From Sphingobacterium hotanense (GTDB lineage Bacteria > Bacteroidota > Bacteroidia > Sphingobacteriales > Sphingobacteriaceae), in the NCBI RefSeq assembly GCF_008274825.1, contig NZ_CP030848.1, forward strand, positions 434,001 through 498,000: DNA of 64,000 nucleotides, written 5' to 3'. Under the pieces are notes generated by a model. That model was not told the DNA's origin. It saw only the letters and a program-made list of their open reading frames with translations, and did not search any database. Shown here in pieces: positions 1 to 64,000 of this stretch (within the stretch, counting starts at the first letter, position 1; each line of letters begins with the position of its first letter). Made by a program: the position numbers and the translations under genes.

Positions 1-488
1 CCCATCTCGTCTGCTATTTCTTGGATTGTCTTATGTTGAAAGCGGCTTAGGAAGAAGGCCTGCTTACATTTTGGTGCCAAGTTTTCCATAGTCATCGAAA
101 TAATCGTGTGCAGATCATTCAGATCGGCCAGCTCGCTCGTCTGGTTCCATGAATGGTTGGCAAGGAATAAATGGAAGTGATCGGCATATTTCTGTCTTAC
201 TTTTTCCGAACGAATGTAAGATAGGACAGCATATTTGGCGGAAGCGAATAGATAATTGCGTAATGTGCCCTCTAAATTTATTGAATCTCGACGATTCCAA
301 AGGCTTACTAATATTTCTTGCAGAATATCTTCGCTGACTTCCTTATTTTTGACAAATCCATTGATAAAAAGTAGGAGGTCCCCGGCAAATTGATCATAAA
401 TTTGACCAAATATCTCTTTGTTGCCATTTTTTATGGCCTCCAACAGCGCTTGGTCTGTTAAGATGTTTGCCTTCCACTGATTTTTCAT
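1..488 (-). CDS. ECF-type RNA polymerase sigma factor (partial, C-terminus off the window)
   Basis: The reverse strand is open from an ATG at 488 to the left edge, giving 162 codons. The protein begins MKNQWKANILTD and shows a sigma-70 region 2 (about residues 25-70, with the pattern EDILQEILVSLW) and the beginning of region 4 (LAPKCKQAFFLSRF, then a helix-turn-helix start QEIADEMG). This is the FecI-like extracytoplasmic-function class that directs transcription of SusC/SusD loci in Bacteroidota. It is transcribed away from the FecR-like gene at 596, so the pair is divergent rather than the usual tandem order. The last part of region 4 is cut off by the window edge. Class assignment is firm; the target promoter is inferred from position. 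Confidence 0.85.
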   Translation of the reverse strand, partial: MKNQWKANILTDQALLEAIKNGNKEIFGQIYDQFAGDLLLFINGFVKNKEVSEDILQEILVSLWNRRDSINLEGTLRNYLFASAKYAVLSYIRSEKVRQKYADHFHLFLANHSWNQTSELADLNDLHTIISMTMENLAPKCKQAFFLSRFQHKTIQEIADEM

Positions 489-505
489 TGTTTTAGAGAA
501 CTTTT

Positions 506-513
506 CAAACTTA
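506..513 (-). promoter_or_regulatory. Candidate Bacteroidota -7 element for the sigma gene
   Basis: The minus strand reads TAAGTTTG, an exact match to TAnnTTTG, 18 bases upstream of the ATG at 488. No TTTG at the usual -33 distance was seen, so this is a weak call. Confidence 0.3.
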
Positions 514-595
514 AATATTTTTTTTCATTTGAACCTATGTGTTTGGTGGAGATTAGGAGACTTGTATATAAATAGGCAATAATAAATAGGGCTAA

Positions 596-1759
596 ATGGA
601 TCAGAATAGATTTTTAAGAGTAATCAAAAAGTATCAGGATAATCAGCTATCTGAATCTGAGCGCCTATTGATGGACGAATGGATGAACGAGGTTGCCAAG
701 GATCAGGATGGGGAAGCGGAGACCTGGACGGCGAATCAACTTCAAGATCTGAAGCTTCGAGTATTTAATCAGATCCCGGAAAGTAACGAACCGCATAAGC
801 AAAGTTCGACATGGAAGCTTTGGGTTTCCGGCTTAGCAGCAGCATCCGTATTAGTCCTTTTAGGATTATTCCTATTTCAACAACAACTCCCTACATCAAG
901 CGAAAAACAAATTGCTGTTGCAACGACCGAAATACTTCCTGTCGAAGAGCAGGCAACTATTACGCTAGACAATGGCGAGGTGGTCGAGCTGGGAGATGGC
1001 ACGTTCTCATTGAATATGGATAGCGACCGCATTTCTAGCGAGGATGGTAATAGTCTATGGGAAAAGGATAATGGAGGAGGGACGGTAAGACAAGTAGTCA
1101 TCCGCACACCGAAGGGAAAGCAGCTGCGCGTAGCTTTAGAAGATGGTACGCAGGTACATATAAACGCTGGATCTAGTCTGACTTATCCTTTGAGGTTCCC
1201 TGCGGATGAACGTAAGGTTGTTCTAGAGGGGGAGGGCTATTTCGATGTTGCCCATCAGGACATCAAAGATGCTTCAGGAAAGAAGAAAAGAAAGCCGTTT
1301 AAGGTAGAATCTTCAAATCAAGTAATCGAAGTCTTAGGGACGAAGTTCAACGTCAAGGCCTATGAAGATGAGGATTACGTAAAGACAAACCTGTTAGCTG
1401 GATTGATTAATCTGACAAATAATAAAGGTGAGGCGACGTTGCTCCGTCCGAATCAGCAATCTATATTAAGCAAATCAAACAATAAGATGCGTGTGCTCGC
1501 ATCGGATGGCGAGGAAGCGATCGGATGGATGAGCAATATCTTTTCGTTTCATAATGCCGGCTTGAAAGATATCCTACAAGAGATAGAGCGCTGGTATGAT
1601 ATACGAGTGGATATCGACAAATGGCCTAGCGACCGTTTTTATGGTGAAATCAAGCGCGATGAGCCGCTATCGAAAGTATTAGAACTCATTGAATCGAGCA
1701 GTAAGCTTAGATTTAAAGTGATACAAGTGAACAATGAAAGGAGGCTTGTTTTGAAATAA
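596..1759 (+). CDS. FecR-like anti-sigma factor / signal transducer
   Basis: A 387-residue inner-membrane protein. An N-terminal cytoplasmic anti-sigma part (residues 1-73) is followed by one membrane segment (about 75-95) and a periplasmic FecR domain (about 160-270, including TPKGKQLRVALEDGTQVHIN). A C-terminal DUF4974-like module ends the protein (about 310-385; GLKDILQEIERWYDI). Such proteins sense the state of a SusC-type receptor and release or activate the partner ECF sigma factor. The divergent sigma gene lies 107 bp away, and the SusC gene follows within 100 bp and has the N-terminal signalling domain that this mechanism needs. The three together look like a trans-envelope signalling unit. 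Confidence 0.9.
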   Translation: MDQNRFLRVIKKYQDNQLSESERLLMDEWMNEVAKDQDGEAETWTANQLQDLKLRVFNQIPESNEPHKQSSTWKLWVSGLAAASVLVLLGLFLFQQQLPTSSEKQIAVATTEILPVEEQATITLDNGEVVELGDGTFSLNMDSDRISSEDGNSLWEKDNGGGTVRQVVIRTPKGKQLRVALEDGTQVHINAGSSLTYPLRFPADERKVVLEGEGYFDVAHQDIKDASGKKKRKPFKVESSNQVIEVLGTKFNVKAYEDEDYVKTNLLAGLINLTNNKGEATLLRPNQQSILSKSNNKMRVLASDGEEAIGWMSNIFSFHNAGLKDILQEIERWYDIRVDIDKWPSDRFYGEIKRDEPLSKVLELIESSSKLRFKVIQVNNERRLVLK

Positions 1760-1850
1760 TTCTACGAACCTTTTTATCGATTTGATTAGCCCTGAGCTAT
1801 ACCTAAACAAAAACAACCAAATCATAATTTTATCTAATCTACCTGGATTT

Positions 1851-4800
1851 ATGAACCAAATGAAAAACAATGAATCCAGAATAGGATATCGCCTTATTGG
1901 TGCTGCTTCTATTCTGGAAAGATGGCGAACTCTGCCGTCAAAGCGAGTGAATAAGATGTGCTGTTTTATCTTATTTTGCTTATTGTGCGCTGCTCCGAAC
2001 GCTTTATTCGGGCAAAAGATCAGTATTTCAGCACGTGGAAGTTCCTTGGAACAAGTGCTAAAGGAAATAAGGAAACAAAGTGGCTACAATTTCTTTTTGA
2101 ATGCTGCTATGGTTGAACAGGCAAAACCAATCAATGTGCAGTTTAAGGACAAAGGATTGGAAGAAGGCTTGGTGGAGATCTTTAAGAATCAACCTTTCTA
2201 TTTCCGTTTGAAGGATAATACCATCATTATCTTTCCAAAATCGGAGAACGATGGTACGCCGAACCGTGGTGAGTCAAGAAATCAACAAAGAAATCAACGT
2301 GGAAAAGTCGTGACCATGCAGGGGCAACCCATTGCCGGTGTGACGGTTAAGACTGCGAATTCACAGGTGTCTGTGAAAACGGATGCAGATGGAACTTTTA
2401 ACATTCCGCTAGCAGACCAAGATGATAGACTTTATGTGTCCTTCGTGGGGATGGAGACACAGGTGGTAGCTATCAATGCCGCGAATGCGATCAATATCAT
2501 CATGGAAAACCAAGTAAATGCTGTAGAGGATGTGGTGGTGACGGGTTTATTCAATAAAAGTAAAGCGACATTTACCGGTTCTGCCAACAGCTTTACGGGT
2601 GAGCAATTGAAAGCCTTAGCGCCTACCAACGTGATCGAAGCACTGACCATGCTGACACCAGGACTTATTAAAGTAGAGTCAAACGCAACAGGGTCAAACC
2701 CGAACAGGGTCCCTGATATCTTATTGCGTGGGGTAACTTCTTTCGCAAACAACGATCAGAGCGTCAATCAACCATTGATCATCCGTGATGGAACGATTGT
2801 TTCCATGCAGGATCTCTATGATATGAACATCAATGAGATTGCATCTATTACCGTGTTAAAAGATGCTTCGGCGGCAGCACTATACGGTGCAAAAGCGGCA
2901 AACGGGGTTATCGTTATTGAACGAAATAGAATTGCAGAAGGAAAGATCAGAATCTCTTACAACCTGACAGGGAGTGTTCAGTTTCCAGACTTCTCAGACT
3001 ATAATATATTAGATGCTTCGCAGAAGCTCGAGTTCGAAAGACTAGCCGGATTATATACTTCAGCAGATATTACGCAGCAATATGGGTTAGACTCGCTCTA
3101 CAACGCGCGATTCAAGGACATCAGCCGCGGTGTGAATACCGACTGGATGGCACAGCCCTCTCGCGTAGGCTATACGCAAGACCACTCCCTTCGACTATCT
3201 GGTGGTAGTACGGGTACTCGTTACGAACTTAATACCCGTTTTGCACAGGTGAACGGCGTCATGAAAGGTGACTTCAGAAAGCGTTACGGCATGGGCTTCG
3301 TATTGGAGCACTATGCGCCGAAGGGATTCTCTTTTACCAACAGAACAACATTAAGCCAAGTGGACAGTAAAAACTCTCCATATGGTGCTTTCTCAAGCTA
3401 TACACAAGCAAATCCATACGATCGTATCTATGATCAGTATGGTGAATTGAACAAACTCCTATCCTGGGACCAAAGCAACCCGCTCTATGAAGCAAGTATC
3501 GGATCCTATGATAAAAGTAGAGAGCAGCTGTTTAGCAATGATTTCGATGCACGCTGGAACATCAATAAAGAGTTCCGATGGACAACGCACTGGAACATTA
3601 CGTTATCGAACAATGAACGCGAGCTCTTTACTTCGCCATTATCGGCAGCATACCGCTCTGAAACAGACTATTCCAAAAGAGGTAGCATGACCAGAAATGG
3701 TGGCAAAGGCATTTCCTATGCCGGTAATACGGTGCTTTCCTACAATAAAATGTTTGACGAGAACCTATTAACGGCGAGTGTGGGTGGAAATATTACCAAG
3801 ATCGATACGCGTTCTACGATCTATCAAGGCGTGGGTTTCTACGCATCAGATTTAAGTTTTATTGATTTCGCTGCGGGATATCCGGCAACGGGAAAACCAA
3901 CAGGAAGTCAAGATCTAAATGCTGATTTAGGGACTTTCCTCAACTTGAACTACTCCCACAAAAATAGATACTATGTAGACGGAGTGTATCAAATATCGGG
4001 TTCCTCGAAGTTCGGGGCTAACAACCGTTACGGCCATTTCTGGTCGACGGGTATCGGCTGGAACATCCACAATGAGGCCTTCTTACAAGATAAAAATGTA
4101 GACTTATTGAAGCTAAGAGCGAGTATGGGCTATACGGGTAAAGTTAATTTCCCATCCTACCAAGCCTTGACTACATACCAGTATCGTAACGAATTAGGCT
4201 ATCTGAATGGTATTGGCGCTGTGCCGATGGCTATTGGAAATCCTAACCTTTCCTGGGAGCGTAATATGAACTATAACGTAGGAACGGACATAAGCTTCTT
4301 GGATCGTCGTTTTAACATCGTCATCGATGCTTATTTGCGCCGTACGACAGACTTATTGATCGATAAAACATTAGCCCCATCCACGGGTGCCGAATCCGGA
4401 AAAGATAACCTTGGCGAGATTGAAAACAAAGGGATTGAGTTCCATGCTGACGCTTTTGTTTACCGCAATCAGAACTTATCGGTACAGTTAGGGACCAACA
4501 TTGTGCACAATCAAAACAAGATCCTTAAGATCTCAAACGCTTTACAAGCGCAAAATGAGAGCAATAACAATGTAGAATCGATTGCACCACTTCCTCAATT
4601 CCAAGAGGGAGAATCAACAACGGCGATTAAAGTCGTTCAATCGCATGGTATCGACCCGGCGACAGGACAAGAGGTGTACATCAAAAGAAATGGTGACTTA
4701 ACCTTTGTTTATGATCCGATTGATAAGGTTGTTATTGGCGATCAATTGCCGAAGTTCTCCGGTAATTTCTTTACCAATATCCGCTACAAGCAATTATCAT

Positions 4801-5198
4801 TTGCAGCATACTTCAACTTCACGAATGGAGGGTATGTGTATAATACTACCCGTGCGACAAAGATCGAAGGTACTGATCCATATTATAATGCTGATATCCG
4901 CGTATTCGAAGATCGCTGGACAAAACCTGGCGATATTGCGATGTACAAGGATATCATGGATAGCTCTGCTCCGAAACAAACTAGCCGTTTCGTAGAAAAA
5001 GAAAATACCCTGCAATTGCAGCGCTTAAATATTATGTACGATTTCAATCCAAGTTTGGCACGACGCATCGGTGCTAGCAAGATGTCGTTTGGTATTAGTA
5101 TGAACGACTTGTTCAGAGCTTCTACAGTAAGAATGGAGCGCGGAACCGCTTATCTATATAGCAGAGGCGTAGATTTCAACCTTAATATTTTATTCTAA
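1851..5198 (+). CDS. SusC/RagA-family TonB-dependent outer membrane receptor
   Basis: From the ATG at 1851 the protein has 1,115 residues. A TTG in the same frame at 1782 is possible, but the ATG at 1851 or 1860 fits better. After an N-terminal extension there is a hydrophobic signal segment (MCCFILFCLLCAAPNALFG). Next come a secretin/TonB short N-terminal (STN) signalling domain, a CarboxypepD_reg-like beta-sandwich (GQPIAGVTVKT), a plug with the conserved SITVLKDASAAALYGA, and a long beta-barrel ending in FNLNILF. It should import a large substrate together with SusD using TonB energy. The STN domain fits control by the adjacent FecR/ECF pair. The substrate cannot be read from the sequence, and no glycoside hydrolase lies beside it. 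Confidence 0.92.
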   Translation: MNQMKNNESRIGYRLIGAASILERWRTLPSKRVNKMCCFILFCLLCAAPNALFGQKISISARGSSLEQVLKEIRKQSGYNFFLNAAMVEQAKPINVQFKDKGLEEGLVEIFKNQPFYFRLKDNTIIIFPKSENDGTPNRGESRNQQRNQRGKVVTMQGQPIAGVTVKTANSQVSVKTDADGTFNIPLADQDDRLYVSFVGMETQVVAINAANAINIIMENQVNAVEDVVVTGLFNKSKATFTGSANSFTGEQLKALAPTNVIEALTMLTPGLIKVESNATGSNPNRVPDILLRGVTSFANNDQSVNQPLIIRDGTIVSMQDLYDMNINEIASITVLKDASAAALYGAKAANGVIVIERNRIAEGKIRISYNLTGSVQFPDFSDYNILDASQKLEFERLAGLYTSADITQQYGLDSLYNARFKDISRGVNTDWMAQPSRVGYTQDHSLRLSGGSTGTRYELNTRFAQVNGVMKGDFRKRYGMGFVLEHYAPKGFSFTNRTTLSQVDSKNSPYGAFSSYTQANPYDRIYDQYGELNKLLSWDQSNPLYEASIGSYDKSREQLFSNDFDARWNINKEFRWTTHWNITLSNNERELFTSPLSAAYRSETDYSKRGSMTRNGGKGISYAGNTVLSYNKMFDENLLTASVGGNITKIDTRSTIYQGVGFYASDLSFIDFAAGYPATGKPTGSQDLNADLGTFLNLNYSHKNRYYVDGVYQISGSSKFGANNRYGHFWSTGIGWNIHNEAFLQDKNVDLLKLRASMGYTGKVNFPSYQALTTYQYRNELGYLNGIGAVPMAIGNPNLSWERNMNYNVGTDISFLDRRFNIVIDAYLRRTTDLLIDKTLAPSTGAESGKDNLGEIENKGIEFHADAFVYRNQNLSVQLGTNIVHNQNKILKISNALQAQNESNNNVESIAPLPQFQEGESTTAIKVVQSHGIDPATGQEVYIKRNGDLTFVYDPIDKVVIGDQLPKFSGNFFTNIRYKQLSFAAYFNFTNGGYVYNTTRATKIEGTDPYYNADIRVFEDRWTKPGDIAMYKDIMDSSAPKQTSRFVEKENTLQLQRLNIMYDFNPSLARRIGASKMSFGISMNDLFRASTVRMERGTAYLYSRGVDFNLNILF

Positions 5199-5210
5199 AC
5201 CGACCTGAAG

Positions 5211-6674
5211 ATGAAGTTTACAAGAGTAAATTCTATAAAAAAATATTGCGTAGCGGCATGTTGCGCTATGCTGATGATACAGTCGTCATGTGATAGTTTC
5301 CTTGACGTTCGCCCTGTCGGAGAATTACCTTCCGATAAGTTATTAGAGAAGCCTGAGGGCTTTGAAAGTGCACTGTATGGAGCCTATGCTTCATTGCGTG
5401 CCGACAATCTTTATGGCAAGACATTATCGCATGAGATGATCGAGGTATTAGCACAGTACTTCGAATGTCCTTCTAACGAGTATGTGGACCAGGTAAAGGT
5501 CTATAATTACAAACATACCCTATTAGAAACGGCGACCAACAACGTTTGGAAGAATATGTACACCAACATCTCCAACGTAAATAATATCCTGGAATCCCTA
5601 GCAAAGAAAGACGCCGGAAGTATGCGCTATTATAACCTATACAAAGGCGAGGCTTTAGGCTTGCGTGCATTTATGCACTTCGAGTTGTTACGTTTGTTTA
5701 CCGAGGATATTAAGCTCAATGCAGCTGCTTCGGGCATACCTTATGTGAAGACTTTCTCACAGCAAAGCACTCCATTTAGTACAGCTGCGGTAGTCTATGA
5801 CGCTATCATAACTGATTTGAAAGATGCAGAAGCTTTGTTAGCCGAGGATCAGAACTATTTTACCTATCCAAAGGCAAATCCTGCGGAACCTTTTATCAAG
5901 GATCGCGATATCCACTTCAACCTTTATGCTGTGCAGGCTATTCTAGCACGTGTATATCTCACAAAAGGCGACTTGGATAATGCAGCAATCTATGCGAAAA
6001 AGGTAATCGATTCCCAGAAGTTTGAGTTATTGGATAAAACGGAAATTGCTGAGGCAAAAATCCGAGGTATACTGTTTCCCAAAGAAGCCATCTTCGGTTT
6101 ATATTCCGATTTATATTACACAACGGTCTATGAACGCTTTTATCAAGAAACAACCCGTTTTTCCTATAACCTAAGAAAAGATATCAGAAATATCTATTCG
6201 TTGGAAGAGAAAGGTCATGACTATCGCTGGGAAGGCTATATCAAAATGCCAACTATGTCCGGCGGCAACTACCGCTTTGTAAAGCTTGTGGATCCGTTCC
6301 AAGTAAATGATAATGCTTTTCAACGCCCTGCGAATGCCATTACCGGTATCAACATGATTCGTTTACCAGAAATGTATTATATCATGGCGGAAGCTCTTCT
6401 TTCCAAAAACCCAACAGAGGCACAGACGTATTTTGATGCGGTCTTGAAATCTCGCGGATTGGAAGGCTTAAGCGAACGCGATCCTGCGCTTCAACTGACG
6501 CAAGAACGTATCGACGCCGAACGCTATAAAGAGTTTATCGGGGAAGGACAAACCTTCTTTAATATGAAGCGCCGCAACCTGGATATCATGAGCACTATTA
6601 ACATAAAGATTCCAGCAAGCAATGCCATCTACGTGTGGCCTATCCCGGATGCAGAGAAAGAATTTAACAACTAA
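5211..6674 (+). CDS. SusD/RagB-family outer membrane lipoprotein
   Basis: A 487-residue lipoprotein: a signal segment followed by the lipobox cysteine in MIQSSCDSFLDV (about residue 27). A SusD-like TPR fold follows, with the typical start SFLDVRPVGELPSD and motifs such as ALGLRAFMHFELLRLF (about 150) and IRLPEMYYIMAEAL near the C-terminus. It starts 12 bp after the SusC stop, so it is co-transcribed, and it forms the substrate-binding lid of that receptor on the cell surface. The C-terminus (YVWPIPDAEKEFNN) is typical of the family. The family is certain; the ligand is unknown. Confidence 0.93.
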   Translation: MKFTRVNSIKKYCVAACCAMLMIQSSCDSFLDVRPVGELPSDKLLEKPEGFESALYGAYASLRADNLYGKTLSHEMIEVLAQYFECPSNEYVDQVKVYNYKHTLLETATNNVWKNMYTNISNVNNILESLAKKDAGSMRYYNLYKGEALGLRAFMHFELLRLFTEDIKLNAAASGIPYVKTFSQQSTPFSTAAVVYDAIITDLKDAEALLAEDQNYFTYPKANPAEPFIKDRDIHFNLYAVQAILARVYLTKGDLDNAAIYAKKVIDSQKFELLDKTEIAEAKIRGILFPKEAIFGLYSDLYYTTVYERFYQETTRFSYNLRKDIRNIYSLEEKGHDYRWEGYIKMPTMSGGNYRFVKLVDPFQVNDNAFQRPANAITGINMIRLPEMYYIMAEALLSKNPTEAQTYFDAVLKSRGLEGLSERDPALQLTQERIDAERYKEFIGEGQTFFNMKRRNLDIMSTINIKIPASNAIYVWPIPDAEKEFNN

Positions 6675-7456
6675 TGAAACAGGTCATGAAGAATTATAAA
6701 AATATAACCTTATTAAGCCTTCTTGCCGTGGCAGGAATGTTCTTATATTCTTGTAAGGAATCTAGCTTAGTCGTCGATGATCAAGATATAAAAGGGATCT
6801 ATTTCCAAAAAGATAGTATCAATTACTCCTTTGGAGTCACTCCTTTGGAAGTTGAATCGCATACCTTGCAAATTCCTCTTCGTATTATGGGGACTCCATC
6901 GGAATCCGATAGAAATTTCACGGTCAAAGTGAATCCAACTAATACGACCGCACAAGCCAATGTTCACTACCAGTTGTCAGATCAGTTGGTCGTGAAGGCA
7001 GATTCTATCAACGCATATTTACAGATCAAAATAGATCGCCAATCGCTCGAACAAAATACCTACAAAGTAGAGTTGAATTTGGAGGAAGACCAAAACTTTA
7101 AACCGGTCAACGAGAACTTCAAGAAGGTGGTCGTTTATTTCAACAACCGTGTCGAACGCCCGGACTGGAAAGATTATGCGGGAAATCAAACTTGGCCAGA
7201 CTACAAATTAGGGAATTGGAATCCGCTGACCTATGTGAAGTTCATTGAGCTGTTCCGCGACATGAAAAATACAGCGCCAAGTACGTATGACGCGATGGTC
7301 AAGGAGTTTGGTGAAGACCTGGTGAATGTTACTTACGGCTGGGCATGGAGTTACGACTTCAGTTTGCAGAAATATGTACTAGCACCGCTCTACAAGTATT
7401 TTATGGAGGATAATCCAGAGTTGGGCGTGGTGATACCGAAGCCAGCTAATTATTAA
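6674..7456 (+). CDS. DUF4843 lipoprotein
   Basis: A 260-residue lipoprotein with the lipobox in GMFLYSCKESS (about residue 27). Its start overlaps the SusD stop by one base (taATG), a sign of translational coupling. The middle resembles the DUF4843 family found in SusC/SusD operons (KGIYFQKDSINYSFG..., then short beta strands, NRVERPDWKDY). This family is usually surface-exposed and of unknown biochemical role. The lipoprotein signal and operon position are seen directly; the family name rests on recognised sequence style, not a search. Confidence 0.75.
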   Translation: MKQVMKNYKNITLLSLLAVAGMFLYSCKESSLVVDDQDIKGIYFQKDSINYSFGVTPLEVESHTLQIPLRIMGTPSESDRNFTVKVNPTNTTAQANVHYQLSDQLVVKADSINAYLQIKIDRQSLEQNTYKVELNLEEDQNFKPVNENFKKVVVYFNNRVERPDWKDYAGNQTWPDYKLGNWNPLTYVKFIELFRDMKNTAPSTYDAMVKEFGEDLVNVTYGWAWSYDFSLQKYVLAPLYKYFMEDNPELGVVIPKPANY

Positions 7457-7477
7457 ATCGTTTAAAGACCTAGAATA

Positions 7478-8887
7478 ATGAAAATGAAAAATATATTAGT
7501 TATTTGGATGGCCGTAGGTTCGCTGCTTATCCAGAGTTGCTATAAAGATCATACGACCGTAGATACGAGGGAAATATCGGAAATAGCCATTGAGCTTGCC
7601 AATGTACCTACAGATGTATTGGACATGGATAAGAATGAAACCGTCAACTTTAAACCGACCATTACGCAGCAGGATGATAAGCTTGCATTGGAATACGAAT
7701 GGGAAGTAGACCATGAGATCGTTTCAAGAGAAAAAGACTTCACGTTCAAAGGCGACAAATTAGGATCCTATATCGTACGACTCAAAGTCAGCAACCAGGA
7801 CGGTAGTTCTTTTAAGACCTTCAAACTGAATGTCAATTCGCCTTACGAGGAGGGTTTGATCATCTTAGGAGAGTCTCCGGAGCAAAAAGCGACGATTACC
7901 TTTATCCGTAAGCACGCAAATAAATTAATTTCGGAAACGAAAGTGGATGAAATCGAACGCGATGCCTTTGCGATCAATAATGATGGAGCGGCTTTAGGAA
8001 ACCAGCCTACCGATATCGTACGCCGTAATAACCAGCTCTTTGTTTCGACTATCGGCAATCAAACAATCACGCTGTTGAACCATAATACCTTCGAAGTAGA
8101 GACAAAAGTTACCGCGCCTGAGTTTCCGGACTTCAATCCCTACCGTTTGAATATACCAAATACCACAGCGACCAAAGCACAAGTATTGACGAAGGAAGGT
8201 AAACTCTATTCATTGGCGACCAACGAATTCTTGATTCAGAAAGATAATTCGTTTGATGCTAATGTCAAATTGGAAGTCAAAACACAGTTTGTTCCGGACA
8301 TGAACTTTACGTCAAACTATTACTGGGATAATGCCAATTCGCGTTTATGGAATATTTGGTACACCAAATCAAGTTCTTTGAATGAATTCGAAGGTCAAGA
8401 CCTTGTACAGTTCTTCTTTGCCAACAATCGCGTATATACGTTGACTAAGTCGAAGCAGAATCCTAACCAATGGAGCAGAACCGTATTCGGGCCATACATT
8501 CAGGTATATTTCTCAACACCATTGGAAATATTGGAGAAAGAAACATTTACATCGACCAATCAACTCTTAAATAAAGCGTCACTGACATTGGTAAACGATA
8601 AGTTGTTCAATCTTTTGTATGTATCGGGAAAAAGCATTTACCAATGGTTTTACTCAAGCAAAGACCTGTCGTCAACACCATTCATAACCATTGATATCCC
8701 TGGAGAGATTACCGCAATGGAGCGCAGCTTGAGTGGTAATGAGCTTTTCGTTGCTGTTTATGATGCTGCCGCTGCAGGTAATAAAGGATCAGTATTGGTT
8801 TACAACATCGAAAACGGTAGAAAGATAACCTCTTTCTTAAATGTGTCGGATAAAGCGGTACGTATGCTTTACAAAAAGAAAATCTAA
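7478..8887 (+). CDS. PKD-like family lipoprotein
   Basis: A 469-residue lipoprotein with the signal ending in LLIQSCYKDHTTV. Residues about 40-120 have the look of a PKD-like immunoglobulin fold (LALEYEWEVDHEIVSREKDFTFKGDKLGSYIVRLKVSNQDG). The rest is a repeated beta pattern, perhaps a propeller (ITLLNHNTFEVETKV, SSTPFITIDIPGEITAMERSLSGNELFVAVYD). It lies 21 bp after the DUF4843 gene and belongs to the same operon. Proteins of this kind accompany DUF4843 and SusCD pairs in Bacteroidota and may bind substrate or protein partners at the cell surface; that role is inferred. Confidence 0.75.
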   Translation: MKMKNILVIWMAVGSLLIQSCYKDHTTVDTREISEIAIELANVPTDVLDMDKNETVNFKPTITQQDDKLALEYEWEVDHEIVSREKDFTFKGDKLGSYIVRLKVSNQDGSSFKTFKLNVNSPYEEGLIILGESPEQKATITFIRKHANKLISETKVDEIERDAFAINNDGAALGNQPTDIVRRNNQLFVSTIGNQTITLLNHNTFEVETKVTAPEFPDFNPYRLNIPNTTATKAQVLTKEGKLYSLATNEFLIQKDNSFDANVKLEVKTQFVPDMNFTSNYYWDNANSRLWNIWYTKSSSLNEFEGQDLVQFFFANNRVYTLTKSKQNPNQWSRTVFGPYIQVYFSTPLEILEKETFTSTNQLLNKASLTLVNDKLFNLLYVSGKSIYQWFYSSKDLSSTPFITIDIPGEITAMERSLSGNELFVAVYDAAAAGNKGSVLVYNIENGRKITSFLNVSDKAVRMLYKKKI

Positions 8888-8891
8888 TTCA

Positions 8892-10292
8892 ATGAGAGTA
8901 GTTCATCATCACCATACGGTAGGGCTTTTAATAGCCCTACTTATTCTGCCTTTTACCCAGATATCGGCACAGCAGAAAGCCAGCTCCGTAAAAGGGAAGA
9001 TCAATCTAGACAGCAACTACGTTGTCTTAATTTCACCCTTGTTGGCAAACCCTGAGAACGACGAGTCTACGCAAGAGTTACCCATTGCTCAGGACGGCTC
9101 ATTCGCCTGGAAGAATGAGGATCAGTCTTCTTCTTGGTATCAAGTGATGTTTATGCCTAAAGCACGTAATAAGCAGTTGGGAGCAACATTTCCTTTATTT
9201 CTAAGCCCGAAGGCGAAGGAAGAACTTCAGCTATCCTACAATGATACGAGCTATATCCATTCGTTATCGAAAAAGACCAGTGCAGAGAACAGTGCCCTGA
9301 TCAACTATGCCGGTTTTATCAACCAGCGTATTCGTGAAAGCTTTGTCAATCCTCCTAAGAAGGAAAATCTAACGGCTTTCTTAAATTCTTACCTGGAGAA
9401 GGCACAACAGCTGGCTTCAACACCGAATCTGAAGAACAAAGAGGTCAAAGATTATCTCAAACTATGGTCCTACAATAGCTATTTATCCGCGTTGTTTTCA
9501 ATGGACCGCGCTGGCGAAATCAAAACCTTGCCTGCGGACTTATTGGCAACGATGGATAGCGAACAGATCTTTATGTTCTACAACGGGGTTGGCAACTTAA
9601 ACCAGTTAATCGACTCTCGTTTGAAAAGCAAAGGAATCGCAAAACGCGATAAGGTCTATTTGCCGAGCAAGATAGCATTGATCAAGGAAACGTTCAATAA
9701 TGAAAAACTAGTCGATGGCCTGATTAAATCTGATCTTGCCAGCTATGTTTCCTCGTATAGATTGACAAGCCAAGAGCAATTTGCGAAAGATATCGAAGAC
9801 CTGAAGCAGCACCTAGCACATATCAACGACAAGAAAGCTGCTGAAAGAATGCTTAGAGATTTCGCAAACTTGCGTTACACTGCCATTGGTAGCGAAATGC
9901 CCAACATTAAATTTAAAGATGCGCAAGGGCAGGAGGTTAGTTTGCAAGCTTTTAAAGGTAAGTATATCTACATCGACCTATGGGCGTCTTGGTGTGTTCC
10001 ATGTATCAAAGAAGTTCCTTATTTAAAAGAATTAGAAAAGACTTTCGCAGAAAAGAATATCGCCTTCGTCAGCATTTCTTTGGATGAGAATAAAGAAGCT
10101 TGGAAAAATAAGATGAAGGAATTGGACCTACATGGCGCACAGTGGGAGCTAGGCGATTCTTCCTTCGATAAATTGATGAACGTTCGTGGCATCCCTCATT
10201 TCATCCTATACGGGCCAGATGGCAAACTAATCTACTATCAAGCACCAAGACCGAGTTCCGCAGAGATTAAAGAAATTTTCAAAAATATATAA
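8892..10292 (+). CDS. TlpA-type thioredoxin-domain protein
   Basis: From the ATG at 8892 (4 bp past the upstream stop) the protein has 466 residues. An in-frame codon at 8841 inside the upstream gene is unlikely to be used. The N-terminus has three to four histidines followed by a signal segment (TVGLLIALLILPFTQISA). A long helical middle leads to a C-terminal thioredoxin fold with the active site WCVPC (Cys368 and Cys371) and a cis-proline region (VRGIPHFILYG). It is predicted to be a periplasmic disulfide reductase of the TlpA/ResA/DUF4369-associated class. Its presence in a SusCD operon suggests a role in keeping a substrate or partner reduced, but this is inference. Confidence 0.85.
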   Translation: MRVVHHHHTVGLLIALLILPFTQISAQQKASSVKGKINLDSNYVVLISPLLANPENDESTQELPIAQDGSFAWKNEDQSSSWYQVMFMPKARNKQLGATFPLFLSPKAKEELQLSYNDTSYIHSLSKKTSAENSALINYAGFINQRIRESFVNPPKKENLTAFLNSYLEKAQQLASTPNLKNKEVKDYLKLWSYNSYLSALFSMDRAGEIKTLPADLLATMDSEQIFMFYNGVGNLNQLIDSRLKSKGIAKRDKVYLPSKIALIKETFNNEKLVDGLIKSDLASYVSSYRLTSQEQFAKDIEDLKQHLAHINDKKAAERMLRDFANLRYTAIGSEMPNIKFKDAQGQEVSLQAFKGKYIYIDLWASWCVPCIKEVPYLKELEKTFAEKNIAFVSISLDENKEAWKNKMKELDLHGAQWELGDSSFDKLMNVRGIPHFILYGPDGKLIYYQAPRPSSAEIKEIFKNI

Positions 10293-11224
10293 TGACAATC
10301 AATAGCATATGGAAGAGTGGATTAGCTCTTCTTACACTTGGGATTTTCATCTCCCAAAATAGCGCACAAGCGCAATCTTTCCGCCCGCTTACCGCAGATG
10401 AGAAAAATGCCTATCCCGACAATCAGGCAATCTTATTGACCTTAGAAAACAAGGCCGATTCCATTATCGCCAGCAAAAATCACCTGACGCCGCAGCAAGC
10501 AAAGGAACAGCTCAAAGCGAGCATAAATAAAAAAGTAAAGATTAAGGCCGTAAAGCCAAACAATAAGGTGCTCAGTTCCGAAGAAATTGTTAAAAAGTTG
10601 AAATTATCGACGGTTATTGTTGCAGACGCTTACTTATGTGGAAAATGCGCCCGTACGCATATAGCTCCGTCTTCGGGCTATATCATAGATGAATCGGGAA
10701 TCTTCGTAACAAACTACCACGTCGTAGAATCATTCGTAAAACCACAGACAAACGGACAGGCGAAGCTTTCCTTGCAAGTGATGACATGGGATGGGAAAGT
10801 ATATGCCGTCTCGGAGATTCTTTCTGCCAATCAAGATATGGACTTAGCCATCGTCAAGCTAAATGTAGGCAAGGATAATTTGGTGCCCCTAGCACTTGGG
10901 CCGGACGCAGAGATCGGTTCGGAGGTCTTTGTCTTGAGCCATCCGCATATGCTCTTCGATTTCTTCTCGAAAGGAATTGTCGCTAGAAAATATAGCCGAT
11001 ATACCAGATACGGCTCCAAAGATAGTTACCCTGAAATGGAAATCACAGCAGACTTTGCTGCCGGTTCATCTGGAGCAGCGGTAGTAGACAATAAAGGAAA
11101 CTTAGTGTCTACGGTGGCTACTACCTGGTCATTATACTACGATAGCCAACGTAAATCTGACCTGCAGATGGTCGTTAAAGGGACAAAGCCTGTTATCTGT
11201 TTGAAGGAATTGCTTTTGTTATAG
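10292..11224 (+). CDS. Trypsin-like (S1C/DegP-type) serine protease
   Basis: A 310-residue exported protein starting in the previous stop codon (taATG overlap). After a signal peptide (LALLTLGIFISQNSAQA) comes a chymotrypsin-fold domain. The visible catalytic triad is His143 (VTNYHVV), Asp184 (DLAIVKL) and Ser260 in GSSGAAVV. A pair of cysteines (YLCGKCART, about residue 113) precedes the His and might form a disulfide or a metal site. No PDZ domain follows, so it is shorter than DegP. It ends the SusCD operon and may process a surface component or a proteinaceous substrate. The protease call is firm; the substrate is unknown. Confidence 0.85.
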   Translation: MTINSIWKSGLALLTLGIFISQNSAQAQSFRPLTADEKNAYPDNQAILLTLENKADSIIASKNHLTPQQAKEQLKASINKKVKIKAVKPNNKVLSSEEIVKKLKLSTVIVADAYLCGKCARTHIAPSSGYIIDESGIFVTNYHVVESFVKPQTNGQAKLSLQVMTWDGKVYAVSEILSANQDMDLAIVKLNVGKDNLVPLALGPDAEIGSEVFVLSHPHMLFDFFSKGIVARKYSRYTRYGSKDSYPEMEITADFAAGSSGAAVVDNKGNLVSTVATTWSLYYDSQRKSDLQMVVKGTKPVICLKELLLL

Positions 11225-11745
11225 AAGTTAGTAGTTAGACCTATGACGGGATGTTATGGTTGGAGGGAAAGAGGGTAGTTTTGAATATGGGATGCGAGGA
11301 AGATTTGTTGGGGCTTATTTCTACTTCTAAGGTCTACAATCTAGTCTGAATCAGGAAAGGAAGGTGCAAGGATGGTCAGGATCTTGGTCCTCTTGAAATC
11401 TTTCCTTTCCTAGTCAGACAAATCATCCTTTTATACAGTACGTTTCTTCGTTTACTCAAAACCCTTATAAAACCCTTTCACTCCTCTTTCATAACCCCAT
11501 CATAGCCGCTTCGAAAGGGTTATGATAGGGGAGTGAATAGCCTATGAATGGTAAGTGCTTGAACGTAGGTGTCGAGGGGCTGAGGATTTGCTTAGCTGAA
11601 CTAGCAAAGGAAGGGTTAAGGGATGAGTAGAATAGTCCAATATCTAGTCTGAACCAGCATTTAGGGGGTATATAATTCAATAGAAACAATTGAAAAGTAT
11701 GAATGTAGATACTTTTTCGTTGTTTCCCAACAAGTTGGGTGGTTG
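11225..11745. repeat. Hairpin-rich gene-free spacer
   Basis: No convincing gene is present. Two long imperfect inverted repeats are visible. One has 21-base arms at 11477-11497 and 11517-11537 with about two to three mismatches. The other has arms near 11341-11362 and 11401-11419. A short motif CTAGTCTGAA occurs at 11341 and again near 11644. This looks like a decayed repeat unit or a set of terminators; no function can be assigned. Confidence 0.5.
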
Positions 11746-13712
11746 CTAACTACTTACCTTTGTGACAAATATTTTGCTGAAGTCTTTTTTAGTCAAATCG
11801 CTTTTGTGGATTACAAAAAACAAATCTCCAGCATCTCCCCATTGAAAATCGCCTCGAGATTTTACCAACAGCAAAATCACCCAATCTTGGGGAATGCCTT
11901 TCCAAGTCAGCGATGCTTGTAATTCAGGTGACTCATGTTGCGTAAATGCATAACAATTCATCGCGTAGTCAAATTCTTTGAGATCCAAAATAGGAGTTTC
12001 AAGTTTATCGTACAATTCGTCAAGTAATTCCCCTTGTTGTAGCAAAGATTTCCCTTTGCCTTCCAATAAGTATTTGTTTTGATGGTACGCGTAAGATGAG
12101 GGCGCAGAATTCAGTAAAAAAGCATCTGCTTTATATGCTGTGTACTGGCCATTGAACAATTCGAAAAAATCTTCTTCCTCGAAATGGAATCGTCCTCCCG
12201 ATTCTAATGTCTTGTTGTCCTCGACATACAGCACTTTTGCCAAATCTTCGTCGTCGTATCCGAAAAAATGAAAACTCTTGAAAAAGAAAAATAAGGTCCC
12301 GGTACGAGGAAGATAGGTCTGCAATTCTGCAATACTTTTGCAGTTTATTTGTGCGATAAACTCATAGTGATAGTTCTTTGCTCATCTGTACTACAAAAAG
12401 TCGGGAATGGAATTGTTTGAGGGAGATCTGGATATCCTCCAAATCGATGATTTCCTATCAATGCATAATTATCTTTTGATGTATTGTTAAATCCTACTGA
12501 CTTTTTTATCAACGAAAGGATAGATTCGCGTTCACGAGTTAATTTATTTTTATCGATTATTTTATTTACTGGGGCAATCAGGTCTTTGTCTTGTTCTGCA
12601 AGGAAATCATTTTCATTCCAGGCCAGCATACCTTTACCATCGGCGCCATGATAGCTATAGTCGAGTAATCGTCTTTTGTCATCAATATCGAGTTCTAATC
12701 CGTCGAATGAATTATATTCAGGAGGTGAATTTTTTAAAGGATTTCCATTAGCCTGAATGGAGGTTAGCGAATCTTGTTTTAGCAACGAAACAGGTTGTGT
12801 TGTAAGTTGATTATCTATAACGTCCAACGTATTTAGAGAAGGCAAGTTAATCTCTTCAGGAATACTTTCGAGAGCGTTATTCTGAAGCGCAAGATATTTC
12901 ATATTGGGTAAAGAGAAAAGCGACGCAGGTAAGTTTTTGAGCTCAGAAAAATTTATAGACAATCTTTCTAAGTTTTGTAGGTGGCCGATTTCTTCAGGCA
13001 AATGTTGCAATCTTGTTCCGTTTATATGAATCGTGATTAATTCGCGCAACTCTACCAATCGTTCGTCGAATTCGAAAAAGTCTAATTTAGTTTGGTCAAT
13101 AAAATTTCCACGATTTGTAATCGTCAGATAAGCAAGGTTTTTGAATGTGTAAACCTCATTTGGTAACGTTTTGAACGTTGGATTTATAATTTCTAAATTG
13201 CGTACATCCGATGGATTGGCGGAGTTTGTTTCTTCCAAACTTTTGAAACGATAGAATTCCCAATTCAAACATTTGGAATCCAATTGAACAGCGACTTGTA
13301 GTGCAAACTCGGGAACATCGTTATAAGGGGGAGACCATTTACCATCGACTAATACCCAGCCGTCTTTATATTCGACTCTACCGAAAAAATCTAGTGAATA
13401 TTCAAACCCATCCTTGCTAAAGTTGGTGTGGTCTCGTAGATTTTTATCTTCTTCGAACGAAATCACTCCTGTTGGAGTTCCATTCTCGTGAATTCTTAAT
13501 GCCTCGAATGAAATTTTTAGTTTGTTATCCGGATTATAAGTATCGAAAAGTTTGTCGTTTTGTTCGCTTTCAATAGTGCTTATATCAACTGTAATTTGTG
13601 TATATAAGGTCCCAATGAGTTCGGCAATGGTCCACGAGGTTTGTTGCTAATCAATTGGGTAGTCTTTGCCATCGATCTTGAAGTACGATGTTGGATTCGA
13701 TACCTGTTCCAT
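11746..13712 (-). pseudogene. Broken LRR-DUF1963 (YwqG-like) gene: amber codon 22 and a frameshift
   Basis: One gene appears to be split into pieces. From an ATG at 13712 the reading frame gives MEQVSNPTSYFKIDGKDYPID and then TAG at 13649-13647. The same frame continues openly (QQTSWTIAELIGTLYTQ...) through a region with leucine-rich repeats (about 12,800-13,200; GHLQNLERLSINFSEL). It then enters the start of a DUF1963 domain (GNHRFGGYPDLPQ) and stops at 12345. A one-base shift just upstream recovers YEFIAQINCKSIAELQTYLP and runs on to 11746 with the rest of DUF1963 (GTLFFFFKSFHFFGYDDEDL). DUF1963 proteins normally contain the junction FIAQIN, so a frameshift is the natural reading. Two separate lesions argue for a decayed gene rather than a single sequencing error. 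The intact protein would have been a cytoplasmic LRR protein of unknown role. Confidence 0.85.
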
Positions 13713-14005
13713 ACTATGAGCTGTTAGTTAGAAAGTGCAATGATTTTATTAAAAATAAGCATTAATCTTAATGTTCGATAACGTTTCATTAACTGAGCAT
13801 AAATCCAATGGCCACGTTTACGCATTATAGAGGTGGGAATGAGCGGTCAGTATTATTCATATTACAGATTCTACGTATCCGACTTAATTTCACGTTAGGC
13901 TTGCGAGGTGTAACAGGTAAAGGAAGGGTTTTAGGAACTTATCACTACTGTTGATGTCAAAATGGCAAATTATATAATGCCGCCTTAGGTCTAAATACTA
14001 ACTAC
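13713..14005. other. Gene-free spacer before the insertion sequence
   Basis: No gene is seen. The last 15 bases (13991-14005, CTAAATACTAACTAC) are repeated directly on the far side of the IS982-type element. Confidence 0.5.
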
Positions 14006-15042
14006 TAATGCGAATTAAGGGTTGAAAATAGGCTTTATGAAACAGGCTGTTAATTTACCGAACACATGTACTAATAGTCCTTTGGTAGATCTGACCTTAC
14101 TTGCGTTTTGTATCTGTGTTTTTTCATTTATCCAATTAAAAAAGGATTCGATTGGTTGTCTTACCTTAGATACTGCTCTTGAAAACAGGTCATTATAAGC
14201 ACGATCCCTGTTTTTTAAACAATCTGGTTTTCCTTGGGTTTCCCTTATCGGAGTATACATAATTGATTTTTTTTCTTTATAAAACCACTCGAAGAACGGG
14301 GCGTCACGGTATATCTTGTCACCAAAGAACGTCCTACCTGCGATGGATGCCCAATTCTCCTTAAATATGTTCAGGTCACTTTCAGATGCCTTGCTTATTA
14401 CAATGCTTTCCGGACGAGGCAGCGTGGATTTGTTATAGCTGTTGAGCGCATGAAGCTTTAATCCAAAATACCAAAGCCTCTTCGTTGAGCAGAAGCTTTT
14501 ATCCGTTATCTCCAGAGCTACCTTTGCCCTTCTAGTCCCACTGCAGGTTATGATGGGCATAGAGTCCAGTAGGGAAAATTCTCTGGAGCACTCCTCTGGT
14601 GCAAAGTCCTCTATAACTGACTGACAAAGAGATCTCAAAACATCAAAAAGGCGGTTGATACGGGTGTTGAATGCTACGTATGAAGTTAGCTTGGGAAACC
14701 AATCCATCAGATAATCCGAGGCGAATTTATGGATCTGCTTGATCCTTAGCCGCTGTTCCTCGTGCACACTGAATAAATAGATGGTCAAAACCTCCTGATC
14801 AGTAAAGTCAGGTTTGTTATTGTTTGAAAATCGCTGACAGTAATATTGCAGTTCACTGTCATATTTATCACACACATACTGGTATAATTTTATTAATTTT
14901 AGAGCCTTGGCCTGATTGATCATGTTCTTTTATAATGCGTAAGGAACATTATAAATATACTGATAATCAGGCTTTTATACAAGTTTTCGACCCTCTTTTT
15001 AAGAAGATTTTTCCAATATATTTCAACCCTTAATTCGCATTA
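14006..15042 (-). mobile_element. IS982-family insertion sequence with inverted and direct repeats
   Basis: A 1,037-bp element bounded by perfect 22-base inverted repeats (14006-14027 and 15021-15042; inner part GCGAATTAAGGGTTGAAA). It is flanked by a 15-base direct repeat CTAAATACTAACTAC at 13991-14005 and 15043-15057. A single transposase gene fills it. The length fits the IS982 family (about 1 kb). The direct repeat is longer than usual for the family, so part of it may be a pre-existing tandem repeat (the flank has other ACTAACTACTAA-like units). Confidence 0.85.
14015..14923 (-). CDS. IS982-family transposase
   Basis: A 302-residue DDE transposase that starts with MINQAKALKLIKLYQYVCDK. 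The N-terminal helical part (TDQEVLTIYLFSVHEEQRLRIKQIH) and the core motifs LLDSMPIITC, GRTFFGDKIYRD and the late VRQPIESFFNWINEKTQIQNASKVRS are those of the IS982 family. The D of LLDSMP, the D of GDKIYRD and the E of QPIESFF are good candidates for the catalytic triad. The frame is intact, so the element may still be active. It occupies nearly the whole space between the inverted repeats. Confidence 0.88.
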   Translation of the reverse strand: MINQAKALKLIKLYQYVCDKYDSELQYYCQRFSNNNKPDFTDQEVLTIYLFSVHEEQRLRIKQIHKFASDYLMDWFPKLTSYVAFNTRINRLFDVLRSLCQSVIEDFAPEECSREFSLLDSMPIITCSGTRRAKVALEITDKSFCSTKRLWYFGLKLHALNSYNKSTLPRPESIVISKASESDLNIFKENWASIAGRTFFGDKIYRDAPFFEWFYKEKKSIMYTPIRETQGKPDCLKNRDRAYNDLFSRAVSKVRQPIESFFNWINEKTQIQNASKVRSTKGLLVHVFGKLTACFIKPIFNP

Positions 15043-15147
15043 CTAAATACTAACTACTAATAACTACGACTAAAGTGTAAAATAAACACTTAGTTCTTCG
15101 ACTTATCATTGTATTTTGTATTTTAGATAAAAGAAGAGCAAAAACCC

Positions 15148-16194
15148 ATGCCTGAACCAACAATAAACGAAAATCCACACAAACGATTAAACTTACTTAC
15201 GGGTGAATTTATCCTCGTATCCCCGCATCGAAGTAAACGGCCTTGGCAAGGGCAAGTGGAGGAAACCTCTGCAGATCAACGTCCGGAATATGATTCTACC
15301 TGTTATTTATGTCCTGGGAATCAACGCGCTGATGGTACCTTAAATCCAGATTATAAGGATAGTTTTGTTTTTGTAAATGATTTCTCTGCCTTGCTTCCCG
15401 ATACGGAAAGCACATTCATCGATGAGGATGGTCTATTGATTGCGGAGACCGAGCGGGGGATCTGTAAAGTTATTGCTTTTAGTCCTCGACATGATCTTAC
15501 TTTGCCAGAAATGGAAGTTCAGGATATCAAAAAGGTCGTGAATTTATGGCAGCAGGAGTTTGTGGAATTGCGTCGCGATGATTGGATCAAATACATACAG
15601 ATTTTCGAAAATAAAGGGGCGATCATGGGCTGCAGCAACCCGCATCCGCATGGTCAGATATGGGCACAGAGTAGCCTTCCTGTAGAAATTATAAAAGAAG
15701 ATATACAACTGCGTGCATACTTCGAAGATCATCAAAGGAGTTTACTTGCCGATTATATAGATCTAGAAGAGCGAAAAGATGAACGCGTGATCATCGCTAA
15801 TGAGCACTTTGTGGCACTGGTTCCCTATTGGGCTTCCTGGCCTTTCGAAACGATGATGGTTTCAAGAAGACATGTACAAGATATTAGTCAGTTTACTGAC
15901 CAAGAAAAGCAAGATCTTGCCAAGACCATAAAGGAACTCACTGTCCGTTACGACAATATTTTCAACACATCATTTCCATACTCCGCCGGGATGCATCAGG
16001 CTCCTGTCAATAGTGAAGATCAGCAGCATTGGCATTGGCATATGCACTTTTATCCACCGCTATTGCGGTCTGCTTCGGTTAAAAAGTTTATGGTTGGTTA
16101 TGAAATGTTGGCCAATCCACAGCGAGATATCACCGCTGAGCGTGCTGCAGAAATCATTAAAGAACAAAGTACCACCCATTATAAGGCTCAATAG
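15148..16194 (+). CDS. galT: Galactose-1-phosphate uridylyltransferase
   Basis: A 348-residue enzyme of the Leloir pathway that exchanges UMP between UDP-glucose and galactose 1-phosphate. The catalytic histidine motif HPHGQIW is at about residues 165-171. A metal-binding CYLC pair lies near residues 53-56 (DSTCYLCPGNQRA) and a second H-rich segment HWHWHMHFYPP near 295-305. The length is normal. Its stop codon directly abuts the ATG of galK, and galM and a sugar symporter follow, forming a galactose uptake and catabolism operon. galE lies apart at 33,053. Confidence 0.95.
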   Translation: MPEPTINENPHKRLNLLTGEFILVSPHRSKRPWQGQVEETSADQRPEYDSTCYLCPGNQRADGTLNPDYKDSFVFVNDFSALLPDTESTFIDEDGLLIAETERGICKVIAFSPRHDLTLPEMEVQDIKKVVNLWQQEFVELRRDDWIKYIQIFENKGAIMGCSNPHPHGQIWAQSSLPVEIIKEDIQLRAYFEDHQRSLLADYIDLEERKDERVIIANEHFVALVPYWASWPFETMMVSRRHVQDISQFTDQEKQDLAKTIKELTVRYDNIFNTSFPYSAGMHQAPVNSEDQQHWHWHMHFYPPLLRSASVKKFMVGYEMLANPQRDITAERAAEIIKEQSTTHYKAQ

Positions 16195-17352
16195 ATGATC
16201 GATAAGCATATACTCGAATCGCGTTTTAAGGATGTTTTTGGAAAGAATCCTGACCTTGTTGTTAAATCTCCAGGGCGAATCAATATTATTGGCGAGCATA
16301 CCGATTATAATGAGGGCTTCGTATTGCCCGCTGCCATCGATAAAGCAGTATATGTCGTAGTTAGGAAACGGGAGGATGATCTCATCAACCTTTATGCGGA
16401 AGATTTTAAAGAGAATTTTGCGATTTCAATGAAAGACGTTGCGCCGACGGCGCAAGGTTGGCCGAACTATATACTGGGCGTAGTGCAGCAAATAGAGAAT
16501 AAGGGGCTTAGCCTATCTGGATTTGACTTGTATATCGACGGAGACATTCCTGTAGGGGCTGGTCTATCGTCCTCGGCTGCAGTAGAATGTGCAACGGGTT
16601 ATGCTTTGAACGAATTGTATGGGTTGAATCTTGATCGCGTCACCATTGCTAAAATGGGGCAAATGGCCGAGCATACCTATGCGGGGGTGAAATGTGGGAT
16701 TATGGATCAATTCGCTTCGGTATTGAGCAAGGCGGGGCATGTAATCCGTTTGGATTGTCGCGACCTTAGCTATACCTACGTGCCCTTAGATTTGGGGAAC
16801 CATGAGCTTGTGCTTCTTAATACCAATGTAAAGCATGCTTTAGCATCTTCTGCATACAATGACCGTCGTCATGCTTGCGAGCATGCGGTAGGTCTGCTGC
16901 AGGCTAAATACCCGCAGGTGAAGAGCTTGCGCGATGTCAGCATAGCGCAGTTGGACGAACTGGTAAAGCCTGTTGATCCGGAAGCCTATTCGAAGGCTAG
17001 ATTTGTATTGGAAGAAAATGAACGTCTAAATAGAGCATGCGAAGCCTTACAGGCAAGCGATATTACTGCCCTTGGCGAGCAGCTATTCCTAGCCCATGAG
17101 GGATTGAGCAAGGAATATGGAGTGAGCTGTGCGGAACTAGACTACCTAGTGGACCGGGCGAAGCAATTTAAACAGGTGAAGGGGGCAAGAATGATGGGTG
17201 GCGGTTTTGGTGGTTGCACCATCAATATCGTAGAAAAGGGATTTGGCCCTCAATTAGTTGAAGCCTTGTCCGAAGGCTACCGCTCGAGATTTGACTTGGA
17301 ATTAGCGGCTATTTTCGTCGCCATTGATAATGGAACGGAAGTCGTATATTAG
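16195..17352 (+). CDS. galK: Galactokinase
   Basis: A 385-residue GHMP-family kinase that phosphorylates galactose at C1 with ATP. The three family motifs are visible: the galactokinase signature GRINIIGEHTDYNEGFVLP (about residues 29-47), the ATP-binding loop GAGLSSSAAVECA (about 122-134) and the C-terminal MMGGGFGGCTI (about 330-340). It begins immediately after the galT stop, so the two are translationally linked. The length is normal and the frame is intact. Confidence 0.96.
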   Translation: MIDKHILESRFKDVFGKNPDLVVKSPGRINIIGEHTDYNEGFVLPAAIDKAVYVVVRKREDDLINLYAEDFKENFAISMKDVAPTAQGWPNYILGVVQQIENKGLSLSGFDLYIDGDIPVGAGLSSSAAVECATGYALNELYGLNLDRVTIAKMGQMAEHTYAGVKCGIMDQFASVLSKAGHVIRLDCRDLSYTYVPLDLGNHELVLLNTNVKHALASSAYNDRRHACEHAVGLLQAKYPQVKSLRDVSIAQLDELVKPVDPEAYSKARFVLEENERLNRACEALQASDITALGEQLFLAHEGLSKEYGVSCAELDYLVDRAKQFKQVKGARMMGGGFGGCTINIVEKGFGPQLVEALSEGYRSRFDLELAAIFVAIDNGTEVVY

Positions 17353-17374
17353 ATACACGATTATAAACAATCTG

Positions 17375-18541
17375 ATGAATAAGAAACTAATCAACCTAAT
17401 CCTGGGTTGTGCTTTGTTGGCTCTATTATCTTGCCAGCAGGGAACAAAACAAGATAAAACCAGCCCATCACCCACGGGTAGCAAAGAGCTAGTTGACTCC
17501 GCGCAGTTTAATGAAGATATAGATGGTAAAGCCGTAAGATTATTTATTTTAAAGAACGCCAAGGGAGCGACTGCCTATTTGACCAATTTTGGCGCCCGCC
17601 TCGTTGGACTTGTAGTTCCAAATAAAGATGGCGCTATGACTGATGTTGTTTTGGGATTTAGCAAGGCTTCGCTGTATAACAATCCCGAAGAGCCCTACTT
17701 TGGACCAATAGTTGGCCCTTTCGGCAACCGAATTGCAAACGGGAAGTTCAGCATTGATGGGGAGCAATACACGACGCCTACGAACAATGGTAAGAATACT
17801 TTGCATGGTGGATTTAAGGGCTTGCATTTTGCGAATTGGGAGGCTAAACAAATCGACGAGAAAAGCGTTGTTTTCTCGCACACCTTGCCCGATAGATACG
17901 AGGGTTTTCCTGGTAATATCAAAATTGAAGTGACTTACAGTCTGTCTGATCATGATGAACTGACGATTGCTTACCATGCTACGACTGATAAAAAGACGGT
18001 TATCAACCTGACCAACCACGCTTATTTCAATTTAAACGGGGAGGGTAGTGGTTCCATCTTGAATCATCAATTGACGCTATTTGCGGATCAGATGACACCG
18101 ATGGACAGCACACTGATTCCAACAGGAGCGATTAGTTCGGTTAAAGGAACGCCATTTGATTTTACGAGCGCGAAAAGCATTGGCAAAGACATTGAAGTTG
18201 CTAATGAGCAACTGACTTTTGGCAAAGGCTTTGATCATAATTTTGTGTTGAATGGCACAAAAGTCGACGGTCTGAATCATGCTGCCAAGGTTGTTGGAGA
18301 TCAGTCTGGCATTGTGATGGATATCTATACAGAAGAGCCGGGCATTCAATTTTACTCCGGAAACTTTATGGCAGAAAAAGTAACCCTGAAGAACGGCAAT
18401 AAAGACAGTTTCAGGACGGGCTTCTGCTTAGAGCCGCAGCATTTCCCGGACTCGCCAAACCAACCTAACTTCCCGTCGACCATCCTTAATCCCGGCGACA
18501 GCTATTCGACCAAATCTGTTTATAAATTCTCAGTTCAATAA
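17375..18541 (+). CDS. galM: Aldose 1-epimerase (galactose mutarotase), predicted lipoprotein
   Basis: From the ATG at 17375, 22 bp after galK, the product has 388 residues. An ATG at 17324 inside galK is in frame but would hide the signal peptide. The N-terminus MNKKLINLILGCALLALLSC is a lipoprotein signal with a Cys near residue 20, so the enzyme should be exported and lipid-anchored. Mutarotase motifs follow: GPFGNRIANGKF (about 120), NLTNHAYFNLNGEG (about 215) and the late EPQHFPDSPNQP. It interconverts alpha and beta sugar anomers, presumably outside the inner membrane, before uptake by the symporter encoded next. Confidence 0.93.
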   Translation: MNKKLINLILGCALLALLSCQQGTKQDKTSPSPTGSKELVDSAQFNEDIDGKAVRLFILKNAKGATAYLTNFGARLVGLVVPNKDGAMTDVVLGFSKASLYNNPEEPYFGPIVGPFGNRIANGKFSIDGEQYTTPTNNGKNTLHGGFKGLHFANWEAKQIDEKSVVFSHTLPDRYEGFPGNIKIEVTYSLSDHDELTIAYHATTDKKTVINLTNHAYFNLNGEGSGSILNHQLTLFADQMTPMDSTLIPTGAISSVKGTPFDFTSAKSIGKDIEVANEQLTFGKGFDHNFVLNGTKVDGLNHAAKVVGDQSGIVMDIYTEEPGIQFYSGNFMAEKVTLKNGNKDSFRTGFCLEPQHFPDSPNQPNFPSTILNPGDSYSTKSVYKFSVQ

Positions 18542-18544
18542 TCC

Positions 18545-20203
18545 ATGGAAACTAAAGATTATATCGTATTCCTATGCTATTTCGCTATCGTTGCGGGCTA
18601 TGGACTTTACATTTATTATAAGAAGAAATCAGCTTCAGGCGATTCTAAGGATTATTTTCTTGCCGAGGGGTCACTAACCTGGTGGGCAATTGGAGCTTCG
18701 CTTATTGCGTCCAATATTTCGGCGGAGCAGTTTATCGGTATGAGCGGCTCGGGTTTTAAGATCGGGTTGGCGATAGCGACTTATGAATGGATGGCTGCTG
18801 CGACTTTAATTGTCGTTGCGGTGTTTTTCTTGCCTGTCTACCTTAAGAACAAGATATTCACCATGCCGCAGTTCCTGAATGTCCGGTATAATGGAACGGT
18901 CTCGATGATTATGGCGGTCTTTTGGTTATTGCTTTATATCGTGGTCAACCTTACTTCCATCTTGTTTTTAGGGGCATTGGCGGTGTCGAGTATATCGGGT
19001 TTAGATTTTCAACTTTGTATGATCGGATTGGCGGTTTTTGCCATCGTTATCACCTTAGGGGGGATGAAAGTAATTGGGTATACCGATGTCATCCAAGTAT
19101 TTTTCCTTATCCTGGGTGGGCTTGCTACCACGTATCTTGCCTTAAATTTGGTTTCTGACCACTTTGGTGGCGAGGGGATCCTACAGGGCTTCAATATCGT
19201 GCATGAAAAAGCTGCCGATCATTTCCATATGATCTTAAAACCTGATAATCCGAATTACATCGATCTTCCGGGCTTAAGTGTCTTGATCGGTGGTATGTGG
19301 GTGATCAATCTTAGTTATTGGGGCTGTAATCAATACATCACGCAGCGCGCATTAGGAGCTGATCTAGGAACAGCAAGAAACGGGCTTTTATTTGCTGCAG
19401 TGTTAAAGTTATTGATGCCGATCATTGTGGTATTACCTGGAATTGCAGCATTTGTGCTGTACAATGATGGCTTGTTCCAACAGGAAATGATGGCAAGCGG
19501 GGAGCTAAATCCGGATAGAGCTTATCCGGTGTTGCTAAGTTTGTTGCCTACAGGTCTAAAAGGTCTGTCATTTGCGGCATTAACGGCTGCTGTTGTGGCA
19601 TCGCTTGCCGGAAAAGCAAACTCGGTTGCGACGATTTTCTCGCTAGACATTTACCAAAAGATATTCGATAAAAATGCTTCTGAGCGGAGGTTGGTGAACG
19701 TGGGAAAGATCACTATCATCGTTTCCATGATCTTAGCGATTATTATTGCGCCGCATTTGGGAATTGATAAGAAGGGTGGTTTCCAATATATTCAGGAGTA
19801 TACCGGCTTTGTTTCGCCAGGTATTTTTGCGATGTTCTTGCTGGGTTTCTTTTGGAAGAAAACGACGTCGAATGCCGCCCTGTTTGCGACTATCGGCGGA
19901 TTCTTAATGTCGATCGTATTGAAGTTCTTGCCTCAGTTTATGGACCTATCTTTTCTGGCATCTACGGGTTTCGCTATTCCGGTGAATGGTGTTTATGAAA
20001 TACCGTTTATCGATCGCGTTGGTTTTGTATTCTTGTTCTGTGTAATCGGAATGTACTTTATCAGTATTTATGAGAATAAACGCGGCGTAGCTCCGAATGG
20101 ATTGGAAGTGGATACAACGATGTTCAAGACAAAGACTGGTTTTGCGGTAGGCGCATTGCTGGTATTGGGAATTACAGCGGCCTTGTACACCATATTTTGG
20201 TAA
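18545..20203 (+). CDS. Sodium/sugar symporter of the SSS family (vSGLT-like)
   Basis: A 552-residue inner-membrane protein with about 14 hydrophobic segments. The early motif LTWWAIGASLIASNISAEQF (about residues 42-61) and a later GCNQYITQRALGA (about 260) are characteristic of sodium/glucose or galactose cotransporters of the SSS family. It starts three bases after galM and is the last gene of the gal operon, so galactose (or glucose) is the probable substrate. The start ATG at 18545 has no good rival. Confidence 0.92.
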   Translation: METKDYIVFLCYFAIVAGYGLYIYYKKKSASGDSKDYFLAEGSLTWWAIGASLIASNISAEQFIGMSGSGFKIGLAIATYEWMAAATLIVVAVFFLPVYLKNKIFTMPQFLNVRYNGTVSMIMAVFWLLLYIVVNLTSILFLGALAVSSISGLDFQLCMIGLAVFAIVITLGGMKVIGYTDVIQVFFLILGGLATTYLALNLVSDHFGGEGILQGFNIVHEKAADHFHMILKPDNPNYIDLPGLSVLIGGMWVINLSYWGCNQYITQRALGADLGTARNGLLFAAVLKLLMPIIVVLPGIAAFVLYNDGLFQQEMMASGELNPDRAYPVLLSLLPTGLKGLSFAALTAAVVASLAGKANSVATIFSLDIYQKIFDKNASERRLVNVGKITIIVSMILAIIIAPHLGIDKKGGFQYIQEYTGFVSPGIFAMFLLGFFWKKTTSNAALFATIGGFLMSIVLKFLPQFMDLSFLASTGFAIPVNGVYEIPFIDRVGFVFLFCVIGMYFISIYENKRGVAPNGLEVDTTMFKTKTGFAVGALLVLGITAALYTIFW

Positions 20204-20372
20204 GGAATTAATTTAGCTTAACATTTGCGCATATCGGATGAGGAGAGGGCATGGTGTTTGTGAATGATGTTGATGGTGTCTTCAATTTAAATCAACTTGC
20301 TAAGTGCCGTTTTTATTTTTCGGCCTGTCGTGCAAATGAACATATAAAAAACAAAAAAATATAAAACCGTCT

Positions 20373-20606
20373 ATGGATTTAACTAGAATATTTGAGAAGC
20401 AGCTTTCTGATCGGACGATCACTTTCCATGCAACATATGATCTTAAGAGCCATGGTTTTAATATTACCGAGGATGATCGAATTTCTTACGAACTTAGGTT
20501 CGATCCTTCGAATAGGTCTTGGTTTGTGACCGGGGAACATCAGCCTTCAATTCCGGTAGAGGAATTGGCGAGGTTGGTGCAGGAAAGCTATGGTCATTTT
20601 GTATAG
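20373..20606 (+). CDS. Small conserved-looking hypothetical protein
   Basis: A 77-residue acidic protein (MDLTRIFEKQLSDRTITFHA...). It has no signal peptide and no membrane segment. I do not recognise it. The 169-bp gap upstream has no other gene and is AT-rich just before the ATG. A strong terminator follows at 20,668. Codon use looks like that of the neighbours, so I believe it is real, but its role is unknown. Confidence 0.6.
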   Translation: MDLTRIFEKQLSDRTITFHATYDLKSHGFNITEDDRISYELRFDPSNRSWFVTGEHQPSIPVEELARLVQESYGHFV

Positions 20607-20667
20607 CCATTGGCTGAAATAATGGCTTAATAAGGATTCGATGGTTTTCCGAAAGGAACTGTTAAAT

Positions 20668-20703
20668 AAGCTCCCTTAGCGATGTTTTCTTCTAAGGGAG
20701 CTT
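20668..20703. terminator. Bidirectional terminator hairpin
   Basis: A perfect 12-base stem AAGCTCCCTTAG (20668-20679) pairs with CTAAGGGAGCTT (20692-20703). It lies between the convergent genes 20373-20606 and 20715-21593. Confidence 0.85.
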
Positions 20704-20714
20704 GTTGATATTTT

Positions 20715-21593
20715 TTAGCGTAGCTCTAGCTCAACGTATACTGGGTAATGGTCGGAAATGATGTGTGTTTTCTCATTTTTCAACACAATACTCTTCGTAA
20801 GCATCTTCTTTGCTGTTTCGTTTGCCCACAGAAAGTCTATTCGCTTTCCGATTCCTGCATTAGATTGCTTAATTTTAGCTTCCCCACTTTTGAAGGTTGG
20901 AACGGAGCTTTCAAAATTCTTGTTCAATACCTTGTAGGAATCATAAAATCCTGCGTCTTCCAATTTTTTTAACACGGAATAATCAATCGCCCCATTGTTC
21001 AGGTTGCGAACCTGTTCGCGCTTTATTTCCTGTTCCTTCATGGATGCTAGCACCGCCTGGTCATAGTTATTGCTGTCAGATTCAGATAAGGAGTTGAAAT
21101 CGCCCATAATCAGGATCGGTTCTTTAGGATTGAGCTCTTTGGTCTGTGCAATGATGTTCTCCACCTCTTCCAAACGTTTCTTATAGCTAAATGGCGAGAA
21201 GTGGATTACGAAAATGTGTATTCCCTCTATCTTCGCATAGATATAGCTGTGCCACATATTCTCGGTTACTTTTTTGAAGTTGACCATTGGCTTTTTCGAA
21301 GTAAGTGCGGTCGGGAAGCCTTCTTCTTTTGATTGCAAAGCATAGGGATGGTTATAGCGTTTCGCTAACTCTTCTAATGTTTTTTGCTTCCAACCGTTCA
21401 TTTCTTGGGTAGCGACTATATCGGGGTCTAGCTCTTTCACCAATTCGACATAGCGAGCGATGTTGGCTGTAGAATCCTTCTGCAGTCCGTATAGTACATT
21501 ATAAGATAAGATTTTAATCTTTTTTTGAGCTACTGCTTGTGTGGATACACAAGCAATAGCGATAATCGATAAGTATTTTACGATGTTTTTCAT
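20715..21593 (-). CDS. Exported endonuclease/exonuclease/phosphatase-family protein
   Basis: From the ATG at 21593 the product has 292 residues, with a signal peptide (IVKYLSIIAIACVSTQAVAQ). An in-frame ATG at 21626 would add 11 residues before it. The EEP fold motifs are visible: SYNVLYG near the start, ATQEMNGWKQKTLEELAKRY with the metal-binding Glu, ILIMGDFNSLSESDSNN (about 170) and the terminal ISDHYPVYVEL with the catalytic Asp-His. These periplasmic enzymes cleave phosphodiesters or phosphomonoesters of sugars, lipids or nucleic acids; the substrate here is unknown. A truncated SusD gene lies directly upstream, which suggests that it once ended a SusCD operon. Confidence 0.88.
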   Translation of the reverse strand: MKNIVKYLSIIAIACVSTQAVAQKKIKILSYNVLYGLQKDSTANIARYVELVKELDPDIVATQEMNGWKQKTLEELAKRYNHPYALQSKEEGFPTALTSKKPMVNFKKVTENMWHSYIYAKIEGIHIFVIHFSPFSYKKRLEEVENIIAQTKELNPKEPILIMGDFNSLSESDSNNYDQAVLASMKEQEIKREQVRNLNNGAIDYSVLKKLEDAGFYDSYKVLNKNFESSVPTFKSGEAKIKQSNAGIGKRIDFLWANETAKKMLTKSIVLKNEKTHIISDHYPVYVELELR

Positions 21594-21604
21594 TTTTGTG
21601 AGTT

Positions 21605-21742
21605 CTATGTTCCTGAAGATGCCCATCCTGGGTTTTGTTTCAACTGAGGGTTTAATTCAAGTTCTTGAGTTGGAATAGGGTAGAGATAATCTTTTCCTTC
21701 ATCCCATTTTTTGATGATGTCTGGGAGAATATTATTCCCATC
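21605..21742 (-). pseudogene. C-terminal remnant of a SusD-family gene
   Basis: On the minus strand a short open stretch ends at TAG (21607-21605). It encodes NNILPDIIKKWDEGKDYLYP followed by IPTQELELNPQLKQNPGW, which is the standard end of SusD lipoproteins. The frame is closed upstream by a TAG inside the terminator hairpin of the next gene, so only about 45 codons survive. No SusC or N-terminal SusD sequence is present. The intact endonuclease/phosphatase gene lies just downstream of it. Confidence 0.8.
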
Positions 21743-21752
21743 CGAAAACACA

Positions 21753-21783
21753 AAAGGAATTGACTATTTCAGCCAATTCCTTT
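21753..21783. terminator. Terminator of the PLP-enzyme gene
   Basis: The arms AAAGGAATTG and CAATTCCTTT surround an 11-base loop, just after the stop of the gene at 21801-22985. T-rich sequence follows on the minus strand. Confidence 0.75.
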
Positions 21784-21800
21784 ATTTATCGTTTCTCAAT

Positions 21801-22985
21801 TTATCCTATCCCTTCCAGAGCCTCTTCAAAATCGCCAATTAAATCATCGATATGCTCAATCCCTACCGATATTCTCAACATTCCGGGCGTTATTCCCGAG
21901 GTTTTCTTTTGCGATTTATCATGATGGCTCCCCCACATACTTGCAGGATGCACCACTAAAGATTCCACACCCCCCAAGCTTGCCGCATTGGCAAAGATTT
22001 GTAACTTATTCAAAACTTGCTGCGCGTGCTGATAGGCCTGATCTTCATCGCCGACAATCTCGATACAAAGCATACCTGTTCCGCCACGCATCTGCTCGGC
22101 CGCCAATTCATATTGCGGATGCGATCTCAAACCAATGTAAGCGACATGTTTAATCGCAGGATGTTTTTCAAACCATTCCGCGAGGGCAAGAGCATTGCTG
22201 TTGATCTGTTTTACGCGCATAGAAAGAGTCTTCATGCCGCGAAGCAGAAGCCAGGAGTCAAATGGACTTAGCGATGCGCCTAAAACCAGCGACCTGCGCC
22301 ATGCCTTATGAATAAACTCTTTACTGCCACCTATTGCGCCTGCCGTTAAATCACTATGGCCGCCAAGGTATTTCGTTGCGCTATGCACAATGATGTCAAT
22401 CCCGTAGTCTGAAGGCGTTTGATTGATAGGCGAAGCAAAGGTATTGTCGACCATGGTGGTAATTCCATGTTTCTTGCCCAATTGCCCTATATATTCCAAG
22501 TCGGTCACATCAAGGTTTGGATTGGAAGGTGTTTCCACATAAATCAATTTCGTATTTTGCTGAATTGCACGCTCAAAGGCTGTGTTATCCGTTTGATCAA
22601 CATGCGTAACTGTGACGCCATAGTCGCTTAGGAATTCTTTAAAAAATAGCATCGCGCCCGAATAAAGCGAGTTTTGAGTGACCACATGGTCTCCTTCTTT
22701 TACTACGGCAAGGATAGCGGTGCTGATGGCTGCCATTCCCGTCGCTAATAATAATGCATCTTCAGTTTTCTCTAAGCTGGCGAGGATTACCGCCGCCTGT
22801 GAGTTCGTTGGATTGCCATGGCGATGGTAGAATGTAGGATGTTTTGTTTCTGTCGCTGCAACGATATACTGCTGCAAGTCTTCATCAGCGTAGTAAGTGG
22901 AGGTCTGATATATAGGCGTAACAACCGCTTTACTCTCGTTGAAGGCTCTTCCTTGATGTATAAGGTCCGTTTCTAAATGTGACAT
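21801..22985 (-). CDS. Cys/Met-metabolism PLP-dependent enzyme (cystathionine gamma-synthase/lyase class)
   Basis: A 394-residue enzyme of the MetB/MetC/CGL family. The PLP-binding lysine sits in SATKYLGGHSDLTAGAIGG (about residue 200). The family motifs TSTYYADEDLQQY, ATGMAAISTAILAV and ETPSNPNLDVTDL, and the C-terminal GVESLVVHPASMWGSHH, are all present. Such enzymes act in trans-sulfuration or methionine breakdown (cystathionine synthase, cystathionine lyase or methionine gamma-lyase). The exact reaction cannot be chosen from sequence alone. It is a single gene with its own terminator. Confidence 0.9.
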   Translation of the reverse strand: MSHLETDLIHQGRAFNESKAVVTPIYQTSTYYADEDLQQYIVAATETKHPTFYHRHGNPTNSQAAVILASLEKTEDALLLATGMAAISTAILAVVKEGDHVVTQNSLYSGAMLFFKEFLSDYGVTVTHVDQTDNTAFERAIQQNTKLIYVETPSNPNLDVTDLEYIGQLGKKHGITTMVDNTFASPINQTPSDYGIDIIVHSATKYLGGHSDLTAGAIGGSKEFIHKAWRRSLVLGASLSPFDSWLLLRGMKTLSMRVKQINSNALALAEWFEKHPAIKHVAYIGLRSHPQYELAAEQMRGGTGMLCIEIVGDEDQAYQHAQQVLNKLQIFANAASLGGVESLVVHPASMWGSHHDKSQKKTSGITPGMLRISVGIEHIDDLIGDFEEALEGIG

Positions 22986-23092
22986 GATCGGTAGATTGAA
23001 ATAAATGAGATGGAAATTAGCAAAAATAGCGCGTAAATCGTTAATTTCAAGTCCTAAATATTCAAATGAATATTGCTTATTAACCTACTCGT

Positions 23093-25588
23093 ATGAAGAA
23101 TTTTATACTTTGCTTGCTATGTGCATGCTGTTCTTTGAGCAATGCGCAGATAAAATCACCGGCGGAGTTTCTTGGCTATCAAGTCGGAACCCGCGTGACT
23201 CCCCATTGGAAAATCCTGGCCTATTATGACCATGTTGCTGAGCAGGTCCCTAACCAAGTGAAATCAGAAGCCTATGGCACTTCCGTTGAAGGACGCCCCA
23301 TGCGTGTTTATTACATCTCATCAGCGAGCAACATCAGTAAACTCGAAGACATCCGAACCAATAATCTTCGATTGGCGCATGCTTTAGAAGGAACTGGACA
23401 AACCAATATGCCCGCTATTATCTGGATGAGCAACAACGTGCATGGTAATGAAACGTCGTCGGCCGAAGCATCGATGATGACGTTATTTGAATTAGTGAAC
23501 CCTGCGAACACAAAGGCAAAAGCCTGGTTAGATAAGTCCTTGATCATTATCGACCCCTGCTTAAACCCGGATGGGACAGAGCGTTATGCGAACTTCCATA
23601 ATGGCGTGGTCGGGAAGAATTACAATCCTGATTTATATGCTCGAGAGCACCGCGAGCCTTGGCCTGGTGGACGATATAATCATTATTATTTCGACTTGAA
23701 TAGAGATTGGGCATGGCAGACACAAGCGGAAAGCACACAGCGCGCCGTTATTTACAACAAATGGCTCCCACATATCCACGTCGATTTCCATGAGCAAGGA
23801 ATCAACTCGCCATATTATTTTCCGCCAGCTGCCGAACCTTTCCATGAGGTCATTACCCCATGGCAAAGAGAGTTTCAGACGACCATAGGAAAGCATAATG
23901 CAAATTATTTCGACTCCAAAGGCTGGCTATATTTCACCAAAGAGCGCTTCGACCTATTCTATCCGTCCTACGGAGACACCTATCCCTTGTATTCAGGGTC
24001 TATCGGCATGACCTATGAGAAGGCGGGAAATGGATCCGCTGGCTTAGGCGTCTACATGGACGACCGCGATACTTTAACCTTAGTAGATCGCGCTATTCAG
24101 CATCATGCCTCCGGACTCAATGTGGTCGATGTCGTATCTGCAAACGCGGAGAGGGTAGTTCAAGAGTTCAAGAAGTTTGGAGACGATGCTGTTGCTGGAA
24201 AACTGTCTTCATATCATACCTACGTACTCAAATATGACCAGGCTAGCGATGGAAGAATCAGAGCGTTATTGAACCTTCTTGATAAGAACAAAATCAACTA
24301 TTACAGTTCTACTGGATCCGTGAGAGGCTTAGATTACTTCAGCAAGAAAGAGCAATCACATAGCTTAACAGCCAATGATGTCGTGATCCCGGGCAATCAA
24401 GCCAAGGCAGCCTTAGTACGCGTTCTATTTGAACCGGAAGCTAAGTTAACAGACTCGGTTACTTATGATATTACAGCTTGGTCGTTGCCTTACGTATATG
24501 GCATCCCGGCGATCGCTTCTCACACCAAAACTAGCAATTTAAAACCCTATCAGCTTGCCAAGATCAGCAATGAGAGCAGCGCTGGGTTTGGTTACGCCAT
24601 AAAATGGGATGGTTTCTCTGCAGCACAGTTAACCGCTGCCTTGTTGAAGAATAAAGTGAGCTTAAAATCCTCCGAACAATCTTTCAAGATTGGAAGCGAA
24701 GAGTTTCCGAAAGGCTCTATTCTAATTATGAAGAATGCCAATCAGACGGTTAAGCTAGATCAGCTATTGAAAGAAAATGCCGATCGATTGCAAGTGAAAG
24801 TCTATAACCTAAGCTCAGGAATTGTAGAAGGCGGCAAGGATTTAGGAAGCTCGGACGTGAAAACGCTGAAAGCACCGAAGATCATGATGTTTGCTGGCGA
24901 GGGACTTCGTGCTACCAATGTTGGCGAGGTATGGCATTATTTTGATGAGCAATTAGACTATCCAATTGCCCTGGTTAATCCTTTAGATTTTTCACGCGTT
25001 AAATGGGAAGAAATCGATGTCGTGGTGTTAGCGAACGGTACACACCCTTTTTTGAAAGATAAAGCGCAAGCCGCAAGATTCGCTTCCTGGTTAAGTGCAG
25101 GAGGAAAAGTAATTGCACTTGAATCTGCAGTCGGGCAGTTAGCCTCGCAGGAGTGGAGTGCTTTGAAGCCATTAAAGCAAGACTCTGTGTCGAAGAGCAA
25201 AGCAACTCCATTGCAGAAATATAGCGATCGCGAGCGCGAATCGCTAAAAGAATACACGGCGGGAGCCATCTATAAAGTAACATTTGACAACTCGCATCCC
25301 TTGATGTTCGGTATCAAAGATTACTTCACTTTGAAACAGGATGCAAATCTTTATCAATACTTCGAAGCAGGCAAAGGATGGAATGTCGGCTATATCAACG
25401 AAGGAGCAAAAATGAGCGGCTTTGTAGGAAACAATTTAGCGAAAAAATTAAAGAATGGACTAGTATTTGCCGAGCAGAAAGTAGGGCAGGGTTCTGTCAT
25501 CTACTTAACCGATAATGTGTTGTTCCGTAATTTCTGGGAAAATGGAAAGGTAATTATGGCAAATGCCGTATTCCTAACGGCAGACTAA
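23093..25588 (+). CDS. Secreted M14-family zinc carboxypeptidase
   Basis: An 831-residue protein with a signal peptide (MKNFILCLLCACCSLSNA). An M14 peptidase domain follows in roughly residues 40-330. The zinc ligands His117 and Glu120 are in NNVHGNETSSAEASM, and the third His is in HIHVDFHEQGINSPYYF (about 225). A distant Glu in the MTYEKAGNGSAG region (about 310) is a candidate catalytic residue. The C-terminal half (about 450-831) is a separate domain resembling a glutamine-amidotransferase-like or beta-rich partner (APKIMMFAGEGLRATNVGEVWHYF). Large proteins of this layout are common in Bacteroidota and are thought to degrade peptides in the periplasm or outside the cell. Confidence 0.88.
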   Translation: MKNFILCLLCACCSLSNAQIKSPAEFLGYQVGTRVTPHWKILAYYDHVAEQVPNQVKSEAYGTSVEGRPMRVYYISSASNISKLEDIRTNNLRLAHALEGTGQTNMPAIIWMSNNVHGNETSSAEASMMTLFELVNPANTKAKAWLDKSLIIIDPCLNPDGTERYANFHNGVVGKNYNPDLYAREHREPWPGGRYNHYYFDLNRDWAWQTQAESTQRAVIYNKWLPHIHVDFHEQGINSPYYFPPAAEPFHEVITPWQREFQTTIGKHNANYFDSKGWLYFTKERFDLFYPSYGDTYPLYSGSIGMTYEKAGNGSAGLGVYMDDRDTLTLVDRAIQHHASGLNVVDVVSANAERVVQEFKKFGDDAVAGKLSSYHTYVLKYDQASDGRIRALLNLLDKNKINYYSSTGSVRGLDYFSKKEQSHSLTANDVVIPGNQAKAALVRVLFEPEAKLTDSVTYDITAWSLPYVYGIPAIASHTKTSNLKPYQLAKISNESSAGFGYAIKWDGFSAAQLTAALLKNKVSLKSSEQSFKIGSEEFPKGSILIMKNANQTVKLDQLLKENADRLQVKVYNLSSGIVEGGKDLGSSDVKTLKAPKIMMFAGEGLRATNVGEVWHYFDEQLDYPIALVNPLDFSRVKWEEIDVVVLANGTHPFLKDKAQAARFASWLSAGGKVIALESAVGQLASQEWSALKPLKQDSVSKSKATPLQKYSDRERESLKEYTAGAIYKVTFDNSHPLMFGIKDYFTLKQDANLYQYFEAGKGWNVGYINEGAKMSGFVGNNLAKKLKNGLVFAEQKVGQGSVIYLTDNVLFRNFWENGKVIMANAVFLTAD

Positions 25589-25612
25589 AATACCCATTTA
25601 CAGGGATTGAAT

Positions 25613-25654
25613 GATGTTCTATTGAAGGCTAAATTAGCTGCTCAATAGAACATC
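25613..25654. terminator. Terminator hairpin between convergent genes
   Basis: A 13-base stem GATGTTCTATTGA (25613-25625) pairs with TCAATAGAACATC (25642-25654). It follows the carboxypeptidase stop and faces the end of mfd. Confidence 0.8.
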
Positions 25655-25770
25655 GTATTTTGAAAAAGAACCTCATCCGTATTCGCAGATCTCGAAAAAA
25701 AGCAAGCGCGTTCATTAAGTTTAGCTTGGGCTATTTAAAATTCCTTTATCAAACTGCTATAAAACCCTAA

Positions 25771-28700
25771 CTACCTCATTTCAGACAACAGGCTAATCGC
25801 ATATTCTATGCTGTTCACATTGCTGATAGCAATACGAAGCTGTCCTTTTACCTCCTTCAGGTTACTGATGCTGGCATGTCTTTGAATAAAGGCCAATACC
25901 TTCCCAAACTGCTCAGATTGATAATAGCTCGACTTGGTATTGCTCACAAAGAATCCTTTCAATGTTTCTTTCTTGTAGGAAATCTTTTCTAAGCCGATCT
26001 CTTTCCCTAGCCATTGCAATCTTAAGGTATTGAATAGCTCAAATACAGGCGCAGGGATAGGTCCGAAACGATCGACCAGTTCGCGTTCAAATGCCTGTAG
26101 CTCCGTCTCATTCTTTAACTTCGCAATATCATTATACAGATTATAGCGCTCGGAGATATTCGTCACGTACTCATCGGGGATGAGCACTTCCAAATCGGTG
26201 TCTATCTGCGTAAAAGTCACATACTTTCTATCCTTGTCGTCTGCGAATAGTTCGCCGAACTCATCATCCTTCAGCTCCTGTACGGCTTCATCCAATATCT
26301 TATTGTACATCTCGAAGCCGATCTCTGCAATAAATCCAGATTGCTCCGCACCCAATAGATTACCGGATCCGCGGATATCCAGGTCGCGCATCGCCACATT
26401 GAATCCTGAGCCCAGTTCCGAAAACTCTTCAATTGCCGAAAGGCGTTTGTAGGCTTCGTTCGTCAAAGTCGATAATGGCGGGCTCAACAAATAACAGAAT
26501 GCTTTCTTGTTGGAGCGGCCCACGCGGCCGCGCATCTGGTGCAGGTCGCTCAAGCCGAACATATGCGCTTGATTAATGATAATCGTATTCGCATTTGGGA
26601 TGTCCAGACCCGCTTCGATAATAGTGGTTGCAATCAGTACATCGTAATCATGGTTGATAAACTTCAACATCACATCCTCGAGTTCATCCCCCTCTAGCTG
26701 TCCATGCGCTATACCGACTTTCGCCCCGGGTACCAGCTTACGAATCAGCATGCCCAATTGCGGAAGATCAGCGACACGGTTGTGGATAAAGAAGACCTGT
26801 CCGCCACGATCCAACTCATAACTTACCGCTTCCTTGATCAGTGCATCGTTAAAAACATGCAGTTCTGTTTGCACAGGCTGCCTGTTTGGTGGTGGCGTGG
26901 AGATAATGCTCAAATCGCGAGCACCCATCAGTGAGAAATGGAGGGTTCGAGGAATTGGAGTAGCCGTCAAAGTCAATGAATCCACATTGGCGCGCATCAC
27001 TTTCAGCTTCTCTTTCACCGATACACCGAATTTCTGCTCCTCATCAATGATCATCAGCCCCAGATCTTTGAACTTCACATCTTTGCTTACCAATCGATGG
27101 GTACCGATGATGATATCAATCTTGCCCTCCTCCAAGCGTTTTAAGCTGTCTTTAATCTGTTTTGAAGACTTAAAGCGGTTAATGTAGTCAATGTTAGCCG
27201 GCAATCCCTTCAGACGCTCAGAGAAGGTTCTGTAATGTTGCAGGGCGAGGATGGTTGTCGGAACCAATACCGCAACCTGCTTACTATCGGCAACAGCTTT
27301 AAACGCGGCACGTATTGCCACCTCTGTCTTGCCAAAACCAACATCACCACAAACCAATCTGTCCATCGGATGTGGCGATTCCATATCCTTCTTCACGTCA
27401 TTGGTAGCCTTTTCCTGGTCGGGCGTATCCTCATAGATGAAGGAAGCCTCCAGCTCGCGCTGCAGGTAAGTGTCGGGGCTAAACGCATTGCCGGTTTGGG
27501 CCTTACGTTTGGCGTATAATTGAATCAGGTCACGGGCAATATCCTTAACCTTCTTCTTCGTAGTTTTCTTTAATTTTTCCCAAGCATCTGTCCCCAGTTT
27601 ATTCATCTTCGGAACGGTGCCTTCTTTGCCGGAGTACTTGGAAATACGGTTTAAGGAGTTGATATTGACGTAGAGCAAGTCATTGTCAGCATAGATCAGG
27701 CGAATCATCTCTTGGGTCTTGCCGTTCACATCAATCTTCTCCAAACCTGCATATTTGCCGACTCCATGGTCAATATGAGTAATATAATCGCCTGGTTTTA
27801 GTTCGCTCAGCTCTTTTAAGGTAATCGCTTGCGAACGCTCATAGCCCTTGCGGCGCTTATATTTATAATAGCGATCAAAGATTTGATGATCGGTATAGCA
27901 GGCCAACTTCTGCTCATCATCACGGAATCCTTCGCGCAAAGCCTTGTAAACGGGCGTAAAGCTAATGGTCTTGTCCAAATCGTCCAAGATGGCATAGATA
28001 CGCTCGATTTGTTTGGTCGAATCAGAGAAGATCAGGTTCTTGATTGCATTCTTCTCATTTTCATGGAAATTATGAATCAGTAAATTGAAATCCTTATTGA
28101 AAGATGGCTGCGGATGTATATCGAAGTTGATCGTGTGATCTGCTTTATAGTAAAACTGTTTGCCAAATTCGATGACAGGAAACTCGAACAGCATGGCTGC
28201 AAAATTCTTCTCATCGGTAAAGGTAAAACGTGGGTCGATCCAATCTGGGTTGCGTTGAATATCTTGTTCAGAAAGCGCCTTCCAGAATTTAGAAGCACGA
28301 TTATAGCCTTCTTTAATAATGTCTAAGCTATACTGCACATCCTTTGCCCATATAATGGCGTTCTTGTCGATGTATTCCAACAAAGAAATATGGTTGGCAG
28401 ATAGAAACTTAGCCTGAACGTTCGGGACGATAGTAACTGTATGTATTTTGCTGACCGAAAGTTGAGATTCAATATCAAAGGTTCGGATACTTTCAATTTC
28501 ATCACCAAAAAACTCAATACGATATGGGAGGTCATTGGAGAACGAGAAGATATCGACGATTCCACCGCGAATGGCAAACTGCCCTGGTTCATAGACGAAA
28601 TCTACACGTTCGAAATCGTACTCATAGAGGAACTCATTGATGAAATCAATGCTGAGCTTAATATTCTGCGTAATCTCCAGCGTGTTCTTTTCCAAGTCCT

Positions 28701-29106
28701 GCTTGTTGATCACCTTCTCGGAGATCGCTTCGGGATAAGTCACTACGATACGTGGTAATTCCGAATTATGGTTCAAGGAGCTTAACGTCTCCGCACGTTG
28801 CAAAACATGCGCGCTATCGATAATGCTGATATCGAAAGCTTTCTTGTAGGAAGCCGGGAAAAATAAGATTTGCTTATCAAACAGGCTTTCCAAGTCGCTC
28901 AAAAAGAAGGAGGCATCCTCGTGATTAGGGAGAACAAAGACGTTCATCCTTTTTTCTTCCGCATACAAGGCTGCAGCCAGCATGGCATCGGACGAACCAA
29001 TAAGCCCTTTTAGCTGAATCTTCGGATTTCGCGCTTGTATATTTTCCTTAATGGAATGAACTTGTTCGGATTGACTGTATTTTTCTAAAAGGTCTTGGAT
29101 GTTCAC
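25771..29106 (-). CDS. mfd: Transcription-repair coupling factor
   Basis: A 1,111-residue DNA translocase that removes stalled RNA polymerase and recruits UvrA. Domains appear in the standard order: a UvrB-like N-terminal part, the RNA-polymerase-interacting CarD-like domain (KPGDYITHIDHGVGKYAGLE, about residue 440), helicase motifs including the P-loop VCGDVGFGKTEVAI (about 590) and the DEEQ box (LMIIDEEQKFGV), RecG-like translocation motifs (TATPIPRTLHFSLMGARDLS, RVGRSNKKAFCYLL) and a C-terminal TRCF domain. The length fits the family. A candidate promoter lies just upstream at 29124-29131. Confidence 0.96.
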   Translation of the reverse strand: MNIQDLLEKYSQSEQVHSIKENIQARNPKIQLKGLIGSSDAMLAAALYAEEKRMNVFVLPNHEDASFFLSDLESLFDKQILFFPASYKKAFDISIIDSAHVLQRAETLSSLNHNSELPRIVVTYPEAISEKVINKQDLEKNTLEITQNIKLSIDFINEFLYEYDFERVDFVYEPGQFAIRGGIVDIFSFSNDLPYRIEFFGDEIESIRTFDIESQLSVSKIHTVTIVPNVQAKFLSANHISLLEYIDKNAIIWAKDVQYSLDIIKEGYNRASKFWKALSEQDIQRNPDWIDPRFTFTDEKNFAAMLFEFPVIEFGKQFYYKADHTINFDIHPQPSFNKDFNLLIHNFHENEKNAIKNLIFSDSTKQIERIYAILDDLDKTISFTPVYKALREGFRDDEQKLACYTDHQIFDRYYKYKRRKGYERSQAITLKELSELKPGDYITHIDHGVGKYAGLEKIDVNGKTQEMIRLIYADNDLLYVNINSLNRISKYSGKEGTVPKMNKLGTDAWEKLKKTTKKKVKDIARDLIQLYAKRKAQTGNAFSPDTYLQRELEASFIYEDTPDQEKATNDVKKDMESPHPMDRLVCGDVGFGKTEVAIRAAFKAVADSKQVAVLVPTTILALQHYRTFSERLKGLPANIDYINRFKSSKQIKDSLKRLEEGKIDIIIGTHRLVSKDVKFKDLGLMIIDEEQKFGVSVKEKLKVMRANVDSLTLTATPIPRTLHFSLMGARDLSIISTPPPNRQPVQTELHVFNDALIKEAVSYELDRGGQVFFIHNRVADLPQLGMLIRKLVPGAKVGIAHGQLEGDELEDVMLKFINHDYDVLIATTIIEAGLDIPNANTIIINQAHMFGLSDLHQMRGRVGRSNKKAFCYLLSPPLSTLTNEAYKRLSAIEEFSELGSGFNVAMRDLDIRGSGNLLGAEQSGFIAEIGFEMYNKILDEAVQELKDDEFGELFADDKDRKYVTFTQIDTDLEVLIPDEYVTNISERYNLYNDIAKLKNETELQAFERELVDRFGPIPAPVFELFNTLRLQWLGKEIGLEKISYKKETLKGFFVSNTKSSYYQSEQFGKVLAFIQRHASISNLKEVKGQLRIAISNVNSIEYAISLLSEMR

Positions 29107-29123
29107 GTGTGAGAATATTTTTG

Positions 29124-29131
29124 CAAAGTTA
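29124..29131 (-). promoter_or_regulatory. Candidate -7 promoter element of mfd
   Basis: The minus strand reads TAACTTTG followed by CA, an exact TAnnTTTG match 18 bases upstream of the mfd ATG. No TTTG was found at the -33 distance. Confidence 0.4.
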
Positions 29132-29157
29132 CAAAAATTTATGTTTTGCTATTGATA

Positions 29158-29700
29158 CTACAGGCTGTGGTCGTGGGCGAAGTCTATCACGCGGGTCATT
29201 TGATCTTGCAAGTCAAATTGCAGATCCTCATGCAGTTTGTCAAAGGAAGTCATCGCATTCTTGATGCGTCCCTGCACGTATTTCTGTAATTTCAATGCGG
29301 GCGCTAATGCCGAGGGCTCGAAAAGACGGGGGAAGAGGTCGAATGCATCTTCCAGGATAATCAACCTGCACTCGACAACACTAAATTTATCCTTAGTAAT
29401 TTTCTCATGTTCATTCACCAGACCGGAGGCTTGTCGTAAATAAGCATGCAGTTGTTTGTAATTACTATACATCGGCAGGTTCTTGATGGAAGCTTGCGCT
29501 AGCTCAAAATGGCGATCTAGCCTATTTTTCAGATCAGTGATGCGGTCTTCCAGATCCAATTCATCCTCCAGAAGCTCATAATGCAGCTGTTTGACCAGCA
29601 TCTTATCCTTGTTGATCAGTCGAATCAACAATTTGTCCTTCTCTTTTTGCGGAAGATTGAGGACGGCTTCCTTCAGGGTTTGATCTTTGTATAATGACAT
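29158..29700 (-). CDS. Hypothetical protein, helical
   Basis: A 180-residue, charged, mostly helical protein (MSLYKDQTLKEAVLNLPQKE...) without a signal peptide or membrane segment. The N-terminal portion is rich in Leu, Lys and Glu, suggesting helical bundles or a coiled coil (LLEDELDLEDRITDLKNRLDRHF). I do not recognise a named family. It lies between mfd and an outer-membrane protein gene on the same strand and could be co-transcribed with them. It is likely a real gene because codon use and spacing match the neighbours. Confidence 0.75.
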   Translation of the reverse strand: MSLYKDQTLKEAVLNLPQKEKDKLLIRLINKDKMLVKQLHYELLEDELDLEDRITDLKNRLDRHFELAQASIKNLPMYSNYKQLHAYLRQASGLVNEHEKITKDKFSVVECRLIILEDAFDLFPRLFEPSALAPALKLQKYVQGRIKNAMTSFDKLHEDLQFDLQDQMTRVIDFAHDHSL

Positions 29701-29721
29701 TTTTAAAAATACAGAATATTT

Positions 29722-30399
29722 TTAACGCCTTCTAATCTGAAGTTTTAATCCCAGGGATAATCCCAAGTAATCTTGTGCTTTCAGATAGCTGTTTTGAATT
29801 CTGCTGATCAGCATCAGGTCGTTGGTATGAATATCATAAAAGAATTTTATGCCTTCGAAATAGGAGCTGAATGAGGGAATTTTATATTCAATTCCCTGCC
29901 CTATAAATGCGTTGAAACGAAGTTTTGTCGAAAAAGTATAATAATTGCTCGGATATTTCTCAGGAGCATCAAACCAAAATTGATCGCCAATCATGGTATT
30001 GATGTATAATCCAGTACGCAGGGGCTGGTAAGCGAAACGTTCGTTGAGCGAGATTTTCCACGGCGTGTAAGTTTGTCGAAGGGTTAGGGTAACCTTCGCG
30101 CGATCGGTATCATAACGAGGAACAATACCGGCCATAAATTCGGTAGCCCACTGGTCTTTGCGACCGTGATCCCAACCTGCTCCAACCGATATCAAACCGA
30201 TCGATCCGGCAAATTGAGTAACAAAATTGGAAGGAACTAAGGTAAATGAGGCCTTTTTTAGCTGACGCGTTTTCTTTTCTACGAGCGCCGTGCTATCAAG
30301 ATATACCGTATCCTTCACGTAGGCAGAGGCGAAGCCGGACAAGAACAACAAAAGGAAAATGAGCGTAAAAAACTTAGCGTTAAAAAGAGATGATTTCAT
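29722..30399 (-). CDS. Predicted outer-membrane beta-barrel protein
   Basis: A 225-residue exported protein. The signal peptide is near MKSSLFNAKFFTLIFLLLFLSGFASA. The rest has alternating hydrophobic strands, aromatic ends and a basic C-terminus (LGLSLGLKLQIRRR), as in small barrels. I do not recognise a named family. Its start overlaps the end of the metallophosphoesterase gene by 20 bases, indicating co-transcription and perhaps a shared task at the envelope. Confidence 0.65.
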   Translation of the reverse strand: MKSSLFNAKFFTLIFLLLFLSGFASAYVKDTVYLDSTALVEKKTRQLKKASFTLVPSNFVTQFAGSIGLISVGAGWDHGRKDQWATEFMAGIVPRYDTDRAKVTLTLRQTYTPWKISLNERFAYQPLRTGLYINTMIGDQFWFDAPEKYPSNYYTFSTKLRFNAFIGQGIEYKIPSFSSYFEGIKFFYDIHTNDLMLISRIQNSYLKAQDYLGLSLGLKLQIRRR

Positions 30400-31189
30400 G
30401 CGTATAGCTGTTCTTGGTGATCGTGAAAAGTAGAAATTGGCGTTTTCCTATGTTCGGCGTGCCGTAGTAGTAAATGCCATCATTGAAGATGTCTTCATTC
30501 TGATAGCGGTGGTCATGCCCATGATTTGCATAAAGTAAGTTCGGGAATAGGTTAATACTGTATTGAAATACATCCTTTACATTGTTGTTGAACTGCTCCG
30601 AAGTTGGTTTCGCATGCATAACAAAAACCGTTTGGTCAAACTTATCTTTGTCAGCATCTCGCTGGGCTTGGATAAAGGAAAAGTCAGGGATGGGGTTGGA
30701 ATAATCCGACTCCAAAGCATTCGTATTTAAACATACAAACTTAGTACGCCCTGCAATAAAGCTGAAATTCAACGGGCCGAACACAATACGAAAGATATCA
30801 TCACCGTTTGCAAGAACATCGTGGTTACCGATCAATGCCACATAGGGCCTGTGGAGACCTTCCAATATATCGCGTTGTAATAAAAACTCCTTCGTAACAC
30901 CAAAATCGGTTAAGTCGCCGGTATGTACGATAAAATCTAAATCATCTCTGTTGTTCGCAAAATCGACAAAATCATCAAGCTCATCATACCAGCGCTGCGA
31001 ATCGCTGATTAGCGCGTAGCGAATGGTATCCTTATCTCGCATCTCTTCTTCAATGCGTTGGATATTGCTGATATTAATATCCCTTTTACCTTTAATGTCA
31101 CCGTCATAGGGGTGAACATCAAACATTTCACAACCGCTCATTAGCAGAATCCCTATTAATAAGAACCAAAAGGCGTGTATTATTTTCAT
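30380..31189 (-). CDS. Lipoprotein metallophosphoesterase (calcineurin-like)
   Basis: From the ATG at 31189 the product has 269 residues with a lipoprotein signal (IIHAFWFLLIGILLMSGCEM). An ATG at 31252 in frame would place 21 residues before the signal, which is less likely. Metal-binding motifs of the calcineurin fold are present: ALISDSQRW, DFIVHTGDLTDFG, VALIGNHDVLANG and, near the C-terminus, YANHGHDHRYQNED. The enzyme should hydrolyse phosphoesters in the periplasm or at the cell surface. The substrate is unknown. It precedes and overlaps the barrel-protein gene. Confidence 0.88.
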   Translation of the reverse strand: MKIIHAFWFLLIGILLMSGCEMFDVHPYDGDIKGKRDINISNIQRIEEEMRDKDTIRYALISDSQRWYDELDDFVDFANNRDDLDFIVHTGDLTDFGVTKEFLLQRDILEGLHRPYVALIGNHDVLANGDDIFRIVFGPLNFSFIAGRTKFVCLNTNALESDYSNPIPDFSFIQAQRDADKDKFDQTVFVMHAKPTSEQFNNNVKDVFQYSINLFPNLLYANHGHDHRYQNEDIFNDGIYYYGTPNIGKRQFLLFTITKNSYTHEIISF

Positions 31190-31426
31190 TTTGCTGACTA
31201 TTTGAACGCGAAAGTAAAATAATATAAGCCAATCCCACAATTGTACTTCCATTATTACGCGAATATGATAGACCTACGCAAAGTATTCCGCAAGTCTGAA
31301 TCGTTTATATAGAGGAAACCATTATGGTACTAATTGTTGCGCATTTTTATGAAATAGGTAAAAAACACCATTAAGAAATGTTTTATTACCATATTTGATG
31401 GTAGTTATTGCCTACCTTTGTGTTGT

Positions 31427-32287
31427 ATGGCAAAGATACCTGTTATAGAGCAATGTACAGTTTCCTACAAGGAGGATAAGCACCTTCTTGCGGATCGTTT
31501 AGACGTGTATTTGCTGAACAATAGAAATATGGTATTTCCGCATAGGCATAATTGTTACCATTTGGTACTTTTCCTGGAAGGATCGGGTTCGCACGAGATC
31601 GACTTTAAAACTTATCCCGTTTCTGTAGGACAGGTCTACTGCATGGGGCCAGGGCAGGTACATTCCTGGATGTTCGAAGGAAATATGCAGGGCTATATCA
31701 TCAATTTCGATATCGACTATTTTAAATCCCTGTTGCTCCGACCAGATTATATCGAAAATTTATCAATATTCTCGACCTTGAACGACTCCGTTTTTTCATT
31801 GACGGAGGAAACCTTAAAACAGGTCGTCCCTTTATTTGATCAGTTGGTCGGTCTGAAGAACAGTCCTGCGGAAGACGATTTAAAGAAGTCTCTTTTGCTC
31901 TATATTTTGCTTAAACTCGAGCAGGATTACATGCCTAGTTTTCCTACGAAAACGATGGACTATCAGATGATGCTGATCAAGAACTTTATTGCGCTGGTCG
32001 ATAAGCGCTATAAAGACTTGCACCTGCCGAAAGAATACGCCGAGTTATTATTTGTCACACCCAATCACCTCAACGGTGTTTGTAAGGAGTATTTAGGCTT
32101 GCAAGCTGGCGAGGTTATTCGAAACAGAATACATCTAGAGGCAAAACGCTTACTAATTTTACCTGACTGGACTATATCACAGGTGGCCTACGAGTTACAG
32201 TTTAGCGACAACTCCTATTTCACCAAATTTTTTAAAAAGGTAGCTGGGATGACACCCGAAGAATTTAGGAAATCACAATGGAAGTAA
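31427..32287 (+). CDS. AraC-family transcriptional regulator
   Basis: From the ATG at 31427 the protein has 286 residues. The N-terminal half is a cupin-type ligand-binding domain (HRHNCYHLVLFLEGSGSHEI, GQVYCMGPGQVHSW). The C-terminal 100 residues hold two helix-turn-helix motifs of the AraC type (LPKEYAELLFVTPNHLNGVC, ISQVAYELQFSDNSYFTKFF). It overlaps the DUF983 gene by 10 bases. A TACCTTTG element lies at 31413-31420, close to the start. The inducer is unknown. Confidence 0.9.
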   Translation: MAKIPVIEQCTVSYKEDKHLLADRLDVYLLNNRNMVFPHRHNCYHLVLFLEGSGSHEIDFKTYPVSVGQVYCMGPGQVHSWMFEGNMQGYIINFDIDYFKSLLLRPDYIENLSIFSTLNDSVFSLTEETLKQVVPLFDQLVGLKNSPAEDDLKKSLLLYILLKLEQDYMPSFPTKTMDYQMMLIKNFIALVDKRYKDLHLPKEYAELLFVTPNHLNGVCKEYLGLQAGEVIRNRIHLEAKRLLILPDWTISQVAYELQFSDNSYFTKFFKKVAGMTPEEFRKSQWK

Positions 32288-32721
32288 ATGCAAAAATGAA
32301 TACGAACTATCAAATTCCCTCAGAAATAAAAAGCGCGATCGACGGCAAATGCCCTCGATGCCGAACGGGCAATATGTTTAAGGGCCCCTTATTGAGCTTT
32401 AAATCGGCAAAAATGAATGTAAAATGTCCTGCCTGCGATTTGAAATTTGAAAAGGAGCCTGGTTATTTCTACGTAGCGATGTACATCAGCTATGCCATGA
32501 GCGTAGCTGAGCTGGTAGCATCCTGTGTGGCAACATACCTAATTACCGGAAATATGGAAAGCCCTTGGTTATACGTTATCGTAGCGCTAGCGGCAACATT
32601 AATATTCGCTCCGTTCAACAACCGGTATTCCAGGATTATTTTGTTGTATTGGATGACGCCTCAGTTCAAATTCAACCCGAAGATATACCAAGAAGTAAAG
32701 GACTTCGATCAAAAGAAATAA
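32278..32721 (+). CDS. DUF983 family membrane protein
   Basis: A 147-residue protein. The N-terminus carries two CxxC pairs of a zinc ribbon (GKCPRCRTGNMF and KCPACDLKF), followed by two hydrophobic membrane segments (about residues 70-95 and 100-120). This is the layout of DUF983. An internal ATG at 32296 (MNTNYQIP) is an alternative start. It overlaps the AraC gene, so both are probably one transcript. The function of the family is not established. Confidence 0.85.
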   Translation: MEVNAKMNTNYQIPSEIKSAIDGKCPRCRTGNMFKGPLLSFKSAKMNVKCPACDLKFEKEPGYFYVAMYISYAMSVAELVASCVATYLITGNMESPWLYVIVALAATLIFAPFNNRYSRIILLYWMTPQFKFNPKIYQEVKDFDQKK

Positions 32722-32744
32722 GCGTAATTTTTAGATTTTTTTAA

Positions 32745-32771
32745 AGAGGCTTTCCGAAAGGGAAGCCTTTT
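32745..32771 (+). terminator. Rho-independent terminator
   Basis: The arms of AGGCTTTCC and GGGAAGCCT enclose a short loop and are followed by a T-run, 24 bases after the DUF983 stop. Confidence 0.75.
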
Positions 32772-33052
32772 TCCGTTCAGCTTGTTCCTATCTCGAATAA
32801 CTCAACCAATTTTATAACTCTAATCGTACCCAATGGATAATCCTTTCGGAGTGGTCTTACTTGGGTTAGACATTGGGTTTGAAAGGGATTTTTATTGAGT
32901 TTAAGTCGAAGCTGACTCGATGAGAAATCGAGCTTGCCCTTCTCCCCGAAAATTAGAAAATACAAAAAGGGCTAGAAAGAACGTCCTAGCCTTTTTTGTA
33001 TCCATAAGTAGCCAGCTACAGGTCTACATACTATGTGCTAACTCCTACCGAG
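32772..33052. other. Gene-free spacer with a second hairpin
   Basis: No gene is seen. A second hairpin (GGGCTAG / CTAGCC flanked by A and T runs, about 32,962-32,998) serves as a bidirectional terminator before galE. Confidence 0.6.
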
Positions 33053-34081
33053 CTAGGATATGGGATTTTCGCTTAGATATTTCTCCCATGCCCAAGCTGA
33101 AGCCATCATTTCTTCGATACCCAGTTCGGCCTTCCAGCCTAGTTCATTTGTAGACTTGGTAACATCGCCCCATACTTTAATGATATCTCCTTCACGACGT
33201 GGACCGATTACATAGTTCAGCTTTTGACCTGATGCTTTTTCAAAAGCGCCGATGGCTTCCAATACCGAATATCCATTTCCAGTACCCACATTGAAGACAT
33301 CGTAGTTGCCATTTGGATTACCTTTTTCCAATAGTTTGATTGCTGCTACGTGTGCTTTTGCTAAATCCACAACGTGGATATAGTCGCGTACGGCGGATCC
33401 GTCAGGTGTTTCATAGTCATCTCCGAATACGGTTAGTTTTTCACGTTTTCCGATGGCAGTCTGCGTAATGAATGGCAATAAATTCTGAGGTACTCCGATT
33501 GGTAATTCGCCGATCAACGCTGTTTCATGTGCTCCAACCGGGTTGAAGTAACGAAGAGCGATTACTTGGTAATTGTCGTATGCGCTAGCCGATTCTTGTA
33601 AGATTTCTTCAGCGATTTGTTTGGTGTTGCCATAAGGGGAAGTTGCGCGTTTTACCGGCGCCGCTTCGTTTACTGGTAATACATCCGGCTCTCCGTAAAC
33701 TGTACAGCTCGAAGAGAATACAAAGTTGATAGGTTTTTGACGATAAGCTTGTAATAAGTTGATTAACGAATAGAAGTTGTTGTGGTAATATTTCAAAGGA
33801 TCTTGCACCGATTCGCCGACTGCTTTAGACGCTGCAAAATGGATGATCCCTTTGATATCTGGATTCGAAGCCACAAATTCATTTACTTTAGCCGTATCGC
33901 ACAGGTCGAATTGGTGAAACTCTGGTTTCACTCCGATAATTTTCTCGATCTGATCTAAAATCTTAATGTTTGAATTTGATAGATTGTCGATTAGTACAGG
34001 TGTATAACCTGCATTGTGCAATTCTACTACCGTGTGTGATCCAATGAATCCTGTTCCTCCGGTTACTAATATTTTACTCAT
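33053..34081 (-). CDS. galE: UDP-glucose 4-epimerase
   Basis: A 342-residue extended short-chain dehydrogenase/reductase. It has the NAD-binding motif GGTGFIGSHT at the N-terminus, the catalytic Ser/Tyr/Lys in FSSSCTVYGEP and SPYGNTKQIAEE, and family motifs such as YFNPVGAH and VRDYIHVVDLAKAHV. It interconverts UDP-glucose and UDP-galactose, completing the pathway of the gal operon at 15-20 kb and feeding cell-surface glycan synthesis. Another SDR gene lies directly upstream on the same strand. Confidence 0.95.
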   Translation of the reverse strand: MSKILVTGGTGFIGSHTVVELHNAGYTPVLIDNLSNSNIKILDQIEKIIGVKPEFHQFDLCDTAKVNEFVASNPDIKGIIHFAASKAVGESVQDPLKYYHNNFYSLINLLQAYRQKPINFVFSSSCTVYGEPDVLPVNEAAPVKRATSPYGNTKQIAEEILQESASAYDNYQVIALRYFNPVGAHETALIGELPIGVPQNLLPFITQTAIGKREKLTVFGDDYETPDGSAVRDYIHVVDLAKAHVAAIKLLEKGNPNGNYDVFNVGTGNGYSVLEAIGAFEKASGQKLNYVIGPRREGDIIKVWGDVTKSTNELGWKAELGIEEMMASAWAWEKYLSENPIS

Positions 34082-34107
34082 ATGCTATATAATGTGCTAA
34101 GTTTATA

Positions 34108-35064
34108 CTATTGCTCGTTAAATAATGTCTTGTAATAGGCTATTGTTTTCTCTAGACCTTCGCGTCGACCAACCTTGGGTTCCCAGTTTAGCAGTTCCTT
34201 GGCTTTCCGAATATCGGGTCTCCTTTGCTTGGGGTCGTCGATTGGTAGCTCTTCAAAAACAATCTTGGAAGAACTATGCGTGAGTTCGATAACCTCCTTT
34301 GCCAGATCTAAGAGCGTCATTTCATCGGGATTTCCAATGTTGACGGGTAGGGGGTAATCGCTAAAGAGTAGCTTGCAGATGCCTTCGATTTGGTCTGTAA
34401 CATAACAGAAGGAGCGCGTTTGCATGCCATTGCCAAAGACAGTCAAATCCTTGCCTTGCAGTGCCTGCGATATGAATGTAGGTAATGCTCTGCCGTCATG
34501 GAGTCGCATGCGCGGGCCAAAGGTGTTGAATATGCGTGCTATTCTTGTTTCTAAGGAGTGCGCATTGTGATAGGCCATGGTCATGGCCTCCTGAAAGCGT
34601 TTCGCTTCATCGTAGACCCCACGAGGCCCCACTGGATTTACATTTCCCCAATACTCTTCCGATTGTGGAGATACTAAAGGATCGCCATAGACTTCCGATG
34701 TGGAAGCCACTACTATGCGTGCTTTCTTGCTCTTTGCTAGTCCAAGTAGATTGTGTGTGCCGAGTGACCCTACTTTTAGGGTTTGTATAGGTATCTTCAG
34801 GTAGTCGATCGGACTTGCGGGAGATGCGAAATGTAAGATGTAATGGAGCTCGCCCGGTACGTGCACGAATTTGCTTACATCGTGATGATAGAATTCGAAG
34901 TTGGGGAGGTGGAATAGGTGTTCAATATTTTTGATATCCCCGGTTATCAAATTATCCATACCAATTACGTGGAATTCCTCTTTGATAAAGTGGTCGCAGA
35001 GGTGAGAACCTAGGAATCCTGCCGCTCCAGTAATTAATATTCGTTTGGGCTTCTCCTTTTGCAC
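34108..35064 (-). CDS. UDP-glucuronate decarboxylase-type SDR protein
   Basis: A 318-residue extended SDR enzyme. The N-terminal NAD-binding site reads [16 protein letters not shown], the catalytic tyrosine motif is [10 protein letters not shown], and the surrounding family motifs [11 protein letters not shown] and [12 protein letters not shown] are typical of UDP-xylose synthase (Uxs). Uxs makes UDP-xylose from UDP-glucuronate. Its neighbours galE and waaA point to surface polysaccharide or lipopolysaccharide synthesis. The enzyme class is clear; the exact product is inferred. Confidence 0.88.
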
Positions 35065-35123
35065 AATAGTGAATTTGAAAAGGTTTAATATCTTTGACGA
35101 AGATAAACATTACTTTTAACATT

Positions 35124-36380
35124 ATGCGTTTACTTTACGATCTGGGCATATTCCTGTACGGCACATTACTTCGGCTGATTGCGCCTTTTCATGCAAAAGC
35201 GAAGCTATGGGTGGCGGGTCGTAAGGGGCTATTGAAGCAGATCAATCAAACGGTTGATTCTAATCAAAAACACATCTGGTTTCACTTCGCTTCCCTAGGT
35301 GAATTTGAGCAGGGGCGCTCTGTCATGGAGCAGATTAAGCAGCGCTATCCTGAAGAGAAAATAATTGTAACTTTTTTCTCGCCCTCGGGCTATGAGATCC
35401 GTAAAAACACGGATTTGGCGGACTATGTCTTCTATTTACCGGATGATACCGCGGCAAATGCGCGCAAGTTTTTAGACGCTATCAATCCAAAGTTGGCGAT
35501 TTTCACGAAATACGAATACTGGTATCATTATTTTGATGCACTTGAGAAACGCGGGATTCGTTTGTTGATGATTTCAGCGATCTTCCGTGAGGAGCAGTTG
35601 TTCTTTAAGCGTCATGGTGGCTTTTACCGTAGGATACTGAAGAAAGTTTCCTTTTTCTTTACCCAGAATATGGAAAGCGTGCATATGCTGAAGTGGATTG
35701 GGATTACCAAAGCAGGGTTGGCCGGCGACACGCGTTTTGATCGGGTCGTGGAGCTCCCAAAGACGCATAAAGCAATTGAACAGGCCAAAGAATTTGTCGG
35801 CGATAAGCGCGTATTGGTTGGCGGAAGTACTTGGCCAGCGGATGAGGAGCTGATCAAGGACTTGTTGTCGAGGTATCCGGATTGGAAAGCGATTATTGCT
35901 CCCCATGAAATTCATGATGAGCATATTGCACAGCTAATGAAATTCTTCCCGTCGGCCCTACGTTTCTCGAAATTCGGCACTTATGCCGCTGAAGAAATTG
36001 CTCGAGAACAGGTGTTGATCATTGATAATATCGGGATGTTGTCTTCGCTTTATTATTATGGGGACATCGCTTATATAGGTGGTGGTTTTGGCGCGGGAAT
36101 TCATAATACGCTGGAAGGGGCGACCTATGGCATGCCGGTTATTTTTGGTCCTAAATACGAGAAGTTTAAGGAAGCGATGGATTTGGTGGAACTGGGTGCC
36201 GGTTTCCCGATTAGCAGCAAGGAAGAATTGGAGCACATATTTGCTGCATTACAAGACCCTGAGAAGCTGAAATTGGCGGGTGAATCAGCGAAGAAATATG
36301 TGCATACGCGTTCAGGGGCTACGCAGATTATTATGAAATATTTGGAAACCGAGAAACTGATAGGTGAAAACGGATCTTAA
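35124..36380 (+). CDS. waaA: 3-deoxy-D-manno-octulosonic-acid (Kdo) transferase
   Basis: From the ATG at 35124 (MRLLYDLGIFLYGTLLRLIA) the protein has 418 residues; an in-frame codon at 35094 would add ten residues. It has the N-terminal membrane anchor and the two-domain layout of GT30 family transferases, with the motif WFHFASLGEFEQGR near residue 55 and IGGGFGAGIHNTLEGATYGMP near residue 322. It attaches Kdo to lipid A precursor at the inner membrane. It is divergent from the Uxs gene and shares the region with envelope-sugar genes. Confidence 0.92.
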   Translation: MRLLYDLGIFLYGTLLRLIAPFHAKAKLWVAGRKGLLKQINQTVDSNQKHIWFHFASLGEFEQGRSVMEQIKQRYPEEKIIVTFFSPSGYEIRKNTDLADYVFYLPDDTAANARKFLDAINPKLAIFTKYEYWYHYFDALEKRGIRLLMISAIFREEQLFFKRHGGFYRRILKKVSFFFTQNMESVHMLKWIGITKAGLAGDTRFDRVVELPKTHKAIEQAKEFVGDKRVLVGGSTWPADEELIKDLLSRYPDWKAIIAPHEIHDEHIAQLMKFFPSALRFSKFGTYAAEEIAREQVLIIDNIGMLSSLYYYGDIAYIGGGFGAGIHNTLEGATYGMPVIFGPKYEKFKEAMDLVELGAGFPISSKEELEHIFAALQDPEKLKLAGESAKKYVHTRSGATQIIMKYLETEKLIGENGS

Positions 36381-36382
36381 AA

Positions 36383-36434
36383 GCATGGATAAAGTTAAAG
36401 CTGCGCTAGCTGCCGCACCAAATTTTATCCATGC
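36383..36434 (+). terminator. Terminator hairpin after waaA
   Basis: A long stem AGCATGGATAAA pairs with TTTATCCATGCT around a structured loop, just after the waaA stop, with T-rich sequence after it. Confidence 0.6.
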
Positions 36435-36554
36435 TATTTTCTATAGCTGTCCGTAGTTAATTAAATTTCCATATCAAATTTCTCGCCGTTCTCTTGAGTC
36501 AGATGACTTGCTCTATTCCTAGACAATGCACTTTTGCGACCGTACAAGAGAATC

Positions 36555-38003
36555 TTAATAATAAGTATATCTTCTAACGCCTGCTATATGTCTTGCTAGG
36601 CGCATTACTTGGTGCGTATAGCCGTATTCGTTGTCATACCATACATAGATTACGACGTTTTTGCCGTCTGCTGATACGATGGTTGCTGGCGCATCAACTA
36701 CGGATGCTGCAGTGGTGCCGACGATATCAGATGATACGAGCTCAGCGTTGTTGGCGTATTGAATTTGTTCTACTAAATCGCCCTCTAAGGCTGCTTTTTT
36801 CAACAGACCGTTTATCTCCTCTACCGTAGTGATGGACTTTAACTCTAGATTTAAGATGGCTAGAGAGCCATTAGGAACAGGAACACGGATAGCATTTGAT
36901 GTTAGTTTTCCGGCTAGAACCGGTAATACTTTCGCAACTGCGCTTCCAGCGCCAGTTTCTGTGATAACCATATTTAATGCCGCTGCACGTCCTCGTCTAG
37001 ACTTTTTGTGGAAGTTGTCGACTAGGTTCTGGTCGTTGGTATACGAGTGGATGGTTTCGATATGGCCTTTTACAATTCCGATACGTTTCTCTAGTACTGC
37101 GAGAACCGGTGAAATTGCATTGGTCGTACAGGATGCAGCAGAGAATATATTATCCTTCTTTTTATCTGCATCATATTCATTTACGCCGTAAACGATATTT
37201 GGAACGCCTTTGCCTGGAGCCGTCAATAAGACTTGCGTAGCACCATTGGAGGTTAAATGACGACTAAGTTCTTGTTGATCTCTAAAAGCACCCGTATTGT
37301 CGATTACAAGGGCGTTATTGATATCGTATTGTGTATAATCAATATTTTCAGGGTTTTTTGCAGAAATCATATAAACAGGTACGCCATTGACGATCAGTGC
37401 ACCTTTTTCTACATCGGTATCTACCTGGCCTTCAAAGTCACCGTGGATAGAATCTTGACGTAATAAGCTAGCTCTTTTTTCTAGTGTTTTTTCATCCAAC
37501 TGATCTCTGGTGACAATGGCTCGTAAACGTAATTGACGACCGGCGGCAGCTTTGCTGATCAATTCTCTCGCCAACAAGCGGCCAATCCTGCCGAATCCAT
37601 AAAGAACAACGTCTCTTGGTTCGAAGGTTTGGTGTTGATGGGCGGGAGCTAGTTCCTTGGAAAGGAAAGCCTCTAAATCTTCGAGTTGAACATGCTGCTT
37701 GCGCACTTCTAATGCCAATTTACCAATATCAATACGAGAAGGCGTTAGTTCTAAGCTTTGTATAATCTCAGCAATCTGAAGAGTTTCCTCTATACTGATT
37801 TCTTTCTCTGCCAACTCTTTTGTCTTTTGATGGAGATTGAGAATGAAACTTACGCGACGATCAATCAGTTGATTGCGGAATAGAACCAGCTCAATGGATT
37901 GATTGAACCATAAATCGCTTACTACTTGAATGAGCCTTACGCAAGCGTTTTGCTTGACTTTGTAACTTTTGATTTGGTTCTCAAAAGTAGGAGATTGTAC
38001 CAT
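36555..38003 (-). CDS. gap: Glyceraldehyde-3-phosphate dehydrogenase, long form
   Basis: A 482-residue protein, about 140 residues longer than typical GAPDH because of an N-terminal helical extension. The GAPDH part has the NAD-binding motif GFGRIGRLLARE (about residue 150), the active-site Cys in SAASCTTNAISPV (about 295), TAPGKGVPNIVYGVNEYD and the C-terminal WYDNEYGYTHQVMRL. Long GAPDH forms with an N-terminal extension of this kind occur in Bacteroidota. The enzyme class is firm; whether this copy is the main glycolytic one or works with NADP cannot be told from the sequence. Confidence 0.9.
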   Translation of the reverse strand: MVQSPTFENQIKSYKVKQNACVRLIQVVSDLWFNQSIELVLFRNQLIDRRVSFILNLHQKTKELAEKEISIEETLQIAEIIQSLELTPSRIDIGKLALEVRKQHVQLEDLEAFLSKELAPAHQHQTFEPRDVVLYGFGRIGRLLARELISKAAAGRQLRLRAIVTRDQLDEKTLEKRASLLRQDSIHGDFEGQVDTDVEKGALIVNGVPVYMISAKNPENIDYTQYDINNALVIDNTGAFRDQQELSRHLTSNGATQVLLTAPGKGVPNIVYGVNEYDADKKKDNIFSAASCTTNAISPVLAVLEKRIGIVKGHIETIHSYTNDQNLVDNFHKKSRRGRAAALNMVITETGAGSAVAKVLPVLAGKLTSNAIRVPVPNGSLAILNLELKSITTVEEINGLLKKAALEGDLVEQIQYANNAELVSSDIVGTTAASVVDAPATIVSADGKNVVIYVWYDNEYGYTHQVMRLARHIAGVRRYTYY

Positions 38004-38167
38004 AATAATTATAATAGATTATATGGCGCAAAAATATGAATTATAATACTGGTAATCAGTGAGGTTTTGGAGAATTAGGGATTTGTTAACAAATACTGGT
38101 TAATATATTTTCATTACTAAAGAATCGATACTATTGTTAACATAACGCAAAATATGAACCCCCCGAA

Positions 38168-39295
38168 TTAAGAAACTATAAATAAATCGGAAGCTATTTG
38201 ATCTGCAATTAGTTTTCCTGAGGCGGTTAGAACAAGATATTGTTCGTCTTTCAGGAATAAATCTTCCTGTTTCAGATAAATATCGGCCTCTTTTTTAAGG
38301 TAGGAGACGTAGTCGCTATCAAAGTTGTCTTTGAGGTATTCGAAATCCACTCCCCATTTTGTGCGCAGGGACGTCATGACGTACTCATTAAATCGATCGT
38401 CTAGGCTTAGCTTTTCGGTTTCTAATGCCAATTCGTTTTGGAAAAGCTGCTTGGTGTACAATGCATTATTGGCGATATTCCAAGATCGCGATACGCCGTT
38501 GAAGGAATGCGCAGATGGGCCAATGCCGAGATAGTGTTTTCCCTTCCAATAATTGCTGTTATGAATGGCATGTTTGCCGGGCTTCGCGAAATTTGAAATC
38601 TCATACTGCTCGTAGCCGTTTTCTGTTAAGTGGGAAATCAGCATAAGCATCTGCTCTGCACTCTGCTCTTCGTTAATCTGAGCCGTTCTTCCTTTCTTTA
38701 TCATATGGTCGAGCGCTGTTTTCTTTTCTACGGTCATAGAATAAGAGGAGATATGCGGTATCTGAAAATCAATGAGCTGCTGCATGTTGGCTTTCCATTT
38801 CAAATCGGTCAATAGGGGATATCCATAGATCAAATCGCAAGTGATGTTTTCGAAGCCTGCGTCCTGTACGCGCATGATCGCAGATTTCGCTTCTTCAGCA
38901 TTGTGTGCTCTATTCATCCATCGCAAATCTTCTTCATAAAAGGATTGGATGCCAATGGAAAAGCGGTTGATGGTTGTTTGTCTTAAGGCATTGACTTTGT
39001 TTCTGTCCAGGTCGTCAGGATTGGCCTCCAAGGTGATTTCTGCATCGGGTGCTATTTCGTAGTTTTCGGCAACTTTTCCAATCAGGCGTTCGATCTCGTC
39101 GGCTGTTAGTGTGGAAGGGGTGCCTCCGCCGAAGTAAATGGAGTTGATGGTTTTGTTTTCGAGGTAGTTGGAACGTATGCTCAATTCCTTATGCATAGCC
39201 TGCAGCATTTCGTCTTTGTATTGCATGGAAGTACTAAAGTGGAAATCGCAGTAGTAACAAGCTTGCTTGCAAAAAGGAATATGGAAGTAGATCAT
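38168..39295 (-). CDS. hemW: HemW-like radical SAM heme chaperone / coproporphyrinogen-oxidase homologue
   Basis: A 375-residue radical SAM protein. The iron-sulfur motif CxxxCxxC is in CKQACYYCDFHF near the N-terminus. GGGTPSTL and the HemW C-terminal domain (ISNFAKPGKHAIHNSNYW, LGIGPSAHSF) are visible. The N-terminus begins IYFHIPFCKQACYYC, without the extra Cys that marks HemN, which fits HemW (a heme-binding chaperone) better than the true oxidase. It is a single gene and the last clear core gene before the accessory island. Confidence 0.9.
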   Translation of the reverse strand: MIYFHIPFCKQACYYCDFHFSTSMQYKDEMLQAMHKELSIRSNYLENKTINSIYFGGGTPSTLTADEIERLIGKVAENYEIAPDAEITLEANPDDLDRNKVNALRQTTINRFSIGIQSFYEEDLRWMNRAHNAEEAKSAIMRVQDAGFENITCDLIYGYPLLTDLKWKANMQQLIDFQIPHISSYSMTVEKKTALDHMIKKGRTAQINEEQSAEQMLMLISHLTENGYEQYEISNFAKPGKHAIHNSNYWKGKHYLGIGPSAHSFNGVSRSWNIANNALYTKQLFQNELALETEKLSLDDRFNEYVMTSLRTKWGVDFEYLKDNFDSDYVSYLKKEADIYLKQEDLFLKDEQYLVLTASGKLIADQIASDLFIVS

Positions 39296-39328
39296 GGGTG
39301 CCCGTTTTTATAAGGCAAAGATAAGGAA

Positions 39329-39778
39329 TTACGCAGAACCATTTACGCTCATATTCTGTAGCTTTTGCTCTGTGATATTTATATCTATACTCCAATAGTA
39401 ACTGCATCCATCGAGTACAATAACTCGGTCATTTTTCCAAGATTCAGAGTCGTCCATATGATATCCTTTTAGTCGATCCAATACAGAATGCCTGGCCCAT
39501 AAGAAATTAACATATAAAATTTTGTGTCCCATATTATCGATGTAGCCGTAATATTGTCTTCTGTAATTTTTTAGGTTTTTATGTATAATTGGACAGCCAT
39601 CACCTTGGTTATACATGGTATCGTTGGCGGATTTTATATTTTTTTTGAGAATTTCTTCGGCCTCATTAATTTCTTTTATACTTGGAGTAAATCTACTCAC
39701 ACCTAAATTACATAGAAAACAATCGGCATCTTTTGAGAAAATTACACTCTCTATTTTTCCTTTTTTTATTAATTCAAC
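39329..39778 (-). pseudogene. Hypothetical gene with its 5' end cut off at the IS21 remnant
   Basis: An open frame of 123 codons begins with GTG at 39700 (VSRFTPSIKEINEAEE). The same frame stays open upstream to the IS21 junction near 39778, reading NVELIKKGKIESVIFSKDAD and CFLCNLG. The gene therefore seems to have lost its true start to the insertion element. The remaining protein is not recognised. It has no clear family motif, and the C-terminus (SIDINITEQKLQNMSVNGSA) is intact. Confidence 0.65.
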
Positions 39779-40721
39779 ATTTGAATTGAGCGCTTCAAGA
39801 GCTGTCTGATATGAACATTCAGCTCATCAAGTGAAAAAAATGTCATCTGCCGTATCGGGTAATAGATGCGTTGATAGGTCAGATGGACCGCATTTTCCAC
39901 CAGGGCCTTGTCCTGCGCGGCATAGCTCCGGGTGGGATTGATCACGCAGTTGTAATGGCGGGCAAAGTCCTTGAAGGTCCGGTTGATCTCAGCTTCGTAC
40001 TTGCTGGCCCTATTGACCGCTGATTTCAGGTTGTCCGATACGATGGCTCTGGGGACACCCTGAAAGAACTGCAGGGCATTCCTGCAGCAGGATATAAGAT
40101 CTGCCCGCCTTTGTGTCATACATGCCTGAACATAAGTGTATTGGCTATAGGGAAGAATAGCGACAAATACTTCAACGTTCGTTACTTCGCCAGTATCACG
40201 GTCGACGATCTGGAGCTTCTTTCCAGCAAAGTCTATGAACATTTCCTGCCCGGCAACATGGTCGAGCTTCATGGAGCCTTTTTCTATAGGATATTTACGG
40301 CGGTAATGCTCCAGAAACTGGTAGAGCTATATGGATCTTTGCTCTGTTCGACATATTGCTGATAGTGGTACAGAAAGGTAAAGCCGGGATGGTTACGCGC
40401 CCTGTTTACACCCTCGAAAAACAGCATCAGTTCATTGTGACGGTCGGTATCGATCGTAGTATAGGAAGAAAATAATTCAGCTAAAGCGGCATTGTCCAAC
40501 TCCAGAAGAGACGTGAAAGGGTAATCACTGGCAGAGAACAGTTTGATATAGGTATTTACGGTATTGCGTGAAATACCCAAAATGACGGCTATTCTACGAT
40601 TGCTCAAACCATCAATATGTAATGTAAGGATCTGTTTTAAGTCCATTGGATCAAGTATATTGGCCATGTCGCTGATTTTTTTTGGCGACAAGGTAATTTA
40701 TTGATCTCAGAAAGTGGCACA
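39779..40721 (-). mobile_element. Decayed IS21-family element (istA remnant, frameshifted, no istB)
   Basis: The right end has the sequence TGTGCCACTTTCTGAGATC (minus strand, about 40721 inward), a likely IS terminus. Inside is an IstA-like gene in two frames: 40691-40284 (helix-turn-helix part, LSNRRIAVILGISRNTVNTY) and 40272-39779 (integrase core, DFAGKKLQIVDRDTGE, NLKSAVNR). A one-base shift near 40325-40330 restores FLEHYRRKYPIEKGSMKLDH across the gap. The C-terminus and the istB gene are missing. It differs clearly in sequence from the intact IS21 element next to it. Confidence 0.85.
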
Positions 40722-41017
40722 AATCAAACCGTAAACCACTGCTGTATAAAGAGTAGTTGGATATTCTGGAGTAAGCTGACCCCAGCAATCTGGACAAAAA
40801 AGAAATCACCATCTGCATTTAGAGGCTGTTAAAGCATGGCATTCTGGCGGATATTGACCCCTCAAATAAGGGTTTGAACAATTTATTCTGGAGCAAGCTG
40901 ACCCCTCTTTCGAGATATGGTCATTTTATTCTGGACGATGTTGACCCCTTTTGCACTCATGTTTCATGGGTTTCTGTTTTTTGGTTTATTTGGGCTAGAC
41001 CTAATTGATATATTCCA

Positions 41018-42568
41018 ATGGCCGGTAAATCAAGACCCATGAGTCAGATCAAACAGTTAATACGATTGCACAGGGAGAATTATCCCATTAAAACAATAGC
41101 CCGTCATCTATCCATCAGCAAGAATACGGTAAAGTCCTATCTAAAGAAGGTAACGGACCTGAATCTATCTCTGGAAAGGATACTGGAGTTGGAAGATCCA
41201 GTTCTTGAGCGGATGCTCAGATCGGGGAACCCCGCCTATCGGGACGAGCGTTTCGAGTATCTAAAAGAAAGGCTTCCTTATTTTGAAAAAGAACTATCAC
41301 GAATAGGTGTAAACCGGAGACTTTTGTGGGAAGAGTATTTAGTAGCTCATCCAGAGGGATATAGCTATGCCCAGTTCTGTTTCCATCTAAAGCAATTACT
41401 GGTCTCACGTCGCGATGGAAGCATGATACTGGACCACGAACCCGGTGACAAGCTTTTCATCGATTTCTCCGGCAAGAAGCTGGGTTACATCGACCATGAG
41501 ACTGGTGAAATCATTTTATGCGAGATATTTGTTGCGTGCCTACCATATTCCAACTATTGTTTTGCCATGGCCGTTCCCAGTCAGCGATCCCCCGATTTTC
41601 TCTATGCACTGGACTGCTGCCTGCAGTTTCTTGGAGGGGTCCCCAGAGCGATTGTCCCGGACAACCTCAAGTCAGCCGTCATACGAACCGATCGGTATGA
41701 ACCAGAGATCAACAGGTCCATGGAAGATCTGGCAAACCATTATGATACGGTCGTAGTGCCTGCAAGACCTGCCAGGCCCCGGGATAAAAGTGCCGTAGAG
41801 AACCATGTGAAGATCATCTATACCCAGGTATTTGCCCGGTTACGCAACAGGCAGTTCTTTGATCTCCCCTCACTCAACCTTGCTATCGGAGAGTGTATCG
41901 AGAGATTGAACCAGACCAGAATGCAGGACAGGAACTATTGCCGTCAGGAACGGTTTCTCAGCAACGAGCTGTCCAGTCTCAGACCACTTCCTCGGGACCG
42001 CTTTTCGATGAAATATTATACGACCCTCAAAGTGGGAACTAATGGACATGTACATCTCAAAAGGGACAGGCATTCCTATAGCGTTCCTTATGTCCATATT
42101 GGCAAACAGGCCCTAGTGGTCTATACTGAGCGTTTAGTCCACATCTATATTGAGAACGTACAGGTAGCCCTGCACAGCAGGAGTTTTGTTGCCAACAAAT
42201 ACTCGACGCATCCCGAACACCTTGCTTCCAAGCACCAGCAGTATGGCACCCGTTCGCCAGATTATTATATCAAGCGCGCTCTGGATATCCATTCGGACTT
42301 TCACTTACTGGTCGTTCGGGTCTTTGGACAAAGTGACCGATATCCGGAACAACTCTACAGAACGTGCGAAGGACTCTTTAGGCTGCACCGTAGCTATGGG
42401 GAAACATTCTTCAAAGCATGTGAAATTGCCTTAAGGAACGACATGCTGTCCTATAAGTTCCTACAAAGAATATTGGAAAACGGAATGGTGGAGCAACAGC
42501 AAGAGGGGGCGGATAACAAGCAATTGCCACAACATGAAAATATCAGGGGAGCATCCTATTACTCATAA
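41018..42568 (+). CDS. istA: IS21-family transposase IstA
   Basis: A 516-residue DDE transposase: an N-terminal helix-turn-helix (YPIKTIARHLSISKNTVKSYL), an rve-type integrase core (DKLFIDFSGKKLGYIDHETGE, GGVPRAIVPDNLKSAV, RDKSAVENHVKIIY) and a C-terminal beta domain (KVGTNGHVHLKRDRHSYSVPY). The frame is intact. It precedes istB by 26 bases, which is standard for IS21, where IstA cuts and joins the ends with IstB as helper. Confidence 0.95.
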   Translation: MAGKSRPMSQIKQLIRLHRENYPIKTIARHLSISKNTVKSYLKKVTDLNLSLERILELEDPVLERMLRSGNPAYRDERFEYLKERLPYFEKELSRIGVNRRLLWEEYLVAHPEGYSYAQFCFHLKQLLVSRRDGSMILDHEPGDKLFIDFSGKKLGYIDHETGEIILCEIFVACLPYSNYCFAMAVPSQRSPDFLYALDCCLQFLGGVPRAIVPDNLKSAVIRTDRYEPEINRSMEDLANHYDTVVVPARPARPRDKSAVENHVKIIYTQVFARLRNRQFFDLPSLNLAIGECIERLNQTRMQDRNYCRQERFLSNELSSLRPLPRDRFSMKYYTTLKVGTNGHVHLKRDRHSYSVPYVHIGKQALVVYTERLVHIYIENVQVALHSRSFVANKYSTHPEHLASKHQQYGTRSPDYYIKRALDIHSDFHLLVVRVFGQSDRYPEQLYRTCEGLFRLHRSYGETFFKACEIALRNDMLSYKFLQRILENGMVEQQQEGADNKQLPQHENIRGASYYS

Positions 42569-42594
42569 AAATGAACTATAAAACTTAGAAACAG

Positions 42595-43311
42595 ATGAAT
42601 GTAGAACAACAATTGAACACGCTCCGCTTCCATGGAATGGAGCGTCAATGGAAAGCGATGAAAGAAACACGGCAGATCGGAAAACTGGCTCTGGAAGAAG
42701 GCCTTACCCTGTTGCTGCAGGCCGAATCTGACAGTCGCTTCGAACTGCGGTTCGAGAGGTTAAAGAAGAATGCAGCCTTCCGTTACCAGGCCTCTATTGA
42801 AGAGATCAATATGGATCCATCCAGGGGGATCGACAAGATCCAATTGATGGACTTGGCCACAGGCCAATATATCGAAAGGGCCGAGCCGATCATTATCGTT
42901 GGTGCAACAGGCTGCGGAAAATCTTTCATGGCGTCTGCTCTGGGGCTCAGGGCTTGTGCCCAAGGTAAGAGAGTCGCTTACTTCAGTATGCAAAAATTGC
43001 TTTTGAGAACAAAAATGGCCAGGTTGGATGGATCGATCCACAAGCTTCTTATGAAACTCTCCAAGGTAGAACTGCTTATAATGGATGACTTCGGCCTGGT
43101 AAACCTCGACCAACAGCAAAGGATTGACCTGATGGAAATCATAGAGGACAGACATGCCAAATGTTCAACAATCATTGCAAGCCAATTACCTGTGGCCAGT
43201 TGGCATGCTGTGATTGGGGATGATACATTATCGGATGCTATTCTGGATAGGATAGTTCACACATCCCACCGGATCGAACTTAAAGGTGAAAGTCTAAGAA
43301 AAAAGAAGTAA
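42595..43311 (+). CDS. istB: IS21-family helper ATPase IstB
   Basis: A 238-residue AAA+ ATPase with Walker A GATGCGKS (about residues 102-109) and Walker B LLIMDDFG (about 160-167). It is DnaC-like and chooses the target and stimulates IstA. The start at 42595 lies 26 bases after istA. Nothing is unusual. Confidence 0.95.
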   Translation: MNVEQQLNTLRFHGMERQWKAMKETRQIGKLALEEGLTLLLQAESDSRFELRFERLKKNAAFRYQASIEEINMDPSRGIDKIQLMDLATGQYIERAEPIIIVGATGCGKSFMASALGLRACAQGKRVAYFSMQKLLLRTKMARLDGSIHKLLMKLSKVELLIMDDFGLVNLDQQQRIDLMEIIEDRHAKCSTIIASQLPVASWHAVIGDDTLSDAILDRIVHTSHRIELKGESLRKKK

Positions 43312-43402
43312 TATTGTCAGGCCATTTGTAGGCAATCCTGTAAACCAAAAATCAGGGGGTCAATATTGCCAGAAAGGGGTCAACATGACCAGAATATCCA
43401 CA

Positions 43403-43479
43403 AGTAGAATGCTGTTGGTAATTAATTCAAGTAAACTTTGTTTCATTTAATTTTTTCGTAATGTTGGTTAAAGCTTACA
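43403..43479 (-). other. Truncated cassette start with a short interrupted frame
   Basis: Between the last palindrome and the IS21 element the minus strand starts with GTTAGCTGTAAGC, the expected start of a further cassette. It then has an ATG at 43446 followed by an open frame (MKQSLLELITNSILLV) that runs into the IS21 end. If the IS and one AGTAG copy are removed, the frame continues a little (FIQQWFTV) and then meets TGA just before the older IS21 remnant. The remainder of this cassette is lost. Confidence 0.5.
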
Positions 43480-43678
43480 GCTAACGTTTTGGGTATTGCC
43501 GAAGGCGGGGAAATCGAAGCGATAAGTTTCGATTTTGCACCGAGGTGAGCCAAAACGAATTTTTGTGAGTTAAATTTAAAAATAAAAAACGAATAAAATT
43601 CGTTTTTGGGGGAGATAGAAGTACAAACTTTCAATTTAGTACTGCATCTCCGCTTTTGGCAATACCTTGTTAGCGGTA
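43480..43678 (-). repeat. attC1-like site of the VOC-EVE-MarR cassette
   Basis: A 199-bp palindrome. Inner arms GGGTATTGCC (43491) and GGCAATACC (43658). Outer element GTTAGCGGTA (43669-43678) is complementary to TACCGCTAAC at 45080-45089. A secondary AT-rich stem (AAACGAATTTT/AAAATTCGTTTT) sits inside. It is nearly identical to attC2. Confidence 0.85.
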
Positions 43679-43685
43679 TGTGCTT

Positions 43686-44147
43686 TTATTCGTCTTTGTT
43701 TGTTTTGATAAGTGTTTGCATATAGCTATTCAGATTAGAAAGGTTTTTGTCAATGCTTGAAAAAAATTCAATGTCTGCATTTTCTACTTTCGTAAGTGCT
43801 GTCTGCAAAATCTTTTTCCCGTTTGTTGTCAGCTTTACAATTTTTGCTCTTGTGTCGGTGGCGTGTTCTTGTCTTGTAATCAGTTTTTTGGTTTCTAAAG
43901 TCCGTAATACTTTTGATACCATCATACGGTCAAAGTTGTTGAGATTAGCAATTTCTACCTGCGTAATGTTTTCGCTTTTGTTGGTAAGCCACGCAATGGA
44001 AGTTAGTAAAACAAACTGCGTGTGTGTTAAATCCAAGGGATCTAACACTTTTTTTAGTTTGCGTTGCCAAAGTAATGTTAGTTGTCCTAATAAATACCCC
44101 GGACTTGTGTCGGGACTCTTAAAGATAAATTCAATTTTTTCAGACAT
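43686..44147 (-). CDS. MarR-family transcriptional regulator
   Basis: A 153-residue winged-helix protein. The DNA-binding part reads VEIANLNNFDRMMVSKVLRTLETKKLITRQEHATDTRAK (about residues 62-100), with a typical wing of the MarR family. Its start overlaps the stop of the EVE-domain gene by 8 bases, so it is the last gene of the VOC-EVE-MarR operon. It likely represses this operon through the inverted repeat at 44,966-45,000 in front of the first gene. The inducer is unknown. Confidence 0.88.
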   Translation of the reverse strand: MSEKIEFIFKSPDTSPGYLLGQLTLLWQRKLKKVLDPLDLTHTQFVLLTSIAWLTNKSENITQVEIANLNNFDRMMVSKVLRTLETKKLITRQEHATDTRAKIVKLTTNGKKILQTALTKVENADIEFFSSIDKNLSNLNSYMQTLIKTNKDE

Positions 44148-44580
44148 ATTCTTTTTGTAACATTTTAGATGAAATTAAATTAAAATCGTGTTGCTTTATT
44201 TCAAAGAAACCAAAGCGAAACGGATAACCCCAACTTTTTTTGTTTTGAATAAAATTCAAGTCGTCAATCAGCGGAAGAATGGACACGTCTTCGCTTTCAT
44301 AAAATTCAATATTCCTTCTGAATGGACAAAAATCCGCAGTCATCTGAAACGGATATACTTCATTGTCTTTTACTATTCCGATTGCCGTAAATTCCTGACA
44401 CTTTTCAGGCTTTCCAAATGTAAGTTTTCCCGAATAGTAAATCACAAAATCGCCTTTTTGCATTCTTTTCAAAGGCGATGATTTCCCGTGACAGGCTTGT
44501 GCAATTCCTTCTGCAACGCCTGTTCTTACGTGGTCTTTAGATGCTACGATAATCCAATATTTCGTTGGTCTATCTTTCAT
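44140..44580 (-). CDS. EVE-domain protein
   Basis: A 146-residue protein starting MKDRPTKYWIIVASKDHVRTGVAEG. The motif WIIVASKDHV and the later GDFVIYYSGKLTFG are those of EVE (PUA/YTH-like) domains, which bind modified bases in nucleic acids. The N-terminal site contains the usual aromatic Trp and Tyr. Stand-alone EVE proteins often sit beside defence or stress genes. Here it lies between a VOC protein and a MarR regulator in one cassette. The modified base that it reads is unknown. Confidence 0.82.
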   Translation of the reverse strand: MKDRPTKYWIIVASKDHVRTGVAEGIAQACHGKSSPLKRMQKGDFVIYYSGKLTFGKPEKCQEFTAIGIVKDNEVYPFQMTADFCPFRRNIEFYESEDVSILPLIDDLNFIQNKKSWGYPFRFGFFEIKQHDFNLISSKMLQKEYV

Positions 44581-44585
44581 TTTGG

Positions 44586-44951
44586 CTAATTATTTCGTTG
44601 CATGAAAGTCAACACGTATCCGTCAAGGTCTTTTACCATCAATGTTTTGCCAAAAGGCGTTTGGTTGATACCACCCAAAATTGGAATTTTTCTATCTTCA
44701 AACTGCTCTTTTAGTTTTTCAATTGTTCCGTCAATAGCAAACCAAAGAGAGGTGCCAATTCCTAACTCTTTTCCGTCAATGTTTCCAATTGGTTTACGGA
44801 TAGCAAAACTTGCTTCGCCTTTATTGTATTTAAAAACAACAGCTTCGGGATTACCGATTTCCAAAGGCTCAAAGCCTAATTTATTTGTGTAGAAGTCTTT
44901 TGAGGCTTCCAAATCTCTCACTTGAAGAGATGCAAATTCTAATCGTCTCAT
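44586..44951 (-). CDS. VOC-family (glyoxalase/bleomycin-resistance-like) protein
   Basis: A 121-residue protein with the vicinal-oxygen-chelate fold (RRLEFASLQVRDLEASKDFY..., TPFGKTLMVKDLDGYVLTFMQ). Small VOC proteins sequester drugs such as bleomycin or act as glyoxalase or dioxygenase enzymes. Given the resistance context and the MarR partner, a drug- or metabolite-binding role is plausible, but not shown. It is the first gene of its cassette, with a MarR-type inverted repeat in front of it. Confidence 0.82.
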   Translation of the reverse strand: MRRLEFASLQVRDLEASKDFYTNKLGFEPLEIGNPEAVVFKYNKGEASFAIRKPIGNIDGKELGIGTSLWFAIDGTIEKLKEQFEDRKIPILGGINQTPFGKTLMVKDLDGYVLTFMQRNN

Positions 44952-44965
44952 TGTTTAAAATTTCA

Positions 44966-45000
44966 ATTGTTGCTGTAAATATAATATACACGACAACAAT
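44966..45000. promoter_or_regulatory. Candidate MarR operator
   Basis: The near-perfect inverted repeat ATTGTTGCTGT (44966-44976) and ACGACAACAAT (44990-45000) lies 15 bases upstream of the VOC ATG. Its position and form suit binding of the MarR protein encoded in the same cassette. Confidence 0.5.
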
Positions 45001-45079
45001 AAACAAATTTTTTCTGTTTTTTTTATTTTAGTTGTCAAGAAATGCGTCGATAAGTTTTTTATGAGTGGTTGAGTAGCAT

Positions 45080-45282
45080 TACCGCTAACGTTTTGGGTAT
45101 TGCCGAAGGCGGGGAAATCGAAGCGATAAGTTTTGATTTTGCACCGAGGCGAGCCAAAACGAATTTTTATGAGTTAAATTTAAAAATAAAAAACGAATAA
45201 AATTCGTTTTTGGCGGAGATAGAAGCACAAACCTTGAATTTAGCAATTTAAGCCTGCTTTTGGCAATACCTTGTTACCTGCA
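45080..45282 (-). repeat. attC2-like site of the UvrA-like cassette
   Basis: A 203-bp palindrome. Inner arms GGTATTGCC and GGCAATACC. Outer element GTTACCTGCA (45273-45282) is complementary to TGCAGGTAAC at 47592-47601. It is nearly the same as attC1, including the inner AT-rich stem. Confidence 0.85.
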
Positions 45283-45285
45283 GTA

Positions 45286-47535
45286 CTATTCAAGATGCTT
45301 TTTTAAAAACTTTGCGGTTTCCGATTTTTTGTTTTTTAAAAGGTCTGCAACGAAACCTTCAAAAATTAAATTTCCGCCATATTTACCTGCACCAATCCCG
45401 ATGTCAATTATCCAGTCGGCTTTTGAAATAATATCTAAATTATGTTCTATTACAATTAACGTATTGCCTTTGTCAATAAGGCGATTTATAATTACCATTA
45501 ACTTCTCTGTATCGGCGGGATGTAAACCTGTGCTTGGTTCGTCTAATACAAAAGTATTGTTCACACTATTCAATTCCTTTGTTAATTTTAAGCGTTGCCT
45601 TTCCCCGCCTGAAAAACTATTGAGGCGTTGTCCTAAAGTCAAATAACCCAAACCCAGTTCTACCAATAAATTAAAATGATGGACAAAATCATTTTCCTCA
45701 AAGAAAATTTGGGATTCTTCCACCGTTAATTCCATTACTTCCGCAATGTTTTTGCTATTATATTGATAATGCAGAACATCTGGATTAAAACCATTTCCGC
45801 CACAAACTTCGCAAGGTTCTTCTACATCTTCCATAAAAGCCAAATCAATTTTTTCGATACCCAATCCTTTACAATTAGGGCAAGCTCCTTCTCCGTTTCG
45901 GCTGAAAATTTTGTTGCTTACGTTGTTTTCTTTGGCGAATAAATTACGAATGAAATCGGAGATATCAAGATAAGTAAGCAAGTTGCTTCTTGAAGTTGCC
46001 GCAAAAATTGATTGGTCAATAATTTTCACATCGGGAAATTGAATAGGCAAAACTTTACTGATTAATGTGCTTTTGCCCGAACCTGCTACTCCTGTAACAA
46101 CCGTCAATACTTTTTTTGGAATATTTACTGTGATGTTTTTTAGATTATGTAATTGTGCATTTTTAATGGTTAAATAACTTTCGGATTTACGTGGAGATGT
46201 ATTGTAAGTTCTTTTTTGCAAAAAATAACTGCCTGTTTTTCCAGCTGAATTTTTTAATTTTTCAAAACTACCTTCATATACAATTTCCCCACCTTTTTTG
46301 CCCGACAATGGACCCATATCTACAATGTGTTCGGCAATTTTAATCAAGTCGGGGTCGTGTTCTACAATTAAAACGGTATTGCTCTTGTCTTTTATTTGCT
46401 GAATAATTCCTGCAATATTTTCTAAATCTTTTGGATGTAAACCGATGCTCGGTTCATCAAAAATGTATAAAAGATTTTCTAGACTGTTGCCCAAATGCTT
46501 CACCATTTTTATGCGTTGCGATTCACCGCCTGATAAAGTATTTGTAACTCTGTCGAGCGTTAAATATTGAAGCCCGATATTCACCACATTTTTAAGCTTT
46601 TTGATTAGCTCATTTAGTAGTGTTTCATATGCTTTTGAAGAAAGTGTTTTTATAAAATTAAGCAATTCATCAATTGGCAGTTCCGAACAATCAGCAATGT
46701 TTTTACCATTAATTTTGCAGGATAAAATTTTTTCGTTCAACCTTTTTCCGTTGCAGGCAGGGCAAGGCTCTGAAATTAATATCTTTTGAAGTTCATTTTT
46801 GCGGGTATTGAATTCTTTACTATCCTTTTTTAAAAAATCATTGGTTAGTCTGGGAATAATTCCTTTGTAAAGCATTGTTTTTCCCCAGCTTTTATGAGGA
46901 TTTTTTGGTTTATGCTCGTCTGCGTACAATAAAAGCTCCCATTCTTTAGAAGAATATTCTCCAAGTTTTTTATCGTTGTCAAAATATCCGGAATAGGCAT
47001 ACCTTATCCATCTGTAACCGCCCGGCTGAAAAGTAGGAAATAAAATTGCTCCTTCATTCAGCGATTTATTTTTGTCGAATAAGTTGGTTATATTAATCGT
47101 TTGTTTCTGTCCCAAACCTTCACAAATAGGGCACATTCCTTGGGGATTATTGAAAGAAAACACATTGGAATATCCGACAAATGGCTTTCCCATTCTGGAA
47201 AAAAGTAAACGTAGCGAGGCATAAATATCTGTAGCAGTACCAACTGTTGACCTTGCGTTACCACCCAATCTTTTTTGATTGATTATTACAGGAACATTTA
47301 AATGCTCAATTTTATCAACATCTGCCACACCAAAATGCATCAGTCTGTTCCTTACAAAACTGTTTTGCGTTTCATTAATCTGCCGTTGTGCTTCAGCACC
47401 AATTGTTTCAAAAACTAGCGAAGATTTACCCGAACCAGAAACACCCGTAAAAACGGTAATTTTATTTTTTGGTATTTCAAGAGAAATATTTTTTAAATTA
47501 TTTTGCCTTGCACCTGTTATTTTTATTGTTTCCAT
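45286..47535 (-). CDS. UvrA-like ABC protein (class II UvrA / DrrC-like)
   Basis: A 749-residue protein with two ABC ATPase units, each with a Walker A (TGVSGSGKSSLV at about 30 and TGVAGSGKSTLI at about 480) and ABC signature (TLSGGESQRIKMV and SFSGGERQRLKLT). The Cys-rich zinc fingers of UvrA are seen (CPICEGLG, CPACNGKR, CPNCKGLG with CEVCGGNG). It is shorter than UvrA (about 940 residues) and lacks the UvrB-binding insertion, as in class II (UvrA2) and DrrC proteins. Such proteins are linked to tolerance of DNA-intercalating drugs. It is alone in its cassette. Confidence 0.85.
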   Translation of the reverse strand: METIKITGARQNNLKNISLEIPKNKITVFTGVSGSGKSSLVFETIGAEAQRQINETQNSFVRNRLMHFGVADVDKIEHLNVPVIINQKRLGGNARSTVGTATDIYASLRLLFSRMGKPFVGYSNVFSFNNPQGMCPICEGLGQKQTINITNLFDKNKSLNEGAILFPTFQPGGYRWIRYAYSGYFDNDKKLGEYSSKEWELLLYADEHKPKNPHKSWGKTMLYKGIIPRLTNDFLKKDSKEFNTRKNELQKILISEPCPACNGKRLNEKILSCKINGKNIADCSELPIDELLNFIKTLSSKAYETLLNELIKKLKNVVNIGLQYLTLDRVTNTLSGGESQRIKMVKHLGNSLENLLYIFDEPSIGLHPKDLENIAGIIQQIKDKSNTVLIVEHDPDLIKIAEHIVDMGPLSGKKGGEIVYEGSFEKLKNSAGKTGSYFLQKRTYNTSPRKSESYLTIKNAQLHNLKNITVNIPKKVLTVVTGVAGSGKSTLISKVLPIQFPDVKIIDQSIFAATSRSNLLTYLDISDFIRNLFAKENNVSNKIFSRNGEGACPNCKGLGIEKIDLAFMEDVEEPCEVCGGNGFNPDVLHYQYNSKNIAEVMELTVEESQIFFEENDFVHHFNLLVELGLGYLTLGQRLNSFSGGERQRLKLTKELNSVNNTFVLDEPSTGLHPADTEKLMVIINRLIDKGNTLIVIEHNLDIISKADWIIDIGIGAGKYGGNLIFEGFVADLLKNKKSETAKFLKKHLE

Positions 47536-47591
47536 AATGTTTGAGCAATTTGTTCATCGTTTAATGTTTAGGGCAGGTTGGTTGAAAGTAT

Positions 47592-47730
47592 TGCAGGTAA
47601 CGTTTTGCGTGTATGAGAAGTAGCGGATTAAAAAGCACTTCACTTTTAGTTTGGCACTAACTTTTATTAAAAGCTCAGACCTTTGATTTAGCACTGAACC
47701 CGCTATTTTTCATACACGCTGTTGGTAGCC
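47592..47730 (-). repeat. attC3-like site of the SIR2/DUF262 cassette
   Basis: A 139-bp palindrome. Inner arms GCGTGTATGA and CATACACGC. Outer element GTTGGTAGCC (47721-47730) is complementary to GGCTACCAAC at 49809-49818. Confidence 0.85.
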
Positions 47731-47734
47731 GTAT

Positions 47735-48787
47735 TTATTCGATTCTATTTTGTCCTAAATATTCTAATAAAGCATTAATTCTTCTGATTCTTCTAGCACG
47801 ACTCTTTGTTCCCGCATTCATTGATATTTGATAATCAGTCGCGTAAGGATTTTCATTTTTTTCTCTGAGGTCAGTATAGAAACTGTCTAGTTGTGTGTCT
47901 ATATCAGGAATTTGTATTCCATTTTCATACATATGCCAAGCGAGACCAAATAAACCATACATATGACTAACTCCGAAGATTCTATATTTCTCAAGGTCAA
48001 GGTTAAAGGTTTGAATTATTTCTGTTATTCGTTCAAACTCATTAAATACATCTTCGGTGTTTTCAAAGTTTGATGCTGCATATTTTGAAAATAAATCGTC
48101 AATAATCTCAGTCCTATCACTCGCAAATAATTGATTTTCTAAAATCACAAATAAAAGCTCAGAGATGAATTCGTGGTGCTCTAGCCTATTTCTCTCTAGT
48201 TTAGAAAGTGGATATTGCCAAAAATCAATATTTGAGCACCTTTCTATCAGTTGATAAAAGTTAGAATTGTGATATTTTGCGTTCCTTAATTCTTGATTAG
48301 TTAATGGCTCTCCATTGCGATTCAATCTATCAAATATATTATTAACTATATCAATTTGGTCTGTATCAACATACTCAATTGTTAGTTCGTATTTCCAAAA
48401 AACTTTTTTCCATTCTGAGAGACCTTTTTCATCGAAATCTTTAAAAAACAAACCATTTAGAACTTCATCTCCATAGGTGTCATTACTAAAATCATCTGGT
48501 ATACTAACTTCATTTTTTATAAATGAAATAATTGTTGTAAGGCGCTGCTTTCCATCGATTACGTCATAAATAGTCTTCCCGGTTTCAGTATCAATATGCT
48601 GATGTAAAAAAATGGGAGGCATTGGAAAATTCTTTAAAATGGTATCGATTAAAAAAGACTTCTTGGAGTATGACCAAACATCTGAAGGTCTTTGATAATC
48701 AGGTTCAAAGTTGTATTTCCCTAATTGATAATTTTCCCAAAAGGTGGCAATATTAATATTATTGCTATTTCTTTCTAATACTTTCAT
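47735..48787 (-). CDS. DUF262 (ParB/GmrS-like) protein
   Basis: A 350-residue protein whose N-terminal half is a DUF262 domain (NFEPDYQRPSDVWSYSKKSF, then the conserved YDVIDGKQRLTTIISFI at about residues 74-90). The DGKQR motif is the family's nucleotide-binding and nuclease-linked signature, known from GmrS of the GmrSD restriction system. The C-terminal half is helical with no recognised domain. It starts three bases past the stop of the SIR2-like gene, so the two form an operon. A defence role is inferred from the two families together. Confidence 0.82.
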   Translation of the reverse strand: MKVLERNSNNINIATFWENYQLGKYNFEPDYQRPSDVWSYSKKSFLIDTILKNFPMPPIFLHQHIDTETGKTIYDVIDGKQRLTTIISFIKNEVSIPDDFSNDTYGDEVLNGLFFKDFDEKGLSEWKKVFWKYELTIEYVDTDQIDIVNNIFDRLNRNGEPLTNQELRNAKYHNSNFYQLIERCSNIDFWQYPLSKLERNRLEHHEFISELLFVILENQLFASDRTEIIDDLFSKYAASNFENTEDVFNEFERITEIIQTFNLDLEKYRIFGVSHMYGLFGLAWHMYENGIQIPDIDTQLDSFYTDLREKNENPYATDYQISMNAGTKSRARRIRRINALLEYLGQNRIE

Positions 48788-48789
48788 AT

Positions 48790-49785
48790 CTATTCACTTA
48801 AAGATTTAGAGTCATTATAGAAAATGACATTTTTAAAAAGAGTTGTCATAACAGCATTTAGAATCCTCGGTGGATTGGGATTTATTACTCGTACATTACT
48901 AATTTCTGGAGAAATGTTCGTAAGTATTGAATCTATTTCAAGTCTGTCTACGTGCCAATATGACATCCCGCAAAATACAACTTCATCCGATTCCGTTAGA
49001 GATTTGGCTTGTTCAATAGCACTTTCTCTTACTACACTTGCCCATTTGAAATCCAATCTGCTTGAATCACCTGCAGGAGGTATTATTGCATTTATCTTAT
49101 TTAAGGCATCTAAGCTGGTATATTTAATTTCAAATTCAGAAATATTTCCATCATTAGTATCTGTGTCGTAATCAATTTTAAAATCTTCAACAACCTTTTT
49201 TACTTTATGAACGAAACTAATTGAACCGTGTGGTTTATAGATTTTAAATTTTGAATCGGAATTATTAAAGCAAGCTATATCAAAACTAATATTAAGTTTT
49301 TGAAGGACTTTCTCAAGCCAAATATCATAGTTGAAAGTTACGATGTGAACTTTTCCAATATCAGGAGAATCATTAAGCTTCTTTAGGTAGGATGTCCAAC
49401 CCCAGTTTTCAAGATTTATATTAGGCACATCAATCTGGCTATCATAATGAACAAAAAGAGCATATAAGTATGTTGAAAGCTCGCGGTAGGCTCTTATGTA
49501 TATATTTGATTCGTCACGATTATTTTTCTGTAAAATGTTTGCACAGGTAATTATGTCTTCAATTAATTCAATTGTCTGGTTTGGATCTGAATTAGGTCTC
49601 GCTCCCAAATTCCAGAGATTCGGACAATACTTGTATGACAGGAATCCTGATTGATTATTGCCTGGCCAAGGAACCTTCTCCCCATTTTTAAACAGGTTTC
49701 TTGCATTGATTTCATCAAGTTTTCCTATACTATTGAGAAAGTCCAATGTGAACCCATTTCCTAATATTATGTATATATTCTTCAT
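48790..49785 (-). CDS. SIR2-like protein
   Basis: From the ATG at 49785 (MKNIYIILGNGFTLDFL) the product has 331 residues. An upstream in-frame start at 49827 lies inside the attC4 palindrome and is unlikely. SIR2-like motifs are visible: ILGNGFTLDF near the N-terminus (nucleotide loop), VTFNYDIWLEKVL (the TxNYD element, about 165), YKPHGSISFV (the KLHGS element, about 195) and VVFCGMSYWHVD (about 285). Stand-alone SIR2 effectors degrade NAD in many anti-phage systems. Here it is paired with DUF262 in one cassette. Confidence 0.8.
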   Translation of the reverse strand: MKNIYIILGNGFTLDFLNSIGKLDEINARNLFKNGEKVPWPGNNQSGFLSYKYCPNLWNLGARPNSDPNQTIELIEDIITCANILQKNNRDESNIYIRAYRELSTYLYALFVHYDSQIDVPNINLENWGWTSYLKKLNDSPDIGKVHIVTFNYDIWLEKVLQKLNISFDIACFNNSDSKFKIYKPHGSISFVHKVKKVVEDFKIDYDTDTNDGNISEFEIKYTSLDALNKINAIIPPAGDSSRLDFKWASVVRESAIEQAKSLTESDEVVFCGMSYWHVDRLEIDSILTNISPEISNVRVINPNPPRILNAVMTTLFKNVIFYNDSKSLSE

Positions 49786-49808
49786 TTGGCTGTATTCATT
49801 CGTAATAT

Positions 49809-49948
49809 GGCTACCAACAACGGTCAAGTATAAGAGCAGTAGCGGATTTCAAGGCGATTACTTGTCCGCCACCACCAAAGTTTCTTAGATGCACAGACCT
49901 TGATTTTACCACTTCACCCGCTATTGCTTTTATACAATGTTGTATGCC
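49809..49948 (-). repeat. attC4-like site of the restriction-modification cassette
   Basis: A 140-bp palindrome. Inner arms around CAAGTATAAG and CTTTTATAC. Outer element GTTGTATGCC (49939-49948) is complementary to GGCATACAAC at 56273-56282, which brackets the 6.3-kb five-gene cassette. Confidence 0.85.
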
Positions 49949-50060
49949 CGTGCTTTCTTTTCGTCCGTGCGTTGGGAAAGACACACTTATTGACAAGCTT
50001 TGGCTGGCGCGGCTGGTTTGAGCGGCTTGGCAATGTGTGTGGCTTTGAAGGGTTGGCATA

Positions 50061-52349
50061 TTATCTGATTTTATTTTTCATTAGTTCTGTCAGACTTGTT
50101 GTAAACGGAAATGCTGATGCTCTGCCTGTCGAATAATTTTCCAGGTTTCTGAAATTCCAACTGACGTTCTCAAATTCACTGTCAGTCACAGGTTCTATTT
50201 GAATAACGAGATAGTTATCCTGTGATGGAGAAGGATAACCTTTTCTGATTAAGTCGGCCTTGGAATAAACTTTTGGTCCTTTGCTGACAATCTTCCATAA
50301 GTCACCGGAGTCCGTGTCACCTATAGTGTGAAGTAATAAGTATTTTGAACTTACCGTTTCTTTGTCAAGTATGAGAGACCCTGTTCCTGAACCCATTCTG
50401 AAATTATATAGTCCTTTTTGTTGAATCCAGTTGTATTGTTCCGGTGAGTTGTAATAACCCACCAAAATAAAAGTATCGTCCGGTATTAAGTCTCTGTTGG
50501 TGTTGTAAGGTTCCGGTAGTGGTTCTTTTACAACATTTTCTGATTCAGGCGGATTTTTATAGATGTCAAAAGTTCTGTAAGCAATTTTTTCCCTCTGTGA
50601 TGCACGGTTTATGAAGTGTTCAATTATTTCAAGAATAAATGTTTTCAGTTCTCCGATACCACTGTCTGTTTTAGATGGTTTTACAGGAAATGCTCCAAGT
50701 CCCGGTATAATTTCATGAAATCCTTTTTGGTTGATGGATTTGTCACCAGGGTATAAAACATAAGCACCACCTGTTCTTCTGATAGCATCTTTGTACGCGT
50801 GCATCTTAAGCAGGTCTGCATTTTTGTATATGCCTTTTCTGTTTTCTGCTTTTTCTTCGTCAAGGTCGTTGTCTGTGTTCCGCTCCAGAAAATCGGTCAG
50901 ATTGGCAATTTTGTATTTCGCATCAAAATGAACGTGAACTATGAGTTCCTGTTTTTCCGCTTCGGTTTCTGAAATTCCAAAAGGCCAGAACGAAAGTGTA
51001 TAGTCAGGTCGTAACGTGGTTGTCCAGCTGCCTGAATCGGGATAAGTTTTCTTTCCGCTGAATGAGCGGTTGTAATTAAAACGAATATTCAGTTTTCTAC
51101 TTCCTGAGTCATAAACGCCACGAAGTGCAGTAAATTTGCCCTGCTTAATTTGCAGATTCAAACCGTCAGGCGTTTCTTTTATTAAGTCTGAAATGTCTTT
51201 GGGTTCTATATCAAAGATGGATTGAAACAAATCGAGCAGTTTGAAAAATAGCCAATATTCATAAAGTGTGGCAATATCTTTTTTCCCTCCGCTGTAAATA
51301 TCATCACCGCCTTTCCAGATAAGTTTGGCTGCAAGGTCAAACATGAGCCATACACGCAATACTTCACGGTAACCTTCTTTTCGCTGCAACACCGGACTGT
51401 TCAGCTTTAATGTTGTTGGTCTTGAAATGTCTTTGAAAAGAGTATGATGCAATTGACCTTCCAGTTCACGAATCAATAATTCTGACTCGTTTTCCATTTT
51501 CTTGTGTCTGAACTCTTTTGCCTTGTTGTTTATGTCTGTGCAAAATTTCAGGAAGTTTTCAAGCGCATGTTTTATGAAACGATTCTCAGGAGTATCAACT
51601 GAATCTGTTTTTCTGATGGTTGTGATTCGTTCCGGCAATGTACCAATGCCATAGCTTCTCAAATAATGACTTTCAGGCAACTTAGTTCGCTTGCTGCCTT
51701 TCAGTATTTCTTTAATGTTGGTGTTTGAAAATCTTCTTGCGTTGCGAATGTCTTTTTCTTCCGTGGTTTCTGTCCATTTTGTTACGGGTGCAGTCACAAT
51801 TCGGTGAATAGCTTCGGCAAACTCGTCAGTTCCAATTACTGACTTAATGAAGGCAAATTTCTGATAAAGTGTCTGACTGTCTTTGATGTAATCAATTTCA
51901 AAATGTTGCGAAACCGGTGAATTTGCCTGCAACAAAAGGTCCGTACATTTTTCGGTAATCAGTTCCAGCATATCGCGGTAATCATCGCGATAACCTGATT
52001 TTATTGATTGAACCTCTAATTCGACTTTGCAGCATTCCTGATTGGATTCTTTTTCCAATAATGGAATCGAAAGGGTTCCTACGAAAATATTTGGAGAAAT
52101 TGTTCCTAGATTTTTGGTTCTCTTGTGCTGTTGTATGATGTTTTCGCCAACATCACCCAAAATAAAATCAGGGTCGCTGATTTGAAAATCATAGTAACAA
52201 CCTTCGACCAGTTGAAATCGGGCTTCATTATGCTCACTAGAGTTTTCTTCTGCATCAAACAACGAATCAGGCCTGCGGGCATCTATCCAGAGCCGTAAAC
52301 CTTCCTGAATGGAATCAAGTTTGATTTCTATGTTTGATACTGACTTCAT
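50061..52349 (-). CDS. McrC-like DUF2357 nuclease subunit
   Basis: A 762-residue protein. The central part matches DUF2357 (RTKLPESHYLRSYGIGTLPERI, then ENRFIKHALENFLKFC, about residues 220-270). A PD-(D/E)xK-type nuclease core follows (LRPDYTLSF about 440 and HVHFDAKYKI about 465). DUF2357 proteins are the McrC-like partners of McrB-like motor ATPases, and in LlaJI or BsuMI-type systems they form the restriction subunit. The gene lies 3 bases from the McrB-like gene and is the last of the five-gene operon. The call is good; which DNA it cuts is not known. Confidence 0.82.
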   Translation of the reverse strand: MKSVSNIEIKLDSIQEGLRLWIDARRPDSLFDAEENSSEHNEARFQLVEGCYYDFQISDPDFILGDVGENIIQQHKRTKNLGTISPNIFVGTLSIPLLEKESNQECCKVELEVQSIKSGYRDDYRDMLELITEKCTDLLLQANSPVSQHFEIDYIKDSQTLYQKFAFIKSVIGTDEFAEAIHRIVTAPVTKWTETTEEKDIRNARRFSNTNIKEILKGSKRTKLPESHYLRSYGIGTLPERITTIRKTDSVDTPENRFIKHALENFLKFCTDINNKAKEFRHKKMENESELLIRELEGQLHHTLFKDISRPTTLKLNSPVLQRKEGYREVLRVWLMFDLAAKLIWKGGDDIYSGGKKDIATLYEYWLFFKLLDLFQSIFDIEPKDISDLIKETPDGLNLQIKQGKFTALRGVYDSGSRKLNIRFNYNRSFSGKKTYPDSGSWTTTLRPDYTLSFWPFGISETEAEKQELIVHVHFDAKYKIANLTDFLERNTDNDLDEEKAENRKGIYKNADLLKMHAYKDAIRRTGGAYVLYPGDKSINQKGFHEIIPGLGAFPVKPSKTDSGIGELKTFILEIIEHFINRASQREKIAYRTFDIYKNPPESENVVKEPLPEPYNTNRDLIPDDTFILVGYYNSPEQYNWIQQKGLYNFRMGSGTGSLILDKETVSSKYLLLHTIGDTDSGDLWKIVSKGPKVYSKADLIRKGYPSPSQDNYLVIQIEPVTDSEFENVSWNFRNLENYSTGRASAFPFTTSLTELMKNKIR

Positions 52350-52352
52350 TTA

Positions 52353-54350
52353 TTACGCTTCAGCAAAACTGGCAAAACCGTTATCAATTGCTCCCCGATA
52401 CATGCGTGTTATTTTTTCAAGGGAAAGCGGATAAAGCACATTTGCGCCATTGAAATCAAAGTCAGCGTTTTCAAAAACATCTTTAATGATTTTGACATCA
52501 CCGGCTATGCAAAATGAGCCCAACGTTTCCAATACCGGACACAACTTTCTGCGTGAACCGTGCAGCTTGGGCAATAGCTTCTGTATGATAGCAACATCAA
52601 TCTTTTGATTGGTTGTAAGCGTATTATCCAAAACAGTAAGCTGATGAATCAAACGCAGAATTTCTGTTGCACTGCGGTAGCCAAATTCTGCTCCGGTTTT
52701 CTTTAACTCGCCAAAGAACTGAACCAAAGCCGCATTGATTTCGGTAATATCAGCGGTTGCAAATTCTCTGCTTGCAGTCATTTCCAGAAAGTTCTTAGCC
52801 ATACCGGCTCCTTTGCCGGTAAGGGCATCCATGTTAATGTCTCTGATATTGCTGAGAAAGTTTTTCATTTCATCCTGCGTAACCCTGAACTCAATGGTAT
52901 TGGCTCTGTCGAGCACCTTAGGGCTGAACATGTTTGTAGTTTCATCAATGTTCACGGTGCCGATGATGAACAGATTGGAAGGAACCTTCAATTTTGCTGG
53001 AACACCGTTTTGTACCGTTCCTTCAGCATACAACGGAATTTCTTCCTTTGATTCCATTACACTCAGAAAGTCGGCAAAATACCGTTCTACATGGCTCAGA
53101 TTCATTTCGTCCAAGATCAGAAAATGCGGCAGGTCGGGCTGATTGTTGGCCTGAATAATTAAGTCAAGTACTCCACTATCGGGCTTCACATATTCTTCAG
53201 ACTTCAGTGCATTGGGATAACCCAGCAAAGGTTCACGGTTGGTCCAGTCGGCACCCACAGGGATAATTCGATACTGACTTTCATCCTGACAAATCCACTG
53301 CACAAAAGCCTGTGCCAGTTTAGTTTTACCGGAACCGGAAAGACCAGTTAGGATGACGAAAGGTTTGGTGAGAAGAGAGGCTGTAAATCTTGTGATTAAT
53401 TTGTTTGAATAACTTAATCCGGAAAATTCAAGTTCAGTAAGGAAATTTTCAATAACAAACTTTACATTGGGTACATTTTCAAGTTTTATCAGATAGTAAA
53501 TTCCATCTTTTCTTTTAATGCGAAATTCCGGATATTTCTTCTCAAAAAAGAATTTTAAATTAGAAAAAGAAAGGCTATAGTCACCTTCGCCATTCCATTG
53601 AGTTGTAAAATAATAGAACTTATTGCTTTCAATAAGAATAGGTTCCTCAAAATATCGAATAGTGTTTGAAGATGTAAGAGATTCTTTAGTTTGTAATGAC
53701 GAAAATTCGCCAATTAGTCTTTTGAATATGTCAAAATCATGCGAAATGAAATTAACTCCATTTATTACAGATGCATTTTGTTTTGTGGAATCAAGTATTT
53801 CATGCCAATCATTTCCAAAGAAATATGTAAAAATATACTTTGCGAATTCTCTTATTGATTTGTCTTTATAGGCAACATTTTCTTGTTGGGTTGTTGAATT
53901 TGCAGATTCTTCTTTTGGTAAATATAGTTGTGCTAATTTGTTTAGTTTATCAAATGCATTTTCAAGAGGACCATCTTCTATTTCCATATATTGATCTGTA
54001 TCAATATTTTCTAGTTTAGGTGAATTGGCCCAAGCAATAATTTTACTAATTGTCGTAAACAATGGTTTAGTTTGAACTGTGGACATTGCATTTGCAGGTC
54101 CATCTGAATAAAATTCACTACCTAAGTCTCTCCATTCCTTTTCAATATAGTTTTTATGAGCCCTAAAGGAATTAATATTCGACTTAATATCTTTAATGAT
54201 TGTGATAAAAGAATCAAGACCAAGTGTAAATTCTTTTACGGTTCCTCTTTTACCGGAATTACTAAACGTAATATTTCCTCCAACATCACTTTGTGTTGCA
54301 GTGAATGACGATGAGGAATTTTTGCTTTCCAAATATTCTTTAAGTGTCAT
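52353..54350 (-). CDS. McrB-like AAA+ motor subunit
   Basis: A 665-residue protein. The AAA+ domain is in the C-terminal half: Walker A ILTGLSGSGKTKLAQ (about residues 335-349), Walker B HFLILDEMNLSHVERYF (about 415), and the sensor part IGTVNIDETTNMFSPKVLDRANT. The N-terminal 300 residues should carry the DNA-specificity domain and are poorly conserved. This is the GTP/ATP-driven translocase partner of the McrC-like protein. Its start overlaps the methyltransferase stop by 4 bases (ATGA type), so it is translationally coupled. Confidence 0.9.
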   Translation of the reverse strand: MTLKEYLESKNSSSSFTATQSDVGGNITFSNSGKRGTVKEFTLGLDSFITIIKDIKSNINSFRAHKNYIEKEWRDLGSEFYSDGPANAMSTVQTKPLFTTISKIIAWANSPKLENIDTDQYMEIEDGPLENAFDKLNKLAQLYLPKEESANSTTQQENVAYKDKSIREFAKYIFTYFFGNDWHEILDSTKQNASVINGVNFISHDFDIFKRLIGEFSSLQTKESLTSSNTIRYFEEPILIESNKFYYFTTQWNGEGDYSLSFSNLKFFFEKKYPEFRIKRKDGIYYLIKLENVPNVKFVIENFLTELEFSGLSYSNKLITRFTASLLTKPFVILTGLSGSGKTKLAQAFVQWICQDESQYRIIPVGADWTNREPLLGYPNALKSEEYVKPDSGVLDLIIQANNQPDLPHFLILDEMNLSHVERYFADFLSVMESKEEIPLYAEGTVQNGVPAKLKVPSNLFIIGTVNIDETTNMFSPKVLDRANTIEFRVTQDEMKNFLSNIRDINMDALTGKGAGMAKNFLEMTASREFATADITEINAALVQFFGELKKTGAEFGYRSATEILRLIHQLTVLDNTLTTNQKIDVAIIQKLLPKLHGSRRKLCPVLETLGSFCIAGDVKIIKDVFENADFDFNGANVLYPLSLEKITRMYRGAIDNGFASFAEA

Positions 54351-55453
54351 ATTGATAAAAGTTGACTTATGATTTCTTTTGCGAGAGTTTTTACAACAGG
54401 AACAGAAACACTATTCCCAAACTGTTTGTAAGCTTGGTTGTCCGAAACGGGTATTTCATACCAACTATCTATAGGATAGCCTTGCAGCCTGGCTGCCTCA
54501 AATGGATGAAGCTTTCTTGGTCTGTCCGCTCTTCCGTTATTTCCTGTTTGTTCTATGAGAATTTCACTACCGTCTTTATAGTACCTTGCTGAAATGGTAC
54601 TTGTATAGGGCGATTTGGCATTAAAAAGTGAATAGCCAAAGCCATTACCTTTTTCTGCATGTTCAATTCTTCTTCGTTTATGTCCTGACCAAAGCTTTTC
54701 TGAAATTGTATATGTCTTCTTATACTTTTTCTCAAGTTTTTCCAATTCTTTATCCTTTAAGAGAATATCACCAACGAAAATTCTTTTTGCTTCCTCGTCT
54801 CGTTTCTCTTTTTCAAAAATTACTTCATTGTCTTCGGTTAGCCCAAATGGAAATTTAAAGTCAGTCTTTTTTATTGCATCTTTGTACCATGCTACTATGA
54901 AAATTCTTTCTCTGTTTTGAGGAACGCCAAAGTGTTTACTGTTCAGAACTTCAGCGGCAACTTCATATCCCAATTCGTTTAGAGTTCGCTTTATAACTTT
55001 GAATGTGTTACCCTTGTCATGGTTTTTAAAACCTTTGACATTTTCTAAAAGAAGAATTTTAGGTATTGAAACTTTTTTATTGAGTTTGTTTGCTTCAATT
55101 TTAGACTTGACAATTTCTTTGATATTGAAAAACAAGGTTCCTCTTGTGTCATCAAATCCTTTTTTTAAGCCTGCATGTGAAAATGGCTGGCATGGAAAGC
55201 CCGCACATAAAATATCAAAATCAGGAATCTTAGAATAATCAAGTTTTGGGTCGGTTATGTCTTCATTAAAATTTCCGTTTTCAAAAATCTCTGGGGAAAT
55301 TTTAATGAAGTTATGTTCATAAGTTTGGCGGGCAAATTTGTCAATCTCTGAAGCGAAAACACATCTGCCACCATTCTCATGCATGGCGATATGAAATCCT
55401 CCAATTCCGGCAAACAGGTCAATGAATCTGAATTCCTTTTTCTTTTTGGCCAT
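54347..55453 (-). CDS. C5-cytosine DNA methyltransferase
   Basis: A 368-residue enzyme with the ordered motifs of the Dcm/M.HhaI class: DLFAGIGGFHIAM (motif I, SAM binding), ASEIDKFARQTY (motif II), CAGFPCQPFSHAG (motif IV with the catalytic Cys), LLLENVKGF (motif VI), FGVPQNRERIFIVAW (motif VIII) and GNSVSVPVVKTLA (motif X). The variable region around residues 250-320 would set the target sequence, which I cannot predict. It lies between vsr and the McrB-like gene, so it should protect host DNA from the McrBC-like nuclease. Confidence 0.95.
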   Translation of the reverse strand: MAKKKKEFRFIDLFAGIGGFHIAMHENGGRCVFASEIDKFARQTYEHNFIKISPEIFENGNFNEDITDPKLDYSKIPDFDILCAGFPCQPFSHAGLKKGFDDTRGTLFFNIKEIVKSKIEANKLNKKVSIPKILLLENVKGFKNHDKGNTFKVIKRTLNELGYEVAAEVLNSKHFGVPQNRERIFIVAWYKDAIKKTDFKFPFGLTEDNEVIFEKEKRDEEAKRIFVGDILLKDKELEKLEKKYKKTYTISEKLWSGHKRRRIEHAEKGNGFGYSLFNAKSPYTSTISARYYKDGSEILIEQTGNNGRADRPRKLHPFEAARLQGYPIDSWYEIPVSDNQAYKQFGNSVSVPVVKTLAKEIISQLLSI

Positions 55454-55882
55454 TTAGTTTTTAGCTTCTTTAGTTATTGTAAACAAAATATTTTCAAGCG
55501 TTGTATTTCTTTTCTCCGGTTTTAACTCACATTCCCAAATGACTGTTGAGTTCCATCCGCTTTCTTTCAAATCCTTCATTGCTTTGATGTCCCTTTTTAT
55601 TGTTTCTTCAATTTTATCCCGCCACCATTCAGTTCTTGTTTTAGGCAACACAAAATACTTGCATCCTTTATGTCCATGCCAGAAACAACCGTTCACAAAA
55701 ATTACTGTATGATATTTAGCAAGCGTTAAATCGGGTTTTCCTGGCAAGTTTTTGTTGTGCAGTCTGTATCTTATGCCGTGCGCATGGAGATACTTCCTCA
55801 AAAGCATTTCTGGCTTTGTGTCAGTTCCCTTAATTCTGCTCATGTTGTAGCTACGGGTTGCCTTGTCGTGTACATCTGCCAT
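55454..55882 (-). CDS. vsr: Very-short-patch-repair (Vsr) endonuclease
   Basis: A 142-residue enzyme with the family signature MSRIKGTDTKPEMLLRKYLH near the N-terminus, LPGKPDLTLAKYHTVIFVNG and CFWHGHKGCKYFVLP (zinc-binding and catalytic region), and late WNSTVIWECEL. Vsr nicks next to T:G mismatches caused by deamination of 5-methylcytosine, so it is a natural companion of the C5-methyltransferase next to it (1 base apart). It confirms that the methyltransferase makes 5-methylcytosine. Confidence 0.95.
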   Translation of the reverse strand: MADVHDKATRSYNMSRIKGTDTKPEMLLRKYLHAHGIRYRLHNKNLPGKPDLTLAKYHTVIFVNGCFWHGHKGCKYFVLPKTRTEWWRDKIEETIKRDIKAMKDLKESGWNSTVIWECELKPEKRNTTLENILFTITKEAKN

Positions 55883-55884
55883 AC

Positions 55885-56079
55885 TTATTTCTTAGTGGAA
55901 ACAATTAACTCCTTGATATCCACATCAAGAATATTTGCAATCTCTGTCAATACTTCAAGTCTTGGTTGTTGTCGGTTTTTAACATAGCCGTTCACCATGT
56001 TGTAACTTTTTCCAAGCTTGTCAGCCAACCAAGTTTGCTTAATTCCTTTCTCTTCAAGTACTTCCTTTATTCGGTTCAT
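55885..56079 (-). CDS. XRE-type helix-turn-helix regulator
   Basis: A 64-residue Cro/C1-type helix-turn-helix protein (IKEVLEEKGIKQTWLADKLG, then SYNMVNGYVKNRQQPR). It stands at the head of the restriction-modification operon, two bases before vsr. In many type II systems a small controller (C) protein at this position delays restriction after entry into a new host. That role is likely but inferred. No C-box was identified in the 190 bp upstream, although an inverted repeat is present around 56,180-56,240. Confidence 0.85.
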   Translation of the reverse strand: MNRIKEVLEEKGIKQTWLADKLGKSYNMVNGYVKNRQQPRLEVLTEIANILDVDIKELIVSTKK

Positions 56080-56272
56080 TTCCGCATAAATTTAAGCTGC
56101 TAAAATAGCCCAAATATTTCTATTATCTCATTTTTCAATATAAATATCATTCGTTTCCTTGTTAGTCTGTCCGAGCGTGGGCAAAAAAATAGGCTCTTTT
56201 GGTTTTTTTGCGTTTGGCTTGTGGGTCGGCAAAAACCAAATGTGCCTATTTGCGCGTTGGCTTTTTCAGCAT

Positions 56273-56411
56273 GGCATACAACGTTTCTCAGCTATACGCA
56301 GGCAGGGATTTTAACCACTGAACTTCCTACGAAGAACTGAACTTCAAATTTACCACTTTCCTGTCTTACGAAGCACGAACCCCCTGCTTGCGTATAGGTG
56401 ATGTTATGCGG
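56273..56411 (-). repeat. attC5-like site of the erm(F) cassette
   Basis: A 139-bp palindrome. Inner arms CTATACGCAGGCAGGG and CCCTGCTTGCGTATAG. Outer element GTTATGCGG (56403-56411) is complementary to CCGCATAA at 57569-57576. Confidence 0.85.
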
Positions 56412-56709
56412 TCGGCTTTCATTTTCTCTTCTTTCTCGTTAATTTGTCAAGCAAAGTTACTAAATTTGCAGTCAAGCAATTTCAATTTTTGAATTATGTA
56501 TTTCAGCAGACCTTGGACTTCTATCTAAGTGATAGGCAGTCCTGAATAAATTCCAATCAATCTTTTAGGGCAAGACAATCAGTCTATGCTTTGTGTGTGC
56601 TGTCATTTTTTTTGATGGCATTGCTTTGTCGTAGTTGCTCTGTCGGGTAATACTGTCTATTCACTTCTCTGTGATTTGAATTCAAGTATTCACCTGTAAG
56701 AAGTTACTA
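56412..56709. other. Upstream region of erm(F)
   Basis: No gene is seen in these 298 bases. No IS4351-like end was recognised. An AAGAAG stretch (about 56,699) precedes the erm(F) ATG. Confidence 0.5.
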
Positions 56710-57510
56710 ATGACAAAAAAGAAATTGCCCGTTCGTTTTACGGGTCAGCACTTTACTATTGATAAAGTGCTAATAAAAGATGCAATAAGACAAGCAAATA
56801 TAAGTAATCAGGATACGGTTTTAGATATTGGGGCAGGCAAGGGGTTTCTTACTGTTCATTTACTAAAAATCGCCAACAATGTTGTTGCTATTGAAAACGA
56901 CACAGCTTTGGTTGAACATTTACGAAAATTATTTTCTGATGCCCGAAATGTTCAAGTTGTCGGTTGTGATTTTAGGAATTTTGCAGTTCCGAAATTTCCT
57001 TTCAAAGTGGTGTCAAATATTCCTTATGGCATTACTTCCGATATTTTCAAAATCCTGATGTTTGAGAGTCTTGGAAATTTTCTGGGAGGTTCCATTGTCC
57101 TTCAGTTAGAACCTACACAAAAGTTATTTTCGAGGAAGCTTTACAATCCATATACCGTTTTCTATCATACTTTTTTTGATTTGAAACTTGTCTATGAGGT
57201 AGGTCCTGAAAGTTTCTTGCCACCGCCAACTGTCAAATCAGCCCTGTTAAACATTAAAAGAAAACACTTATTTTTTGATTTTAAGTTTAAAGCCAAATAC
57301 TTAGCATTTATTTCCTGTCTGTTAGAGAAACCTGATTTATCTGTAAAAACAGCTTTAAAGTCGATTTTCAGGAAAAGTCAGGTCAGGTCAATTTCGGAAA
57401 AATTCGGTTTAAACCTTAATGCTCAAATTGTTTGTTTGTCTCCAAGTCAATGGGTAAACTGTTTTTTGGAAATGCTGGAAGTTGTCCCTGAAAAATTTCA
57501 TCCTTCGTAG
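56710..57510 (+). CDS. erm(F): 23S rRNA adenine-N6-methyltransferase Erm(F)
   Basis: A 266-residue enzyme that dimethylates A2058 of 23S rRNA and gives macrolide, lincosamide and streptogramin B resistance. Motifs: VLDIGAGKGFLTVHLLK (SAM-binding, about residues 37-53), NIPYGITSDIFK (catalytic NxPY, about 101-112) and PPPTVKSALLNIKR (about 170). To my memory of the known protein it is almost identical to Erm(F), with Val at SQWVNCF where I recall Leu. It lies on the plus strand, opposite to most cassette genes, inside its own attC-bounded cassette. Tn4351/IS4351 ends were not seen. Confidence 0.95.
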   Translation: MTKKKLPVRFTGQHFTIDKVLIKDAIRQANISNQDTVLDIGAGKGFLTVHLLKIANNVVAIENDTALVEHLRKLFSDARNVQVVGCDFRNFAVPKFPFKVVSNIPYGITSDIFKILMFESLGNFLGGSIVLQLEPTQKLFSRKLYNPYTVFYHTFFDLKLVYEVGPESFLPPPTVKSALLNIKRKHLFFDFKFKAKYLAFISCLLEKPDLSVKTALKSIFRKSQVRSISEKFGLNLNAQIVCLSPSQWVNCFLEMLEVVPEKFHPS

Positions 57511-57576
57511 TTCAAAGTCGGGTGGTTGTCAAGATGATTTTTTTGGTTTGGTGTCGTCTTTTAAGCTGCCGCATAA

Positions 57577-57736
57577 TGGCTCGGCGAATTGGCGAAGTAG
57601 CGAAGCTGTATCGAAGATACAAAAGCGGAGCTATTTAGCCAAGTCGCTTGTTGTAAGCAGTCCGCGAAGCGGCGGCTTACGGCAAGCGACGTAAGTCGCC
57701 GAGCCATTGTTAGCAAGGAGCGCAGCGGATTGCTAA
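57577..57736 (-). repeat. Geneless 160-bp cassette, copy 1
   Basis: Read on the minus strand it starts TTAGCAA, soon followed by the complementary TTGCTAAC, then a large palindrome with outer arms AATGGCTCGGCGA and TCGCCGAGCCA. It is identical to the copies at 58766, 59978 and 61362. It sits between the aadS and erm(F) cassettes. Its palindrome ends A^TT instead of G^TT. Confidence 0.85.
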
Positions 57737-57865
57737 CGTGCCGCGTATTGGCGATGGGCGGGATTTTTAGCACTGAACTTTAATCGAAGAACAGAAGTTG
57801 AATTTTGCACTTCCGTTGATACGAAGCCGTTCAGCCCGCCTATTGCCAATACGATGTTGTACGAC
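57730..57865 (-). repeat. attC6-like site of the aadS cassette
   Basis: A palindrome of about 136 bp. Inner arms CGTATTGGCGATGGGCGGG and CCCGCCTATTGCCAATACG. Outer element GTTGTACGAC (57856-57865) is complementary to GTCGTACAA at 58757-58765. Confidence 0.85.
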
Positions 57866-57869
57866 GTAG

Positions 57870-58733
57870 TTATGTTTTGGGTTTTAGTCCAGCTAAATAT
57901 TTTCGTATGTCATTTTCTAATTTATCCGGGTATTTGTACTCTAATTTTTTTGACAATTCAGTTCCTATTTCTGAAACTAAATCAGTCATTGAAAATAGAG
58001 CAGTCCAATTTTCCTTTATATCGCTCCCTGAAAATGTTTGTTCTGTTTTAGCCCACATTTCCTGGTTAAGATACTTTTTGAAAAGTCGTCCATATTTATT
58101 GGTCGTTATGTTCCAATTGTGTTCACTTGCAATGTGCCATTCAATTAAAGGAATTAAATATTCTGTGCGAATAACGGTTTCCGACATAAATTTCGCATAG
58201 AATATTTCATCTCTCACAAGACACTTTGCCACGTAAGTTGTGTCCCACCAAAAATCGTTTATTAGATTTTGAAACTCTTTTTCAGACGGTTTTTTGATAA
58301 TGGAAATTTGATAAGTTGGTTTCAGCATTTGCTTTGTAATACCATCTTTATCAATTAAAATTTTATAACCAATATCCCAATCTTCTGGTAATTCTTTCTC
58401 TTGCGTTTCCTTTATAAATTTTGATTTGCTGTAAAGTTTAAAATCTACTTTCACACCGTCTTCATAAAGTAGCATTTTCATTGCGTGTTTATGGTTAAAA
58501 CAACTTTCGTCTTCTTCAATCATAGCAATTGGATTTCCGAATTTAAGCGTCCAGCTTTTGTCTGAAATGTAATTTGTATTATCCTCAAAAACAAATTCAA
58601 TGTCTAAATCACTAAATTCGTCAACAAGTGCTAAAGGATTTACAAGTGAACTTGTCAGAAGAAGAACTCTTACATCTTCGTTTTTCTCCGACCATTCTAT
58701 AATTGTTCTTAACTTTTCTTCTCTGACTTTCAT
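57870..58733 (-). CDS. aadS: AadS-like aminoglycoside 6-adenylyltransferase, ANT(6) family
   Basis: From the ATG at 58733 (MKVREEKLRTIIEWSEKNED) the product has 287 residues; an in-frame codon at 58811 lies inside the neighbouring cassette palindrome. The nucleotidyltransferase core is seen in LLTSSLVNPLALVDEFSDLDIEFVFED (about residues 22-48, with the catalytic D-x-D) and GVKVDFKLYSKSKF (about 100). The rest matches the streptomycin ANT(6) fold. I recall it as close to AadS of Bacteroides. Predicted to give streptomycin resistance. It is the only gene in its cassette. Confidence 0.88.
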   Translation of the reverse strand: MKVREEKLRTIIEWSEKNEDVRVLLLTSSLVNPLALVDEFSDLDIEFVFEDNTNYISDKSWTLKFGNPIAMIEEDESCFNHKHAMKMLLYEDGVKVDFKLYSKSKFIKETQEKELPEDWDIGYKILIDKDGITKQMLKPTYQISIIKKPSEKEFQNLINDFWWDTTYVAKCLVRDEIFYAKFMSETVIRTEYLIPLIEWHIASEHNWNITTNKYGRLFKKYLNQEMWAKTEQTFSGSDIKENWTALFSMTDLVSEIGTELSKKLEYKYPDKLENDIRKYLAGLKPKT

Positions 58734-58765
58734 TTTGTTTGGTTCGGTTTTACTATGTCGTACAA

Positions 58766-58925
58766 TGGCTCGGCGAATTGGCGAAGTAGCGAAGCTGTAT
58801 CGAAGATACAAAAGCGGAGCTATTTAGCCAAGTCGCTTGTTGTAAGCAGTCCGCGAAGCGGCGGCTTACGGCAAGCGACGTAAGTCGCCGAGCCATTGTT
58901 AGCAAGGAGCGCAGCGGATTGCTAA
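58766..58925 (-). repeat. Geneless 160-bp cassette, copy 2
   Basis: Identical in sequence to copy 1 by inspection. It lies between the lnu and aadS cassettes. Confidence 0.85.
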
Positions 58926-59056
58926 CAACGGTCAAGTATAAGCGTAGTGCGGGTTTTCGGAGCAATACACTGTCCGCCAACACGAACTTTGATAGATGGC
59001 AAAATACTAAATTTTAGCCACTTCGCCCGCATTACGCTTATACAATGTTGGCGGTA
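58919..59056 (-). repeat. attC7-like site of the lnu cassette
   Basis: A 138-bp palindrome. Inner arms TATAAGCGTAGTGCGGG and CCCGCATTACGCTTATA. Outer element GTTGGCGGTA (59047-59056) is complementary to TACCGCCAA at 59969-59977. Confidence 0.85.
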
Positions 59057-59062
59057 GTTTAT

Positions 59063-59833
59063 TTATTCAATTCTCCTTAATACCCCCTTTAATTTTGCTT
59101 CAACTCCAAGATTATCAAAAAGTTTTTCAGTCAATGTTAATGTCTTCTTGAAAGCTGTTTTAATATCTGTCGGATCTAATTCTGATGTTGTCTGCTGAAA
59201 TAACGAATACCAATCTGGATCTATGTCTTTTTCCAAGTTTTTTGTTGGACTTTCCCAATGTTTGGTTTGGTATGTTTCAATTCTTATTAACCAAAGTAAA
59301 TATTTTTGAACATTTGATAAGCTTTGGTAAGCGTGAGCAAATTCCTGTCGTTTAATTAAGTTGCTTGTTGTAAGTAAAACATTCAACAACGATTGGCTCA
59401 ACCACAGGATATTTTCATTTGTTGTTCGATCAGGTACTTTAGTTTTTATTTCTTTGAGCGTGTTAGTCAATAAATCTTCTTTATCTACTAAAATCATCTT
59501 GTCAAAGTCGCTAAACTCTACCGATCCGTCCCACGATTTGATAACTTCCATTTGGTCGTTTGTCAAAAAATGAAACTCCCCCCTTATCATATTTTCAAAA
59601 ATGGCAACTTCACTTCCAAACTCGTTGGTAAAATATAATGCCAAAGGATGAATTTGGCTTACCCAATTTTCAGCGGAAAATTTTTCTTTATCCTTCAAGA
59701 AGATGTAGAATTCAATATCTGAATATTTGTCCCCTTCATTTTTGGTAAATGACCCGTACATAAATACGGCAGAAATATTTTTATCATTTTGAGCTATTGA
59801 CTTTGTTTTGTCAATCATTTGTAGCTGTGTCAT
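59063..59833 (-). CDS. Lincosamide nucleotidyltransferase (Lnu(B/F/H)-like)
   Basis: A 256-residue nucleotidyltransferase. The core reads SAVFMYGSFTKNEGDKYSDIEFYIFL (about residues 20-46: the GSFTK and SDIEF elements with the catalytic acids), followed by VAIFENMIRGEFHFLTNDQM (about 95). These are the hallmarks of the long Lnu group (B, F, H types), which adenylate lincomycin and clindamycin. Length fits that group. The exact allele cannot be told. It fills its cassette alone. Confidence 0.85.
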   Translation of the reverse strand: MTQLQMIDKTKSIAQNDKNISAVFMYGSFTKNEGDKYSDIEFYIFLKDKEKFSAENWVSQIHPLALYFTNEFGSEVAIFENMIRGEFHFLTNDQMEVIKSWDGSVEFSDFDKMILVDKEDLLTNTLKEIKTKVPDRTTNENILWLSQSLLNVLLTTSNLIKRQEFAHAYQSLSNVQKYLLWLIRIETYQTKHWESPTKNLEKDIDPDWYSLFQQTTSELDPTDIKTAFKKTLTLTEKLFDNLGVEAKLKGVLRRIE

Positions 59834-59977
59834 TTTCTAATTTTTTAATATTAACAATCGCCCTTTCTACTTTGCGTATTAAAGGATATTTCAATTCTTA
59901 TTCTATCTTACAGTTACTTATAGCTTCATTTTCTTGAATGTTTTTCGTTGTTAATTGTTTCTTCAAATTACCGCCAA

Positions 59978-60137
59978 TGGCTCGGCGAATTGGCGAAGTA
60001 GCGAAGCTGTATCGAAGATACAAAAGCGGAGCTATTTAGCCAAGTCGCTTGTTGTAAGCAGTCCGCGAAGCGGCGGCTTACGGCAAGCGACGTAAGTCGC
60101 CGAGCCATTGTTAGCAAGGAGCGCAGCGGATTGCTAA
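59978..60137 (-). repeat. Geneless 160-bp cassette, copy 3
   Basis: Identical to copies 1, 2 and 4 by inspection. It lies between the arr and lnu cassettes. Confidence 0.85.
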
Positions 60138-60268
60138 CAACGGTTTGGGTATTTGCGATGGCACGGCATTTGAAAACCGTCAGCCGAAAATATGCACAAA
60201 AGTTGATAGTAGTACAAATGTTCAATTACTTCCGTCAGTCGTGCTATTGCAAATACCATGTTAGCGGG
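60131..60268 (-). repeat. attC8-like site of the marR-arr cassette
   Basis: A 138-bp palindrome. Inner arms GGGTATTTGC and GCAAATACC. Outer element GTTAGCGGG (60260-60268) is complementary to CCCGCTAA at 61354-61361. Confidence 0.85.
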
Positions 60269-60303
60269 TCGTTGTTCTATGTCAAATAATAATTGTTTAT
60301 TCA

Positions 60304-60750
60304 TTAGTCTATAATAACATTCTTCCCTTGTTCTCTAAGTTTTTCCAGTCCATCTTTCATAGCTTTAATCTCTTCAAGGGTATGTCCGTGCCAACCGGTT
60401 ACTTCTCCAACAACTTTAAAAGGATGTTTCGAACGATAGGATTTTGTGGGATTACCAGGAAATTTTTTGTCCGTTACGTTGGGGTCATCTTCTATGTCGC
60501 CTGTTGCTTCTACTAAATAAATCCTTTCACGTCCGTTGCCCAAAGCAAGTTCTGCTCCTAATATTGCAGTATTCAGTGTAGCCGAAACATAAATATGCTT
60601 TAATATTCTGTTTTCTTCATAATTACTGTTGAAACCTACTTGAATGAAATCGCCAATTTTCAAGTCAGCCTTTGTTCCGTGAAAATAGGTTTGAGCAAAC
60701 GGTGTAGGAATATGAAGTACGGCTTTATCTTCTATTTTGGTTGTGTTCAT
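60304..60750 (-). CDS. arr: Rifampin ADP-ribosyltransferase
   Basis: A 148-residue enzyme of the Arr family. Motifs: TYFHGTKADLKIGDFIQVGF (about residues 21-40), HIYVSATLNTAILGAELALG (about 52-71) and ERIYLVEATGDIEDDPNVTDKKFPGNPTKSYRS. It transfers ADP-ribose from NAD to the C23 hydroxyl of rifamycins and inactivates them. It is 9 bases after a MarR gene and shares its promoter. The length is usual for Arr. Confidence 0.93.
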   Translation of the reverse strand: MNTTKIEDKAVLHIPTPFAQTYFHGTKADLKIGDFIQVGFNSNYEENRILKHIYVSATLNTAILGAELALGNGRERIYLVEATGDIEDDPNVTDKKFPGNPTKSYRSKHPFKVVGEVTGWHGHTLEEIKAMKDGLEKLREQGKNVIID

Positions 60751-60759
60751 AGTTATTTC

Positions 60760-61221
60760 TTATTGTTTCTCGTTTACTTTTTCAATTTCTTTATTCATCA
60801 ACTCCAATGCTTTGTGGAAGTATTTTTCTAAAATGTTTAATTCATCACTATTGAATGACACAAAAAGGTCGTGTGTTTTGTTTTGGTAGTTACTATAAAA
60901 TGGTGTAACCAACTTTGTTATTCTATCAATATTGGGAACTATGATTATTTTCCGCCTGTCAGTTTTGTCGGGCTGTCTTTTTACGAGTTTTTTGTTTTCA
61001 AACCGGTCTATTAGCCCTGTAACCGAACCTGTTGTTAACCCTGTAAGTAGGGCAAGTTCACCTGCTGTCATTTGACCTTTTTGAATTAAGAAACCTAAAT
61101 ATTTATGGTCAGTGCCAGTCAGTCCAATTTTTCTACCAATGCTTTCGTGCATTTGAATAGATGTGTAGGCATAAAGTTGGCTCAATTTCCTTAAGTTGAT
61201 GATTTTTTCTTTGACAGGCAT
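60760..61221 (-). CDS. MarR-family regulator upstream of arr
   Basis: A 153-residue winged-helix protein (TAGELALLTGLTTGSVTGLIDRFENKKLVKRQPDKTDRRK, about residues 55-94), a clear MarR DNA-binding domain. It is the first gene of the arr cassette and differs from the MarR protein at 43,686. A TATCTTTG -7 element stands 29 bases in front, overlapped by a TTGACAAC/TTGTTAAC-like palindrome, so it probably controls itself and arr. The inducer is unknown. Confidence 0.88.
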   Translation of the reverse strand: MPVKEKIINLRKLSQLYAYTSIQMHESIGRKIGLTGTDHKYLGFLIQKGQMTAGELALLTGLTTGSVTGLIDRFENKKLVKRQPDKTDRRKIIIVPNIDRITKLVTPFYSNYQNKTHDLFVSFNSDELNILEKYFHKALELMNKEIEKVNEKQ

Positions 61222-61249
61222 AAATCTTGTTAACCATTTATCTTGACAA

Positions 61250-61257
61250 CAAAGATA
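61250..61257 (-). promoter_or_regulatory. Candidate promoter of marR-arr
   Basis: The minus strand reads TATCTTTG (exact TAnnTTTG) 29 bases before the MarR ATG. A possible operator TTGT...ACAA surrounds it (61,227-61,251). Confidence 0.45.
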
Positions 61258-61361
61258 ATATATTTTTTTGGTAGTTACCTAAAATGTTTGATTCAAAATT
61301 TAAGGATAGTTGATTTTGGTTTGTCTGTCAGGGATGGGTGTCGCTCTACAATGCCCGCTAA

Positions 61362-61521
61362 TGGCTCGGCGAATTGGCGAAGTAGCGAAGCTGTATCGAA
61401 GATACAAAAGCGGAGCTATTTAGCCAAGTCGCTTGTTGTAAGCAGTCCGCGAAGCGGCGGCTTACGGCAAGCGACGTAAGTCGCCGAGCCATTGTTAGCA
61501 AGGAGCGCAGCGGATTGCTAA
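61362..61521 (-). repeat. Geneless 160-bp cassette, copy 4
   Basis: Identical to the other three copies by inspection. It lies between the DHFR and marR-arr cassettes. Confidence 0.85.
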
Positions 61522-61654
61522 CAACGGTTCGGGGTTTGGTGAAGGTGGGGTTTAGAAAGTAATAAAGTACAAATTTAGCACAAAAGCTAATAGAAAGTAC
61601 AAATGTTCAGCCTAGCACTAAAGCCCCACTTTTGCCAAACCCATGTTATCGGCA
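61515..61654 (-). repeat. attC9-like site of the DHFR cassette
   Basis: A 140-bp palindrome. Inner arms GGGTTTGGTGAAGGTGGGG and CCCCACTTTTGCCAAACCC. Outer element GTTATCGGCA (61645-61654) is complementary to TGCCGATAAC at 62340-62349. It contains TAAATTTG (minus, 61577-61570) with a TTTG 22 bases upstream, a possible promoter. Confidence 0.85.
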
Positions 61655-61714
61655 TGTGCTATTTTCTGTCCGAATTTATATCGTTCAAGTCTGCACAAGC
61701 CTTTTTCAATGTGA

Positions 61715-62218
61715 TTATTTTCTTGACGATGTTCTTTCATATTCTACAATTTTAAATGAGTATTGATGTTTATTGTCTGACTCTCTAAAAATGGAATTCA
61801 TAATTGTCCACTCACTAAGTTGAAAGTGGGGAAAAAAGGTGTCGCCTTTTAGTTCACAATTTACATGTGTTATATAAAGTCTGTCAGCAATAATTATCAA
61901 TTGAGTATAAATTTCTTCGCCACCACAGATAAAAAGTTCAGCCTCTCCGTTTTGCTTTGCATATTCTAAACCTTCATCAATTGAGTTTACAATTACGCAT
62001 TCACTATCTTGGAATTTACTGTCTCTTGTTACAACAATAATCTTTCTATCCTTCAATTTTTTTCCTAACGACTGATACGTCTTTCTTCCCATCAGCACAA
62101 AATGTCCTAAGGTTTTAGTTTTAAAATACTTCAAGTCCTCAGGCAAATGCCATAGTAAGCTATTGTTTAAACCAATTGCATTGTTTTTTTCTATTGCACT
62201 TATTAATGAAATTAGCAT
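61715..62218 (-). CDS. Dihydrofolate reductase (trimethoprim-resistance type likely)
   Basis: A 167-residue DHFR. Motifs: SLISAIEKNNAIGLNNSLLWHLPEDLKYF (N-terminal, with the substrate-binding acidic residue after LP), FVLMGRKTYQSLG and FICGGEEIYTQLI (cofactor-binding GG). It is of the chromosomal size (DfrA class). As a cassette gene next to other resistance genes it is most likely a trimethoprim-insensitive enzyme, but resistance itself cannot be read from the sequence. Allele unknown. Confidence 0.88.
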   Translation of the reverse strand: MLISLISAIEKNNAIGLNNSLLWHLPEDLKYFKTKTLGHFVLMGRKTYQSLGKKLKDRKIIVVTRDSKFQDSECVIVNSIDEGLEYAKQNGEAELFICGGEEIYTQLIIIADRLYITHVNCELKGDTFFPHFQLSEWTIMNSIFRESDNKHQYSFKIVEYERTSSRK

Positions 62219-62339
62219 TCCTTCAAATTTATTGGTTTAATAGTTTCTTTGAAATGAATTGTCATGAAATGTCGTTTTAGTGAATTTTCGTTGTCAATTT
62301 CTTGTCGGTCAGTTTGATGTTGACTGGTCGTCCAAGCAT

Positions 62340-62480
62340 TGCCGATAACGAAAAATGGTAGCCGTAGTTGCCGGATTTACAGCACTTTCGTATCAATTTA
62401 GCACTTCGGTTCGTTAAAAGCACCAAAGTATCAAGTTGGCACGAAAGCCGGCAATTATCGGCTACCATATGTTAGTGGCA
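62340..62480 (-). repeat. attC10-like site of the beta-lactamase cassette
   Basis: A 141-bp palindrome. Inner arms ATGGTAGCCGTAGTTGCCGG and CCGGCAATTATCGGCTACCA differ by one extra base, as the bulged bases of attC sites do. Outer element GTTAGTGGCA (62471-62480) is complementary to TGCCACTAAC at 63338-63347. Confidence 0.85.
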
Positions 62481-62484
62481 TTTA

Positions 62485-63309
62485 TCATTTCATTATATTC
62501 ATTTGCTTTAACGCATTTTTTGTTACATTAATTCTCGATGAAATAAAATCATCAACATTCAATCCGTCTGTCGGAATTACATTTGTTGCAAAAAAATAAA
62601 CATTAGATTTTGTTTCAACATAACCAACAAACCAACCATTATATTTTTCTTCTATCGAACTTAATCCAGTCTTACCGCTTAAAATGTAATTTTCAGTTCG
62701 CTCAATTTCCATAATATTTTTGACAATCTTTATTGTCCTATCAGAAATTGGAAATTTTGAAAAATAGAATTTCCTTAAAAAGTCGATTTGTTGTTTTTGA
62801 GATATTTTTGAATTTCCTTCAAGCCAAAAATTGTCAATCGTTAAACTGTCAAAAATCATATTTTTATACTCAAATTTTTCTAAATATTCTTTCATTTTAA
62901 TTGTTCCGATTTTCCTTGCAATTTCCTGATAGCAAGGAACACAGGAAATTCTAAAAGCATCTTTAAATGATAAATCTTTTTCCCAAATATCCATTTTTCT
63001 CTGCTCGCCATTCCATTTTAAAATAGTTGTATCATTTTCAATAATGCCTAATTCAACAGCAATTATAGAATTTGGAATTTTGAATGTTGATGCAGGTAAT
63101 TTTCCGTTTTTAGCCCAATCAAAGTCATTTGAGTAAAAAGTATTCTTGTCGTTATCATAAATTAGAATTGAACCATTTACTTGAAAACTATCTAAAATTT
63201 TGTCAAAATCAGAAATTTCTGTTTCAATTATGTTTTTATTCGTTGTTGTGTTACAGCAAACAAATAAAAATATCATTGAAATAAAAACTACAAATAAAAT
63301 ATTTTTCAT
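62485..63309 (-). CDS. Class D (OXA-type) beta-lactamase, predicted lipoprotein
   Basis: A 274-residue enzyme with the class D motifs STFK (catalytic Ser and Lys, in PASTFKIPN, about residues 77-85), SCV (in RISCVPCYQEIARKIG), KTG (in ILSGKTGLSS) and the following Trp (YNGWFVGYVE). The usual YGN motif appears as YKN (KFEYKNMIFD), which departs from most OXA enzymes. The N-terminus ends in a lipobox-like LFVCCNTTT, suggesting membrane attachment. It hydrolyses penicillins at least; carbapenemase activity is not predictable. It is the sole gene of its cassette. Confidence 0.9.
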   Translation of the reverse strand: MKNILFVVFISMIFLFVCCNTTTNKNIIETEISDFDKILDSFQVNGSILIYDNDKNTFYSNDFDWAKNGKLPASTFKIPNSIIAVELGIIENDTTILKWNGEQRKMDIWEKDLSFKDAFRISCVPCYQEIARKIGTIKMKEYLEKFEYKNMIFDSLTIDNFWLEGNSKISQKQQIDFLRKFYFSKFPISDRTIKIVKNIMEIERTENYILSGKTGLSSIEEKYNGWFVGYVETKSNVYFFATNVIPTDGLNVDDFISSRINVTKNALKQMNIMK

Positions 63310-63337
63310 TTATTGTCTAATTATCGTTTGTTTTTGT

Positions 63338-63539
63338 TGCCACTAACGGGAAACGCATTGGCGAAGTGGCGGATAAATTGAACCGAAAGTTCAATTTAGC
63401 AGTGACGTAGCCGATGTGTTTCCACAGAAGCTAAATTATTAAAAAAAAGCTGAATGTGGGACACATTCGGCGGAATAAAAAGCACAAAAGTTGAATTTTG
63501 AACTTAACCCGCCATTTTGCCAATGCGATGTTATGTGTA
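63338..63539 (-). repeat. attC11-like site of the catB-carrying cassette
   Basis: A 202-bp palindrome. Inner arms CGCATTGGCGAAGTGGCGG and CCGCCATTTTGCCAATGCG. Outer element GTTATGTGTA (63530-63539); its partner should lie beyond the right edge, after catB. Confidence 0.8.
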
Positions 63540-63548
63540 GTTTTTTAG

Positions 63549-63556
63549 TATCTTTG
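63549..63556 (+). promoter_or_regulatory. Candidate -7 element for catB
   Basis: The plus strand has TATCTTTG (exact TAnnTTTG) 117 bases upstream of the catB ATG, just after attC11. A TTTG is about 30 bases further upstream, which is longer than the usual spacing. Confidence 0.35.
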
Positions 63557-63672
63557 TCAGATGAAATTATCAGATTAGCAAATTTACTTTACGCAACGTA
63601 TAGGAAGAGAATAGTTTAGTATTATTCTTCGTTTCCTTATTGTCTCTTATTGTAAATTAAATATGTTAAATA

Positions 63673-64000
63673 ATGAAAAATTACTTCGAAAGTCCTTTTA
63701 AAGGAAAAATAATCAAAGACCACATAACTAATCCCAATATAATTTCGGGTAAATATTCTTATTATTCTGGTTATTATCACGGTCATTCATTTGACGATTG
63801 TGCTCGTTATCTGTTTCCGGACAGGAATGATGTCGATAAACTAATTATCGGTTCTTATTGTTCAATAGGGAGCGGTGCAAGTTTCATAATGGCAGGTAAT
63901 CAAGGTCATAAATATGATTGGATTTCCAGTTTTCCATTTTTTTATATGTCTGAATTTGATGTTTTCAGTAAAAGCCAAGATGGATTTCAAAAAGCAGGAG
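63673..64000 (+). CDS. catB: Type B chloramphenicol acetyltransferase (partial, C-terminus off the window)
   Basis: The plus strand opens with ATG at 63673 and is open to the edge: 109 codons. It reads [20 protein letters not shown] and then [40 protein letters not shown] and [20 protein letters not shown]. This is the start of the CatB (xenobiotic acetyltransferase, left-handed beta-helix) family, which acetylates chloramphenicol. The catalytic His is expected in the visible GNQGHKYDW. It lies on the plus strand, opposite to the main cassette direction, like erm(F). The remaining half is beyond the window. Confidence 0.9.

Follow-up and report, generated by a model that had tools for sequence, protein, structure and literature searches.

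An apparent integron-type gene-capture system of Bacteroidota, read from a cassette array in Sphingobacterium hotanense

Results

A hairpin-separated cassette array

The window that we analysed is a 64-kb stretch of the Sphingobacterium hotanense genome (GCF_008274825.1, NZ_CP030848.1, 434,001-498,000), and it contains an array of cassettes separated by hairpin sites that extends from 43,480 past 64,000. A first-pass annotation had described eleven attC-like palindromes separating named units, and our covariance model of the sites, R1, agrees, as it finds exactly 11 sites within the window, all on the + strand and closing those units (starts at 43479, 45083, 47595, 49815, 56276, 57731, 58923, 60135, 61519, 62343 and 63341). 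An Rfam search of the window returned no family at its gathering score.

The cassettes lie on the − strand. The left part of the array carries VOC, EVE and MarR genes (43485..45088, hairpin site 43479-43675; Pfam), a UvrA-like protein of 749 aa (45089..47600, site 45083-45279; NCBIfam) and a SIR2-like gene paired with GmrSD_N (DUF262) (47601..49817, site 47595-47727; Pfam and PADLOC), and then a restriction-modification cassette with Vsr, a C5 methylase, an AAA ATPase and DUF2357/PD-(D/E)XK (49818..56281, site 49815-49945; Pfam and PADLOC), all four delimited by cut points and R1. The SIR2-like domain scores 21 bits, under the Pfam cut-off of 24.5. Of the resistance and defence cargo that had been proposed, the anti-phage role of the restriction-modification cassette is secure and that of the SIR2-GmrSD cassette is plausible, while such a role is unsupported for the UvrA-like protein and the VOC-EVE-MarR cassette.

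The right part holds erm(F) (56282..57576, site 56276-56409), with the gene itself on the + strand against the array, and aadS (57737..58765, site 57731-57862), both placed by cut points and R1 and named by NCBIfam. These are followed by four cassettes placed and named in the same way, namely lnu(H)-like (58929..59977, site 58923-59053), arr with a MarR-like regulator (60141..61361, site 60135-60266), dihydrofolate reductase (61525..62348, site 61519-61651) and a class D beta-lactamase (62349..63346, site 62343-62477), and by the start of the catB cassette (63347..64000, site 63341-63536), in which catB is on the + strand and a transposase gene is inserted. Erm(F), AadS, Arr, the class D beta-lactamase and CatB score above the NCBIfam cut-offs; the Lnu(H)-like protein (446 bits, cut-off 540) and the dihydrofolate reductase (138 bits, cut-off 168) score below them. 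Among the plasmids searched, nothing closely matched the dihydrofolate reductase cassette.

Cut points further delimit geneless mini-cassettes of 160–163 bp that are absent from the first-pass annotation. Four lie inside the window on the − strand, M1 (57577..57736, missed by R1), M2 (58766..58928), M3 (59978..60140) and M4 (61362..61524), and the copies are near-identical to one another. Past 64,000, in the adjoining stretch L010, the array continues with the rest of catB, two tet(X) cassettes (L010:4384-5550 and 5711-6877) and the fifth mini-cassette, M5. IS copies have landed in the array, as an IS21-type pair at its left end, named by eye, and as the transposase gene within the catB unit.

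Architecture and folding of the sites

Each site has a box of ~10 nt that begins with GTT and is specific to the cassette, along with short spacers and a stem of 19 bp, for which pairing is best on the bottom strand. Seventeen of the 19 stem pairs vary on both sides, a count as high as which was reached by none of 500 shuffles. Alignment A1 comprises 18 of 24 non-redundant sites (the short-loop class), selected to contain one wobble or more and no more than one mismatch; in the 18 aligned sites, chosen by an ungapped scan, the stems pair ungapped and without bulged bases. Stem position 13 is a G·T wobble in 30/31, 86/89 and 40/41 distinct stems outside the model-building set, R1 itself incorporating this wobble. 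At position 4 the bottom strand frequently has C·A (16/47, 38/89 and 9/41 distinct stems), which would pair as a wobble on the opposite strand.

The palindromes had been expected to fold as bottom strands, and in DNA folding of 18 sites, which include five near-identical mini-cassettes and two identical tet(X) sites, every one proved more stable as the bottom (+) strand, the margin in some being only 0.5 kcal/mol. In shuffle controls of four sites, a fold as good as that of the bottom strand came from 0, 1, 2 and 18 of 200 shuffles, so that one of the four, the arr site, is not exceptional by energy alone. A pairing scan gave no match in positions 1–41000 of the window on both strands, in the last 6 kb of L010 on both strands, or in six array shuffles, which permuted base pairs of letters and are not strict dinucleotide shuffles. 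Each array uses one site strand, with weak antisense matches lying over strong ones (2/109, and several below 30 bits in another scan). Of 27 loci scanned, seven are omitted from the R1 site count (L011, L013, L017, L021, L034, L036 and L038).

Cassette boundaries and attI

The first ten bases of a cassette match its own R'' box at 10 of 10 positions in 63 of 125 pairs and at 9 of 10 in a further 37, as compared with a mean of 5.8 of 10 against other cassettes; the comparison is based on model matches and retains the low rows, mostly those with an R1-unseen mini-cassette between two sites. The consensus attC core of IntI integrons, GTTRRRY, fits 15 of the 205 R'' boxes that were obtained by parsing 216 model matches. 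The longest open reading frames run with the array in 113 of 126 cases.

The prediction that relatives would carry these cassettes at exact boundaries holds for aadS (1-1029, 1,029 bp), erm(F) (1-1295) and tet(X) (1-1327), each of which occurs end to end beside differing flanks in several genera. In 35 fetched stretches, representing about 21 different places with several fetched twice, 14 different 16-mers lie to the left of one invariant sequence, attI, which carries varied first cassettes. Two of the attI stretches have a 3-nt CAA slip. A promoter-like stretch was noted by eye only, a cassette promoter (Pc) near attI being a feature of IntI integrons. As judged by comparison of sequences, the cassettes have defined boundaries and are exchanged at them, and attI is invariant.

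The integrase

An integrase and attI had been anticipated past 64,000, and both are found in L010, attI at about L010:7057 and a tyrosine recombinase of 304 aa at L010:7151-8065 on the + strand, divergent from the array. Its residues R162, K187, H251, R254, H277 and Y286 are invariant in ten aligned relatives, and we take them to be all six catalytic residues of a tyrosine recombinase. The NCBIfam integron-integrase profile (integrase_gron) matches it at 193 bits, with a cut-off of 265 and the match split into two stretches, and in the alignment 20 residues stand between the matched blocks where VchIntIA has about 63. The ten relatives have no insertion at the position of the IntI additional domain (as defined in the cited part of PMC9668308). 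In a tree, the genome's own XerC and XerD split from the integrase with 100/99 support, IntI being placed on the same side as the integrase; no single supported clade unites the array integrases, and IntI and the array enzymes are not separated. The integrase is related to XerA and IntI, but has no IntI additional domain.

Mobile and chromosomal versions

In relatives the platform is carried by a mobilizable element resembling Tn6031/CTnDOT-ermF; in L019, L020, L025 and other loci it follows relaxase/mobilization genes and gene X. L019 contains a mobilizable element between tRNA-end repeats at 312427 and 324285, with relaxase, mobilization genes and an integrase of its own. We rejected the idea that the integrase of the mobilizable element acts on the cassettes; in L019 an integrase-family ORF lies separately, at the left end. 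S. hotanense keeps the right tRNA-end repeat, in L010, has none inside the window and lacks the exact end motif of gene X; by eye no relaxase was seen among the ORFs listed left of the array. The mobilizable element looks degraded in this genome. The viral_contigs dataset, in which an empty gene X-attI junction was sought, had none, and no attI either. We would distinguish a mobile version, as in S. hotanense, whose integrase diverges from the array and which in relatives rides a mobilizable element inserted at a tRNA end, from a chromosomal version whose integrase lies upstream of the array and points the same way.

Distribution

It had been suggested that other Bacteroidota be searched for these sites, and the system proves far wider than one resistance array: R1 finds sites in 150/296 Bacteroidota, 1/249 Pseudomonadota and 5/149 Bacillota genomes, counts that are lower bounds with 11 candidates scored per genome. 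A single match is all that is found in 33 of the 150 Bacteroidota genomes. Sites occur in 86 of 98 integrase-positive Bacteroidota genomes as against 64 of 198 others, so that 64 site-bearing genomes have no integrase match at E 1e-55 and 12 integrase-bearing genomes have no site. Of 20 integrase neighbourhoods, hand-picked down a list, 14 contain sites, and of the six lacking them, five have a contig end within 300 bp of the gene. The 18 array regions were chosen for holding site clusters. The IntegronFinder 2.0 survey, in the part cited here, lists a single complete integron for Bacteroidetes proper, that of Salinibacter ruber, and describes an earlier survey as having found there only integrase-without-cassette elements (PMC9024848). 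Gene capture of this type appears to have been missed by integron surveys, and from that part of the source we infer that IntegronFinder misses these hairpin sites.

Discussion

We consider it very likely that the array belongs to an integron-type capture system, in which a tyrosine recombinase inserts circular cassettes beside its own gene by means of folded hairpin sites. Insertion would take place after the G of G^TT, the recombining substrate would be the folded bottom strand of the site, and the intermediate is presumably circular and single-stranded. The acting enzyme would be the neighbouring integrase, recombination itself being a reading of sequence patterns. Against this reading count the site-bearing genomes with no integrase match and the integrase-bearing ones with no site, the neighbourhoods that lack sites, the want of one supported clade of array integrases, the C·A at stem position 4, the presence of the position-13 wobble in R1 itself and the missing empty gene X-attI junction in viral_contigs. 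The position-13 G·T wobble, together with a second at R box position 11, may mark the strand to use, and could do the same job as the bulged extrahelical bases of IntI attC sites.

The strongest rival is that another recombinase, be it XerC/XerD, the integrase of the mobilizable element or an IS91-like transposase, moves the cassettes, and that the neighbouring integrase is a bystander. The 64 of 150 site-bearing genomes without an integrase match at the strict threshold, the IS91-type genes near some arrays and the separate integrase-family ORF on the mobilizable element would fit this, but invariant attI adjoins the integrase gene, integrase and sites go together in the co-occurrence and neighbourhood counts, and the genome's XerC and XerD branch apart; we find it improbable. 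That an IntI integron of the ordinary kind has turned up in an unusual host is much less credible: it would share the layout, the GTT core, the bottom-strand preference and a profile match, but is refuted by the sub-cut-off, two-stretch score of that match, the short region relative to VchIntIA and the rarity of GTTRRRY; the ungapped stems, which appear not to need bulges, also speak against it. That IS elements or homologous recombination stacked the units around passive hairpins, such as terminators, is the least credible of all and largely refuted: although IS elements lie within and beside the array (merely landed there, and not joining the units, as had been considered) and near-identical mini-cassettes could recombine, such stacking would not be expected to give cassettes that recur end to end with different flanks, cassette-specific box pairing, a near-invariant wobble or one site strand per array.

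The integron-type reading is preferred, and the initial proposal of a Bacteroidota integron-family array stands as to the array, exchange, integrase and attI, and not as to the integrase being IntI or the sites obeying IntI attC rules. The system is integron-like in working, yet not an IntI integron, because it lacks the IntI additional domain, seldom has the GTTRRRY core and appears not to need bulged bases in its stems. We think it probable that it represents a second integron lineage, present in about half of Bacteroidota and some Bacillota, with a recombinase lacking the IntI domain and a strand marked by a near-invariant G·T wobble, and that tet(X), erm(F), aadS, catB and OXA genes were brought together in Bacteroidota, the CTnDOT ermF region included, by this hitherto unrecognised platform, with IS elements later taking some of them to Proteobacteria. 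If so, Bacteroidota, a major gut, soil and animal-associated phylum, would have a cassette economy of its own that current finders would miss, and a single mechanism would account for the co-occurrence of tet(X), erm(F) and aadS. The near-invariant wobble suggests, as a new and simple hypothesis, a way in which a folded single strand could be distinguished from its complement.

With IntI integrons the system has in common an array of cassettes adjoining a tyrosine recombinase, G^TT as the insertion point, a better fold of the bottom strand, a mostly single orientation, diverse cargo often of no assigned role, attI beside the integrase and exchange of cassettes at exact boundaries. It differs in an integrase without the additional domain, in the scarcity of GTTRRRY among its boxes, and in a matching box of ~10 nt with a wobble at position 11. 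Its position-13 G·T lies in a stem that appears unbulged, whereas IntI attC sites have two extrahelical bases (PMC3053210, in the part cited).

The cited part of PMC5704250 counts Tn6031 and the CTnDOT ermF region among mobilizable elements. They share with the present system the tet(X), aadS and erm(F) cargo, and the platform likewise follows relaxase/mobilization genes and gene X, but that part of the source describes them as cargo-bearing elements and not as carriers of a cassette-capturing integron. In Riemerella anatipestifer, homology-independent uptake has been reported for aph(3')-IVb, with an attC-like fold in a 140-bp 3' region that moved with the gene and no flanking homology, and dfrA49, catB, aadS and tet(X) belong to the same cluster. 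The authors propose an unknown site-specific mechanism and report no integron near the insertion site, and the portion of their paper cited here names neither integrase nor site family (PMC13148043). If our reading is true, this gene uptake becomes testable.

Hairpin Sites Delimit the Cassettes

The palindromes reported in the first-pass annotation are real: R1, a covariance model built from an alignment of 18 hairpin sites, recovers eleven inside the window, every one on the plus strand and each closing one unit. The array (43480..64000) reads on the minus strand, and cuts at G^TT on that strand yield ten complete gene cassettes and the first part of the catB cassette, the eleventh, along with four mini-cassettes of 160–163 bp that hold no gene (57577-57736, 58766-58928, 59978-60140 and 61362-61524). 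The family of these mini-cassettes is represented by 18 full-length copies across 10 other loci. The erm(F) and catB genes are oriented opposite to the array, and an IS21-type pair, named by eye, lies at its left end. The array extends beyond 64,000 into the continuing sequence (L010), where the catB cassette is completed, with a transposase gene inside it, and is followed by two tandem 1,327-bp tet(X) cassettes with the same 388-aa product (L010:4384-6877) and one more mini-cassette, the fifth. Next, on the plus strand and divergent from the array, comes a tyrosine recombinase of 304 aa (L010:7151-8065). Other geneless hairpins are found at attI, the integrase-side insertion site, or between cassettes in L019, L030, L032 and L012.

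On the bottom (plus) strand, a site opens with a cassette-specific box whose last bases are AAC, followed after ~6 nt by an 18–22-bp stem with its loop; past the other arm come a 1–3 nt spacer and GTT with the matching box (R''). Core-to-core lengths fall into two classes, about 125 and about 187 nt. In the loops (for example window 61519-61651) an AAGCAC-like motif recurs approximately every 20 nt in the 18-site consensus. The palindromes fold preferentially as bottom strands, a point raised in the first-pass annotation: DNA folding gives the bottom strand the more stable structure in 18/18 sites. The arms contain G·T wobbles, which turn into A·C mismatches on the opposite strand, and 17 of the 19 stem pairs show two-sided change in the 18-site alignment.

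All 18 aligned sites have G·T at stem position 13; they had been preselected for at least one wobble, and the test is therefore provided by sites found afterwards, where the pair is G·T in 30/31, 86/89 and 40/41. No Watson-Crick pair occurs at this position in the set of 89, and two of its three other sites are antisense matches. R1 itself includes the wobble; since most later-found sites score far over threshold, a site with a different pair should still be detectable. Position 4 is often C·A (16/47, 38/89 and 9/41), which favours the opposite strand at that single place.

Cassettes Behave as Exchangeable Units

If a cassette closed into a circle, its own R'' box would meet its first bases. 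Across 125 pairs of consecutive sites, the first ten bases agree with the cassette's own R'' box at 10/10 in 63 and at 9/10 in 37, against a mean of 5.8 of 10 for the boxes of other cassettes. Position 11 agrees in only 4/125, being usually A against G, which on the bottom strand makes a T·G wobble; agreement returns at positions 12–15 (90, 97, 83 and 78 of 125).

Shuffling at exact boundaries, anticipated in the first-pass annotation, is borne out. The aadS cassette (nt 1-1029) is present end to end at ≥99.8% in Larkinella, two named Sphingobacterium, Bacteroides salyersiae and one further genome, next to attI, mini-cassettes, tet(X) or gene X, the mobilizable-element gene preceding attI in relatives; it is also found end to end, with other flanks, on plasmids of Riemerella anatipestifer, Bacteroides thetaiotaomicron and Empedobacter stercoris. 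The erm(F) cassette (1-1295) recurs at 99.9% in the chromosomal array of L076 and at 95.4% on the Flagellimonas plasmid L014, and tet(X) recurs as 1-1327 in L019 and L137 and as 5-1327 in L025 and L078.

Three copies of an element made up of two genes, for a tyrosine recombinase and an IS91-family transposase, lie on Myroides odoratimimus p63039 (L153 329-2343, 3776-5790 and 7120-9134), and another lies at L013 9744-11686. Two aadS cassettes of L153 are interrupted within their own hairpin site, at nt 121-126, and the element may target these sites.

Integrase and Insertion Site

Past 64,000, where an intI gene and attI were sought, there is indeed an integrase divergent from the array with an invariant upstream sequence, but the enzyme is not IntI: the additional-domain stretch is absent from its alignment with VchIntIA. 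Its NCBIfam scores are under both cut-offs, at 206 bits for XerA (220) and 193 for integron integrase (265). It occurs at ≥98% identity in Empedobacter, Parapedobacter, Larkinella, Flavobacterium, Pedobacter, Bacteroides, a Sinomicrobium MAG and several Sphingobacterium. Upstream of integrases of this type ACATCTGTTTTAACGAAACGAATATACGG is invariant, and to its left 35 fetched stretches (about 21 places) carry 14 different 16-mers, which diverge at one common base except that two stretches slip by 3 nt.

Five further integrases, 39–43% identical to the one in L010, accompany chromosomal arrays (L070, L082, L085, L086) or a Chryseobacterium plasmid array (L012); they are co-directional with their arrays, and four of the five have an N-terminal extension. 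In 4/6 such loci (L012, L013, L070, L082) the array starts at a motif like TATAAACAAG^TT. A tree splits the array integrases, along with IntI, from the XerC and XerD of this genome (support 100/99); it did not recover one joint clade of array integrases. We infer from sequence the recombination, the integrase's role in it and the meaning of the wobble.

Distribution

R1 matches 150/296 sampled Bacteroidota genomes (85/139 genera), 1/249 Pseudomonadota and 5/149 Bacillota, the last with weaker matches, many having shorter loops. As weaker sites occur outside Bacteroidota (L087, L147-L151, L034) and integrase relatives in two fetched Bacillota loci (L147, L150) and Paenibacillus (L034), we suggest that the system is not limited to one phylum. 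Outside Bacteroidota, position 13 is G·T in 17/17 matches drawn from seven loci, at low scores, where R1 may favour G·T.

The integrase profile matches 98 of the 296 Bacteroidota genomes, and sites occur in 86/98 of these versus 64/198 others (odds ratio 15, p 2e-20, uncorrected for kinship among genomes). Sites lie in 14/20 integrase neighbourhoods, and in five of the six site-free ones the contig ends ≤300 bp from the integrase gene. Many draft genomes have a contig end within ~4 kb of the integrase (L109, L110, L111, L114, L117, L120, L121, L125), as expected if repeat arrays break assemblies. One genome (G063) has 18 sites across about 32 kb, the last 1.6 kb from an integrase.

Cargo

The longest ORF is co-directional with the array in 113/126 intervals. 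Of the 79 cargo proteins taken from chromosomal arrays, 20 were sampled: ten had no Pfam match at 0.001, and the remainder include a DndB-like protein, C5 methylase, PemK toxin, glyoxalase, carbonic anhydrase and aadS; resistance is one among many kinds of cargo. Of the anti-phage genes first proposed, the restriction-modification cassette (Vsr, C5 methylase, AAA ATPase, DUF2357/PD-(D/E)XK) is secure. The SIR2-like and GmrSD_N proteins are a plausible defence pair, with SIR2_2 under cut-off, weak PADLOC SIR2 matches and an NsnA match for GmrSD_N. A defence role is unsupported for VOC-EVE-MarR and for the UvrA-like protein, which scores narrowly over the UvrA cut-off (750 vs 729.8 bits).

Carrier Element and Comparison With Known Systems

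In Sphingobacterium N143 (L019) the platform lies within what is probably an 11.9-kb element with two copies of a tRNA-end sequence at its ends. Besides the platform, the element holds an integrase-family ORF of its own, genes for one HTH and one Toprim protein, NikA/MobC-like and relaxase genes, and gene X; the stop codon of gene X makes up the last core. The present genome keeps the right tRNA-end sequence (L010); neither the repeat nor the exact gene X end was found within the window. On an Acinetobacter tet(X3) plasmid, a shortened integrase relative (49% over 75% of the query) precedes a tet(X) unit 86% alike, with the IS91-like element ISVsa3 downstream and no R1 site on the plasmid; IS elements may have carried tet(X) onward from this system.

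Such a system is undescribed in the titles and abstract starts of the literature searched, a scope outside which preprints and most subscription papers fall, and its novelty is unproven. Within Bacteroidetes proper, IntegronFinder 2.0 lists a single complete integron (PMC9024848); dfrA49-catB is a stable structure in Riemerella and Chryseobacterium (PMC10100655), and a moving 140-bp 3′ region in Riemerella has an attC-like fold, its mechanism being called not fully elucidated (PMC13148043). The L019 element is consistent with how PMC5704250 presents Tn6031 and the CTnDOT ermF region, namely as mobilizable elements. We rejected filing the array as an IntI integron because, when tested, its integrase proved to be without the additional domain and the cores seldom followed the IntI consensus. 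What stands of the reading as a Bacteroidota integron family is that the system works like an integron, of a type other than IntI.
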